64,000 nt of DNA from NCBI GenBank assembly GCA_963669155.1, contig OZ022591.1, positions 8,205,661 to 8,269,660 of the forward strand, in the 5' to 3' direction. The notes under the pieces were generated by a model, which saw only the letters and a program-made list of their open reading frames with translations, made no database searches and was not told the origin of the DNA. A program made the translations under genes and the position numbers. Source of the DNA: Arbacia lixula (taxonomy: Eukaryota > Echinodermata > Echinoidea > Arbacioida > Arbaciidae). Below are positions 1-64,000 of this stretch, piece after piece; position 1 is the stretch's first letter, and each line of letters starts with the position of its first letter.

Positions 1-55
1 AATCGTGTACATGGATACCCCACCTGTCCTCATCCTCTTATCCTGCCTGCCCACT

Positions 56-290
56 GCTAGCCTGGCTCCAGGCTGATGGGCATTTTCAATCCAAACTACA
101 ATATTCAATAAACGGGTCTGGCTGCAGTAGACTAATCATTCTCACTTCCTTCTCCAGCTCGCATGTAAGACGGACCTAGAAAAAGGGAGAATGCTACTGT
201 AACTAGTCTTACAGTACTAGACTCTAGTTTTCAGTTAGGATCGTTAATGTCAAACAGTGTGGAATCTAGGCAACTCCATGACATCAACAT
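56..290. repeat. Dispersed repeat, AGCCTGG-end family, copy 1
   Basis: Starts GCTAGCCTGGCTCCAGGCTG and shares long stretches (GTCTGGCTGCAGTAGACTAA, TTCTCCAGCTCGC, ACTAGTCTTA, AGACTCT) with 49944-50165 and 60720-60870. Short palindromic ends suggest a non-autonomous element. Confidence 0.6.
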
Positions 291-2514
291 GATACACGAG
301 AATCAATACAGTCTATGCATCATTGCATATTTTTTTTTTTTTACAGCTGACGGACCAGATAAAACTATTTTACTTCACAAATCACTTTTAGATAATCATC
401 CTTATAATGTAAAGGTAAGTAGGACAAGGATAAAAAAAAAGCTGCCTCATGAAGATGTACAGAGTTTAATAAGAAAATAAATGGATATGATATTTTGATT
501 TAGCTTTATCAGATACGAAGATTTCTCGCATTAACTCTTAATGTGCCATGTGCCATTTTTTTCAACGGTGATGTACACAAATCCTATAGAGAAGCATATT
601 ATCTGATCGAGTAAGGGTTAAATCATATGCCCAGTATACGAGTTGTCATAACAGACCCCGGATCTCACGTCGCAAACAGACGACCCCGTGAAATATGGAG
701 TCAACGCGGAAATTACGAAGTTCATTTTCGCTATTTTTTCTGCTTCGCGTTGGATGACGTATATGATGCCAAAACTGTTGTTTCTACCCTCGTTACCTTG
801 GTTCACAAAAACGGGGAAATCGGCGGTCTTATATTCCTGTCAAGAGTCGCAATTCCAGGAGCCCAAAAAGCAACATTATTTTAGCAGACGGTAATACCAA
901 ACAACAGTTCAACACAGAGCCATCTATACATGTATGTGTATAGATGGTTCTGCTGGCTCTGATAGATGGCTGTGACCCACCGGAAATAAAGACAACCTCT
1001 ATGCTTAAATGATTCTCTGTTTTTGACCGATGTACCCGGCCGATGAATGCGATTAACGGAATAAACTACACTAAGAATTCGATATATTTCATAACATTTT
1101 TTGTATCTGCAATGCGCAATAATTATATGCCTACTTAAACTTGATAATTTCGTGCACCTATGACCCTCTCTTTCCATTCCTTCTTTATCTATTTATCGAC
1201 CTATTGATTTACCTACTTACGTTTCTTAAAGCGGGTACTTACCCGCAATTTTAAGATGCTTCCTGCTAAATAACCAAGAAGCATTTCCTTTTAAGACCAA
1301 CAAAATACAAAGTGTACCTCCCGGAAGTAAATGTGCCACTCCTCGAATCTCTCTTTCTCTCTCTCTCTCTCTCCCCCTTCATCATTTTCTTTCTCTCTTT
1401 CCTTTTCAACATGTGTGACACTATTAAGTAACCATGACAGTCGATTTATTTAAATGCACTCAAGCTAAAAAAAAGTTGAACTTAACATTTACGAATTCTT
1501 CAAGCATACAACACTGGCTAGGATTCCAAAAATCATAACACCAATGGAAATAAAGAACCGAAAGAAAGTCGACTTCCGACGTGTGTATGACCTATTTACT
1601 TTTAAAGTTTATACGTTAAAAACCGTTGTTCAATTCGTTTCACATTGAGTCTGATTTTGCACTTTTTCTCCGCCGGTCTACAGTTCTATGGAATACACTA
1701 CACGTAAATCAATGGTGCAAAAGCGGCAGTCACAATGAAAGAGAAACAATTATATTGCTATACATAAATTATATTTGCACGCGGTATACGTCACGTGTTT
1801 GTTTCGACCAATTAGAAATTGAGTCATGATTGTTTTGTTTCAAAAATGATATGTTATACGTTATGGAGATCATTGCTTATTCTAAGTACTTGCATAATTA
1901 TATGAATATTCAGCTCGTCGCAGTTGTCGAACTAAGACCGAGGTCGTCAATGTCTTCACACTGTGTACGATCACAGTGATCTGTCACTGGAACTGACATA
2001 CATGAGCACGATGACTCGATGACATATTGATAACATATGACCATTATTTCGCACTCGGAAGTACATGTATACCCTGAGAGCATCTGGATTTAAAATATTC
2101 TGCCATGGTGATTTAGGATCGTTACATACTGGTGCAAAGATAAAAAAATAATGTTGAATGATTTGAGTAATTTGCAGTTCTGAGGACTACCGCTAATAAG
2201 TTGCACATACTATTGTAGCTTTCGCGTAATGCCGTCGTAATTTTGTATCGTAATCCATGAATATAACGTGCCACTAGTGCATTTAAACACCAATAATGCA
2301 CACAAATTCTCTAGAACGGAATTTGGGCTGGCACGGAAAGGGTTAATGAGAGTTTATGAAGCCTCGATGTGACCTTTCTCGTATAAGCGAGACTACCACT
2401 ACGGGAACATACAGTGCTAGTTTAGACAAAATATTACATGGACTAATAACTCACAGAAGACAGGCAACCATCAAGAAAGATGAATGTGAATAATTTAGAC
2501 TCACCTCTTTCGTT

Positions 2515-2715
2515 ATACCGCTCCTTTGACCCGTTTGCCGTTGCGGCGGGCGTTAAGACGACGACACGCGACGCGTTGTAAGGAAGGGTAAAGTAATCTG
2601 CAAGAATGAAGTGTGTCGCGTCGTACTGCTCGCGTCGTAGGCTGGACCGATCGCGCCGGGAGGTCCGTACGTACCGTACCGTATCGTGCCGTTACCGTAC
2701 AAACACGGCCAGTGA
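2515..2715. promoter_or_regulatory. CpG-rich patch, possible promoter
   Basis: Dense CpG (GCGGCGGGCG, GACGACGACACGCGACGCG, CGCGTCGTAC, GATCGCGCC) in otherwise AT-rich, CpG-poor DNA. Unmethylated CpG clusters often mark promoters or first exons in animals. No transcript could be assigned. Confidence 0.25.
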
Positions 2716-2826
2716 TCGGCTAGGAGTTTTTATCAGACATTAGCACTGCTTCCGGTTCGGAAGAATGGCGGAGAGCGGAAAAGAACTATCGAGACCTCTG
2801 AACACGGAGACCGAGCAATCGATTTC

Positions 2827-2828
<2 letters not shown>

Positions 2829-2879
<51 letters not shown>

Positions 2880-3220
2880 CACCACACTTGTATGTATCGT
2901 TTTTCCTTCTTTTTTCTCTCTATTTCTGACTCTCTCTCTCTCCGTATAACACTCTCGCCCTCCCCCTTTAAACATTTCTCTCTCCATTACTCTCTTCCTC
3001 TCGGTTATCATCTATCTCTCTTTCTCTTCGTCTCTCTTTGTCTTTATGTGGGTCACTTTTTAATTTGACCGTCTTTCCCTTCTTTTCTTTATTCTCTCGC
3101 TGTGTCTCTCTGTCTCTGTCTCTGTCTCTCTGTCTCTCTGTCTCTCTGTCTCTCTCTCTGTCTCTCTCTGTCACTCTGTCTCTCTCTGTCACTCTGTCTC
3201 TCTCTCTCTCTCTCTCTCTA

Positions 3221-3255
<35 letters not shown>

Positions 3256-3280
3256 CTCTCTCTCTCGCTTTCTCTCTCGA
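2829..3280. repeat. CT / TCTG / CA simple-repeat cluster
   Basis: (CT)n at 2829-2877, imperfect TCTCTCTG repeats at about 3100-3220 and (CA)n at 3223-3250. The long Leu-Ser and Arg-Glu frames over it are artefacts. Confidence 0.9.
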
Positions 3281-4788
3281 TCGTACACTGCTTTCTTTTT
3301 CATTATGACATTTTCTCTCTCTCTACTACTACACATTGATTTTATAATCATTACGATATTTCCACACAAGCTTCGATCAATATCCTTGCCAATTGATTTT
3401 TATTGCAACTCAATTCTTTGTGATGGAGATTTACGAAATACCACGCATAATGATTATGACACATTCACGAATTGGATTAGACATCGGTACAAACAGGAAA
3501 AAAGGGAAAAATCGAAGTGTGCCGTTTCAATATGAATCCATTTAATGAGATTGTTTCACCAGTATACAGTGTTGTTGATTATAATCCTTTTCTGATGCCC
3601 TACTACATGTATTTAAATGTATGTTTTATTGTCTGACCAGCAGATATAGTAATAAATTGACAACAGTACTGAGATGTTATATGTTGTATGTAAAATGTAT
3701 GAATGAAATTACAAAAAAAACATGAATATTAAACATGAATATCGTTCATTCCATCGTTTGGGCATCAAGCTGCGTGTGCAACGGCGCACACCCCGAATTT
3801 GGTGCCGTCAGTTTCTCGATCCAAAGTTCATGCTCATGATGTTTAAAAAAAACTTTGCCCGTGAGGAGAAAGCATTCCCTACTTATATCAAGTACATTGT
3901 GACAAACAAACACACCGGTTTACCTAAATAGTACTGAATGGTCTTAGAGCACTGATTCGCTTCTGATGATCACATGGTAGTGACTATAATGCGAACAAAG
4001 AACATAAAGACATATTAATATATATTTGTAATAATCATGAAAATAAATGTAATAACATTTCACTCTGATAGCAAGGATATCAATAATCCCTCCTCGTTCA
4101 TTGGTATTGATCATAGTCTTTATTTTTGCATTCATCTCAAATCTTACTATTTCAGTCTTATCACATGTATTTAAAATATGATGATTGCGATATAATACAA
4201 TTTATTAGGAAAAGTTCATCCTAAAGATAAGCATGGAAACAAAAGTCATGATAATAGAAAACCCAGAAAAGCTCCCAAAAGACTGTATATAATGTAACAA
4301 TCACTGCTCGTTGCATGTCATATTGTTAGAAGCCGACAAAGACATTTTTTAAATGCATCCGATAACCATAAAATATGCAATTCCCAGCTTTTGTTTCCCT
4401 TAAGATACATCTTCCGGATATGAATGGTAATATATAAAATATCACCTTCTTAAACATCCCAATCTTCACTATCATGATTCTGTGTTTTGGTTTATACTGA
4501 GTAACTAAGATACATCATACAAAACTAATCATTTTACTGCTTTCACACTAGAATGAGATTGTTCACTTTTAAGTACAGAAAGGCATAATCTGATGCAAAA
4601 TGTATATAGAATGAGTGAGACAAAACATCACATAATATCATTATTCGAGAGCAAATCTTATCTTACGGTACGTCCGCGTAAGTAATCGTAATTTCCCTAA
4701 TATCCATCGTAGTAACTTCATTACAATTCACGCTATATCCCTCCCAATATACCAGCACGATTGGAGAATGGGATATAATACGATAGAG

Positions 4789-4789
<1 letters not shown>

Positions 4790-4842
<53 letters not shown>
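4790..4842. repeat. (GA)n microsatellite
   Basis: Pure GA dinucleotide run. Confidence 0.95.
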
Positions 4843-5185
4843 AGAGAGAACAAAAAAAAGAATAGTAACATTTCATGATCAATTTGGACAAAATAAGATG
4901 TGTGTTGACGACATGAAATCGCAATAACCATATTGCAATTTTTGCAGATACATCCTGATGGTCCGTTTACATGAAGGCCGTTTGGCAGTACCGCTTGTCA
5001 TGATTCCACCTATTCTTATAGTTCTTTTAAAGCATTCCTCGCCTCTTGCGGGTGTCAAATCGCCATGGCATTCATCCTTTATTGCTAGGCGAAGGATTGT
5101 TAAATTTTGCCTCGGCGAGAAAGCCGTCGCGTCAAAGTGCAGGCAGCAAGCGGCAAGCGGCAAAACTCTTCGGTGTGAACGGACC

Positions 5186-5674
5186 TTAAAGGGCTAGTTC
5201 ACCCTGAAATAGAGTTGATTTCAATAAAAACAGAAACGTGAAAGAAACATATTAGTAAATGTTTGATGAAATTCCGTCAATGGATAAGAAAGTTGTGATC
5301 TTTTAAAGTTTTGATTTTGTGAGGTCGCGTGCGAGGTGCTGTTTCATATGTTGTGTACATTTTTTTTAATGAAAATGTCAATGTTCTCAAAAGGATATGC
5401 ATCGTTTTACCTTTGTATTCGATACATCATTGTAAAAACACGTTTTTACACATATTCCTGTATGGAAAATATATTAATTCATAAAAAGAGCAATTTATCG
5501 AATCATATAGCACACAGCATAATGGGAGAGTACCTCACACGTGACGTCACAAAATTAAAATATTTCGAAAGATAACTTCCATATCCTTTGACGGATTTTC
5601 CTTTGACGTATGTTCTTTTATATTGCTGCTTCCACTGAAACCATCTTAACCTCGGGGTGTAATGTTCCCTTTAA
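5186..5674. mobile_element. TTAA-flanked MITE-like element, family A, copy 1
   Basis: TTAA at both ends, followed by AGGG at the left and preceded by CCCT at the right, with longer imperfect inverted ends. About 480 bp, no transposase. The interior matches 21381-21855 (GTTTGATGAAA, CCGTC, GGATAAGAAAGTT, TCTCAAAAGGATATGC). Lies within about 240 bp of the stop codon of the Ig-domain gene. Confidence 0.6.
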
Positions 5675-5908
5675 CACGTACACAAACCAAAAAAAAGAAG
5701 CGGGTGGGGTGGGGGTGATCCTAAGAACAACTGTTCTTGTATAGCACTGTATTTTGTTTACGTTCTTTGATCTCCTGTTACAGATTATCATCCATGATTA
5801 TATGATATATAAATTGATGTCGCATCGTATCTTAACGAAAAAAAAGATCGCAACAACAAATTTGCTGCATTTCCGTTAATACAATCTGCGTGCGATTTTA
5901 GTCTTTCC

Positions 5909-7882
5909 TTAGAAGGTAACGATATTGATCCCGTCGTCATCGATCTCGGAGAGAAGAGACTGACGGCCGAGGCTCAAACCGGAGTCGCCGTCCATGATCG
6001 AGTCATTGCGATCAAGGCTCGTTGCGTCAACGAAGTGGAGGATGTCCAAGTCGACTTCTTTGGGCTCTGCGTCATCGTCACCAATCGAACCGGCATCGAT
6101 GACGTCAGGTATACTGCTGCTGTCATGGAGGGGGTGTTCTTTAGTGGTCGACGTGACGTGGTTCGCATGTGGTTGATTGATGAATGCGTCATCATTGTTC
6201 TGGTGGATGATGACGGAATCGTCGTCAGACGTGTATGATTCGTTGTGGATGCCTTCCAGATCTTCTGGCTTTTTGATTCCTGCCCTCTCTGTCAATGGAA
6301 TTAGAATGTCTGGACCGTCGTGGTCAACGTGGTTTTCGATGATCGCGACGACATTCGTGGACGATCTGTCGACTATGTGGCCGTTCGGCATATTCGCTGC
6401 GGCAAGATCCTCTGTAGTCAGAGACCCGTTGTCGTCGTCATCCACTACTACGTCCTCACCAGTAGTCACGAAGGACATCGCAGACGTTTCAAAAACCACC
6501 AACGGGTTCCTATCAGTATCCCACTCGAGTCTGCCCTGGACGCCTTCGTCCATCGCGATCTCGCCGCGACCACGTCTCCTGTTTAACGACCCCACCGTCC
6601 AAGCCCCCTTCTTCCTTGCCTTCTGACGCATGAAGAGGGCAATGAGAGCGACGATGGCTAGGAACAGCAGGAGCCCGACGACGAGACCCACAATGATGAA
6701 TCTGAAGTCAAGTTGGAAGGGCTTGACGACAGTTTTCATCGCCGTTGTAGCCATTCCGTTAGTCGTTCCATCAGATGCTTGCCCTGAAATTGGTTCAAAA
6801 GTTTTCATTGACGAAGCTGGTATATCAGATGCATTTGTATGCCTCGTTGTATCAGTAGTCGAAGATGTCTGGGCGGTGGTCAACGATGTCGTCGCTACAT
6901 CTCCGCTGGTTTGAGGCAGGAGAACGATGGATGCTTCCTTACGAGCTGCCACCCTGTTCTGGAACTGAAGGGAGCACTCAATAATCGGTACGGTGACATT
7001 TATCGTGACGTTTCGGAAGAGGAAAGACCTTGCTGTATCACTTCCTGACGTGGAGTACTCCGACTCCGGTAGCGATACCAGCGTGGAAAATGAGATCACC
7101 GTGCCTGGAAGGCTTGTCGTGCAGGTGAACGTCTGGCTGTGTCCTTCGCGTACTTCGGCCACATCTGGCGTCAGGGTCAGGTATGTTTCGGGTGGAGCGG
7201 GCGTAATTAGAAAACGTTCTAGACACGACGTTGACCCTGCGCATGCGCTAGTGGGCGGTGCTTGGACGTTGCAAACTGGTGCCGTCTGCTCGGGTTCCGA
7301 GACGGGCCCGAATGTCATAGTCGTCGATGACCCGCTGCCGATATCGATAACAGAAACGATAGATGTATTCCCCGCTTCAGAGACTTCCCAGGATGGCACG
7401 CCGGTGATACTGCTGCAAGTGGCGTTGTCCCCGGCTTGTACGACATAACCAATCGCGGACGACTCAATCGAGCAATCAAGCTGTATCATTGGTTCGACCA
7501 CAATAGCCAAATCGATCGATTCTGCTGTCTCAGTCCGACACGTGTAATTCCCTGTACTCTCAGGCCCTGCGGAGAGCATGTAAAACAGGTACGAACAGTT
7601 CCCTAACGTATAGACAGTAGCCATGCTATCGTTTCCTGCCGACGACGAGCTACTATCGAAGATGACGTCACTGCCCCTGAGGAGCTGTATGGGACTCGAA
7701 GCTTTGCATTTGATCGGTAGTAGCTCGGCCATCTCGCAGAATGGGGCGTCGACAGAGGGCGTGCTCTCGATTGTGATTTGATCGGCACTGCATGACTGCC
7801 CCCTTGCCCTACCATGCAGACCAATCAGTGAGCAGACGATGACGAAACAGAGAAAGGCCTTCTGAGTGTTGGAAGGAGACAT
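5909..7882 (-). CDS. Ig-domain type I transmembrane receptor-like protein, single coding exon
   Basis: Uninterrupted reading frame of 657 codons ending in TAA at 5909-5911. I start at the Met at 7882 rather than the in-frame Met at 7930: a pyrimidine-rich tract ending in CAAG (7907-7910) looks like a 3' splice site, which puts the upstream Met in an intron, and a good signal peptide follows the chosen Met (hydrophobic core about residues 9-23). The ectodomain (about 30-325) has cysteine pairs and Ig hallmarks, notably GNYTCRT at 111-117 and TFTCTT at 251-256, so two or three divergent Ig-like domains. There are several N-glycosylation sequons, then a Ser/Thr-rich stalk (about 326-390) and one membrane helix at about 395-417 followed by basic residues. 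The 240-residue acidic cytoplasmic tail has a single Tyr and no ITIM or ITAM. It ends IVTF, which fits a class II PDZ ligand (inference). Ligand and function unknown. Confidence 0.85.
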   Translation of the reverse strand: MSPSNTQKAFLCFVIVCSLIGLHGRARGQSCSADQITIESTPSVDAPFCEMAELLPIKCKASSPIQLLRGSDVIFDSSSSSAGNDSMATVYTLGNCSYLFYMLSAGPESTGNYTCRTETAESIDLAIVVEPMIQLDCSIESSAIGYVVQAGDNATCSSITGVPSWEVSEAGNTSIVSVIDIGSGSSTTMTFGPVSEPEQTAPVCNVQAPPTSACAGSTSCLERFLITPAPPETYLTLTPDVAEVREGHSQTFTCTTSLPGTVISFSTLVSLPESEYSTSGSDTARSFLFRNVTINVTVPIIECSLQFQNRVAARKEASIVLLPQTSGDVATTSLTTAQTSSTTDTTRHTNASDIPASSMKTFEPISGQASDGTTNGMATTAMKTVVKPFQLDFRFIIVGLVVGLLLFLAIVALIALFMRQKARKKGAWTVGSLNRRRGRGEIAMDEGVQGRLEWDTDRNPLVVFETSAMSFVTTGEDVVVDDDDNGSLTTEDLAAANMPNGHIVDRSSTNVVAIIENHVDHDGPDILIPLTERAGIKKPEDLEGIHNESYTSDDDSVIIHQNNDDAFINQPHANHVTSTTKEHPLHDSSSIPDVIDAGSIGDDDAEPKEVDLDILHFVDATSLDRNDSIMDGDSGLSLGRQSLLSEIDDDGINIVTF

Positions 7883-7906
7883 CGTGTTACATGTGTGGCA
7901 GATCAC
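7883..7906 (-). other. 5' UTR segment and 3' splice site of the Ig-domain gene
   Basis: Upstream of the start codon on the minus strand, a T-rich tract at 7911-7935 ends in CAAG at 7907-7910. This suggests that the coding exon begins at 7906 and that at least one non-coding 5' exon lies farther right. I could not place that exon. Inference from splice-site shape only. Confidence 0.4.
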
Positions 7907-10411
7907 CTTGTAAAATAGAAAAGGAAACAAAATAAAACTTATTATTTCACCTATGATGTTGAAATGAAATGCCTTAAGATTAAATGTTCGAATTGGCTTA
8001 AATTACGTAGCTTCTCTTGGTGATCATCTCCAAAATACACAGAACTTTGAGAAATATGGAATTAAACCTGATGTTAAAATGTGTTCTGTTGGGGCTCTAA
8101 GGGATCTATTTGGATTGGTTGCTGGCGCGAATAGAGTAATGAAGACTAGAAAATGATGATAACGAGGAAGGCTAGGTCTGGAGGCTTATGAAGGAAGGAA
8201 ATAATAATGAGGAGGAGGAGGAGGAGGAGGAGGAGGAGGAGGGAGGAAAAGGCGGAGATACGGGTGCAAAACAATGTTTAGCTGACCAAGGAAATCCATC
8301 CAAACAGTGAAAAATGAATGTTAAGATAAATTCATAACAATAATGATCTTTTATTTCGACAAAAAATGGGATGGTGTAAAGCAGTTATCAACTCTTTATT
8401 TGCCAAATGAGAATTCATTTACAAGTTAAACCCCCAAGTTTCATACAGCTTCGATTGATTGGCACTGAAAGGGTTAACAAAAATGGTTTATCTCAAAATA
8501 TTTTGCCGAGTTATCAATCTTCTTCGAGAGTAAAAAACATTATTTTGGAAACGAAACATGGTACAGATCACGGTCATTCTCTTTTCCCAAAATGTTATAT
8601 TACCCAACACGCCGGCAACCTTCGAAGCAGGACGAGGCATGTTTGAAAAGTATCGAAATTCCTCAGAACAAGATAACGGTGTGGAAAGAACACTGTTCAG
8701 TATTAAGAACTGCAAAGTTGAAGCTTGATTTATATCAAATCAATACATCATAAACTATATGACAATAAATTTAGGAGCACACGGATGATTTTGAAAGTTC
8801 CTTTTTGTTCGTAATTCTAAAAGTACAACCAGATCACCGACGTCAGTGAACTCAAAAGCAACAACAATGCTAGTTCGAATAGAGTGATGCATAGGAAGAA
8901 AAAGCGACAGATACAGAACCATAAAGGAGAAACATAGTAGAGTAAATGCGGATTCAACAGCGAATGAAATACTGAAAGAATGAACGTGAACGAATACACG
9001 TGGATTTAAAAACATAAATGAAGAGAGAGAAATGTTTATTGTGGAGTCAATGAAAAAAGGAGGAAGGAGGAGAAGGCACACATAAAATAAATCATTGTCT
9101 TCATTAAAATTTTAAGTGAAACGCTAGTCCTGACGTCATGATATACGATTCCAGTAACGATAGCAGGCAAGAGATCAAAGATTATCAATCAACCTGATAC
9201 TACGGGAGTAGTGTGGGTTTTTCTCGGTGGCCGCGCGGAGCTCAGTTAAACCAGGGATGTGTTATGGAAGAATATGAAGCAACTTTCTTTCTTTGAACCC
9301 ATGTGCCAAGCCGCTAAAAAGTTATGGTGTTCTCAACAGGTGCTGTTCAGGTGTATGAACAATCCTGTATGAACATGATTGTGTTGCAACGGCTTCTCAG
9401 AGAGAACAAAAGAAATGTACAAGCTCATTTCGCTTGTCCCGTTCTGTTAATGGCATTAATGCTTCCATGAACACAACATGTATCAGCAAACACAAATAAA
9501 CTAGTTTTTCAAGTAATATATCTCTGCTGCACGCAAACACACACAAATGCCGTTAATGATAATACACAGCTTAAGATATCATTTTGAGAGTGGTTGAATC
9601 CCCCAAATGCACAAGATGTCGGAAAGTGAAGAAATTTGTCAATTTTGTAAGTAATAAAAATAGCTTATTTATGTCCGATTTTTAATGATTCCTCAATACT
9701 TTTCGAAACAAATGCAGAGTATTAGGATCTGCCATTATCTGCCGTTAACTTCTTTATAGTTTGCAAACGAATTCGTCAAAAACAAAACGTCTACAGACAA
9801 ATGGGAAATTAAAGAAATTTCTTTTCAAATAATTGACATCAGCTAAATGTCGGCTCGGCACATGTAACATCACAGCATTGTCATGATTATGGAATTCTTT
9901 TGACATTCATGAGCACGCTGTAGAACCCATACAGATGTTTGAATGTATTATGCTCGAGTTTCTACTCCTTCCTAACACCTCCCTGGTTATATTGAGCAAC
10001 GGTTTGTCGTGTGTTTCTTGAGGTCGTGCTGAAAACAATACGTTAATGTAACCATCGTAGGTGTTCAGGTTTGTGCTTATGTTCTCACGCCTCAAAACCT
10101 GACCGTTTTCCAAGTAACCTTTCACAGCAAATACGGCCATACTGTAGCCGGGACTGTAGCATTGGTTACAATACATTGTATGGACCGGTGTTCGCATAAT
10201 CTGTACTCGTGCAAATATCTCGTTCCGCTGTCTGCATTTTATCAATGAGCGAAGTATTTGGAAATGATGACGTCGGCGGCGCATACAAATACGACATTTT
10301 CTTTGGTAGCGTTTGACCCTATGCTAATTTGTGTGAGAATAGAGTGAAAGAGGTAGAAACACATCTAGAGTAAGTGAGTGAGAGACTGAGACACAGTGAG
10401 AGACAGGAATG

Positions 10412-10415
<4 letters not shown>

Positions 10416-10461
<46 letters not shown>

Positions 10462-10492
10462 GAGAGAGAGAGAGACAGGCAGAGAGAGAAAC

Positions 10493-10555
<63 letters not shown>
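10416..10555. repeat. (GA)n / (GACA)n microsatellite
   Basis: GA run with GACA interruptions, followed by a G-run at 10570-10582. Confidence 0.95.
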
Positions 10556-10558
<3 letters not shown>

Positions 10559-13500
10559 CCGGGGGAAAAAGGGGGGGGGGGGGTATGGAATATAATTTAG
10601 AATTCAGACTTATACTCCATTTAACACCTTTTGCATGATTTGGGTATATAATCAATATGACTACTACATAATCAATATGAACTCAGAAGACATGAGTTGG
10701 ATATCACTATACCGTCAAATTGACCGAAAGGTATGATCTGGTTGTATTGAAGAGAGCTGAATTCCATACACCAAAACAGATAATCATGCTCTAAACAGAA
10801 CGGTAATTGGGATTGACGTAAAAGTTAGCATCCAAAGCTGAACATTGATAATTGTGTTACGTCACATTCATATGACTTGGAAGGTTAACAGCTGAAACGA
10901 ACCATTATAAATGTTTTCTCACAGAACTTAAAACTTAAGTAAATCTTTGTATCAAGTCCTTGAGGTCCGAGTTCATACAAATCAATGTTATTTAGACATA
11001 CAGTATAAATAAGATGTGATCACATGTAAGCACATAGGGTCTATGTGATTAGTAAAGACGCCAATGTTTAGTACATCTTCGTCCAGATGGACATATAACA
11101 AAAACAGAATGCAGACTAAATATACATATACATAAACAACAAAATCACTGGTGATTAAAAAGAACTATATGCAATAGTGCTTGATTCGGTGCTGATACAT
11201 AGTCACACAGGTCATACATTCCTCTCTAAGTATTACATCATGACATCCGCATAATGTCAATGCAATAACTCTTACCTTTTAATGTCATAAATATCCTCTC
11301 TGTGTCATTTCATTACCCGTGAATAGAGACCTAACAGCCTCCTGTCATCCACCAGCCACTGAGCTTATAAAACTGGAATCCACATAACTGAATCTTCAAA
11401 CCTCTGATATATTCCTCCAACGGAGTACGATGCTCCTCTATACGTGACATAAGCAAAACGAGACTATGTACGTAAGCCCCGTGCGCGCAGAACTTGGACT
11501 CGATTCCACGCAGACAGGGCGTTCAATATCATAACAATATGACATGGTCCAGCGATCACATTGTGAAAGAAGTGTTTTGAAAGCAAAAGATTCACCAAAC
11601 CCATTTATCATAAATACGGTCAAAATATAGTCTTCTTTCAAAGAGAGGTGAATTTTGTTTCACAGTATTTGAGTTGTTGCAAGGAGCTTTAAGCCCTGAG
11701 AAAGGAAATATTAATCCTATAAAACTTGTTATAGCAACAATCTCTAACCATATCCATGTACAGATCCGTTAATAAAGTGAATAACCGTCCTGTGCAGACT
11801 TCCTATCTCTGTATTTTGCCTTGCCTGGCAAAACACATTGAGGGGCGTTGATGACAGTTGAATTGCAGTTGATTTGCAAGGAAAATCATAATGTAGATAA
11901 AATAGCTAGATAATTGCCTCATTACATTCACCATATTCGCGGCCAAGTCACATTGCGAGGATGTTATGTACATTCCTACAAAGTTCATATATACTGCGAA
12001 TATCAATTAACAAAAATACATGAGAATTATCAAAGTGATAAGAAATAAGAAGATTGTTTTACTTAAATAGTCGATATCAACTCACATTTACATCGTCCTG
12101 TCTCGTAAACCTGTGTATCAGCAGATACAGCACAATGTACATGTTCCGAGTGTACTCCCATACGATGTAAATGGAGATAATGAATCAAGCAATAAGTGAA
12201 GGAAACACAGAAGAGGAAGAGGAAAAATGAGGGATAATTGCAAGGGGATGACAGAAAGAACTATGAAGGAAGGAATGAAGGAAGGAATGAAGAGCATAAA
12301 TGGAGAGAAGAGGAAAATCAATGGAGAAAGTAGGGAGGAAGAGAATTAAACCAAGGAAAGCTTAAACAACGAATACAAAAATTAATGACCCTCCTCAGAA
12401 ATACAATCGGGAAAATAATAATTGACGTAGGTAATCATCCATGGCAACATTATTTTGTCAACTGTGCTGCGTAAATAAATGGCGTTTACCCCCCTCTATC
12501 GACCATGCTGCCTGATTAGGTTTTATACAAATTATAATTATGACAACTTGACGTTATAAATGAACAAATATTTCATGTTAATGCAAGCGAATAAATCAAG
12601 ACTTTATTTTTAGGCCGAAGTTATTTGATGGTTAAAATTCTAGCTTTTTGCGTTCCGGCAACGTAGACCTTATGCGCGGACCACTGGTACAAGGTTCATG
12701 AACGGATATATCCTAGTGTTGGTCTAGCTCTATCCATTTCCCAATATAGAATCGGTTTAACCTTCAGAAAAATAGAGCAAAACAACAGGATCTCAGTGTG
12801 ATCATCGATTTGCCAGATATTTTTTGAATCTTGATTGCTAATGATTTACAAATGAAAAATACTGCCCCCAACCTCGGATGAAAAATACTATTACATTGAG
12901 GAATCCTTCTAATAATACGTGCGACGATTGATTTAATCGTACTGTAACTTCACTTGAATGAATTATTAATAATTCTACTTTTATCAGTAAATGTCTTTTG
13001 TACATGTTTCTTTAAAAATTTGATATCTTGATACAGAAATATAAACTTTACTAAAATGAAAAAAAAGTGTATTTAAAATGGATATATTTATACACATACA
13101 TATTATATAAATACAAAAGGGTTTTATATACGATTCAGCGATTTTTCGAAATGTTTTGATTTGAAGGAAGTACTCCAAAATAAAAATGAAATCATTTAGA
13201 GAGTACTTCTTAAATTGGCCGAGATATAAACATGGTAAATACATTATGAGTGCTTCATATATTTATAAGGTATTGTGATGAATCATTTAATTGCACAAAA
13301 TATCATTCAAAATGCGATTATGAGCCAAATGAGCTTGTTATTGTGACCTGATATATATCTACTGAAGCAACACTTACCGTGTGTCTATCTTGCATTATTT
13401 GGGTCATTATCGTAGGCTTATCAGTCGTACAGCGTTACGTAATCAATCCCAATTACTTAGCGTCTCTTAGTTAACATGGTTAAGTATCTGTTTTATTTAA

Positions 13501-14039
13501 ATCAAAATACATTTTAAATCTGTGTGATCTTTCCTACAGTAAGCTCAAGAACAAAGAGAGATCATGCATGTTTGTTTCCCCAATCCCGTCAGATAAATAT
13601 AGTGTGGTACTTAACTCGCGATGTACCGATATAATTTCCTGACCAACAATTTTATCATAAGACCTTTATCTCTAAGATATACCTATATACAAAGCCTTTG
13701 CTTAAGATATTTCATTTCATATTGCGACAAAATAATAATTGAATACTGTACTGAATAAAGATAATTTTTTCTTTACCTCTTCGTAATAATGCGTTTTGTT
13801 TGAATGATTTTGTTTTACTGGTTTGGAATTATGTCGTTTTGAAAGAGTATGACCAACTTGGGGGAGTGTCAGGCGAAATAGTGTCTTGCAAATACTGAAG
13901 CATGATCAATGATATATATTATATTACCATGACTACCGATATTCATTCTGCATGGAAGCTTGCAATAATCAACGGCAAAAATCGACGCTACAACGAGAGG
14001 GAGAGCGAGAAACAATGGAGCTATTCATACAGCTATGAT

Positions 14040-14540
14040 TACAGGTGTGAACAATAGTGCGAGAAACGCGGACGACCGGTTCGCGCTAGGACGAAAAGTG
14101 CGCGAAAACTTCTGGCGACTTAAAAACACGAGGAATCGGCTGTTACGCGCTTCCGGAAGATAACTGACTCGTGTATATACAGTAACACCAGACGCCGCGG
14201 ATACAGCGATGCGTCGATGGATTGAAAGATGGGTGTTTTGACACGCGTTGTGGCAGTTTGATTGTGATTGATTATCGACAGCGCATCAGAATTTTGCGTC
14301 GGAGTCGTCTGCGAACGAGTTGATTATTAAACAGTCCGAGAGAGCGGGAGAAACAAAGGAAGCGAGAAGCTTTGTCGCAAAGGACTGCGGAGTGTTTATA
14401 TTTGTAGCTTCATTAATAATGATATTTGTGGATGTAGTAAGCCGCGTTGGACAAAACGATGATTGTGACTGAGCGAGGGTAGTAGATATTATCTTCCCAT
14501 AGTAACGCGTGGGAGCAAAATGAATACACGAGGCGGCAGT
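14040..14540. promoter_or_regulatory. CpG-rich patch, possible promoter
   Basis: CpG-rich run (ACGCGGACGACCGGTTCGCG, GTGCGCG, TTACGCGC, GACGCCGCGG) about 1.5-2 kb before CNBD2-like exon 1 and 6 kb before the Ig-domain gene on the opposite strand. It could serve either divergent gene. Composition-based inference only. Confidence 0.3.
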
Positions 14541-15988
14541 TGTTTTGATTCTATAGTAGCGATCGAAAACTTGACAGTTTGAAACTTCGTTCATTGTGGA
14601 AATATGTCATGCAACATGATTGCGTATAGGAACAATCTAATAGACCATGCAGATGATGTCGCGCACTCTATTATAGGGAGAACACTCATGATGTTTGCTA
14701 CAAGTGCATTTAGATCGTCTTTGCTAGAATTTATCGCCAGGACTGAAAATCTCTTGAGAACAGTAATACAAAATTACTCATCATAATCTGCTGCCATGGA
14801 TATCGGATTCCCAGACCATCATTACGGCTGTACTGGACTCAAACTGAGAGCTTAATTTCTCGGAGTGTATATCGTTGACCATATTCAATTCGCGTAATGC
14901 ATTTTGAAAAAAAAATCAGTAGTTTGCGCTCATGTTGAAATTGACAATTCAGGATTGCGGTATATTCATCCGGAGCTGTAATGAATATTCAGTTGGTATT
15001 CTCTTCAGAACTTCGCATGTACATTACCATGATTGCACACTGGTGTCGTCATCTAATGTCGGAAAATCTAACCAATCGAGTGATGTAGTAACTGTATGTG
15101 TATCGTTTTTCAAGAAAGATCGTTCACCAAGCAATAGTTCGCGCTTAACCCTTTTTGACAGACGAAATGTTGTTTTATAGGATTTGTGTGTATTAATGGT
15201 TAAATGCTCCACGAGTGGCACACTAGTGGTTAACATCAAGCTCGGAGCAGCTTTACACTGATTCGTCTCGCTGAGCCAAAGTTACCTGAAGACGTATGGG
15301 CGTCTTAGATTTAACGTCGGCGTATAGACCCACTGCAGCACAGCAGAAAATACCGAGTCCCGTTCGGCAACTACCGGGTCCCGTTCGGCGAAAATCGCTT
15401 CTGTGATAGATAGATATCCACCACAAAGGCGACTTGCTCTCTTGTACTGCTTACGTTAATGTGTATCAGAGTTATAAACAGTGTGAGAACACGGTGATTC
15501 GACAGACATGAACGTTGGCATGCATTTTGCATAGTACATGCCAGAAGTGATATAGACAAATACCATGCAGCAGTTTATTGTCCGACACACAATGTGTTAA
15601 AATAGATCCCACGTGAATGAAATTGTTAAAAAAAAGCAATATATTTGCTCTACATATGACAAAATATATTTACATGTATAATGAAATGACGATAAATTTT
15701 GACTTTAGAACGGTGTGTTTATTATTGATATCATTCCATTATCGTACATTATGATAAAAGAGATAACTCGTGAACTCTCGACTCGCGAATTGTTCGTATT
15801 TACCTTTAATCAATATTCTACAGAACTGCCACGAGAAGCTTGTAATAGATCATAGCTACATTATTATGTTAGCATGTCATCATGGCAATGCACGTACATT
15901 AGATAACAGATATGTCTGTTTATATCGGGAATATCCAGCACAGTGTGCGTGAAAACTGCGCGTGTGCCCTACTCTATGCATGATCAAT

Positions 15989-16894
15989 ATGGCTGCGAAT
16001 CTCGCACACGAGAACAGAGTGCGCAGTATCCTCTCCACGTTAGACATTTTAGACGGCGATCGGAGAGGAGGAAATGGCGGCAAAGCGAGGAAGCGAAAAG
16101 GATCCCTTCGGAGCCACACCCTGGCATCCGTCTCGAAGACGCGAGACTCGATCTCAGACTCCAAGGAGCTAAAGATGGTCCCGAGGATGCGAAGCGAGAG
16201 CGGGTTCCACGTGCCAGGGAGCAGCTGCAGCAAACACACGGAGTATCTCTCCCGGGTTGTCCGGGGACCTCGAGGCGAGGTGAGAGGGGGCAATCACAGT
16301 CTGGAGGTAGTAGGAAGAGACGGGGAAGCCACATTTTCGGTAAAGATTGTCGGAGACATGGATCACAGATCAAACTTAGGGATGGCTCACTCGCTTCCGC
16401 CAATGTCGGATAAACCCTTCGCGACACGAATAGAAGACGGGGACTTTAGCGCAATGCCGTCCAGGAACCTAACGCGGTCGAATAAAGGCGTAGAACGACC
16501 GAACGCAAGTAGAAAGCTACCGTCGCGGCACAAAAGCGAGGATGGCGAGCACCCTGGCTCCCTGAATGGCGACGGCGGCGGCGGTGGTGGCGGATTGCCG
16601 GTGGGAGCTGCGGTGAAATGGAAACGGCTCGCCAAATCACGCCTCCGCCAAAAGCCACCGAAAACGTTGTCGACGGCGACACTGGCAGAGGTGGTGAAGG
16701 CGAAGGGGAAGGGCCGGCGCAGCGGGAAGAGTCTGGCGGAGTCGGACTCCTCCAGCGCGGTCGACAGCGAGGAGTTCCCGGACAAGATCCATAAACATAT
16801 CACTACTCTTCAAGTGATTAACGCTACTGTGGCCTTCAAGAGACAGAGGCTGAAGAAGATACGAGAAAAGAGAAAGGCACGTAAAGCTATTATG
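15989..16894 (+). CDS. CNBD2: CNBD2-like exon 1 (N-terminus; 3' end uncertain)
   Basis: The open frame is bounded upstream by an in-frame TGA at 15950-15952. Of two in-frame Met codons (15980, 15989), the second has the better start context (A at -3, G at +4). It codes a basic, Ser/Gly-rich, apparently disordered region ending in a Lys/Arg-rich helix. The next exon needs phase 0. A phase-0 but weak donor (GTTATT) sits at 16895; the better-looking donor at 16881 (GTAAAG) would leave phase 1 and so would need an unseen extra exon. Confidence 0.6.
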
Positions 16895-17105
16895 GTTATT
16901 CTTATCAATATACATGTACATGTACATATTTGAACATTTGAAAGTGATGATCATTATGTTAAAGACGAGTCATTCTTCCTATCCTGTTCTTCTTTTTCTT
17001 CTTTTCCTTCTTCTTCTTCTTCTTCTTCTTCTTCTTCTTCTTCTTCTTTTCCTTCTTCTTCTTCTTCTTCTTCTTCTTCTTTTCCTTCTTCTTCTTCTTC
17101 TTCTC

Positions 17106-17139
<34 letters not shown>

Positions 17140-18635
17140 TTCTTCTCCTTCTTCTTCCCATTCTTCTCCATCTTATTCTTCGTCATCTTCCTCGTCGTCA
17201 TCTTCATCTTCATCTTCATCTTCTCTTTCTCCTCCTTACTATTATTATCATTAGCATTTTGGATGTTTTAATACAATCGTAATCATAATAATTATTGGCC
17301 TCTACGATTAATTACATAATCACTTTTATATGGATGCTATATTAATAAAAAGATTTGCTTTCCTGTCCGAAATGTCATAGACAAACTTTAGACAATGGCA
17401 TAATTCGTTTAAAATGCTTCCTTCTACATTCTTGCAAATGAAATTCATGTCAATAAAGCTGGATTCTGAACTGAATAGTCCACTTGTAGATTTCTTTGTA
17501 ATGATGTCACGCTATTACTTGTACGCTTTACACACACAAATCTTACCTGACATAGGAGGACCTACGTGCTGGGCACCTCCTTTTATGATAAATAATTTTA
17601 TTATAAAGAACATGGGAGACCAAAGATTTATCATGGTGAACTCTTGTTTTTCATTCTACAGTTTCGTGTGTCTCGCCTGTTTCCGTTGGTATCCCGACTC
17701 ATCATTCTCATCCGAAGAATATGCGCCGTGCATTACGTGGAGAGCAGGTAAAAGTAGAAAAACAAATACCCCCTTACCAAACTCTAATATATCGACACCT
17801 TCCTCATCATAATACCCCCCCCCCTCCCACCCCATCCCGATCCCACCATCACTTCCGAAGAGTCAAGTTCTTGCAAGCGCTCCCCCACTACTTATAATAC
17901 TACTTATAATACAAATTATCACGATCCCACCACCACCTCCGAAGAGTCAAGTTCTTGCAAACGCTCCCCACTACTTAAAATACAAATTCAATCAGCCCAA
18001 CGAAAGCGGATTTGTAAACATTTTTTATGAGCCACATGCGAATTTATTCACAGGTAAATACACGCAAGCCACATAGAGCATTGATTTGAAAAGCACTGAA
18101 AGAGTTAGATATTAGTTTGGCAACCGAACAATTCACTTTGGATCCTCTCAACCCCTTTCTGTTTCGGTTTTCTTTTTCATTTCGTCCTTGTATGTGTGTT
18201 TTTGTTTAATTTTGTCACACGTTTTTCACTCATGTACATACCTGCACACAAACATACATTATAAGGGATACACTCAAATTACACAAGCATACAAACCTAC
18301 AAGCATTCAAACGTACCCGTTGCTTACTGTTTGATTTTCTGGCTTTGTGAACCCTGCTCCAGCTAGGATGCCCCCATTTGTCATGGAATTGCAGTAAGTC
18401 AAGGGGTGTGGCTTATTGTGCCCAATTTTGAAGCTTAGTCATAGCCTGCTTTCTAAGGTCCGAGGAGCAGATTGCATTGGGAGTTGTGCCGCTAAGTATC
18501 TCAGTAGAAAACAAAAACTAGCTCGCGTATATGTGGGCTCAGTACAGATCGGGTAAACACATAATATACATACAATCGCACAAACATACGAACACACAGA
18601 CAGACACACACATACATACAAACATATCCAGAAAT

Positions 18636-18678
<43 letters not shown>

Positions 18679-18679
18679 A

Positions 18680-18710
<31 letters not shown>

Positions 18711-20610
18711 CACACACACATAATTAAGTCACTAGTATGGAGTGTGAAAAATGCTGAAGAAGGCCGCTTTGGTGTAAAGTAGTTGGATACTTCAAACCAT
18801 TGGAAGTGTTTTTATCACGTAGCGAGATAAAAATGTTTGTATTTGGTTTAAGGCTTTAATGAACGAAGGTCACAGCGGTGATACAATGTGTCTTGATGAT
18901 AATTACAACGCATTAACATCGTATACAAGGTTATTGTTACTGATTACGCGGCATGAAACTAGTTATATTCTCTCCCTCTCTCTCTCTCTCTCTCTCTCAC
19001 TCACTCTGTCATCTCTCCCCTCCCTCTCTGATATATATTAGTGTATCTTATTTATTCGTTAATCATTTTATTTTACCCATTTTTAAAATCTTTACATTAA
19101 TCTATTGATATCGTATAATCCAAGTACTTTTGCTCACAGTAATTATGTACAGATTCATTTTGATATTCACTCTTATTCCTTTGATTGTAAATTATTACAT
19201 TAGTGTACAAATATGTTTGTGTTGAAATTGAAACTTGTGTATGATATACATGAGCTAATAAATCAAATCAAATCATCCTCCATCCTTGAGCAGCGAGGAC
19301 CGGGCCGCAGTGTCGTTCGTGAGGATGGTGTCAGATCGCCATCATGAAGACCTCATGTTTGACGTCACAGACTACAAAGCTAAAAAGAAGGTAACCACGA
19401 AAGTTTTCAAGCAGTTTTCCACCGCAAATACTGTTGATGCGTGTATATTTTGTATGTGCAGGGGTGAGTGCTTGACTGTATTATATAGAAAAAGTGTTTG
19501 TGTTTGTATGGTGTGTGTGTGTGTTCGCGTTTGTGTGTGTGTGCGTTGTGTATTGTGTGTGTCGGTGTATAATATGCATGTGTGTGTTTGTGTGTGTGTG
19601 TACGTGTGTTTCTGTGTACGAATTTGCATTTAGCACTATTAAAATAATATACATTTATTAATGATTCCGGTAATACATTTTTCTCGCTTATGCCATTCAA
19701 CTTAAAACAATTGAACTAGTTCTTCAATATCTCTTCAAAGTTCTTGATCCTTAGATTTCATCAATACATTTCTCTTTCGTTTGTGTCGAAAATATGATGA
19801 TGAGGAGTAGAAAAGTTTCAAACTGAATTGAAATAAATCCCCCTGTTACTATGGTTACACCTAGTGGCGGCTGATGGCGGAGACGAAACGTATCCTGCAG
19901 AAACCAACCTTCTGCCGCACAGAGCAAGACATCCAACATGTAAGTCACGTGGCACCTGCCACAAAACTCGTAACACTTGCGATTGGAAAGAGATTGTAAT
20001 GGTAATTGCAAGGCATTTTTTTTTCTGGTTCACTTCATAATGTATGTAGTGATAAGTTTGATGCATCTTCAGTAGATTTGAGACTTTTTGGGTTCTCTCT
20101 CTCCGTCTTTCTTTTCTTCCTTTCAATTTCTCTGACTATCTTTTTTCTTCCCCCATTTGTTATCTCTCTGACCATTTCCCTTTCTTTCTTTCTTTCTTTC
20201 TTCCTTCCTTTCTTTCTTTCATTCTTCCTTTCTCTCTCTCTCAATCTTCCTCTCCACTCACCCTCTCTCTTATTTTCTTTCTCTCCTTATTCCTCCTCCC
20301 ACTACCCCTCTCTTCTCCCCTCTCGCTCTATCTCTCTTAATATCTATGTATGATATATTATACCTTGCTCTTTCTCACGCTGTTCTCTCCCACCCACCCC
20401 TGTGCCCCCTACAGATTGAGCTAGCCTTGAAGGACCTATCTACCTTGGGCGAGTACCCGGCCGCTATGCAGCGCAGCATCGCTAGGGTGGGGTGGTACGA
20501 AGCGTACGGCTCTAACCGCGTCTTGGTCAGGGAGGGGCATACACCGGACGCCTTCTACTTCATCTTATCTGGGTCTAGTGAGTATGATATATGTATTATG
20601 TATATATGAA

Positions 20611-20660
<50 letters not shown>

Positions 20661-20714
20661 TGGGTGTGATAGTGTTTTTGTGTGTGTTAGTGTATGTGTA
20701 AGTAAGTTTGCGTG

Positions 20715-20765
<51 letters not shown>

Positions 20766-23700
20766 GTGTGTGGGGCAGGGAATTTATGTGTATGCGTGAT
20801 TGTAGTATGTTACATATGATGCTACTTTGCATATCTACCTGAAAAAAAAATCCTTGCCAAAATATGACGGAAACAATCAAAAGATCATTTCAGATATCAA
20901 ATTCTTTATTGATAATCTTTTTATTTTTAGTTTAGTTTACTATAGGGCTATGAGTTGTTGTCTTTGCAGCAATACGAAAGAACTTGGACTAGCTGTGTAA
21001 AATGCACATTTAAACAAAAATTTCGTTTTTTATTTGTAGTTGTTGTCAGCGAGTCAGCCCCCAGACCAAGAATTCTAGCGATCTTGCTTCGAGGAGACAG
21101 CTTTGGGGTGAGTCGGCTTTAAGTGTTAGTAACCATGGTAACCACATCCCTAGGCCCCCCAAAAGAATAATGTAACCCGTAATTACAAACCTTACTGAAT
21201 ATATTACCGCGATCTTTTGATTATAAGACTCATGTTGTGCCAAGGATACAAGTATCTGTTGACGAACCCCGTTAGTGTAAGCGGAAGCGAGAGCGGCAAC
21301 CCGCTTCTGAGTGAAGATGTTAAACAGCACTTTGTTTCTGATATGGAGTGTAGCATTATTATTTGTTATGGAATCAATAATTAAAGGAATAGTCATCCCT
21401 GACATTAAGTTGGTTTCAATAAAAATGTAGAATCATAAAAGAAACACATTAATGAAGGTTTGATGAAAGTCCGTCTAAGGATAAGAAAGTTATGTTGTTG
21501 ATTCTGTGACGTTCACATGCGAGATGCTCTCCATATGTTGAGTACATTTTTTTTAATGTCCATTTTCTCAAAAGGATATGCGTTATTGTACCTGTACATT
21601 TGATACATGGTTAAAAACACGCTTTTACACACAAACCTCTATGAAAAAAATCCTCGGTCAAAAATCAGAAAGAGAGCAAATTATGGAATCATACAGCACA
21701 CAGCATCAGAGAGCACCTCGCACGTGACGTCGCAAAATTGAAATTTCAAAAGATAATAACTTTTTTATCCTTCGACAGATTTTCCTAACCCCTTCAAAAA
21801 GGCTTCAATACTATGTTTCTTTCATATTTCTTTTCTGCTTTTATTGAAACCCAATGAGATGTTTGATGTGTTATTTGTGGTAGGAGCTGGCGATTCTCAA
21901 CCAGAGTAAGCGAACGTCGACCGTCACGTCGAGAGAGAGTGTGGAAATGTTCGTCATCTCATCAGAGGTAAGGTGTGTGTGTTTGTGTGTGTGTGTGTGT
22001 ATGTGTGTGCGTGTGTGTATGTGTGTGTATTTGTGTGTGTATGTGTGTGCGTGTGGGCGTGTGTGTGTATGTGTGTGTGTATTTGTGCGTGTATGTGTGT
22101 GCGTGTGTGTGTATGTGTGTGTATGTGTGTGTATGTGTGTGTGTGTGTATGTCTGTGTCTGTTTGAGTGTGTCTGTGTGTGTGTATGTCTGTGTGTGTGT
22201 TACGGTGAGTCTGTGTGTGTGTGTGTGCGTGTGTGTAATGCCGAGTGAGGGGGGGGGGGGGCATATAGAACACAGTTATTTGATGCATTCTTCCTTTGTT
22301 TTCTCGAATAAACCAGTGTAATTAAACGAAACCGCAGTATAATCATGTGGTAATTCAAATGTCTTTTATAGGCCTTCACATGTCGTCATATCCTATAACT
22401 GTTGTCTTGTCCATCATCCAGGATTTCATGAAGATTGTGATGTCAGGAAACACGAAGATGCTTCAGGAACCAGGGACCGTCGCATTCATGAGGTAATCGA
22501 TCGATAATCGATCGGAAATGTCTGCTCCCCAATTGTTGTCCATTCTTGAAAAAAGTATTTGCTGAACAAATAATCTTCAACATACAACATATATTTTTAT
22601 GCATCGTATCTAAGAAAAGAAAATATACAAAATAGCCTACAACCATCGAAGAAGAGGACATGGAATTGTGATTTGTGTACTTGTCGAACTATGAACCAGC
22701 TAATAATTGTAATATATCATTTCCGGTTTGATGGTCAATGGACAAGCAAAGAGAAAGGAAAAACAAGGAGAAAGAGAAAAAAAGATGGACTGGCAGAGAA
22801 AAAAACAACAACGAATGAATTGTCAATCAACTGAAGTGATACATATCGCTTATCGTTACACCCCTCCGCAGAAGTGTGCATTTTCTCAAGGAATGGCCGC
22901 TAGAAAAGATCGAAAACCATCCCAAGAAATGCGTCTTCAACTTCTTCAGGTAAGCTAGGCTGCTTTTTTAGATTATGCTATTTTAAAGGAGTATAAATCA
23001 GAGTCTTTCTTGGGCATGTTGGGATATGTATGGTCGCCGTTAGACTAAACGGTGCTAAATCACACCATCCATCAACCATCGATCACCATATGCTCAACAT
23101 GAAAACTTACGCAATGCTGCAGTCAAATCCAAATTAGCCTCCCCAAATACCCCCAGTGTCGCATTTCAAGAACACAAACAATCTCCCCATTTCCATGATT
23201 ACTCCGAAAGTTGATCCCATTTTTAAATTCTGAGTACACTGTCATTAAAATATTTGTAAACACACTTTGAAAATAACCCCCCTTTTCGAGCATTAGGAAC
23301 GACCAATACAAAGTCACTGTAAAATGAATATTGTAGCATATGTATATAGCTCATATAAACATGATAAACTATTTAATATGTGACGACTTTTCTCACCATT
23401 TCTTTCCCAGAAAAGACACTGTTCTGGTGAGGGACAGTAAGTTGTCGGAATGGATCTACGTTGTGAAATCGGTAAGATAATATTATAGTAATGGTAACAA
23501 TTTGAATTAGGTACAATTTCCTTTCAGACGAAATACCATGTCTTCTCGTTGGAATAGTAACATTTCTTGTTACACCAGGTCATTTACTTTTCAATGTTTA
23601 TTTTCGTATTCATATTCTTACTTATATATTTCCACTAGTATTTAGTACCCTCTCTATATCTGACATAATATTTTGAGGAGGAAAAATGAGAGTGTTTTAA

Positions 23701-24133
23701 GACCACCCGTATGCTCGCTTGGTTAATGTCTAAAAGCAAATGAAAGGACACCATGATTACACAGTTGATTACATCAAATATAGCAAAAACGTAAATTAAG
23801 TGTCATTCGTATTTTTCTTACAGGGAAGCTGCTCAGTCCTGAAGCAAGTTGCCTATGTTGAGCCAGAACTGTACGCTGCCCAACAGAAATCTAATTGTAG
23901 TAAGTACTTTTCTCTGTTGTCTTCTTCTTCTCCTACTACTACTCTGTCTCTTTTTCCTCTTCGTCATCCTGTCTTTCTTCTTTATCTCCTCCGTTTTCTT
24001 TTCCTTTGTTCTTGTTCTTCTTGCTCTTGTTTTGTTCTCCTCGTTCTTCTTGCCCTTGTTGTTGTTGTTGTTGTTCTTTTTTTTCTTTTTTTTTCTCCTT
24101 CTTCTCCTTCTTCTTCTTCTACTACTACTACTA

Positions 24134-24164
<31 letters not shown>

Positions 24165-25229
24165 TTCTTCTTCTTCTTCTTCTTCTTCTTCTTCTTCTTC
24201 TTCTTCTTCTTCTTCTTCTTCTTCTGCTTCTTCTTCTCCTTCTCCTCCTTTTCCACTTCTTCTTCTTTTTCTTTTCCATTTTCTGCTTTTTATCGTTTAC
24301 CCCGTGTTTTCGTTTCGTTATTATTCCTCCCCCTACTATCTTTCTTCCTTTATTATATCTTCTTCTTCTTCTTCTTCTTCTTCTTCTTCTTCTTCTTCTC
24401 CCATTGACATTACCAATGAATGACACTATATGCCTCCTTTAATTCCATTCAAAATCTCAACAATCATTCCTTCTACTTTCATACCCATCTCTCAGACACC
24501 ACCCCCTGCAAACACGACAAACAGCTACTGGAGCGCGAGCGTTCGTTCGTCGGTCGGAGAGTCGCGGCAGCACGTGCGCACCGAGAGTCCCTGTATCACC
24601 GAGGCATGGACCTTCCGTACCTCATGCTCAACGAAGAACTGGCCGAACAAATGGTGACCACCAGGAAAAGGAGCGGCAGCATTCTTCAGGTCAGTATCAA
24701 CCCTCTCAGTACCGATGTGTGAAGAGATCACTGAGTTATAGCATAGTGATTGAGCCCGTGATAATGTGCGAGTTAAATCGTCCAGAACTCTTGTAACGGG
24801 TAGGGATGAGGCGGTCTACTTGATCAGATGCCTTCCCTCGTCAGTCATGTCAGTAATAAATTGAATCTAAACATCACCTAGGAAACTAAAATACCAATCA
24901 CCAGGTTTTTGGAAATGGCTCTCACAGCTCCATGGATATGTAAAACGTAAAGGAAGAAAAAAGTCGTCTACTGCGGCCACATGTTGGGAAAGAATGAAAT
25001 GCAAAGGAAGCTTCTAGAATGACGACTTGAAGGCAGTAGAGGCAGTGAAAGACCACCAATGAACTGCTTGACCAACATAAAGAAGTGGACAAATATCAAA
25101 CAGCACGGAACATTCACTAGTAAAGCACAAGACCGACATGACCGAGAAGCCTGGAGGACTTTGGCAACCAAACTTCACTCCGAAGACGGCACCTGATGAT
25201 GATGATGATAATGATAATGATGACAATGG

Positions 25230-25262
<33 letters not shown>

Positions 25263-25366
25263 CAATGGTGATGATGATGATGATGATGATGATGATAATG
25301 ATGACAATGTTGATGATGACAATGGTGATGATGATGATGATGATGACGATGATGGTGATGATGATG

Positions 25367-25422
<56 letters not shown>

Positions 25423-25520
25423 GATGATGATGACAATGGTGATGATGATGATGATGATGGTGGAGATGATGATGATGATGATGATGATGATAATGATGAC
25501 AATGGTGATGATGACAATGG

Positions 25521-25552
<32 letters not shown>

Positions 25553-28081
25553 CCATTCACAAATACCACCAGAGTACCACGTAGCTGAATTGTGATCTCG
25601 TATCTGGATAAAAAAAAATAACTGCCTTTGAGACGGACCTGTTCACCTAACGTTGAACATGTTTTACATCCCTACTCACTGTGTTGTTGCGGTGTGCAGG
25701 ATGACGACGGGAAAGAAGATTTCGAAGAGGAGAAGCAAGAAGAGAAATGGATGGAGCAGTTGGAAGAGTCTGGCGCCCTCACCGATATCACTGAGAAACT
25801 CTACCCTCTCGTAGAAGAAGAGTATGACGACTACGGTGGGTAGACCGAGCTCGTGTCAGAAATTGATCAAATGAATATATATTTACCCTACAAAGTAACG
25901 TTAGGTACAATTAAAAGACATAGTATATATCATTTGAAATGGTGAGACAATCATACTACCGGAAAAAAGGTAACAATAACTGCGATAAAGGGTAGTATTT
26001 TATATCATTATGTCAGCCAAATCTGTTTGAAGAAAACACAGATATAAGTCTTTTCATTAGACTGTGATCAACGCACGTTACATGTGAGGGCTAAATTAGC
26101 TTATTTTGCAACTTAAGGAACAGTTCTTGCACTCACTCCATAACTTCACCATCCACACAACATCCCACTCCATACTTACCTTCTGAACACAATGGTCATG
26201 CTGAATGAGAGTATCTATCATTTTCGTTTCATTTCCTTCAGAAGACGACGACTCTCCGCGTTACGGCCCGCAGCGAACTTTTGCCGATGATCTAAACCAG
26301 CGTGCTAAGGCCAGAAAGGTAACGTTGATTTTGTTAAAGGCAGATACATGAAAGAAACGATTATAAGGGATGGTTTGATATTTATAAGAATCCGTCAAAG
26401 GATAACATAGTTATGAATTTTCACATTCGTAATTTTGTGACATCACTTGGTCTTCGGTTTGGCCGCTTGCTTTTCTAAACAAATTGAGTAATCAATCGTA
26501 TTACTACGGATAGTACTATTTGAACACATTTTATTGTATGACACGTCCTCTCTTTTCCCCAGCGGCTTCGTAAGCTCGGCGGTGCAACAGCCGACAGACG
26601 CAAAGTCTTCCTGTGTATCCAAACTCTGGAGAAAGGAGGCGTCTTCGTGAGTAGTACTACTACATGTACTTTCGGGCCATGTGTCATCTAGCCTTACAAT
26701 CAATCGTAACTACCATAGAAACAGCCAATTAGCTTTCAGGATTGTAGTTGTGGCCATCGACGTCAATCCTTTCGATACCCGAGACCTTCGCCTATAAATT
26801 AAAAGGTGCGTTCACATAAAAGAGCAATTTACAGCTGCCTCTTTTGGTCTATAGCCTCTCATGCTATTTTCCACGCAGCGGCAAACCAAGAAAAGGAAAT
26901 GTATGCATTTAACAACGTCAAGGCATGGGTCCTACTGTGTAGTAGGGTCCATGGTCAAGGCAAGCCAACATTACGTCAGTGAGGGGAAGCTCCCATGCAG
27001 GGCCTGATAAAATGGTCATTATGACAGGCGGCCCCGGGAAGCTGCTCTAGTCTGAACGCGCTCTTTGACCACAACGGCAGAGTTTGCCTTCTGTAAATGG
27101 GCCCGTCTGTAAATGACAACATAATCTACGCTCATCTGAGAACCCTTATACGTTTACACTGATAATTAGTATAATAGCCTGGAAACCTGTTCATGGTGCA
27201 AAAAGAGCGCAGTGACGACACGAACAGCCCACGACACACTACTTATCATCATGTTCACACTATTGATTAATCTTGATTCGATCATGATTATGTCTCACCA
27301 GGGATTAGTGGATGTGCTATTCAGCGAACAGCCGAGCCTGAGTCTAGTGAGTAACGGGGCGGAGTGCATGGTCATGTCAAAGCAGTTCTTTCTGCAACAC
27401 TCTACGGACGACATGCTACACAGGACAAAAATATCGGTAAGAACATGTGACCATTACGTGTTATTATGAATATATTGAATATATTAAAAAAACAAGATTA
27501 TTTTCTTTTTGACGGCTGCACTCATCTAAACTATATGTAAGTCTCAATTTCTCTCTCAAGATAGGTATCCTTAAATGGTAAAGACAGTACCCCTTTTGCA
27601 GACGAAATCAAAATATGAAAAAGCATTGCACGAACCACAAGTACATCATGAAGGCCCAGTTTGTGACGGAGGAAACTTGAGAGTGATGTAGAATTAACAT
27701 AGAGCAAGAAAGTCACATTACTTCGGAGTTTGCCTCTAAGGTTTCGCTCTCTTTTTGAATGTAAAGTGAAATTGGCGATATCCATCTAGTAATGACCTTT
27801 CGATAGAACCATCCCTTATGAGTTGAATATTCTGAAGCACATTTTAGTGCACGGGTCTACAGAGAATGAAACGTATTCTAATGCTTGTGTTATATTTCCT
27901 TCCATCCCAGATGATGCCTTTTGCGAAGGATGACGAGTTTCAGCGGAGTCTTGAGAACCAGCTAAGATGGGACGCCTACCGCTCACACACCATGCAGAAG
28001 ACTCTCCGCAGGATGCAGATGAAGAAATTTTACTCAGCCTCGGATCTGTCAGAGAGGGTCATCTTAGCCAACAGGAAGTGA
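15989..28081 (+). CDS. CNBD2: CNBD2-like cyclic nucleotide-binding domain protein, 17 exons
   Basis: Exons: 15989-16894 (3' end uncertain), 17662-17747, 19291-19390, 19865-19939, 20415-20577, 21040-21107, 21884-21967, 22422-22492, 22872-22949, 23411-23471, 23824-23899, 24496-24689, 25700-25835, 26242-26318, 26563-26646, 27302-27436, 27911-28081. All junctions after exon 2 keep phase; the product is about 850 aa. After a long basic N-terminus comes a basic helix, then a first cyclic-nucleotide-binding domain (exons 5-8) with the phosphate-binding cassette [16 protein letters not shown], which keeps the Glu and Arg that contact the nucleotide. A second, degenerate domain starts in exons 9-11, is interrupted by an acidic insert (exons 12-15) and resumes in exon 16. 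Mammalian CNBD2 (CRIS) is a cAMP-binding protein needed for normal sperm flagella; a similar role here is inferred. The longer N-terminus and the split second domain are unusual. Confidence 0.87.
16985..17170. repeat. (TTC)n microsatellite in CNBD2-like intron 1
   Basis: Long TTC run with TTCC variants; gives spurious poly-Leu and poly-Lys frames. Confidence 0.95.
17662..17747 (+). CDS. CNBD2: CNBD2-like exon 2
   Basis: Acceptor CTACAG, donor GTAAAA, entering phase 0 and leaving phase 2. Codes a basic amphipathic stretch ([19 protein letters not shown]...) as found ahead of the CNB domains in this family. The frame is fixed by the junction to exon 3. Confidence 0.8.
18635..18720. repeat. (CA)n microsatellite
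   Basis: CA run with periodic AAC interruptions in CNBD2-like intron 2. Confidence 0.95.
19030..19278 (+). mobile_element. Possible retroelement 3' end with AATCAAATC tail
   Basis: AT-rich stretch ending AATAAATCAAATCAAATC, the kind of short tandem tail seen at 3' ends of LINE/SINE copies. Related T-rich 3'-end-like sequences occur at about 43910-44005 and 50570-50690. Family not identified. Confidence 0.35.
19291..19390 (+). CDS. CNBD2: CNBD2-like exon 3
   Basis: Donor AAG/GTAACC. The acceptor is after TTGAG at 19290, or three bases later after CAG; both keep frame. Codes the linker containing [12 protein letters not shown] repeat tail (AATCAAATC) ends only about 15 nt before the acceptor. 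Confidence 0.8.
19865..19939 (+). CDS. CNBD2: CNBD2-like exon 4
   Basis: Acceptor CCTAG, donor GTAAGT, phase 0 at both ends. Codes [14 protein letters not shown]..., the helical segment just before the first cyclic-nucleotide-binding domain. Confidence 0.87.
20415..20577 (+). CDS. CNBD2: CNBD2-like exon 5 (start of CNB domain A)
   Basis: Acceptor CTACAG, donor GTGAGT, leaving phase 1. Codes the N-terminal helices and first strands of the domain, including [16 protein letters not shown], the typical beta-hairpin with its conserved glycines. A long GT repeat follows the donor. Confidence 0.92.
20610..20772. repeat. (GT)n microsatellite after CNBD2-like exon 5
   Basis: Begins about 30 nt past the donor of exon 5; imperfect GT run. 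Confidence 0.95.
21040..21107 (+). CDS. CNBD2: CNBD2-like exon 6
   Basis: Acceptor TTGTAG, donor GTGAGT, phase 1 in and 0 out. Codes central beta strands of CNB domain A, ending LLRGDSFG, the lead into the phosphate-binding cassette. Confidence 0.9.
21381..21855. mobile_element. TTAA-type MITE-like element, family A, copy 2
   Basis: Left end TTAAAGG; shares most of its length with 5186-5674. The right part (TTTCTTTCATATT ... TTTTATTGAAACC) is an inverted version of the left part. It stops about 28 nt before the acceptor of CNBD2-like exon 7. Confidence 0.6.
21884..21967 (+). CDS. CNBD2: CNBD2-like exon 7 (phosphate-binding cassette)
   Basis: Acceptor GGTAG, donor GTAAGG, phase 0. Codes [14 protein letters not shown] and following strands. 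The cassette Glu and Arg are present, so this domain could bind a cyclic nucleotide (inference). A TTAA-end repeat stops about 28 nt before the acceptor. Confidence 0.92.
21972..22236. repeat. (GT)n microsatellite after CNBD2-like exon 7
   Basis: Imperfect GT/GTAT run starting within 10 nt of the exon 7 donor, followed by a G-run. Confidence 0.95.
22422..22492 (+). CDS. CNBD2: CNBD2-like exon 8
   Basis: Acceptor ATCCAG, donor GTAATC, phase 0 in and 2 out. Codes the C-terminal helix of CNB domain A (DFMKIVMSG...). Confidence 0.88.
22872..22949 (+). CDS. CNBD2: CNBD2-like exon 9
   Basis: Acceptor CCGCAG, donor GTAAGC, phase 2 to 2. Codes [19 protein letters not shown]..., the helical start of the second CNB-like domain. 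Confidence 0.87.
23411..23471 (+). CDS. CNBD2: CNBD2-like exon 10
   Basis: Acceptor TCCCAG, donor GTAAGA, phase 2 in and 0 out. Codes [20 protein letters not shown], the beta strands before the glycine turn of the second CNB-like domain. Confidence 0.9.
23824..23899 (+). CDS. CNBD2: CNBD2-like exon 11
   Basis: Acceptor TTACAG, donor GTAAGT, phase 0 in and 1 out. Begins GSCSVLKQV, continuing domain B, then enters the insertion. A TTC repeat fills the following intron. Confidence 0.88.
23920..24402. repeat. (TTC)n-rich region in CNBD2-like intron 11
   Basis: Two long TTC runs (about 24105-24240 and 24358-24400) inside T/C-rich DNA. The 197-207 codon frames here are artefacts. Confidence 0.93.
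24496..24689 (+). CDS. CNBD2: CNBD2-like exon 12 (insert in CNB domain B)
   Basis: Acceptor CTCAG, donor GTCAGT, phase 1 in and 0 out. Codes an Arg/Glu-rich region ([19 protein letters not shown]...) with no recognised fold, lying between the two halves of the second CNB-like domain. Confidence 0.85.
24970..25196 (+). mobile_element. 3' end of a non-LTR retrotransposon (RT ORF C-terminus), 5'-truncated
   Basis: The frame ending at the TGA of 25194-25196 reads [17 protein letters not shown], one internal stop at 25020-25022, then [20 protein letters not shown] and [18 protein letters not shown]. This resembles the usual end of LINE endonuclease/RT proteins (G-R-x-R-x-x-W-x-x-x-I-x-x-W-T ... 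A-x-D-R-x-x-W). It is followed at once by a long GAT tail, as in RTE-like elements. Dead copy in a CNBD2-like intron. Confidence 0.65.
25194..25553 (+). repeat. (GAT)n tail of the retrotransposon fragment
   Basis: About 360 bp of GAT with scattered GAC/AAT variants, directly continuous with the stop codon of the LINE fragment. The long Asp, Met and antisense Ser/Ile frames here are repeat artefacts. Confidence 0.85.
25700..25835 (+). CDS. CNBD2: CNBD2-like exon 13 (acidic insert)
   Basis: Acceptor GTGCAG, donor GTGGGT, phase 0 in and 1 out. Very acidic ([17 protein letters not shown]...), probably disordered or coiled. It continues the insertion in domain B. Confidence 0.85.
26242..26318 (+). 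CDS. CNBD2: CNBD2-like exon 14
   Basis: Acceptor CTTCAG, donor GTAACG, phase 1 in and 0 out. Switches from acidic ([11 protein letters not shown]) to basic (NQRAKARK). Confidence 0.85.
26333..26455. mobile_element. Family A element, fragment
   Basis: Shares TTAAAGG, CATGAAAGAAAC, GGTTTGATATT, CCGTCAAAGGATAA and TTTTGTGACATCAC with the two longer copies. Sits in CNBD2-like intron 14. Confidence 0.45.
26563..26646 (+). CDS. CNBD2: CNBD2-like exon 15
   Basis: Acceptor CCCCAG, donor GTGAGT, phase 0. Codes a basic run then [14 protein letters not shown], where the beta-barrel of the second CNB-like domain resumes. Confidence 0.87.
27302..27436 (+). CDS. CNBD2: CNBD2-like exon 16 (degenerate second cassette)
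   Basis: Acceptor ACCAG, donor GTAAGA, phase 0. Codes [19 protein letters not shown] at the place of the phosphate-binding cassette. The Glu after Gly and the cassette Arg are both missing, so nucleotide binding by this domain is doubtful. Confidence 0.88.
27911..28081 (+). CDS. CNBD2: CNBD2-like exon 17 (C-terminus)
   Basis: Acceptor TCCCAG, phase 0, stop TGA at 28079-28081. Codes a basic helical tail ([20 protein letters not shown]...) ending VILANRK. A decayed copy of its 5' half follows directly. Confidence 0.9.
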   Translation: MMPFAKDDEFQRSLENQLRWDAYRSHTMQKTLRRMQMKKFYSASDLSERVILANRK

Positions 28082-28881
28082 CGTATTTCTTGCCATCCCA
28101 GAAGATGCCCCTCACATGAGGGATGACTGGTTCCATCGTATTCTTGAGAATCAGCCGAGATGGGACGCCAGCCGATGAACCCGGGTGCACCCCCGTGATA
28201 TTCTCGGACCCTTCGAAGGATCTTGGATAGTTTGAAAATTTAATTGACGGACAGAACAAACTCTAAGCGGGGATATGAAATACTGGCTATAGTATTGCGT
28301 TTTATGTGTTCTTGTTTCCTGCTTGCTCATGGATATAAATTTGAGTCGGGTAATATATATTTTCATACAATTTTATTATTTACCTGTTTCTCACGTGTTC
28401 ATGTGATGCTTCGCTCAAACATTACCATACTATGTACCTGTATTATACATTATTTATATATTGTATATGTTTTTATCAAGATAAATCTCAAAATGAAAAG
28501 GAAGAGACAATGGTAGCGATTATTGAAATGGTGCTGACTGGGCATGATGGGATGATGGTAGTGGTGGTGAATACATTGGTGGTGATGATTCCGTTTGCGG
28601 ATAGCGGTGGAGACATGATACTAGTTATTATGATGGTTGTAATGATGGCGATGGTATAAATGATGGTGGTGGTGGTGGTGATGATGGTCAGTTGAAACCT
28701 GACGGTGATTAATGCACTAACGACCATGAAATCAATTAAACTCAATTTAATTTCTAAAATGGAATGGTGGATTGAATAATGTTCCCATCACATGGCGTTG
28801 GCGATGGTGACAACGACGATCGCCGATTGTTATGATAGATGTAAAGTGGTAAGAATAAAATGAGTGTAGACAAATAGACAT
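28082..28881 (+). other. Probable 3' UTR of the CNBD2-like gene
   Basis: No coding potential. The first AATAAA on the plus strand after the stop is at 28854-28859; an ATTAAA lies at 28735-28740. The region starts with the partial exon-17 copy and includes GGT/GAT-rich sequence at about 28530-28690. Confidence 0.4.
28084..28181 (+). pseudogene. Decayed tandem copy of CNBD2-like exon 17 (5' half with its acceptor)
   Basis: Aligns with about 27897-27995: CCATCCCAG acceptor, GATGCC, GGATGAC, TCTTGAGAA, AGATGGGACGCC are shared in order and spacing. Read in the exon's phase, the copy stops after five codons, so it is not a working exon. Confidence 0.7.
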
Positions 28882-28914
28882 GGGCACTTGATCACGATAA
28901 CAACGTGGATATTC

Positions 28915-29021
28915 CTGCCCCCCCTCTCTCCCTTCCTCTCTCTCTCTCTCTCTCCCTCTCCCTCCCTCTCTCTCTCTCTCTCTCTCCTCCCCCCCTCTCT
29001 CTCTCTCTCTCTCTCTCCCCC

Positions 29022-29058
<37 letters not shown>

Positions 29059-29208
29059 CCCCCCCTCCTCTCTCTACCCTCACCTTGCTCTCTGGTCTGC
29101 ATTGTTGTCTTTACCCCTCTCCCACTTTCCCTTTTCATTTTTTTCTCGCTCATCTCTCTCTCTCCCCAAAACACAATCAACACATGACAGACATGTGAAT
29201 TGTGTGCA

Positions 29209-29256
<48 letters not shown>

Positions 29257-29285
29257 CCCTCTCTCCCCCCCTCTCTCTGTCTCTC

Positions 29286-29317
<32 letters not shown>

Positions 29318-29325
29318 CCCTCTCC
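28915..29325. repeat. (CT)n clusters
   Basis: CT-rich runs at 28915-29060 and 29211-29325 separated by CACACTTTCCC-type sequence with a repeated phrase (ACACAATC-CA). Marks the left edge of the simple-repeat-poor stretch. Confidence 0.93.
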
Positions 29326-29659
29326 CTTCCCCCTCTGTACCTTATCTGCATTGTTCTTTTCACCTCTTCCGCCTCATCTCTTCCTTCCCCGAACACAATC
29401 CACATATAGACAAATAAATGAGTGTTTGACACCAATCCATTTCAATACCAATATTTATATTTGTCTTCAGTAACAATTTAAAATAACAATTTACAAATTA
29501 ATGCATACTATATAATAAATGTGAACATATCAATGCAGTACATTCTCAGGATTAAGTTTCACATTACCACATAAAATCGGTAGGGCTTGTGCATAATAAC
29601 GAAATGAATATTAACGACATGCACCAATTCCTTCTTAATTAGAATTCATATAATCATTC

Positions 29660-32600
29660 CACCAATCAGGTTAATGTACCAACTTTATTGTAAGTACCCC
29701 CGTCATATAAATGGTAGAGTCTGTGCCTCTAAATACAGTACACATGTTTCTGAAATAGGTTCGTGCATTCCAATTTGCAGATGGGAGACAAGAAATCGGG
29801 ATGGGAAAAACAGACAGCAGAGAATATCATTCATCAAAATCATGATGACCCACATGAGACAAAGAACATCCCTTCAACTGCAATGGAATGATCTAGCTTA
29901 GTACACTTATGATTTAATATCTTGCACATTCCATTTCACAAATGGGTGAGATAGCTTCAGAAGAAATAAGGCACTGCATGGCATTGATCATCCATCTCAA
30001 TTACATCAAAACATAACATGATACAATCATCTTATTTGAATATAATCTGATAAAGAGGAAAAAACATCATCATGGAGATCAAAGACCATTGCAATAAAAG
30101 AAAAATCAAACAAAACAAGTTGATTTCCGCGGATAGAATTATCCAGACATTTCACCCGTTTCTCGCCATTTACCAGAATAGATTCGCCATTCTATTCCTT
30201 CATTAATTATCACCTGCAATTCTTTGGTAATGATTATTGCAAATAATGTGGCACTGTGAATTATCCACACAAAAGGAACACCACTGCACACTTATCCAAA
30301 ATATACACACGTCTCTCTCTCTCTCTCCCCAGTGCGATATGATAATGATGTACCTGGCATCCAGGAATCATTTGGATGAAGCAATACTAGTACCAACACC
30401 AACACCAGTGCTAGTACAATAGAATACTCCTTAGTATGAAAGACTCCTAAGTATGCACAAGCCTATACTCATTATAACATGGGAGGCTGCTTGAAGGTTT
30501 CAAAGTGCTCAACAAGTTTTCTGATATCCACGTTTTTTACATACACACCATGTAGCAATGAAGGATACCTAGCGTTAGACTTGGTACTAGTATTGGCTGC
30601 GATATTAGATTTGTGTCATGAAACCAACACTAATATGTTTGATTAAACCGGGCTATTTAACGATCATAGAAGCATTTACACCGTCTCATTAAAACAGTTT
30701 ACATTGCATTGATATTCCTTGGCAGCGTTTCAAACAAAATGTCCATGCTTATCACAACATTATCATCTTCATAAGCACTCACACATCCAATGGAAGTACT
30801 GTATACTACGTGAGGAAAAAACACACACATACGGAACAAACAGATAACAACGACAAGCAAAGTACAACGGAAAATGAAAGATGAGGCGAAACAATTCCCT
30901 GATATGTAACATAATATCTAACGTTACACAGCGAGGCGCAACTTTACAGTGCAATAAATCAGGTGTTGGGGCAAACGGCCAATCTAGGTATAGGATTTTA
31001 TCATATTCATATATGAGGAGAGCTTTCCAAATATATGCTTTTAAAAGAAATTATACTGGAAATCTGTATTTATGCCTGTGTAGATGTAGTCTTTTTTACC
31101 ATATGTAGAGTTAGCTTCATTCAAATACACGTCTCATGTTGACACCTGAATATTACTATGATAATATCACATTCTGTGACAAAGTTAGCTCTCAAAAGGT
31201 GAAATACTGAGCAAAATTCCAAAGAATTACACAAGTTTCATACCAACAATTGCTATGATACTTAAATAGGACACACACACACTATACAATAGATTAATTA
31301 CGATGTGAATAACGCGAAATAAATGTACATGGTACTGTTCTATTCATAAAAGCTCTGTAAATAGTTTGGCAAGCTATTTAAATCACACTGTTTGTTTCTT
31401 TACAAGCAGGCAGGCTTCGAATTCTGACATAAAATATTTGGAATAAACCTTCGAGGCAAGCAATACGTATCATCATTCTTCTCTAAGATTCACAAATACC
31501 TCATAACTTCCTTCTTCTTAATAGTTCATTTTCGCTTGAATGTGGAGCAAAACTTACATGTAAAATGTGCATTCTTGTAAAAAAAAAATTGTCAATTCTC
31601 ACCAAACAAACACTCTTTAACTGCAACCACCCCTCCCCCCCCCCACAACCACCCAAAGAAAAAATATATAACCCCTTTCCAAGCTACAAGCCTTACAGTA
31701 TGTTAAATAAATACTAAACAGCAGTTCGACAGATAGACATGACTTCTGAAAAGATCAGCTAAATCACATAAATGAAACATCTTGTGTCGAGTCGACTCGT
31801 CTCTCAACACTAACTTGGCACAAATTTACAATGTACAATCATGACATTGCTGCATGTACTTCACAGAAATCTATCCACACTTAACAATCAATTGATCATT
31901 TTCGTTATGAATGCACATTTTACGCACGTCGTTCAAACAATATGTTACAAAGGTAACCCCAAAGCTTGTCCGAGGTTTGTCCGTATTGCAACGACTAATA
32001 TATTCACTATGTATTCCACCCACAAATCACAAAACACAAGTGAATGTAATAACGCCTTGCTACGCAGTTAGGTGGAAAGTTGTGACTTCATTACCAAAAG
32101 CTCTTATTGATGAAACGGAGGGAACATAAGGTGGATTGCTAGTATATACAAATCAATGCCCATGTTCGATTCTCATGATGAAAACAGCAAATTGACTACT
32201 CCTACAACCACAGATTATGAAATCAAAACATTATGATCATAATTTCTAATAAAAACTTGATAGTTACTGTAAAGATGTCATTGTACTTACATTGCAGGCT
32301 GTGAGGTATGCCATTGAAAATAGACAACTGAAGTGAAAAATTGGTATAAAAAAACTCCATGTAGCTATACACTTCACAATATAGTTCTTCGCAACTGAAA
32401 TTGAAATAAAACTCCAAACATTATTATTCAAGTGTGACTCACAATCATAATCATAATAATAATCATTATTTGGGGGATTATTGTTACATTCTACAATAAC
32501 ATATTCCATTCTTTTTGTGATTTCATGCTTATATTTATAGTGCAATGTAATAACTCATCAGAGTGAGGACTTCTCTAACACACATCTATCGATCAAAATC

Positions 32601-35600
32601 CCTGCACTTCAAATGAAAATTCAAATGTAATTCGCATATACATTCCATTGGCAATATTGAGAGTGTGTTGCACAATAGGTTTTTGAAACAAGTTCAAACA
32701 TATTTACATACTTTCAATGAAAATAAGATGCATATGTTGTACAAATGTTAAAAAATATGAAAAGAAAATGGAGAAATATATTAAGCTCTTTACCACAAGC
32801 CTTTGTTTGGTTTCATTCAACTTTTGTATACACACTAAAAGTCAAGCTTTCATTGCATGTAATCTTGGTATTTTACTGAGTGATTATCTGCATAATCTTG
32901 ACCCAGTGCCTGTAATCATGCCTAGACAAGGGAAAATCCCCATGCAATGGAGATGGTGCACATATGTGCATGAAACATTCTTATCTCCTGCGATCAGGGC
33001 TACAATTGTAACAGCCTTGATAATTTGGTCAAAGAACTGTGATAGAAACAGACCTACATGTTTTTTTTTTAAATGTGAAAGCTGAACAAAGAACTCCTGA
33101 AGTTAAACAAGACTGAGAAAGGAAAGTGAGAATCATAAGTTAATGGGCTTAAATGAAACTCTGTTTGCAAAGACTGCAAGAACATTCACAGGAAGCTTAA
33201 TATAAGCACTCCTGTGTATTCATGCAATCATGATATATACATTTGTATTCAGATCTAGCAAAGAGAAAGCTAAAGTTAACTCCTACCATGCTTCTTCAAA
33301 GACTTCATGTCTTAAGAATTCAGCAGGGGTTCATCCAAAAATAATAAGCTTAAATAAACATGAAATATGCTCTCGAAAATCACTGCAGTAATATAATATT
33401 ACCAACAGAAACCCCTGAAATAAAATTTTGAGAAATACATGCAACTTCGCCAAAAATGTATTGATGAGCTATTTAAGTTAGTTTTGCCTGCTTTGAGCTG
33501 CATTTCACAGACAATATTAAGCATCGAAAGATGTGCTTGGAAGTTGAAAATTGAGTCCGGTTTCTGAGTTCTTGTTCTAAGCAACAGACACTACAATGTT
33601 CAAAATGTACAACCATACTTCTGTGATAACCACACTATTGTGTTCCGCAGTGGAATGTAAACATGTTTATACAGCCATTACATTACAGACCTTTCAGCAA
33701 CAAGACTTGGGTCTCATTTTCACACATCCTTTTACTATTCTTGTATCAGTTGGACATTAGTATACTGCACAAATATGCATTTACTGAAGGAAAGTTAGTA
33801 TCTTTATCTCATATTTAGTACCAAATAAGTTTGTGGAGGTAACCTCTCAGACATCCAGTACTTGATAACACATAGATCGATTTTTCCTTCTATCGATTTA
33901 TATGTAAGAATAAATCAACTCGTAAGAAAGATTTGTAACAGCAATGACATGAAACGAATGTCACTGTAGTGTATGCCAAGCAGGTACATATCATATCACA
34001 TATGAGGTACATATCACAACACAGAATATATTAACCGCGCAGAGCAATCCTTGAAATCAGAATGTAGGTAGCGAAATAGGTGGGTATTTTCTTATCGTTC
34101 ACTTCATGCAGACAAGTTTGGTAAGATGATAATAGAAGAAAAATGATGCATCATTCCAAGGAGATGATATCAACATCTAACTCTTGAAATATTCCTTTCA
34201 CAATACTGATAAGAAGCTAGTATACATCTGTGTGTGAAAAGCTGGCTTCTGACACACATGACCGGAAAATAATCATGCATATCAATCATATGACACCAGC
34301 AACCACACACATGATATATTTCACATACTTGTGTCATATTAATTAAATGTTTCTTTAGTTATACCATAAAAAAATCACGCTCATTTTCTGCTATCTGCAT
34401 AGCAACATTATAGAATGATCATAAACAATTCTTGTTGTATGTGTAAACTATATATACAAATGATTCCAAATCAAGCTTCATATAACAAATCATCAGTAGG
34501 ATCATGTTTGCTGTCAGCTTAATCAGTGAAACAAATTGTGCATTGAAAGATAAATTATGTGTCTAAATAATTAGACAAGTCTATATACAAATATCGTCAG
34601 AAATGAGAACCATTCATTCATTGTCACAATGATGTAATCCTTAGGAACAAATATATGTTCTCGCTCACCTATTCTGGGCGCTTGATTACATTTGAGAATC
34701 TCACACATCACACCCACCCACCCACCCACACCCACACCCTCACACACACACATTTCATCTGTATCATCTCCACATCACCACTGTTATCTCATCAGAACTA
34801 GTCATAATCATTTGGCGATCATAATGACTGTTGTATTCTCTTTGTTCTTCCCTTGCATTCACCTCGCTCTCCCCTAGCCTCTCTTCCCCACTGACACCTC
34901 CTTCCCCCCTCTCCCACCCTCTCCGTCATTTCATTTGCTGCACGCACCAAAACAGTCATCATCAAAAAGACAGAAGACTGGAATATCAAGTGCTGTAGTG
35001 ATTAAGACCAACTCAAAACATCAAGCCACAATAAACACATTTCGCGCAATTGGGACACACACGATGGAACAATCTCTACGACAAACAACGCTATAGATTG
35101 CCCTGAGCCATGTTGCAGATAGGTCTTCAATTATTGTAACTTACCACCAATGGTAACTACCATGGCAACAGGTACAATAATAAAGCTCATTGGCTGTTGT
35201 CCTGGTAGTTACCACTGATGTTAAGTTACAATAATTGAAAACCTCGATGCAATATGGTCCAGGTTTGTGTACTACTACAGAGGAGTGAGTAGCAATTCTA
35301 TCATGAATATCATGTTGATTGCAAACTCCACCACATACTAGAAGGCTACCCGATCCATATCAATTATGGTAGAGCTGATGTACCAAACATAATGAGCGAG
35401 TGCCAGAGGAATTTTCCTCTATCGCCCTAGATAGATACCTATATTTGAATGAGGTCCAATTGATGACAACATCCTCTTCAAGCTAGAAGTCCATCATCAC
35501 CAAATCGATCGTGGTATAGCTGCTGTAACAACTATTTTGGACTAGTGTGGATGAATTAATCTCCCTCATCCAAGACCATACCTTAATTTTGTGATTAAAC

Positions 35601-36209
35601 TAAAAAAAAAACTACTGCAATTCCTTCCAAAAGAATTCTCCTACAGAGGCATGTCACTAATGAGCATAACTAATAAATTGAAGTGTCTTTTTCAAACTAT
35701 TCACGCTCAAATTGTGATCATACTCCAACAAAATAACAGGCACCATTCTTCCACCAGTATTCCATCATGCTACTTAATGTACTTAAATCTCTGACACATA
35801 AACTCTACATTGGCAAGACTAAGTCCTACTTTACAAACATATCTAAAACCTTGACTGGACATCTTTCTCTGCTTTTAATAATAAAAAAAAACACTGCTGG
35901 CATTTTTTCTTTATCAACAGGTACAACTACAGTGCAGCGTAGAGAAGTCTCTTTCCAAGGCACAGATTTAATGGAGTCAGCTGTTCCAAATAAAGTCTCT
36001 ATCAGCCTTGGGCGAAGGCTACGGTGCGGTTGCGACCACGTAAGCTGGATGCGATGTCCTTCAACGAAAGTATGTTTCATGATAAAACATGAGAAACACC
36101 AACATGTACACATATCACTTATCTATACAGTATAACCCTGCAACAGTTTTTGCTTCTGGAATAAAGGTGTGGAAAGTGAGAAAACTTATCGCGAAACTCC
36201 AGCTTCCAT
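29660..36209 (-). other. Possible long 3' UTR of the ABCB gene
   Basis: Reading the minus strand from the stop, I find no AATAAA until 29684-29689, about 6.5 kb away; the variant ATTAAA occurs at 35967-35972. The stretch is AT-rich, has no credible ORF and almost no microsatellites, unlike the DNA to its left. Either a very long 3' UTR, or a short one ended at an ATTAAA followed by plain intergenic DNA. Confidence 0.3.
35108..35257. mobile_element. Foldback element, 150 bp
   Basis: Arms of about 62 bp pair with a few mismatches: CCATGTTGCAGATAGG...ACTACCATGGCAACA on the left against TGTTGTCCTGGTAGTTACC...GATGCAATATGG on the right. No coding capacity; MITE-like. Confidence 0.65.
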
Positions 36210-36404
36210 TTAGCTCGCCTGTCCCATCGTTAACGTGTAGTAGTTGCCCTTTCTTGAAACCAACTCTTGGTGGCGTCCTTGCTCTACGATGACTCCATCG
36301 CGGATGACGGCGATCTGGTCAGCGTTCTGGATGGTGTTGAGACGTTGGGCAACGACGATAGACGTCCTGCCTTTCATGGCCTTGTCCAGCGCGTTTTGGA
36401 CAAG
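36210..36404 (-). CDS. ABCB1: ABCB exon w21: NBD2 H-loop region and stop
   Basis: Acceptor GACAG, phase 0, stop TAA at 36210-36212. Codes [15 protein letters not shown], then [15 protein letters not shown]: the codon at the switch-His position is CAA (Gln). The tail is short after [10 protein letters not shown]. Confidence 0.95.
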
Positions 36405-39400
36405 CTGTCAAGGAGAAAAGAATGCATGTTACTACCAAGGTGGATCTTTTTTATTTTTTTTTAATATAATATACTGAAGTGAATGATAGCCCATGAGGAT
36501 AGACAACAAATCCAAAACTAAAATAAGACACAAGGCACTATATAAGAATCCATATGGCCCAATCAATCGTTCACAGCAGCTTAGATATCAAGAGCACCAT
36601 ACCGGTACATGTATAATGATATAAGATGCCTGTGTTCTCTGCTATTGAAGAATGGGACTTTATTGTCATGGATGTCACCGACTACTTCTTCTGGTAGATT
36701 GTTCCAGGCTTGAACTGCAGTATGGATGAACGGGTGAATACTGATTGTACATTTGACAGCAACTCTTTTAAAAATGGGGCCGAGAATGAATGACGCTGGC
36801 CAAAGTGACTGTTAGTGTGAACTAGCTGTTACCTGTTCGCTCTCGGTGTCCAAGGCCGAGGTGGCTTCATCCAGCAGCAGGATGCGTGGGTTCCTGGCCA
36901 GAGCTCTGGCGATGGCTACTCTCTGCTTCTGACCACCAGACAGCTGGGCTCCCTTCTCTCCCACCAGGGTGTCATAGCCCTGCAGGGAACACAAACAATC
37001 ATATATAAATTAAAGACAGGGTGTCCCCTTGGCAAAAGTCATGAAGCTTGGCAGGAATCACCTATACCCTAAAAATCTAAAAATACCCTAAAAATCACCT
37101 ATACCCTAACAATTACATGTATGAAATCTCACGATCATAGCTTCACAAACCTTATCAGGAAAAGTGAAAAACCATCCTTGTTTACATTTGAAATGCCTCA
37201 TTTCCGAGCGATCATAGTTTATATTCTTATACAATATTGCATCTAACAGTGTATCATGCACCACTCTGTGCCCCCCCCCCCCCCACTTCAACGAATCACC
37301 ACACAGCGGAGAGAAGCAAGGTGCGTTGCACAAGGAGAGATTCAATGTGATAAAAAGTGGGGGAAAGGTTAGATCAGGGAAATGATCAGATGAGAAAGAG
37401 GGTGAGAAAGGTTAGATCAGGGAAATGATCAGATGGGAAAGAGGGTGAGGAAGGTTAGATCAGGGAAATGATCAGATGGGAAAGAGGGTGAGAAAGGTTA
37501 GATCAGGGAAATGATCAGATGGGAAAGAGGGTGAGAAAGGTTAGATCAGGGAAATGATCAGATGGGAAAGAGGGTGAGAAAGGTTAGATCAGGGAAATGA
37601 TCAGATGGGAAAGAGGGTGAGGAAGGTTAGATCAGGGAAATGATCAGATGGGAAAGAGGGTGAGGAAGGTTAGATCAGGGAAATGATCAGATGGGAAAGA
37701 GGGTGAGAAAGGTTAGATCAGGGAAATGATCAGATGGGAAAGAGGGTGAGGAAGGTTAGATCAGGGAAATGATCAGATGGGAAAGAGGGTGAGAAAGGTT
37801 AGATCAGGGAAATGATCAGATGGGAAAGAGGGTGAGAAAGGTTAGATCAGGGAAATGTTCAGATGGGAAAGAGGGTGAGAAAGGTTAGATCAGGGAAATG
37901 ATCAGATGGGAAAGAGGGTGAGGAAGGTTAGATCAGGGAAATGATCAGATGGGAAAGAGGGTGAGAAAGGTTAGATCAGGGAAATGATCAGATGGGAAAG
38001 AGGGTGAGAAAGGTTAGATCAGGGAAATGATCAGATGGGAAAGAGGGTGAGGAAGGTTAGATCAGGGAAATGATCAGATGGGAAAGAGGGTGAGAAAGAT
38101 TAGATCAGGGAAATGTTCAGATGGGAAAGAGGGTGAGGAAGGGCACTCACGAGTGGCAGAGACACGATGAAGTCGTGGATGTTGGCCATCTTAGCAACCG
38201 CCTCCACCTCCTCCTGGGACAGCTCCCTCTCCACGCTGTAGGAGATGTTCTCCTTGATGGAGCAGGCAAAGAGCACCGGCTCCTGGCTGACAATGCTCAT
38301 GATGGAGCGCAGCCAGCCCACGTTTAGGTCCCTCAGATCATTCCCATCTAAGGTCTGTGTGAATAAGGACAAGGGAAATTCAACAGGTGAAAACAAAAAT
38401 ATATGTGCATTGTCTTTGCATGTAGTTTCGGTCTCGGTCTCAGGCAGTCATGTCTCGAAATGGGTGGTCTCAGTTTTGGTCTTATCTAAATCTCAACCGA
38501 GCAATCCCCAGATACACCACTAAGTCCATAGTGCTAACTCTGGATAAAAGCATGCCCACCATAAAATCACTTCACTTGTCAGTGAAGAAATCAAAGATGG
38601 TATCAAAGTTATCTCAAAACAAATGATCAATAAGAGAGACTTTCAAAGGGGGAAATGTTAATATTTTCATTTTCATTGATGGTAATCACATAGGTATGCT
38701 ATCATATATTCTGAAATACATCTTTCAGGTCATTAAATCAATGCAAATAAAACATGTAAATCCCCATATCAACCATTAGTAAAAAGTACATACATCTGTA
38801 TAGATGATTACTAAATCGTCTATTGTACATACAGCAGGTTATATGGGAGTCGCGGTGCTCAGCATCTGAGTGGAGGATATCCAACCCAGGAAAAAGTGGA
38901 TTCATTAGAGAATGGGTTAAATTCAAACTGAGCGATGAGAAACTTACGACGTTGCCGTGGCTGGGGTCATAGAAGCGCTCCATGAGTGATACCATGGTGC
39001 TCTTGCCACACCCGCTCTCTCCGACCAGGGCCATGGTCTGACCAGGCTTGATGGAGAGATTCAGGCCGCCCAGGACCGTGGAGGCCGGCCGGTTGGGGTA
39101 GCAGAAGACTACGTTGCTGCACTTGATGTTGCCGTCTGTGTTGGTCTATGAGGGATTACAGAAAAAGATACATAATCATGATTTATTAAGAATCATCTTC
39201 TTCTTTATCACTGCATGGTTATAGTGCTAAGAGATTAACCAGGCCATTCTTTCTCTCTCTTCCTTCTTTCTCCCCTAGTTCCCCAGACCTTCTATCCCTA
39301 CTTCTTCTCCGTTCTCATATCCCTCTCGCCCCCCTTCCCCAACACAAACATCTTTCTGCCCCTTCTATATCGCATCCTACCCCCATCTCCCCTCCCTCCC

Positions 39401-42400
39401 TCTCTCTAAACAGTTAATAAAACTCACTGGTTTGAGTCCCTCGGTGGAGTAGTTGTTGATGGGTGGTGTGAGAGCGATGAGATCAACCGGGTGATACTCT
39501 CTCTCTCCTCCTCTCCTCCCCTTATTATCCCTCAACCCCCCCCCCACACCACCTTCTATCCCTACTCCTTCCCTTTTCTCCTATCACCCTCTCCTCCTCC
39601 ATAACAGTTAACAAAACTCACTGGTTTGAGTCCCTCGGTGGAGTAGTTGTCGATGGGTGGTGTGAGAGCGATGAGATTGACCAGGTGATACTCTCTCTCT
39701 CTCCTCCTCTCCTCCCCTTATTACCTCTAGACCCCCCCCCCCACCCCCATCCCCACCACCTTCTATCCCTACTCCTTCCCTTTTTTCCTATCACCCTCTC
39801 CTTCTCCATAACAGTTAATACAACTCACTGGTTTGAGTCCCTCGGTGGAGTAGTTGTCGATGGGTGGTGTGAGAGCGATGAGATCAACCAGGTCATACTC
39901 TCTCTCTCTCCTCCTCTCCTCCCCTCCTCCCCTTTTTACCCCTCCAACCACCCCCCCTCCCCCCCCCCCCACCACCACCTTCTATCCCTACTCCTTCCCT
40001 TTTCTCCTATCACCCTCTCCTCCTCCACAACAGTTAACAAAACTCACTGGTTTGAGTCCCTCTGTGGAATAGTTGTCGATGTGTGGTGTGAGAGCGATGA
40101 GATTGACCAGGTGATACTCTCTCTCTCTCCTCCCCTCTTCCCCTTATTACCCCTCCAACCACCCCCCCCCCCCCACCACTACCTTCTATCCCTACTCCTT
40201 CCCTTTTCTCCTATCACCCTCTCCTACTCCATAACAGTTAATAAAACTCACTGGTTTGAGTCCCTCGGTGGAATAGTTGTCGATGTGTGGTGCGAGAGCG
40301 ATGAGATTGACCAGGTCATACTCTCTCTCTCTCCTCCTCTCCTCCCCACCCCCCCCCACCACCTTCTATCCCTACTCCTTCCCTTTTCTCCTATCACCCT
40401 CTCCTCCTCCATAACAGTTAACAAAACTCACTGGTTTGAGTCCCTCTGTGGAGAAGTTATCAATGTGTGGTGTGATCGATGAGATCAACCAGGTGATACT
40501 CTCTCTCTCCTCCTCTCCTCCCCTTATTACCCCTCCACCCCCCCCCCCCAACCTTCTATCCCTACTCCTTCCCTTTTCTCCTATCACCCTCTCCTCCTCG
40601 ATAACAGTTAATAAAACTCACTGGTTTGAGCCCCTCGGTGGAGTAGTTGTCGATGGGTGGTGTGAGAGCGATTAGATTGACCAGCTTGGCTGCTGATAGT
40701 TTAGCTTTGCTGAAGTCTGGCATGAAAGCTGCTGCCTGGCCCAGGGCAATCCCTGCATACGTGATCACAATGATGACCCTGGATGGAGAATGGAATGATA
40801 CAAAATATATATGAATACCTCTACACTTTATTTTCACCACAAAATATTATGCTTTGGACAATATTGGGAGATATCACTTCAAGATTAACACATCACATCG
40901 AAATAAAAAGTATGTATCTTCAATTTGCTTTCCTACGATGAACTCAAATCATTTCAAACAAGTATCATCATTAGATTTCCATAATCGCCAATAATTGTAT
41001 TAAATGGAATACAGGAATGAAGAGAATAAGCTGCTGATTAAGGAGCATGAAATTAATTTCCTTAAATTTGTTAAGGTATCAGTTTCTCACATCTTTTTCT
41101 CACATTCTCTGCGTTCTGTTTTCTACCCTTCATGTAATTTTCCTCTAAATCAATCATTATTTTTTGTTTATTTTATATTCTATTACTTTTTCACAAGCTA
41201 ATCATAAATGTGTCAGTCTATGGATTATTTTTTTTACAATGTTCACTTCAAGACAAATACAAGAATCTAAATAATTTTAATTGAATCAACAAGGACGATC
41301 ATGCAATCTGTTGGTGTGTCTGACGGGCATAAACCCAAACTCACTTGAACATGGCGTCCGAGCTCATCTGGCCGATGGCCACCAAGTGGCCACCAAACCT
41401 GAAGGCAGCAGCGAAGAGGAAGAAGACTGATGCCTGGGAACAGCAGACAGCAAAGGCAAAGAAGAACTTGTGCTTCTGGATTTTCCTGTTTGCAGAAAAT
41501 GAGATGGAGAAAGGGAGGAGAGGGTGGTAAATTCTCTATTCTTCATATTTTCAGGGTGAATCTGGACACCTTAAGTTTACTGGTTCAATCCTAGATTTTA
41601 GAAAAGTGAGAGAGAAAGAAAGAGAACAAAGAAAGAAGGCAAAGAACTTGAGCTTCTCGATTTCCTGTTTCAATTGCAGAATATAAAATTAGAAAAAGAT
41701 GGGGAGTTAGTTCTTTCATTTATTTAAGATTGTGGGATGAATCTGGACACTTAAAAATTCCTGGTTATATCAAAGATTTGCAAAAAGATGAGAAAAGAGA
41801 AAGAGAACAATGAAAGATGATTTAAACAACACTCTACAATATTGCAGCATTTTAAAATGTCAACTTGTAATTTGACCAATACGTCAAAATTTCAACTAAT
41901 ATTTTAATATTGAAAAATTCAAACGAAAATCTCAATATCTTAACACTTCTATAAATATTCAACTAATAACTCAATAATTCAACTAATATTTCAATATTCA
42001 ACTTATTATAATTATTTGATCTTATTTCTATATCTCAACCAATATTCAAATATTTCAACTTATGTTCCACATATCTAAACTTACCTGAGAGGCTCCCTGA
42101 GCTTCTCGCAATAGAAGTGATATATCCTCTCCTCCAGCAGTAGGGCAGACACAGTCGTAATGTTCTCAATAGCCTCACTCGCAATCTGGGAACAACCACA
42201 ACATGAGATCAGCAGTCAGCACAAAGATGTTGATATTTCAAAATTTCAACATATGTTCAAACAGTAGTTGAAGCTGTTGCACAGCAGCCCAATGGCCACA
42301 CTCAGTCGTCTTTTGGAGATAGTGGCTTTATAGACAGTGGTTTCACAAGACAACTGGTCTTTATAAGCATTGGTCTTTGCAGACAGTGATTTTTACATCC

Positions 42401-44039
42401 AGTGGTCTTTATAGACAATAGTCATTACAGATGGTGGTCTTTTCAGATAGAAATCTTGACAGATATGGGTATTTATAGACAGTGGTCGTTCCAGACAGCT
42501 GGTCTTAAGAGACAGAGGTCTTTATAGACAGAAGTCTTTCCAGACAACTGGTTTTTACAGATAGTGGTCTTTCCAGACAGCTGGCGGGTGTTTCACCAAG
42601 CTGTTCGTAAGTTACGAACGACTTTATGAGCGACTGGTGATCCCTTCTTGTGCTAAATGCGATACCACGCTTTGTTCATTGAGAATCTGATTTAGGACAA
42701 GAAGGGATCACCAGTCGCTCGTAAAGTCGTTCGTAACTTACGAACAGCTTGGTGAAACACCCCCCTGGTCTTTACAGACAGGTGATTTCCATAGCTAAGT
42801 CCAACTATAGAATGGACCTGAGGTTGGGTGTCCTTACCTTGGAAGCCTCCTGCAGCAGATGAGAATCCTGTTTGTGTGTACCCGTCAGCATGGCCATCTG
42901 GATACGCCCCCATAGGGTCATGAGGGGCACAGCGCACAGCGTGAAGAGCGCTAGCTGCCAGCCGTAGATGAAGGCGATCACCAACGCGATGATCACGGTC
43001 ACAATCTCGTGGATCACAGTGCTGATACGCAGACCAGTTGCCTACGGGACCAATGGAGGTTACTTTAATTAATATTCAATATTTCAATCATATAAAAAAA
43101 AATTCAACTAATAATGTTTTTGCTACTCAGTGAGGGGTGCTTTGTATCATATACATGCTTAAGTTACAATTCCAATCCATTTTTCATGATGTAGTTCTAA
43201 GTGGCAGTGTTATCATACTATAACCCCATTTTCCAATCTCCCATATAAAAGTACAGAGTGTGATAGCCAGAATATTGTTACTGGTTGTTTTAAGATGTGT
43301 TGCAATTTTGCTTCTGACTGAAGTGTTTTTTATTACCAAAAAATCTTTTCACATGAACTCAATGAAGTGGAGGAAGCATTACAAAGGCTTACAATAATAA
43401 TCAAATAAATCAAATCACATAACTGATTTTGTTTGTATTCTACAAGGAATTAATGACTTCATAGTTGAATGAATATATTGGAAAGACATAATATGGAGTA
43501 ATCTAAACAAGGCAAAGAGATGACAGAAAATGGCTGGAGAGAAATTAATGATTTAGAAGGGAAAAAAAAACAAGAAGTGAGATCCACCATGCATAGAGTC
43601 TGAAATCCTCTTCCAAGGTACAAACACAACAATGGTGTAGGAATCCAAAGAATGTGAGGTTACAGCACACAGCCTTGGCATGTAGTGTGTATATGCCTCC
43701 AAACATGTGACTGTCTGTATGTCTGTATGTACACAATATGGATATATCTACGTACGTATATGTATGTTATGTATGTATGTTTGCATGTAGGTGCGTACGT
43801 GTGTATGTTTGCATATAGGTGCGTATGTGTGTATGTTTGTGTGTGTGTATGCATGTGTGTATGTGTGTATGTACAAATGCATACGGTATATATATAATTT
43901 GCATGATTGTTTTGTTTAATTTGTGTTAATATATTTAAACTGATTGTATGAATTTAATTTGTATTATTATGGAATCAGAATAAAGATCATTGGAAAAAAA
44001 AATAAATGTATGAGTGCATGTATGTATGTGTGAATGTGA

Positions 44040-44070
<31 letters not shown>

Positions 44071-47000
44071 TGTATGTATGAATCCGTGCGTGACTACTTC
44101 ACACACTAGAACGTGCATTAAGTATTTCCTGTTTGTATGCTTGTATGAAATATTCCAAATTGTAATTTCCCAACTTACTGTTTTATATCGGTGTTTGTGT
44201 CTTTAAGTAATATGTGTGTGGTGTGGGTGAAAATGTACAATAAGCATTTATGGGTGTGTGTGAGTATGTTTATAGAGAAGAAGGGTACAACACTTACCCC
44301 CTGAACGTTGGAAGCGTCTGTGGCAAGGAGGTTAGCGAGGGAGCCGGTGTTGTGCTGAGGCTCATCAAACCAAGCTGCATCCTGTTATGAGATAGGAAGA
44401 CATTGACATTCAATTCAATTCAAAGAATCAAAAGTTTTTGCAGAGAGACAACAGATTATATAATCTTTATTTTACTGCCTGGTACCCTCCCTAGCAAAAA
44501 AGATTGATTAATCAATATGTTGGGTATAAAATTGTTGCTGTAGCATGAATTTAAAGGATTTCACGCGTTGATTCTGTGGGGAGACGCCACTATTAAGCTG
44601 TTACTTGCGAACTTAACGCACGTATGCGGAACGCAGCAAAATGGCTAGCCACGATCAGGGCCGAAGGTTTAGCTTCGGTAAGGATCGTGCATTCTAACCA
44701 GGTGGGTAAATGCGTGAGAGCCCGAGAAACAATACACAAGTGTGCGTTTTGCAAGGAACGCACGGCATACGCAATATGGCAGCGCACTAGGGATATATCC
44801 TGCGTACGACACGTGAAAGCCTTTAAACATGGTTGAGTGAAAGTCTACCTGACGGACTGATGGAGGTACTCATGCACAGACTGGACAAAATTGTTTTGAT
44901 GGCTTTTTTGTTATTGCTTGTTTTTGCATTGTCGGGGATAAATCATCCCAAGCTCCCATTAATTGTTTTCACCTGGAAAAGGGGGGGGGGGGGGGGGTTG
45001 GAGGGGGGAGGGGGGTGGAAGGGGGGGGGGTGGAAGGAGTGGTGGAAGGGGGATGGGAGGGGGGTACTGACCTGTCTGAGCATGGCCCAGAATGCCTCCT
45101 TCCTCAGCCTAAGGGTCAGCCGCTCTCCTGAGATGCTGAACATGAGCATGCTGATGAAGATGCTGACCGCTCGTACCACACCCAACACGATGAACATCAG
45201 AGACCAGAAGGATGCCGCTGCTGGGATCTCGGCTGGTGGCAGACTGAATATCTACAAACAATATACCAAGCGTAGAGTCCATGATATTATTATTTTTTTT
45301 TAAATCTTTATTTCACCCTTCATGAGGGCAGTTAGATGTACAGATGATATAATTTTTACGTTTCTATCTCAGGTATAAGATGCATTACTATATATATATC
45401 TTTCATTATCATTATAACTGCTTAGGTAGCTGAATATCTACAAACAACATACTAACCGTAGAGCCAGTGACATAATCTTGATCTTAGCAAACGATTAGGG
45501 CACTTAAATGTATAGATGATAAGTTTTTACATTTATATCTCAGATATCAGATGCATTGAATATATGAGGTTGATAAAGATAAAGGTCTAAGACTGAAATA
45601 ACATTTTTCTTCTCCGGCGTCTTCATGAATTTGTTTGTGTTTACATAAACATATCAATATAAATAGCCAATTTATCTTCCATTATCATTACTGTGAATCT
45701 ACATACAAAACACATCAAGCGTAGAGCCAGTAATATAAACTTGGACAAATGTCATAAGAACATCATGCTGTATTGATCAAAGTCGATTATTTCCAACACA
45801 GTATTCCCCCCATCTGGCCAGAAGGAAAAAATAATAGAATAGAATTATAACAAAAAAAAAGGTGTGAAGGGCACTCTAAATCTCTGTTCACTCAAGAGTG
45901 GTTTCCCTGATGCCTGATGCCGGTTAATTAGCGCCAGGGATTCATTCTCCATGCATTTAAAGATTGTCCGTCCCTTTTGCAAGCTTAAAATTTGAAATCG
46001 TCTATCACGATCGTAAATTGAAGAAAGTGTGATTCAAGACCATTTCTAAGAATATAGCATGTTGAAGCTTTCTGTGTATGTAAAAATTTCAGCCGTTAAA
46101 TTTCAAACCGACTTTTTTCCTACTACGAAAAAAGTATTAGTCTTTGTTACAGTATCTATGTGGTTATTATGCATGTGTGAAATCCTAATTTTATGAGTAA
46201 TTACCAAACTTTGGAAGAGATTCCTCCTATAGAATATTTTTTTTCATAATGCGTTTTATAATTTAATAAACAGATTAATCAATAAAGCAGATATTTCAAC
46301 ACAAACTGCTAAGAGCCTGAGGTAAAGACTATTAATCAGACGTTGTTTACGTGCATTATTTGAATTCTACACTACGTATCAGTTTCAAATGATGAATATA
46401 CAGCTTGCTAACACTTCTCTATATGTTTTGCCAATGTTTTGATGGTTTTGTGGTGATCTGAAAAAGGGAAGGGCTGTCTTTAAGCAAATACAGACAATTA
46501 CCTATGTTTACATACTCATACTTAAAAAGGGAAAACACATTCCATTCCTACTAGGTACCCAATTAATAGCATGTACTATACAATATTGTGAGGATTTGCT
46601 GCAACAAGAACTTAAGAAGAACTGTGAGGGTACTTGTAGCCTTACCCTGATGATTTCTGTGAGCAGGATGGCCAGCGTGGGCAGAGCGGCTCCAAGGAAT
46701 GCAGCGAAGATGCAACCAATGATGATGTAAGTCTTCTCAGGGGCATTCAGCTGCAGGATCTGCTTGTAAGACAGCTGGGGCACCTCAACATGAACCTTCT
46801 GTGAACGTTAATGATAAATAGAAATGATTATGATAGAGGTATTAATAACAATAGTGACAGTAATACTATTTGAAACAATAATAGTAATAATAATAATTCT
46901 AATGATGCTACTACTAATAAAACAACAATAACACCAAAAGCAACAATGACAGTATCAATAGTAATAATACTTATCATGATAATCACCGTAGTGACAATAG

Positions 47001-48489
47001 CAATAAGAACAATTTAATAATAACAATCATCATGAAAATGATGATAATACTGTAAATAACATAAACTTGATATCGAGTGCATCTGATAAAAATCTATGAA
47101 ACAAGCTACACAAATACGAGTTACTGTTATTTATATCAATGATGCTTCAAAGCACAACAAGAAGTAATCCTCATAAATGTACAAAGTTGGAAACATAAAA
47201 TTCCTCAAATATCATAGAAATTGTCAGTCATCAATGCACTGACTTCTTGATTATCTAATTCTCATTAACTTTCCAGAGAGACTTCTCAGCTCCCTTAATA
47301 TAAAAGTAAATGAGGTCAAGAGCTTGTCGGTGTCCTACCTCTTTCCGCTTGGCCTTCTTGTTCTTCTTCCTGGCCTTGGTGGGTGCGTCAGGCTCATCCT
47401 CCAGAAAGGCCTTCCCGTTGCCGTTGCCATGGCCGTTCATCGTCAGGATGAGCTCCTCATTGGCCGAGCTGTACTTGACTGAGTCCGAGGAGGGGGAGGA
47501 GGGGGCCGAGTCGTTGACGGACGGCAACCGATGCAGGCTCCTCTCATCGTCATCTGTACGATAGGCGGAAGAGAGAGAGAGAAAGAAAGAGATTTCTTTC
47601 ATATGTTCGTTCTTTCATCATTGTTACCATGAGGAATCACTGATTGCAATCACTCATGCAAGAGTTGTTCCTAAATTACAGAGAGTACCAAAGTGTCATA
47701 TGAGCATATATCAAGTCAACCGTTTCCAAACTATGTGAGTAGAGTAAAACATCAGTGATCATAGCGGGGACTCTCATTGGGAGTGCCCGACACTAGCCCA
47801 CTAGACAATGTTGGACCAGTGAAACTCTCACTTAAGGGATGTTGTTTAGAACCAGATACTTGCATAATAATTGATATGGTGACACATCTACGGTACTCTT
47901 AGTAATTTCGGAACAACTCTTGCATGCTTTGTTATGTGATTATTATTGCAGTACTGTAAATGTGCATTACATTTTGCGAGCAAAGCAAATTTCCAAGAAT
48001 GGACATTAAATAATTCAATAGTTTACTAATGACTCAACTAGTGTTGCCAATTTGAAGATGTAGGGATCACTCAACCTTTTTTTCATTATAAATACCATTA
48101 CAAAGGTGATACGTATCATTAAATGACAAAATCGATTTCACCTTGTTTTATTTGATGTATCTTTTACATTCTTTTTTTTTTTTTTTTTAGAATAATTGAG
48201 ATGAAAATGTATAACCCAACATCACAGTATTGTGGTGTGTAGTCCCAGATGGATTGAAGATGCAAAAAGTTTTATTCTCTCATATTGGTGGTATCAAGGG
48301 CACAAAAAATAAAGTTTGAAAACGTTAAATATGTAATGCGAGGTAAGCATTTGCAGAACTAGAAAAGGGAATGAAATACAAGTTATTGTAATGACTTGTA
48401 GTAATTGTTGTGGTTAAGTGTGGCAAAGACAGTCCCGAAATACATGGACAATGTCACAATGTAGACAATTTTCACACTTATACTCACAA

Positions 48490-48565
<76 letters not shown>

Positions 48566-51500
48566 ATACACACATCCACTCTATGTCCACTGCACCACAG
48601 ATGGGAATGGGGGGAAATACCAGTACAATCTCTCTGATTCATCACAATGATATGCATGCAATGGCATATCCAACTGTCCACTCCACAGCAATGCAAAACA
48701 GACACAGAAGCAATTAACCTCTGTAAAGACATGTAGAATGTATGTTTAATCAATCAGACTTAATTTTATCATCTGCAAATTAAGGCCGGCTGAATTGAAA
48801 TGAATTAAGGAACATATGGTAGTGTATGTAGACAACACATCTGTCTCAGTGTACATTTGGCCACTGTACTTCAGTCCTTACTGATATACTTTGACACACA
48901 TAACATATACAGCCCAGTCAGATCTATGCTGCCCTACTCTGACAAAAAGGAAGCAAGTGACAAATCACTCAAATCTGGGTTATTGGTACTCTTAGATTGT
49001 ACCCAGCATTCCCTACATACATGCACAATCTGGACAAGAAATATTCATCTTGCGGCGAGATATTCAATCTAACATGATGTGGAGTTGCACTGATGCCAAT
49101 GCAAGTGACAGACACATTTTGCTCATTTACAAGAAAAGTCTCATTTGTTAGTTGCTTCCTTTTGTCAGATTAGGGCAGTATGTAAAAAGACTACCAAAGG
49201 TATATCCAGAGGATATTTTTCTGTACAGATCAATCTACATGTCAAAGATTTCCTTGGGAGCTAAATGCTCTGTTGTCCTGTTATTCATCTCATTACCATA
49301 GGCTCATTCATTATGCTCAAATCAATGGTCTCTTCATGCCTTGGTACCAAGAGAGGGTTAAAGTTATGTTACATTTCCAAGGAGCTATGGTAGAAAAGAG
49401 ACATATATCTCTTTAAGTACATGTAGGCTATGCATAGCAGTTTTCAGAGGCGGTATGGTTAAGTGAACAAATTGCAGGAAAATTAACCCCCATAATTCAA
49501 AAAGTAGCCCCCATGAATTACAAGAGAACCCCTAAGAAAGAAACAAACTTATTGTCACATTTGATGACTTGACATTTGATGTTTGAAAGAGAACCCCCCT
49601 CCCTAAACACACAAACATATATTTTATCCCTTGTATGATTGCTACCAAAATAGGTTTTCCTACACACATTGGCTGAACTCTGTACACCAATTCTCTGTAT
49701 CTATTCTTCTGCAAATATAGTCATAACGCACACATCAGTCAACACACCATTGAACATTTACATATGATATAACATAATATTGTTGTGCAATCAAGAAAAA
49801 ATGAGAGCAAGTTCTTATCAACTCTCAGTCATTGTCTGCCACTGTGTTTTGTTTTGTCCATATCTAGTTCCCCTCCCGCCGTTGGTTTCTCACGCTATCT
49901 CAAGATAAAGCTCTTGCATCTCATTCTATCATAAAACGCCTCCTAGCCTGGCTTCCAGGCTGTTGAGCATTTCTAAACTAACTTATTCCACAAATGGGGT
50001 CTGGCTGCAGTAGACTAATCATTCACAATTTAGTCTCTGGCTTGACAGACTATGAAAACAGGAGATTGATCAAGTGACTAGTCTTATGAATACCAGACTC
50101 TCTTTTTTTTTTTTTTTAGTTTGGATTAGAAATGTCCCAAAGCCTGGGACCAAGGCTAAGGGTAACTCACCATCTGTTGTTCATCTTTCCTGTACTTCAA
50201 TCTTTATATGTAACATAGCTTCCTCTATTATACAAACATTAATGTGGCTCTTCTTATTCACTGTTTCTCCTGCATTTATAATCTAGCATGCCCTTTGCCA
50301 TAATCAAAATTCCTTCAACCATCTCTACCTCCTGTCAAACTCTTTGTTTTTTCTTGCTGTTTCGTAATTTCTTGAGAACATTGACTTGGGTTTGAAATTC
50401 AGTTGTTGCATCATTTGTTCTTCTTCATGTTTAACTTAGCTACTGCAAACAACACATGTATACTCTGTGGGTGTGTGTTTTTGTATATTTCTAGATGGAT
50501 TATTTCCCTAATGGGTGGGCTTTAAAGAAGGCATTGCCTTCCTGCCTGCTCATCAACACTTATTTAATTTTGTTTATTTGTGTTCAATCTGTTTATGTTT
50601 CAATCTATTTATGTCATGTTTTTTCTCGATGTATGTATTTCAATGTTATTGTGTTTAAAGTTGCGTTGGAATAAAACTTAACTGAACTGAACTTTTAAAC
50701 TGTCCTTAATTCATTCATCTATCCCCATCATTTAAACATCCATTCATTCATTGCTTCATCCATTCTTCCTTCCTCTACCCCTTCATCACTTCCTCTATCC
50801 ATCTATCCTTCATTCTATCCTTACAATTAGAGTGACATCGTCCACCACACATTCCTTACTCCCTCCCTCCATACATCCTTCAATCAATCCTTCACTCCAT
50901 CTTTACCATTGAGAATGACATCGTCTTCCTTCTTGAACATCTGTAGAGTGACCAGCTGTCGGTAGATACTCTCTCTATCCATCAGAGTCTGGTGGTAACC
51001 ATACTCCCCACACATCCCTCACTCACTTCATTCATCTATCCATCATTCGTTCCTTCCCTCCATCCATCAATCCTTCATTCCATCCTTACCATTGAGAATG
51101 ACATCGTCTTCCTTCTTGAACATCTGTAGAGTGACCAGCTGGCGGTAGATACTCTCTCTGTTCATCAGAGTCTGGTGGTTGCCAAACTCCGCGACGCGTC
51201 CCTCCTTGATCACGAAAATAACATCCGCGCTCTGGACGGTTGAGAGGCGGTGGGCGATCACCATCGTGGTGCGTCCTTCCTGGGCCTGGAGAGGGCGATA
51301 TTCAATTTGATTACATATAATACGCAACATCTCTATGGGTCCCGTCTTATGAAGAGTTGCTATTGATCTGAATCTATCACAATTTTGTATTTTTTAGGTA
51401 AATATTTCAATCTTTCTACTATATCATGTACCTTTTGATGTATGTATTTCAATGTTGTTTGGTAAGAAAGTGTTGAAAAAAATGACCTGAACTGAAGTAA

Positions 51501-54500
51501 ATGAACTGAAGTCCAATCTCCTATCTCTATGGAAGTCTAGAGATTGATCAGTTTTGTGCGGACTGAACAAATGGCAATGATGTGTGCTTTTCTCAAAGCG
51601 TTGTGGGAAATTAAGAATGTATTCAGAGTTGGGCTAAGTAGGGCTGATATGTGAGGTATGGCCACATCCCCTGTAATCTGTGTGTGGATGAGTTCTTGAC
51701 CATGTGTCTGTCCTTACATGATCCAGGGCGTCCTGCACCAGCTTCTCACTCTCACTGTCCAGGGCCGAGGTGGCTTCGTCCAGCAGCAGGATGCGTGGGT
51801 TTCTGACTAGAGCTCTGGCGATGGCCACCCTCTGCTTCTGACCACCGGACAGCTGGGCCCCGCGCTCACCCACCATGGTGTCATAGCCCTGCAAGAATCA
51901 GCATTCAACATTCAACATGTTACTAGAGTACAAATTAAAGCTTTTTTTTGACAGATTATTCAATTTTTTAACAATTATGATGATACATGTATCTCTCCCT
52001 CAAAAAGATTGTGGACTTGCCAAAATGTTTTTTAATAAAAAAGGGTCCTCTGGGCCGAGTCTGGCTTATTCCGATACGCAGTCTACCACTACACAGCTAC
52101 AGGTGGAATACTTCACCATCACTACACATAAATCCCATCGAGCAAGCACGTAAAGGATTAACCTATGTGAGATTGACCAAAAAAGTTTTTTATTTCCTGA
52201 ATGTCTTCATTACAGGTAGCCCATCCCCTTTGCAGACCTGATTCTGAAAGTTCCCTGACTTTGTCATCATTTGAGAGAGAGTGACTATATAACCTTTCCC
52301 TGGAATTGACAAAGTGTGATATTCGGTTTTGAGGAAATAGTCTTCAATAATTGATTGAGGTTTCTTTTTTCGTACCACGAAAAAAAATGAGTAATTTCAA
52401 ATTGTGTCAACGGTCGGCAATCAACTGGAATCAAATCTCAGTGAAAACTAGTTAGATTTTCATTTATTCTACGGGAGTGATAGTACCTCTGGCCTTAAAA
52501 TTTCACACTAGGTATCCCAAAGATACGTGCTAAATATGTGCAAACTTTCATGAAGTTTGCAGATGTTTGTAAAAGGGACGGGCCATCTTTAAGCTCTAAT
52601 TAACATTTCATATATATTTCATATACTGGTGATCAATGCCTAGATTTCAGGACTTTTGTAAAAAAAAAACACAACTGCACAACCTTAAACAGTAGCAACA
52701 CACAGAGAGCCTCAACCAAGTGGCAGACCTACCTTTGGTAGTGAGGAGATGAACTGGTGAGCGTTGGCCTTCTTGGCGGCCTCGACGATCTCGGCTTCGC
52801 TGACGCCCTCGTGGCCGTACTCAATGTTCTGCCTGATGCTGCAGTTGAACAGCACCGGCTCCTGGCTCACCACCCCGATGTTCTCTCTCAGCCACGCCAC
52901 GTTCAGCTGCCGGATGTCATGCCCGTCTATGCACAACTAGGAATGATAATTATAATAATAAAAATAATAATTATAAAACTAAGAACAATAACAGTAATAC
53001 CTTAATGTATTACTGGTTCTAATTGATAGCAATAAAGCTATTTATAATTCAACAACATGATAGCGCTTACAATCTCACATAAAGACACCAATTTTGAAAT
53101 GATTCTGATTATAATTACTCACAGTAAATGAAGGTACAGCCACACCTAATCGCTGACAATGATTATACAGATGTTTACAATGTAATCATGATCTTAAATG
53201 ATCTTCAACACAGTTTATGGGCAAAGGTGTACAATGCTGCTCATGAATATTCATGCAAGACATAATCTTTGTTTTGCTGTTACTCTGCATAGTAATAAGA
53301 ATGGTTGATCAATTTGTTAGCATAGAAGCAAAGAAAAAGAGAACCATGATCATTTTCAAACAGATTAATCAATCAAGCTTATTCCTACAAAGAGTGCGTC
53401 AAAACAAAGATTATATCATCTTTCATGGCTCTGCAAAACATGAAATTCTTGGAATAAATATTGCTTCAGTCTCGAACCTCTCCTGCTGTGTGGTTGTAGA
53501 AGCGCAGCAGCAGCTTGACGATGGTTGACTTGCCACACCCGCTGGACCCGACTAACGCTATACGCTGCCCTCGTTGGACCTTGAGGGTCAGGTCCCGCAG
53601 CACCGGCACGTCTGGCCTGATGGGATAGTTGAAGCGCACCTGACGGAACTCGATGTCGCCCTCTATGACCTTCGGCTTCATGCCCTTGTCCTTCCGCTTG
53701 TCAATCTCAGGCTCCTGGAGAAGAAATAATCCAGATTATTTCTTAGTTTGTTTGCTCTTAAAAGACTAAGTTTCCATCCAGAATCTTTGTTCGTTAAACC
53801 AGTGTTGAAATCTTATTTGATACAATGATTGTACACTGAAAGAAATTCTACATACAGTATCAATGACATCATAATCAAACCTCAATAACAATACACTCTA
53901 AACAACATAATAGGTCTGGTATCCAGACTACTCACACTATCAATGATATCATAACTTTACAGCTGGCATGTACGTAGTCAAACCCCATTAAAAACATGTC
54001 CTGAACAACAAGAGGGTCTGGTGACCTAAGACTACTCACAGTATCAATGATATCATAACTTTACAGCTGGCATGTACATAATCAAACCCCATTAAAAACA
54101 TGTCCTGAACAACAAGAGAGTCTGGTGACCTAAGACTACTCACAGTATCAATGATATCATAACTTTAAAGCTGGCATGTACATAATCAAACCCCATTAAA
54201 AACATGTCCTGAACAACAAGAGGGTGTGGTGACCTTAGATTACTCACAGTATCAATGATATCATAACTTTAATGCTGGCATATACATAATCAAAAACGAA
54301 TGAAAAACACATCCTGAACAACAAGAGGGTCTGGTGACCTAAGACTACTCACAGTATCAATGATATCATAACTTTACAGCTGGCATGTACATAATCAAAC
54401 CCCATTAAAAACATGTCCTGAATAACAAGAGGGTCTGGTTACCTACAGTAAGACTACTCACAGTATCAATGATATCATAACTTTAAAGCTGGCATGTACA

Positions 54501-57500
54501 TAATCAAATCCAATGAAAAACACAAGAGGGTCTGGTGACCTAAGACTACTCACAGTATCAATGATATCATAACTTTAAAGCTGGCATGTACATAATCAAA
54601 CCCAATGAAAAACACGTCCTGAACAACAAGAGGGTCTGGTGACCTAAGACTACTCACACTATCAATGATATCATAACTTTACAGCTAGCATGTACATAAT
54701 CAAACCCCATTAAAAACATGTCCTGAACAACAAGAGGGTCTGGTGACCTAAGACTACTCACAGTATCAATTATATCATAACTTTAAAGCTGGCATGTACA
54801 TGATCAAACCCAATGAAAAACACGTCCTGAACAACAAGAGGGTCTGGTGACCTAAGACTACTCACAGTATCAATGACATCATAATTCATTTCCCTGCCAT
54901 CAAACCTTACAGCATGCATGTATATAATCAAACCCAATTCTCCCTATCGCATATAGCCGATATCAAGCGATATCACCTCACGATACCGATATCTGATCGA
55001 TTGCTCTTGGGACGTATACTTCCGGTAAGAGTTGGTTGTCGGCAGAAAGTGACCAAGAAATCACTTTTTTTTATGAATTAAGCAGTGAAAATTTTGTGTA
55101 GGGTTGTGGTTAGGGTCAGGGTTAGGTTTAGAATAAGATTTAGGGTTAGTGTTAAGGTCAGGGTTAGGTTTAGGGTTAATATTCATAAAATTAGTTGGAT
55201 ACCCTGGACCCTTATATTGTACGGGATTGCCGAATGTTCGTGGACCGGAAGTTCATATCCCAAGAATTAAAGGTAAAAAAATTAGAGCGCCACACACGTT
55301 CAGATTCGGAGAGCTATATGCGATAGGGAGAATTGAGTACACACCATAAAGAACAAGATAGGTACGGTAACTACACTACTCACAGTATCGATGACATCAT
55401 AGACGGCCACTGCTGACCCACGGGCCGAGGCAATGGCATGGATGGACGGGGTCAAGTTACCGATGGACGATGACCCGGACCAGATACAGAAGAAGACGGT
55501 CACTACATCACCCCCAGTGATTCGGCCCTCGCTGACCATCTTCGGACCGTACCTGGTGACAAGGAAACAGGAAGTATTAGTTAGGTTTAGGCATTGAGAA
55601 GAGATTGGAAGAGAGACATTGGATGTTACATATAAAGGTCTGACTTAAAGACTAGCACAAATGTACAGTTCAGGTTGGCAAACACAGTTGTTCAGTAAAT
55701 ATTTTGATGACATTGTTTATCTGGCAAAATAAATCTGGCACGGCTTTCTGCATCTGCTGTTTACCAGGCTTGAGAAGTAAAAATAATATTCACATTTTGC
55801 TATTAGAATGGGTGTTTTTTGGCATAGAGTCTTATCCCTCACCGCTTCCCTTCAGAAATTAACCCTCTACGCATTTCCATTAATGAATACCCACAAATAA
55901 GGAACACAAGAAGTATAGCAAGTCACATAACTGACAATAATATACAATATAATGAATTCTATTTGCAAAATTTTGCCGAGATGACTGATAAACTTTTAAA
56001 TGTGCCTGGAAAACAGTCACTTCATTGGTGAGCCAGTCAATCACATTAGTCGGCTTGACTGCATCAATTCATGCACACTTAACAGAAATGTGAGATGAAT
56101 TAGGAATTAAATAGAAGTGAATAAACGGAAAAGACCTTCATGATTTACATGTGTGAAAACACTTTGAGTGTTGGCACTTAAAGGGCATATACTGTACTAG
56201 GAAGGCAAAAAGGCCTTCAAAATGTAATTGTTAGCAATCTTCTTGCCAATGGTCTTAAATTCATGTATTGTCTATTTTAGAAGCTTGCTGAAATTTATTT
56301 GCCCTCAAATGATCTACATTTAGATTAATGAGTAATTAAATCACAAATCCTCAAAATGTTTGGCCCAAACATTTTGAGGATTTAATCCTTAATCCTTAAT
56401 TACCCCATATGTGGATCATTTGAGGGCAAATAACTTTCAGCAAGCTTCAAAAATAGACAATACATGAATTTAAGACCATTGGCAAGAAGATTGCTAACAA
56501 TTACATTTTGAAGGTTTTTTGCCTTCCCAGTACAGTATATGCCCTTTAAACATTGGTTCTCAAAGTGCCATTGATGTGAATTTGCACAAGCAATACAGAG
56601 ATGCACCAGCTCTCCGCGCCGCAGTGATGCTGTTAGCAGAACCCCGCTGACAGATAAACTGACCGGTGCAATATGGTTTATAAAGCTAGACTATGGTCAT
56701 TTTCGAAACATGATGTTTCAAATGTAAACAAGGATAGTTTTTCAGTTTTTGTTTTAAAAGAGTTGGCAAAGCTGTGTTGGCACTCACCATAATGAGAGGG
56801 CGTAGGTACAGGAGTAGAAGAGGTAGCTGAGACCAATCCCGACACCACTGGTGATGCCCTTCTTAATCCCTGCTGCCTTGGCAACCTGGAGCTCCCTCTC
56901 GTACCTGGGATGAAAAACGATGCAGGCATGTCAATCACTATCAAAAGACAGGTCTAAAGAATGTAGCCAATGGCTGACGGAGGTGTCAAGGTGTTGTTTG
57001 TGAACTGTAAATGAAAATTGTGTGGTTCCAGGAGGGTGTTTCATGAACGTTGTCAGCACTGACGAAATGGTCAGTGCTGGCAACTTCAATGAAATCCTCA
57101 ATTTTGATTGGCTGAGAGGCCCTAGCCTCTGACTGTTACTATGGTAACTGTCGGAAAGAGACAGGTTGTCAGACGAAAAAAGTTCATGAAACGCCCTCCA
57201 GGTTTAACCTTTACATTGCCAGGCCTTGAAAACTCCATTGACTTTCTAAACGTCTTCACGCCAATGGCAATGAGGGTTAAGCTCATCCATGGCACTTGTG
57301 TACTTCAGCAAAAATACATTAATCCACATTGCTGCTCTCTACCCAGGTGTATTACTGGGTACCTGGTTGGAATGGAGTGAGTGCGCTTGAGTGGCTGCCA
57401 TGATTCTAAATGAACCCTTGGGATTGGTCAGATGTCACAAAGACTTACATGCATCTGATGAACGGGGTAATAGCATTGTAAAGCGCTTAGAGACGATACC

Positions 57501-60500
57501 TTTTCATAGTAGGTGTCATACAAAAACTGTGCATTACCATCATTATTCAAGTCATATGTTAATGCATTAATTTTTCCCATCGCTGCCAAGTACACTTGAT
57601 CTGAAAGTCAAACTATTCATGTAAAGATTTTGATGACAATTTCACACAGGACAATACACTGCTAATGAACCACTGATATTGTGACAGCCCAAAGGATTCA
57701 TGACTGATGGTTTTTGATCAGTGGATATGAACATGCATCATAAATAACAGATCGAGCTTGCATATCAAAAATATGACCATGCGATGATTGTTCTTGATTG
57801 TAGCCAACAGCTCTAACACTGACCTAGAGAGTTCTTTCTTCTGCCCTCCAAAGGCCATGACAGTTCGTATACAGGACAACACTTCCTCTGCCACGCCCCC
57901 TGCCTGCGAGTAAGCCTTCATCTCTTGCTTCGTCATCACTGATATCACCTGCAATCAAAGAAATATATTCAGATTAGATCATATTAGATTAGATTATATT
58001 AGATTATATTAGATTATATTAGATTATATTAAATTATATTAGATTATATTAGATGATTTTAGATTATATTATATTAGATTAGATTAGACAAGACTAGATT
58101 AAAGGAAAATGCCATAATAATCACAATCATCATTAAACATTTACGTAGCACATACCATACACATCATTGCATCCTTTTTTGCAGAACAGAAAACATAAGG
58201 GATGGAAATAGTGCACTGCTTTCATAATTGTGATATATCCATGTACGACATTTGTTTCTTTGTACAATAATGAACCATATTTAATGAACCATTCAATCTA
58301 GACAATGTGGAATCAAATTGATCCCAATTATTACATAAATGGATGTTTGTACGCAAACTGGTACATGTACATTTTCCTTTGTATTTAACAGTTTTAAACA
58401 TTCTAACTTAATCTCACTTGCAACTTGCATTTTACATGTATTGTATAATGGGAGGTATTATACAATGCATAATTATCTGACATAACAAGTGACTTTTATC
58501 AGACATTTGTATCACTCATCAACAAAGCAATAAAGCATGACCTTTGGAATCCAATAATAAATCCCCAAGAGGCTGTTTTGAAATGAGTCTCGACGATATG
58601 TTAATTAGAAATGGAAATATTGCTCACAAACGCACAAATATTCATGTACACTGTATGCCTTGCAGGTGAATGATATGACAATATTCATTACACGTGGGCT
58701 CAGGGGCATTTTAGCCCCCGGCAATGCCTGAAACAGCCCCTGTGAAGAACAAAAGAGCCCCTCTTTTTTTTTCCCATCCCCAATGCATTCCATGATTCAT
58801 GGTATCCCTTCCTCAACACCAGGTTTGAAAAATACCCCCCCCCCCGCCCCTCTCCACCCCTACCCCCACCCCCAATATTTTTTTTCATTTTTCCCCTAAT
58901 TAGAAAAAGCACTCCATTCCTTCCTTTGTGTACTGCTCTGCCTACATGTACAGTGTAGGTTATCATTGCTAGCACATACTGTATGATGTGTAAAAAAAAA
59001 GGCTATGTAATTTGATGTCTAATCATTGCGCTTTTGTACCTACACTACAGCCCAAAGGAATTGGCATAGGGAAAGGGAAAGGGAAAGGGAAGAAAGGGAA
59101 GGAGCCGCAGTTTTAAACCACGGTATGCAGTATTTTGTCCAGTTCAGCATGAAATATGATGCTTTAGCCTAAAAAGCATCATGTTTCAAGCTGAACTGGA
59201 CAAAATATACTGCGGTTTAAAACTGCGGCTCCTTTCCTTTCTTCCCTTTCCCTTTCCTTATGCCAATTCATTTGAGCTGTAGTGTTCATGTGTTTATATC
59301 CATATGTTTACAATGTATTGTGTTATAATGTATTGAGTATAAATTCAATCCAATTTAAGGAATGTCATCAAATAAAGGCAATCAAATTTTTCTAGCTACA
59401 CATATACCAGAGTAAAACATCAAAATGCATTTTTGGTGCTTTCTTTCAAGGCAAATGTCATAAAATAAACACAATAACATATATTTTGCAATAATAACCC
59501 TTTGAGGTAAAAAATAATTGTTTTTACAGAGCTCTCTAGTTTTTCATGGGGATCTATTTTGCATTGCAGGGGAAAATCTCCCTGAGCTCCTTTCCACTGA
59601 AAAGGCTACTGTAAGTCATAAAAGACAATACAGTATCTTTATATTTTATCTATTTTGATGAAATTTGAAGAGATGTAAATTAGTATTCCACAATAAACCA
59701 TTTTAATTATGTACAGTGTATGTAATCTGAAGCATGTTATTTGAACAATATGTTAATGATCCTAAAGCTGTCAGAGGTTTGTCTGACTAGCAACAGCTAA
59801 TAGAATAAGAATTACTACATACAGGTGAATACAGTAATAACACAACTCCACATTCCTGACAGCAATCCATCAACTAGATTTAAAGGGAATAAACTGTACT
59901 GGGAAGACCAAAAGCCTTCAAAAGGTGATCGTGCACAATCTTCTTGCCAATGGTCTTAAATTCATGTATTGTCCATCTTAGAAACTTGCTGAAAGATATT
60001 TGCCCTCAAATGATGCACATGTGGAGTAATTAGTGATTAAATCACAAATCTTCAAATTGTTCGGGCCGAACATTTTGATGATTTGTGATTTAATCACTAA
60101 TTACTTAAAATTTTGATCATTTGAGGGCAAATAACTTTCAGCAAGTTTCTATTAAAAATGGACAATACACGAATTTAAGACCATTGGCAAGAAGATTGTG
60201 CACGATCACCTTTTGAAGGCTTTTGGTCTTCCCAGTACAGTATAGTCCCTTTAAAATGTCGAGCCAAAGCCTTTTTCACAGCTAATCTCTCCAAAAGAAT
60301 TTTCTGACTCTTGCACTCTCTGCACAGTAAGGGGGAAAGTTGTGAATTGCATTATGAAAACAGCTTAGTATTACAGACATTATTTAGGATGGTCCTACTG
60401 GTGACCGAGATACTCACATGGGCCATGAAGCCACTGGAGATGACCAGGACAGGCAGGACAGCCATGATGACAATGGTCAGCTCCCAGCTGGTTATGAAGG

Positions 60501-63500
60501 CAAGAATGAAACCTGTACAGAGGAGAGGAGACAGCAAGAAATAGGAGCTGGGTTTATACATGAAACGTGAAATAGTAGCTGTACATCAATATACATGTAT
60601 ATGAATATAATGTGATATACATGTAGTAACTGTGTTTATTCACGTATATCAATACATGAATATATAACATGATATAGTAGCTCTGTTTATACACTGTTTA
60701 TCAATACAAGGATACAACAAAATATAACCATGTTAACCATTCTCAATTTCTTCTCCAGCTCGCCCAAGGAGAAAGCAAAAGTGATTAGTCTAGCGATTAC
60801 TAGACTCTTTTCTGTCAGTATGGATTAAAAAAAAATATCAAACAGCCTGGAAGCCAGGCCAACTGAATCCTTAAGATTTAAAACGCTCAATGACATATGG
60901 TGTAGGACACAGTGTGTCTTGCACAGGACATACATGTATGTATGGACGACATTGCACACTGGAATTAATTGAAGACAGGTAATTGTTGCTGGTACGCCAT
61001 TTACACTATATCTGACTGGTTTTTTAATTGCAGAGGTGGCTGGCTTGTGAGATAAAGAATTTTTACATAATATTTTTGCAATTTAATCTTTCGCCCACAG
61101 GTTTTGTGGCATGGTCATAATACAAGTCAATTCAATTCGAGATTTACTGATAAAAACATACATACATGCATGGCAGCCAAAGGCTGAATTTCACAAACAT
61201 GTGAACAAACTTAAAAAAATTGGATAAAAGATACAATACAAATATTTGCATTTAATCACTCAGTAAAGACATGGCATCCACAAAATAGACAAGTTCTATA
61301 TCATTCCTGATGACCTTTTTATCGCTTCTTTTAAATTGATAAAAAAAAAGGTGATATCACTTGATCAGCAATATGCAGGTAATGGTAATTGAAAAAGAAC
61401 AATGTCTAATTAAATGTAGAATTATTTTAGGTCGTTCAACAATATGATTTTTTGAAACACTAACTATGCTTTACATGAACAAGTACGGATGTGGTGTGTG
61501 TGGGTGTTTTTTTTTCTTCATTAAATGCAATGGTCCATACATGTATTACATTCCAAAAGTAAAATATCTACTCTGTAGTAGTACTTTGTGGTCTGGCAAT
61601 GTATGTACCGGCAACAGTCTCACAAGGTCCTAATTTGAACTTAAATTCCTGTCTTACTTTTAATAGTAGACAAATGAATCATACATAGACACATACCAGC
61701 ACACCTTGACAGGGAAGATATGTTTATGAGTGAATATGATGTGCCATTAATATTGCCCACAGAAAAACATTAACCCTACGTATGCCAGATGAACTGCTGC
61801 TCTATGGGACTCTTGTGTATAACTTGTGCTTTGTGCAGAAAGTCACATGTGGCGCAGAAGGAGTTTAATTGAATTTTATGGAACTTTTTTTTAACACAAA
61901 GGGCACTCAGGAAATATTACTCCCATTCAGTTAAAACCTACTTCCTGCTTGGACTTGTACTGGTAATAGCCTTAGTAAGTTCTTGGCAATTGTAGTCAAT
62001 GTTTTTAAATTGGGTTAAGGAGCTTTTTTTTCTGGGGGGGGGAGAACAAATTCATCCTGTGTCCTTGCTACTTATTGTCTGGCTTCATATCTTCCTTTGT
62101 GTTTTTCATACCTTTTTGCGTGTCATTTTGGATAAAGTGATTTTTCTTTCAAGCATCGTTCAGCCACTAACGATTTGTACGAGTTTATTTTTTTTAAATC
62201 ATTATTTTCAATGAGTGATGGCCTAATTCATGCCTTTCAAACCCCGTCCATGGTTCGGTCAAAGTAATTTGACCCTGACATCATCATCAAAGCAGAAACC
62301 AAGTGGGCATGGATTGAAGCTAGTGATTATTCTCAACTTCCCATCAATATTGCAATAGACCATTTTGGTAATTTTTCCTGTAACTGCGTAGTCATGCGTT
62401 ATTACCTCCACCAGTATTTTGTAATTCAGTTTCAATACAGGTGGTAGGTGCAATTACAAATGACAAACTTCGGACAAGCTTTGGGAGTTACCATGAGTAG
62501 CTTATTGCTTGAACAATGTGAATAAAATTTGCATACATAACGAAAATGGTCTATTGATTGCAGTCAAATACACTCAGCTCAATGTATATACATGTATATA
62601 GTGATTCGCTGCAATAAATAAGAAATGGCACCATTCCCGCAGACTTGCAACTTTTTTTGTTGCTTCTACCACAAACTTTTAAAATTTTAACATGTATTAT
62701 CATGCAGTTAAGTTTATTTTGATCACAAAAATGACAAATATACAGGAGGTGCCAACAGAGCCTGTGACAACCACCTGCAGTACGAGATGAAATCCAGCAA
62801 AATATTTTGTTATTTTGTAACAAACATGAAAACAACTTTATTGAGATTTCAACTCTACCTGCATAGCAATTAACATCTCTCATGTGTATCAAAGCATGAC
62901 TAAGTTCAGATCACAAACCATTCATAAAGTACATTTCAATTAATCTTACATTGTGAAGGCTTGGTACACATTGGATTAAAAAGCATTTGTGGAGTCATGG
63001 TTTTGAAAGCTTTGTTGCGTTATAAATTATTTAAGCACTGTACACGGTTTTTATAGCGAATTGAGGGTTTTGTATTTTCAGTGTCCCCGCATTGCTAAAG
63101 ATCGCAGAATATTTCAGTGGCCCAAATGTATCAGATATGGAGGACTAACTGAAATGTTGTTTGTCGATATCGTTTAAACTTCCCCAAACAATGATTTGTA
63201 TGGTAACAAGATGCTATTCAAATCAATATTTCCAAGTAAACTGTAAGATTTGTTGTACAATCATACTTTTTTGCGATTGTCCATACATGAAATTTGTATC
63301 AGAAATATGTTGTATGTAAATTCAATGTGACAAATATAAACTTAAAATGAATCAAAAGTAAAGATGTTTGTGGTATTCACTCAAGGTATGTACCATTTAA
63401 ATTTTTAAGTAGTCAAAATTATGCTAAATATATTTCTAGATATAAAAGATATGTCAAAATGAGTTTTCTTACAGAGCTTCTATATAACAGCATGACAGGG

Positions 63501-63758
63501 AAGATATGGAACACAGATACTGCACCACTTAGTGTAAGTTACAATAAGATATGTTCTTATATCCAGCAAAAAGGGCTATAAGTGTAACATACTTGTCAAT
63601 TCAGTCTGGACTGCAAAATGGAACAGACTCTCGACACCATTAAACATAAAGAAAAAGGGAAAAAAAGAGGCTGGCACTCACCTGCAATGATCTGTCCTAG
63701 AAATTGAAGAAAGATTCCTACGTTCTCCCCATAGCCAGACTTAACCTTCTCTACATCA
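36210..63758 (-). CDS. ABCB1: P-glycoprotein/MDR-type full ABC transporter (ABCB), 5' end outside the window
   Basis: 21 exons joined in consistent phase give 1,122 residues, from just before TM3 to the stop. Human ABCB1 has 1,280, so roughly 160-170 N-terminal residues lie beyond the right edge. Order: TMD1 from TM3 (63758 to 55384), NBD1 (53714 to 51090), linker (47553-47339), TMD2 (46798 to 40622), NBD2 (39145 to 36210). NBD1 has A-loop Tyr (RFNYP), Walker [11 protein letters not shown]-loop VSQEPVLF, signature LSGGQ, Walker B ILLLDE and H-loop AHRLST. NBD2 has [31 protein letters not shown] but AQRLNT, so the switch His is Gln. The family exports amphipathic drugs and lipids through the plasma membrane using ATP. 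Orthology to ABCB1 rather than ABCB4/5/11 cannot be settled by eye. Confidence 0.93.
36833..36979 (-). CDS. ABCB1: ABCB exon w20: NBD2 signature and Walker B
   Basis: Acceptor CTGCAG, donor GTAACA, phase 0. Contains [30 protein letters not shown] and TESEQ; the catalytic Glu after Walker B is present. Confidence 0.97.
37367..38140 (-). repeat. 43-bp minisatellite, 18 copies
   Basis: Exactly 18 x 43 bp with very few substitutions (GAAA/GGAA, GATC/GTTC variants). Plus-strand unit begins GGTTAGATCAGGGAAATGAT. It ends at 38140, only 10 bp from the donor of ABCB exon w19. No spacers, so not a CRISPR. Confidence 0.97.
38151..38354 (-). CDS. ABCB1: ABCB exon w19: NBD2 Q-loop
   Basis: Acceptor CACAG, donor GTGAGT, phase 0. 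Codes [15 protein letters not shown] and [14 protein letters not shown] perfect-register 43 bp minisatellite starts 10 nt into the following intron. Confidence 0.96.
38948..39145 (-). CDS. ABCB1: ABCB exon w18: NBD2 A-loop and Walker A
   Basis: Acceptor CATAG, donor GTAAGT, phase 0. Codes VVFCYPNRP (A-loop Tyr), [16 protein letters not shown] (Walker A) and [10 protein letters not shown]. Confidence 0.96.
39421..40684 (-). repeat. Tandem array of ABCB exon w17 3' end plus donor (6 copies beside the real one)
   Basis: The last 63 exon bases and GTGAGT donor recur at 39428-39490, 39622-39684, 39829-39891, 40048-40110, 40252-40314 and 40432-40491; the real end is 40622-40684. Period 180-219 bp; the rest of each unit is CT/C-rich intron sequence. 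The 21-codon frame ([20 protein letters not shown]...) stays open in most copies. Confidence 0.95.
40622..40778 (-). CDS. ABCB1: ABCB exon w17: TM12 and connector to NBD2
   Basis: Acceptor TCCAG, donor GTGAGT, phase 2 in and 0 out. Codes [18 protein letters not shown] (TM12) and [13 protein letters not shown]. Its last 63 bases with the donor are repeated six more times just downstream in the intron. Confidence 0.95.
41345..41485 (-). CDS. ABCB1: ABCB exon w16: TM11
   Basis: Acceptor AACAG, donor GTGAGT, phase 2 to 2. Codes [17 protein letters not shown]... and a Phe/Ala-rich membrane helix, ending [11 protein letters not shown]. Confidence 0.93.
42085..42185 (-). CDS. ABCB1: ABCB exon w15: coupling loop
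   Basis: Acceptor CCCAG, donor GTAAGT-like (GTAAG), phase 0 in and 2 out. Codes [20 protein letters not shown], the second-half counterpart of the AEE..IRTV loop. Confidence 0.95.
42280..42585. repeat. Degenerate short-unit repeat (TGGTCTTTATAGACAG-like)
   Basis: Variants of a roughly 18-20 bp unit (GTGGTCTTTATAGACAG, CTGGTCTTAAGAGACAG and so on) repeated many times in the intron between ABCB exons w14 and w15. The foldback element at 42586 is inserted in it. Confidence 0.65.
42586..42762. mobile_element. Near-perfect foldback element, 177 bp
   Basis: Inverted arms of about 70 bp, with about one mismatch, starting GGGTGTTTCACCAAGCTG. CTGG occurs on both sides and may be a target duplication. 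The same GGGTGTTTCA start occurs at 57033. Confidence 0.85.
42838..43041 (-). CDS. ABCB1: ABCB exon w14: TM9-TM10
   Basis: Acceptor CGTAG, donor GTAAGG, phase 0. Begins [14 protein letters not shown] and contains the conserved FIYGWQLAL in the middle of two membrane helices. Confidence 0.96.
44298..44381 (-). CDS. ABCB1: ABCB exon w13: DAAWFDEP loop
   Basis: Acceptor AACAG, donor GTAAGT, phase 0. Codes [19 protein letters not shown], matching the family's D-x-x-W-F-D-x-P-x-x-x-T-G-x-L motif. Confidence 0.96.
44978..45064. repeat. G-rich tract after ABCB exon w12 donor
   Basis: Runs of G broken by TGGA, C-rich in the transcript, starting about 8 nt after the donor. Confidence 0.85.
45072..45251 (-). 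CDS. ABCB1: ABCB exon w12: TM8
   Basis: Acceptor TTGTAG, donor GTCAGT, phase 0. Codes a short extracellular loop, TM8, and [19 protein letters not shown], the conserved coupling helix segment. A G-rich (C-rich in transcript) tract follows the donor at 44980-45064. Confidence 0.94.
45957..46484. mobile_element. TIR element, family B, copy 1
   Basis: Left end TTTAAAGATTGTCCGTCCCT pairs imperfectly with right end AGGGAAGGGCTGTCTTTAAG. About 530 bp, no transposase. Shares its right end with 52570-52594. Confidence 0.45.
46646..46798 (-). CDS. ABCB1: ABCB exon w11: start of TMD2 (TM7)
   Basis: Acceptor TTCACAG, donor GTAAGG, phase 0. Codes [19 protein letters not shown], then a hydrophobic helix ([17 protein letters not shown]). 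Confidence 0.94.
47339..47553 (-). CDS. ABCB1: ABCB exon w10: inter-domain linker
   Basis: Acceptor GTACAG, donor GTAGGA, phase 1 in and 0 out. 72 residues, Ser-rich ([15 protein letters not shown]), then a Gly/Asn stretch and a polybasic end [13 protein letters not shown]. In P-glycoproteins the linker is a phosphorylation-controlled region; the same is plausible here. Confidence 0.9.
48491..48562. repeat. (CA)n microsatellite
   Basis: Nearly pure CA run in the large ABCB intron between w9 and w10. Confidence 0.95.
49944..50165. repeat. Dispersed repeat, AGCCTGG-end family, copy 2
   Basis: Begins CCTAGCCTGGCTTCCAGGCT and ends near AAAGCCTGGGACCAAGGCT, with a T-run inside. Same order of shared blocks as the copy at the left edge of the window. 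Lies in the large ABCB intron between w9 and w10. Confidence 0.6.
50890..51007 (-). pseudogene. Partial tandem copy of ABCB exon w9 (3' end plus donor)
   Basis: Nearly identical to 51073-51190 at a 183 bp offset. About 33 codons stay open, with a few changes (for example Asn-to-Asp in L-M-N-R) and a GTAAAG donor, but no pyrimidine tract or acceptor stands before it. Most likely a non-functional exon fragment. Confidence 0.8.
51090..51285 (-). CDS. ABCB1: ABCB exon w9: NBD1 H-loop and C-terminal end
   Basis: Acceptor CTCCAG, donor GTAAGG, phase 0 in and 1 out. Codes [16 protein letters not shown] with the normal switch His, then [18 protein letters not shown] near copy of its 3' half lies 183 bp downstream in the intron. 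Confidence 0.95.
51718..51888 (-). CDS. ABCB1: ABCB exon w8: NBD1 signature and Walker B
   Basis: Acceptor TTGCAG, donor GTAAGG, phase 0. Contains [28 protein letters not shown] (Walker B with catalytic Glu, D-loop) and [12 protein letters not shown]. Confidence 0.97.
52214..52594. mobile_element. TIR element, family B, copy 2
   Basis: Right end AAAAGGGACGGGCCATCTTT matches the right end of the element at 45957-46484. The left end GTAGCCCATCCCCTTTGCAG is a weak inverted partner. Sits in the ABCB intron between w7 and w8. Confidence 0.4.
52733..52936 (-). CDS. ABCB1: ABCB exon w7: NBD1 Q-loop
   Basis: Acceptor CTAG, donor GTAGGT, phase 0. Codes [15 protein letters not shown] and [12 protein letters not shown] (Q-loop), ending SSLPK before GYDTMVGE of the next exon. 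Confidence 0.95.
53478..53714 (-). CDS. ABCB1: ABCB exon w6: NBD1 A-loop and Walker A
   Basis: Acceptor CTCCAG, phase 0. Codes [13 protein letters not shown] (A-loop Tyr) and GSSGCGKST (Walker A). The donor that aligns the protein to family (GAG/GTTCGA) is non-consensus after GT; no better donor was seen nearby. Confidence 0.92.
53850..54890 (-). repeat. Tandem array carrying ABCB exon w5 3' end plus donor (11 copies)
   Basis: The last 18 exon bases (AGTATC-ATGA-ATCATA on the plus strand) recur at 53856, 53936, 54040, 54144, 54248, 54353, 54462, 54554, 54658, 54762 and 54866, nearly all preceded by ACTCAC (a GTGAGT donor). The real one starts at 55385. Period about 104 bp. Confidence 0.93.
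54935..55335. mobile_element. TIR element with internal telomere-like repeats
   Basis: A perfect 23-bp inverted repeat (CAATTCTCCCTATCGCATAT... at 54935 and its complement ending 55335) encloses about 350 bp. At 55095-55185 it contains degenerate GGGTTAG/GGTTTAGGG units. It interrupts the exon-boundary array unit next to the real exon w5. Confidence 0.85.
55384..55552 (-). CDS. ABCB1: ABCB exon w5: TM6 and connector to NBD1
   Basis: Acceptor ACCAG, donor GTGAGT, phase 2 in and 0 out. Codes [13 protein letters not shown] (TM6) and the [10 protein letters not shown] helix. The last 18 bases with the donor are the source of the tandem array at 53.85-54.9 kb. Confidence 0.93.
56178..56549. mobile_element. 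TTAA-flanked long foldback element, family C, copy 1
   Basis: TTAA at both ends, inverted ends AGGGCATATACTGTACT..., and nearly the whole 370 bp folds back on itself (CCTTCAAAATGTAATTG, CTTCTTGCCAATGGTCTTAA, TTTGCCCTCAAATGATC in both arms). No ORF. Same family as 59880-60254. Confidence 0.85.
56788..56904 (-). CDS. ABCB1: ABCB exon w4: TM5 region
   Basis: Acceptor CCCAG, donor GTGAGT, phase 2 to 2. Codes [16 protein letters not shown]..., then a hydrophobic helix ending ALSLW. Confidence 0.93.
57031..57199. mobile_element. MITE with 19-bp TIR, 169 bp
   Basis: GGAGGGTGTTTCATGAAC at the left and GTTCATGAAACGCCCTCC at the right. The interior has a smaller palindrome (GTCAGCACTGAC) and a TTACTATGGTAA. 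No ORF. Confidence 0.75.
57824..57948 (-). CDS. ABCB1: ABCB exon w3: cytoplasmic loop, [11 protein letters not shown] motif
   Basis: Acceptor CTGCAG, donor GTCAGT, phase 0 in and 2 out. Contains [20 protein letters not shown], the very conserved intracellular coupling loop of ABCB exporters. Confidence 0.95.
57968..58095. repeat. (ATTAGATTAT)n repeat
   Basis: AT-rich tandem repeat of ATTAG/ATTATATTAG units just upstream, in the transcript sense, of the acceptor of ABCB exon w3. Confidence 0.8.
59043..59284. mobile_element. Foldback element, 242 bp
   Basis: Ends CACTACAGCCCAAAGGAATT and its complement; arms include GGAGCCGCAGTTTTAAACC and GTCCAGTTCAGC with their reverse complements. A GGGAAA repeat lies near the left end. 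MITE-like. Confidence 0.8.
59880..60254. mobile_element. TTAA-flanked long foldback element, family C, copy 2
   Basis: TTAA, then AGGGAATAAACTGTACTGGG; mirrored at the right end. The same arm blocks as the copy at 56178 appear in both arms. Located in the ABCB intron between w2 and w3. Confidence 0.85.
60418..60512 (-). CDS. ABCB1: ABCB exon w2: TM3-TM4
   Basis: Acceptor GTACAG, donor GTGAGT, phase 1 in and 0 out. Codes [17 protein letters not shown]... with the family's G-F-I-x-x-F-x-x-x-W-x-L-T pattern. Confidence 0.92.
60720..60872. repeat. Dispersed repeat, AGCCTGG-end family, partial copy 3
   Basis: Keeps the right part of the family (TTCTCCAGCTCGCC, GATTAGTCTAGCG, CTAGACTC) and ends AGCCTGGAAGCCAGGC. 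Lies in the ABCB intron upstream of exon w2. Confidence 0.5.
63682..63758 (-). CDS. ABCB1: ABCB exon w1 (first in window): loop before TM3
   Basis: Acceptor GACAG, donor GTGAGT, phase 2 in and 1 out. Codes [16 protein letters not shown]..., matching the conserved D-V-x-K-x-x-x-G segment ahead of TM3. Upstream exons are not in the window. Confidence 0.9.
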
Positions 63759-64000
63759 CTGTCATAAGGAAGAGAAGAGATACAAAGATGGACATGGTCA
63801 GCAATGCAGCAATTATTTTAAAGATCATGAATATTCATCCTGTCGATTTGAATTATGTAAATTTGAATTATATATTGCAGGCTTACATTTAACTCATGTT
63901 TAGAGATTTGATTTGATTTATATATTTTCTGCTTGATTTTCTGCAGCCATATGGTGTGCTTGGGAAGGTCTCACAATGTTGTGGCCAATATACAACATGA

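Follow-up and report, generated by a model that had tools for sequence, protein, structure and literature searches.

Why should several introns of a single transporter gene have grown, as it appears, from their 5' splice sites? The question was raised by an initial annotation of a 64,000-nucleotide stretch of the genome of the echinoid Arbacia lixula (the window; G000:C16:8205661-8269660 in a 607-Mb assembly). On its minus strand, positions 36210..63758 carry the 3' portion of a gene of the ABCB1/P-glycoprotein type, 27.5 kb with 21 exons in the window, the upstream remainder lying past the window's high end. Joined on splice consensus and reading frame, the 21 exons are bounded by GT-AG sites and give one open frame of 1,122 amino acids plus a stop. 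The predicted protein matches ABCB1 in the PDB (8y6h) colinearly and over both halves of the full transporter, with query residues 1 to 1121 corresponding to chain residues 178 to 1275 (E = 0). Exons are numbered in transcript order from w1 (63682-63758), an inferred numbering that all four introns of the initial annotation (w5, w9, w17, and w19) fit. The mitochondrial gene order of the assembly agrees with an echinoderm source: contig C590 has nad1 (2229-3131), cox1 (5902-7242), and nad4L (7502-7783) on a single strand. Chordates have nad4L in another place, after nad3. The arrangement in which the blocks cox1-trnR-nad4L-cox2 and nad1-trnI-nad2-16S lie together on one strand is that of a sea cucumber and, with small changes, of a sea urchin (PMC7396427); starfish have the nad1-nad2-16S segment inverted (PMC3308324). 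The source is most likely of sea urchin or sea cucumber type; amphioxus was set aside, as was a sea star from the strand of nad1.

Exon ends and donor sites copied into introns

Intron growth at donor sites, the core of the initial annotation, is real: the 3' end of the exon, together with its donor, is copied into the next intron 10 times at w5, once at w9, and 6 times at w17, and a minisatellite lies just inside the w19 donor (Table 1). The further claim that all four arrays start at or within 10 nt of a donor stands for w17, for w19 (at +9), and for w9, which is a two-copy duplication and no array, but not for w5, where the array begins ∼500 nt from the real donor with an insert between them.

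Table 1. Coordinates of exons and repeat features in the window gene and its paralogs
Feature	Position	Strand	Details
Exon w5	55384..55552	-	Real donor GATACT/GTGAGT (slash, exon end)
w5 array	53925..54884	-	TRF, ten 104-bp units
Insert splitting w5 array from exon	54937..55337	.	Ends inverted, as judged by eye; approximate edges
Exon w9	51090..51285	-	Real donor TCAATG/GTAAGG
w9 extra exon-end copy	50907..51020	-	91.3% over 115 aligned nt
Exon w16	41345..41485	-	Acceptor-spanning tandem duplication on upstream side
w16 whole acceptor-spanning duplication	41462-41817	-	Self-alignment; copies diverged to 71%
Copied acceptor and exon head of w16, in upstream intron	41642..41670	-	90% over 30 nt
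Exon w17	40622..40778	-	Real donor AAACCA/GTGAGT
w17 array	39394..40684	-	TRF, ~204-bp units; exon tail, donor, and purine-rich intron
Exon w19	38151..38354	-	Real donor CCACTC/GTGAGT
w19 minisatellite	37363..38142	-	TRF, 43 bp x 18; starts at intron base +9
Low-complexity G-run tract (C-rich on transcript)	44981..45064	-	Starts at +8 of w12 donor
10-bp minisatellite, acceptor side	57964..58086	-	Ends 16 nt upstream of w3 acceptor
Shared w18-homolog duplication in paralogs	L011:4300-4497, L014:428-625, L015:5315-5512		

Each of the 10 units at w5 contains an exon end, a GTGAGT donor, and intron sequence, and the intron measures 1,669 nt versus about 420 to 530 nt in the paralogs described below. 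Only 18 nt of the unit still match the present exon (E = 0.002). The insert carries degenerate TTAGGG-like repeats (55099-55178) and is absent from the computed list of palindromic elements. In a search of the 607-Mb genome that skips simple or very common words, no w5 unit was reported elsewhere, all six matches falling in its own array. A dispersed satellite or a transposon-carried array was rejected for w5, and for w5 only, because the unit was reported at its own locus alone.

At w17, where the initial annotation had the repeat include the exon end, the final ∼63 exon nucleotides are indeed part of each unit, together with the donor and ∼140 intronic nucleotides. Exon bases 95 to 157 recur six times at 81 to 97% identity, and GTGAGT is present at all seven donors, one real and six copied. 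The exon-proximal copy is the most diverged (81%), the remaining five being 92 to 97% identical to the exon, which is the pattern expected of a minisatellite whose edge escapes homogenization. The intron has a length of 1,476 nt, compared with about 490, 843, and 293 nt for its paralog counterparts. The single additional copy at w9 comprises the last 115 nt of the exon plus a donor that has mutated to GTAAAG. No exon copy was found in the w19 minisatellite by exon-copy alignment; the array only abuts the donor, in an intron of 1,171 nt versus about 370 to 570 nt in the paralogs.

Features passed over in the initial annotation include the low-complexity tract at the w12 donor and the acceptor-spanning duplication at w16, in which exon bases 3 to 24 are copied at 91% identity in the exon-copy alignment. 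Arrays also occur on the acceptor side of w3 (Table 1) and, in AT-rich form, at the w7 acceptor. Separately, palindromic MITE-like elements lie in the gene's introns at 42583-42765, 47655-47926, 56178-56549, 59042-59285, and 59879-60255, and the ends of those at 56178 and 59879 look alike.

The consensus is kept at 16 of the 17 copied donors (6/6 at w17, 10/10 at w5, and 0/1 at w9). On read-through past the real donor, the first stop is met 27 (w5), 7 (w9), or 19 (w17) codons on; therefore, the full protein needs the first donor, and an early stop would also result if a copied donor were spliced. From the open frame, which uses the original donors, we infer that splicing normally proceeds at the original junctions.

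Array copy numbers were taken from one assembly, and the copy number of a long array can be misassembled. Assembly error in repetitive introns is nevertheless an extremely unlikely source of these features, since the units differ from one another by many substitutions, the copies in the two-copy duplications are no longer identical (91% at w9 and 71% at w16), and like events recur at other loci. In the same assembly, the short contigs C350, C443, and C245 carry ABC ATPase frames, with four of six matches free of stops, and these contigs are probably bacterial contaminants.

Duplications in the paralogs and their distribution over donors and acceptors

Three ABCB1-type paralogs (ParA, ParB, and ParC) lie on the same contig as the window gene, and boundary-spanning duplications are found on the donor side in all three and on the acceptor side in two. 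The tail of the exon homologous to w18 is copied together with the donor region in ParA (77% identity), ParB (84%), and ParC (several copies, 78 to 96%). Because the start of the intron and the junction region are alike in the three genes while the divergence differs, this duplication apparently arose once, ancestrally, and expanded afterward in ParC. The copied ParC segment begins where exonic GGTGG...TGTGG meets intronic (TGG)n, which suggests seeding by short homology. A further ParC exon (L035:5190-5426) is followed by four extra copies of its end (91 to 97%). The acceptor-spanning events consist of a 96% copy with AG intact in ParB (L014:1289-1492) and two copies, at 87% and 79%, in ParC (L015:4285-4425). 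Two events are marginal, one at a donor in ParC (L035:8713-8902; the w9 homolog, 10 exon bases, 70%) and one at an acceptor in ParB (L013:2413; 15 exon bases).

The creation of new introns was rejected as an explanation, since, in most cases seen, matches to paralog exons start and stop at the residues where the window exons do. Two paralogs additionally have arrays at or just past their coding ends, with the stop position inferred (L014:2674-2966, 44 bp x 6.6; L028:2259-2538, 138 bp x 2).

The many intact copied donors could be read as functional decoys that selection maintains because they regulate splicing or the amount of transcript, a role that the title of a paper on the human IFI6 minisatellite suggests for that gene. 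Beyond the 16 of 17 donors that keep the consensus, nine donor columns are invariant in the w17 alignment, and column conservation is 0.96 over the 21 columns from the donor on versus 0.79 in the remainder of the intron, a value partly lowered by the counting of G-run gaps. The exon-derived columns are nearly as conserved (0.94), however, and with the G-run gaps this means that recent turnover may explain the w17 pattern. The use of a copied donor would also bring an early stop, and none of the three paralogs has a clear duplication at the donors homologous to those of w5, w9, and w17, the one event at the w9 homolog of ParC being marginal. Neither the w17 alignment nor the paralog comparison gave a clear sign of selection for decoy donors, and we consider selected decoys very unlikely.

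Tandem events in the four ABCB1-type genes were tabulated by an unbiased self-alignment and compared with random placement. The w5 array was assigned to the donor-spanning class by hand, as its units carry the exon end, w19 was entered under "other," and the two marginal paralog events were included. The 27 events divide into 8 donor-spanning, 4 acceptor-spanning, and 15 other, and the boundary-spanning units measure 94 to 237 bp. Random placement predicts 3.0 events at donors (P = 0.006) and 3.0 at acceptors (P = 0.36), and the donor-minus-acceptor difference gave a P of 0.07. The window gene, which was picked for this feature, contributes nine events, three at donors and one at an acceptor versus 0.67 expected for each (donor P = 0.024). 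The paralogs, which were not so picked, contribute 18, with 5 at donors and 3 at acceptors versus 2.3 each (P = 0.07 and 0.42). With the w18 event that they share entered a single time, these become three donor and three acceptor events of 16 versus 2.0 each (P = 0.31 and 0.33).

Copies of exon ends were also sought in the flanks of 103 exons, 21 curated in the window gene and 82 predicted. On the proper side, they were found at 8 of 103 donors and 3 of 103 acceptors. The reversed-flank control gave none at either end, and the wrong-side control gave one donor, itself a copy, and no acceptor. Four rows were dropped, namely the matches on C1 and C2 (doubtful exons), ParC 7127-7320 (a copy), and the terminal ParC exon, which is without a donor. 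This leaves 4 of 99 donors (w17, w9, ParB w18, and ParC w18), with w5 and ParA w18 under the threshold of the scan. Part of the training of the exon finder used the window gene, which also served for its scoring; there, 17 of 20 exons were exact and all 19 predictions overlapped a real exon. The blocks from contigs C1 to C4 were exon poor, with 3, 4, 7, and 12 predicted exons in 40, 40, 40, and 50 kb. Among the predictions, near-identical exon pairs lie in opposite orientation ∼20 kb apart (L024:6060-6896, minus strand; L026:7540-8376, plus strand), in a block with two 369-codon frames.

These counts bear on whether minisatellites simply arise at random, with neither preference nor filter, and strike boundaries in proportion to unit size. 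With only the first or last unit considered, spanning was seen at 20 (3.4%; donor sense) and 34 (5.7%; acceptor sense) of 594 random intron points, rates to be set beside the 8 of 103 donors (4 of 99 after filtering) and 3 of 103 acceptors of the exon-copy scan; with every unit counted, the figures were 43 of 334 and 47 of 334. The paralog counts with the w18 event taken once agree with random birth as well. The donor excess over all four genes and the association with G-rich flanks described below do not, and we regard purely random birth as improbable.

TRF arrays touch 8 of 73 donors versus 5 of 77 acceptors (P = 0.39), a count in which w17 was taken from another TRF run, as TRF on the transcript strand misses the first w17 unit. 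At 1,096 random points, arrays were met 33 times in the donor sense and 37 times in the acceptor sense. Relative to these points, donors were enriched (P = 0.003; 4 of 53 outside the window gene, P = 0.09), with a P of 0.19 for acceptors. Boundary-spanning duplication thus occurs at both intron ends, and the donor specificity implied by the initial annotation is supported by neither the paralog counts nor the TRF comparison. An excess at donors is suggested, most of it due to the picked gene. Elsewhere in the window, a second gene, on the plus strand, has an exon whose predicted donor is followed, 6 nt in, by a (GT)n/52-mer array (21884-22236); the translation looks like a cyclic-nucleotide-binding domain.

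Strand composition of donor flanks

R-loop formation or replication slippage had been proposed in the initial annotation as a mechanism common to the four introns. In a fuller form of the R-loop proposal, a G-rich nontemplate strand inside the 5' splice site would favor R-loops or G-quadruplexes, breakage or slippage would follow, and the exon end and donor would be duplicated. GC skew on the transcript strand is +0.45 for the w17 array (about +0.8 for its intron part), +0.93 for the intron part of w9, and +0.18 for the w5 array; it is -0.79 for w19 and -1.0 for the w12 tract. R-loops as the sole cause in all four introns were rejected, since w5 and w19 are without the strand skew that this would call for. 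By unit, skew is high in four donor-spanning duplications (w17, +0.80; w9, +0.92; ParC w18 homolog, +0.62; and the ParC L035 exon, +0.66) and low in ParB (+0.11), ParA (+0.09), and w5 (-0.20).

The flanks themselves were compared over 70 introns of the four genes by using GC skew in intron bases +7 to +126, with values of >0.4 called G-rich and with the marginal ParC L035:8713-8902 event not scored as donor-spanning. A donor-spanning duplication is present in 4 of the 5 introns with a G-rich flank and in 3 of the 65 others (3 of 58 intermediate and 0 of 7 C-rich; Fisher P = 0.0002, post hoc). The paralogs alone gave 2 of 2 versus 2 of 48 (P = 0.005), the window gene alone gave 2 of 3 versus 1 of 17 (P = 0.046), and a rank test of flank skew over all introns gave a P of 0.005. 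The association was drawn post hoc, and the bases measured are in part those of the duplicated unit. It speaks for the R-loop proposal.

Several observations weigh against transcription-linked amplification: the low skew of the ParB, ParA, and w5 units; the C-rich transcript strand at w19 and w12; acceptor-spanning units with skews of -0.03 to -0.65; and a mean skew of -0.03 in the first 120 nt of 64 introns. Among 16 other tandem events, located in midintron or merely touching a junction, 3 had a skew of >0.4 and 4 a skew of < -0.4, with no formal test applied. This mixture speaks against a general driving role of G-rich strands in duplication and is compatible with a filter. At donors, units rich in pyrimidines would place acceptor-like sites ahead of each copied exon tail, so that purine-rich units might be the ones tolerated. 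In a direct but weak test of such a filter, the best acceptor score upstream of decoy donors was somewhat lower than that at 256 random points (medians, 5.5 and 6.0; P = 0.085; 24 decoys, not independent of one another). We hold transcription-linked amplification to be possible but unlikely. The broader proposition, that introns in echinoderms grow from donors because a G-rich transcript strand just inside the donor favors duplication of the exon end, through either R-loops and G-quadruplexes or a purine-tolerant splicing filter, is equally doubtful.

Relation to amphioxus mirages and origin of the arrays

The closest known kind of structure is the amphioxus "mirage," of which the gene family studied here is an echinoderm instance that recurs within one family. 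Mirages are described as minisatellite-like tandem duplications at 5' or 3' exon-intron boundaries of the globin genes BflGb6 and BflGb9, Adh3, troponin C, and PGBD5; these genes reportedly continue to be spliced regularly, and the mechanism is called unclear (PMC3087553, PMC3902484). The two systems share tandem units that span the boundary, AG/GT signals that are often kept, edge copies that escape homogenization, and unit sizes of the same order (10 to 160 bp in amphioxus versus 94 to 237 bp here). In the window gene, units span the boundary at the w5, w9, and w17 donors and at the w16 acceptor, and those at w5 and w17 form minisatellite-like arrays, w9 and w16 having two copies only. Both kinds of boundary are involved across the four genes, one of the 8 donor events and one of the 4 acceptor events being marginal. 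Edge divergence was examined at w17 alone. The present case differs in that it concerns an echinoderm rather than a cephalochordate and that, within a single gene, three donors and an acceptor are affected. A narrow combined literature query for boundary-spanning minisatellites in echinoderms matched only the amphioxus PGBD5 paper, which is no proof that none is in print.

Boundary-spanning tandem duplications in amphioxus have been put forward as a route to new introns (PMC3087553), and intron gain by tandem duplication has been described in potato (PMC4974935). There, as here, duplication across an intron-exon boundary copies the splice signals. In contrast, no new intron is seen in the A. 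lixula genes, in which junctions fall at the same residues as in the paralogs and existing introns are merely longer. Another tandem repeat that multiplies a donor site is the minisatellite of human IFI6 (6-16), which, going by the title of the paper concerned, reportedly provides multiple splice donors in the transcript; the copied donors described here are known from genomic sequence.

The arrays are probably mirage-type tandem duplications that arise throughout introns, sometimes span a boundary, and survive as long as the original junction stays in use. Local intronic duplications, for which short homologies or simple repeats are the probable seeds, would at times happen to include an exon-intron boundary and would then expand by slippage or, presumably, by unequal exchange. 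Those copies would survive that let splicing keep the original junction. After donor-side copying, the intact exon and its own donor would stay first in line, and after acceptor-side copying, the intact acceptor would stay beside the full exon. The outcome would be a longer intron that accumulates decoy splice sites. The donor excess over all genes (P = 0.006), the enrichment of TRF arrays at donors relative to random points (P = 0.003), and the link to G-rich flanks count against a form of the mirage reading that has no donor preference, and the last of these hints at a specific mechanism.

The occurrence of several cases in one echinoderm gene and its paralogs suggests that the process may extend beyond lancelets. 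The association between G-rich donor flanks and duplication is a lead worth following, as it depends on orientation and is testable in any annotated genome. These natural arrays, in which a real donor is followed by as many as 10 intact decoys, would also allow the choice of the exon-proximal site by the spliceosome to be tested.
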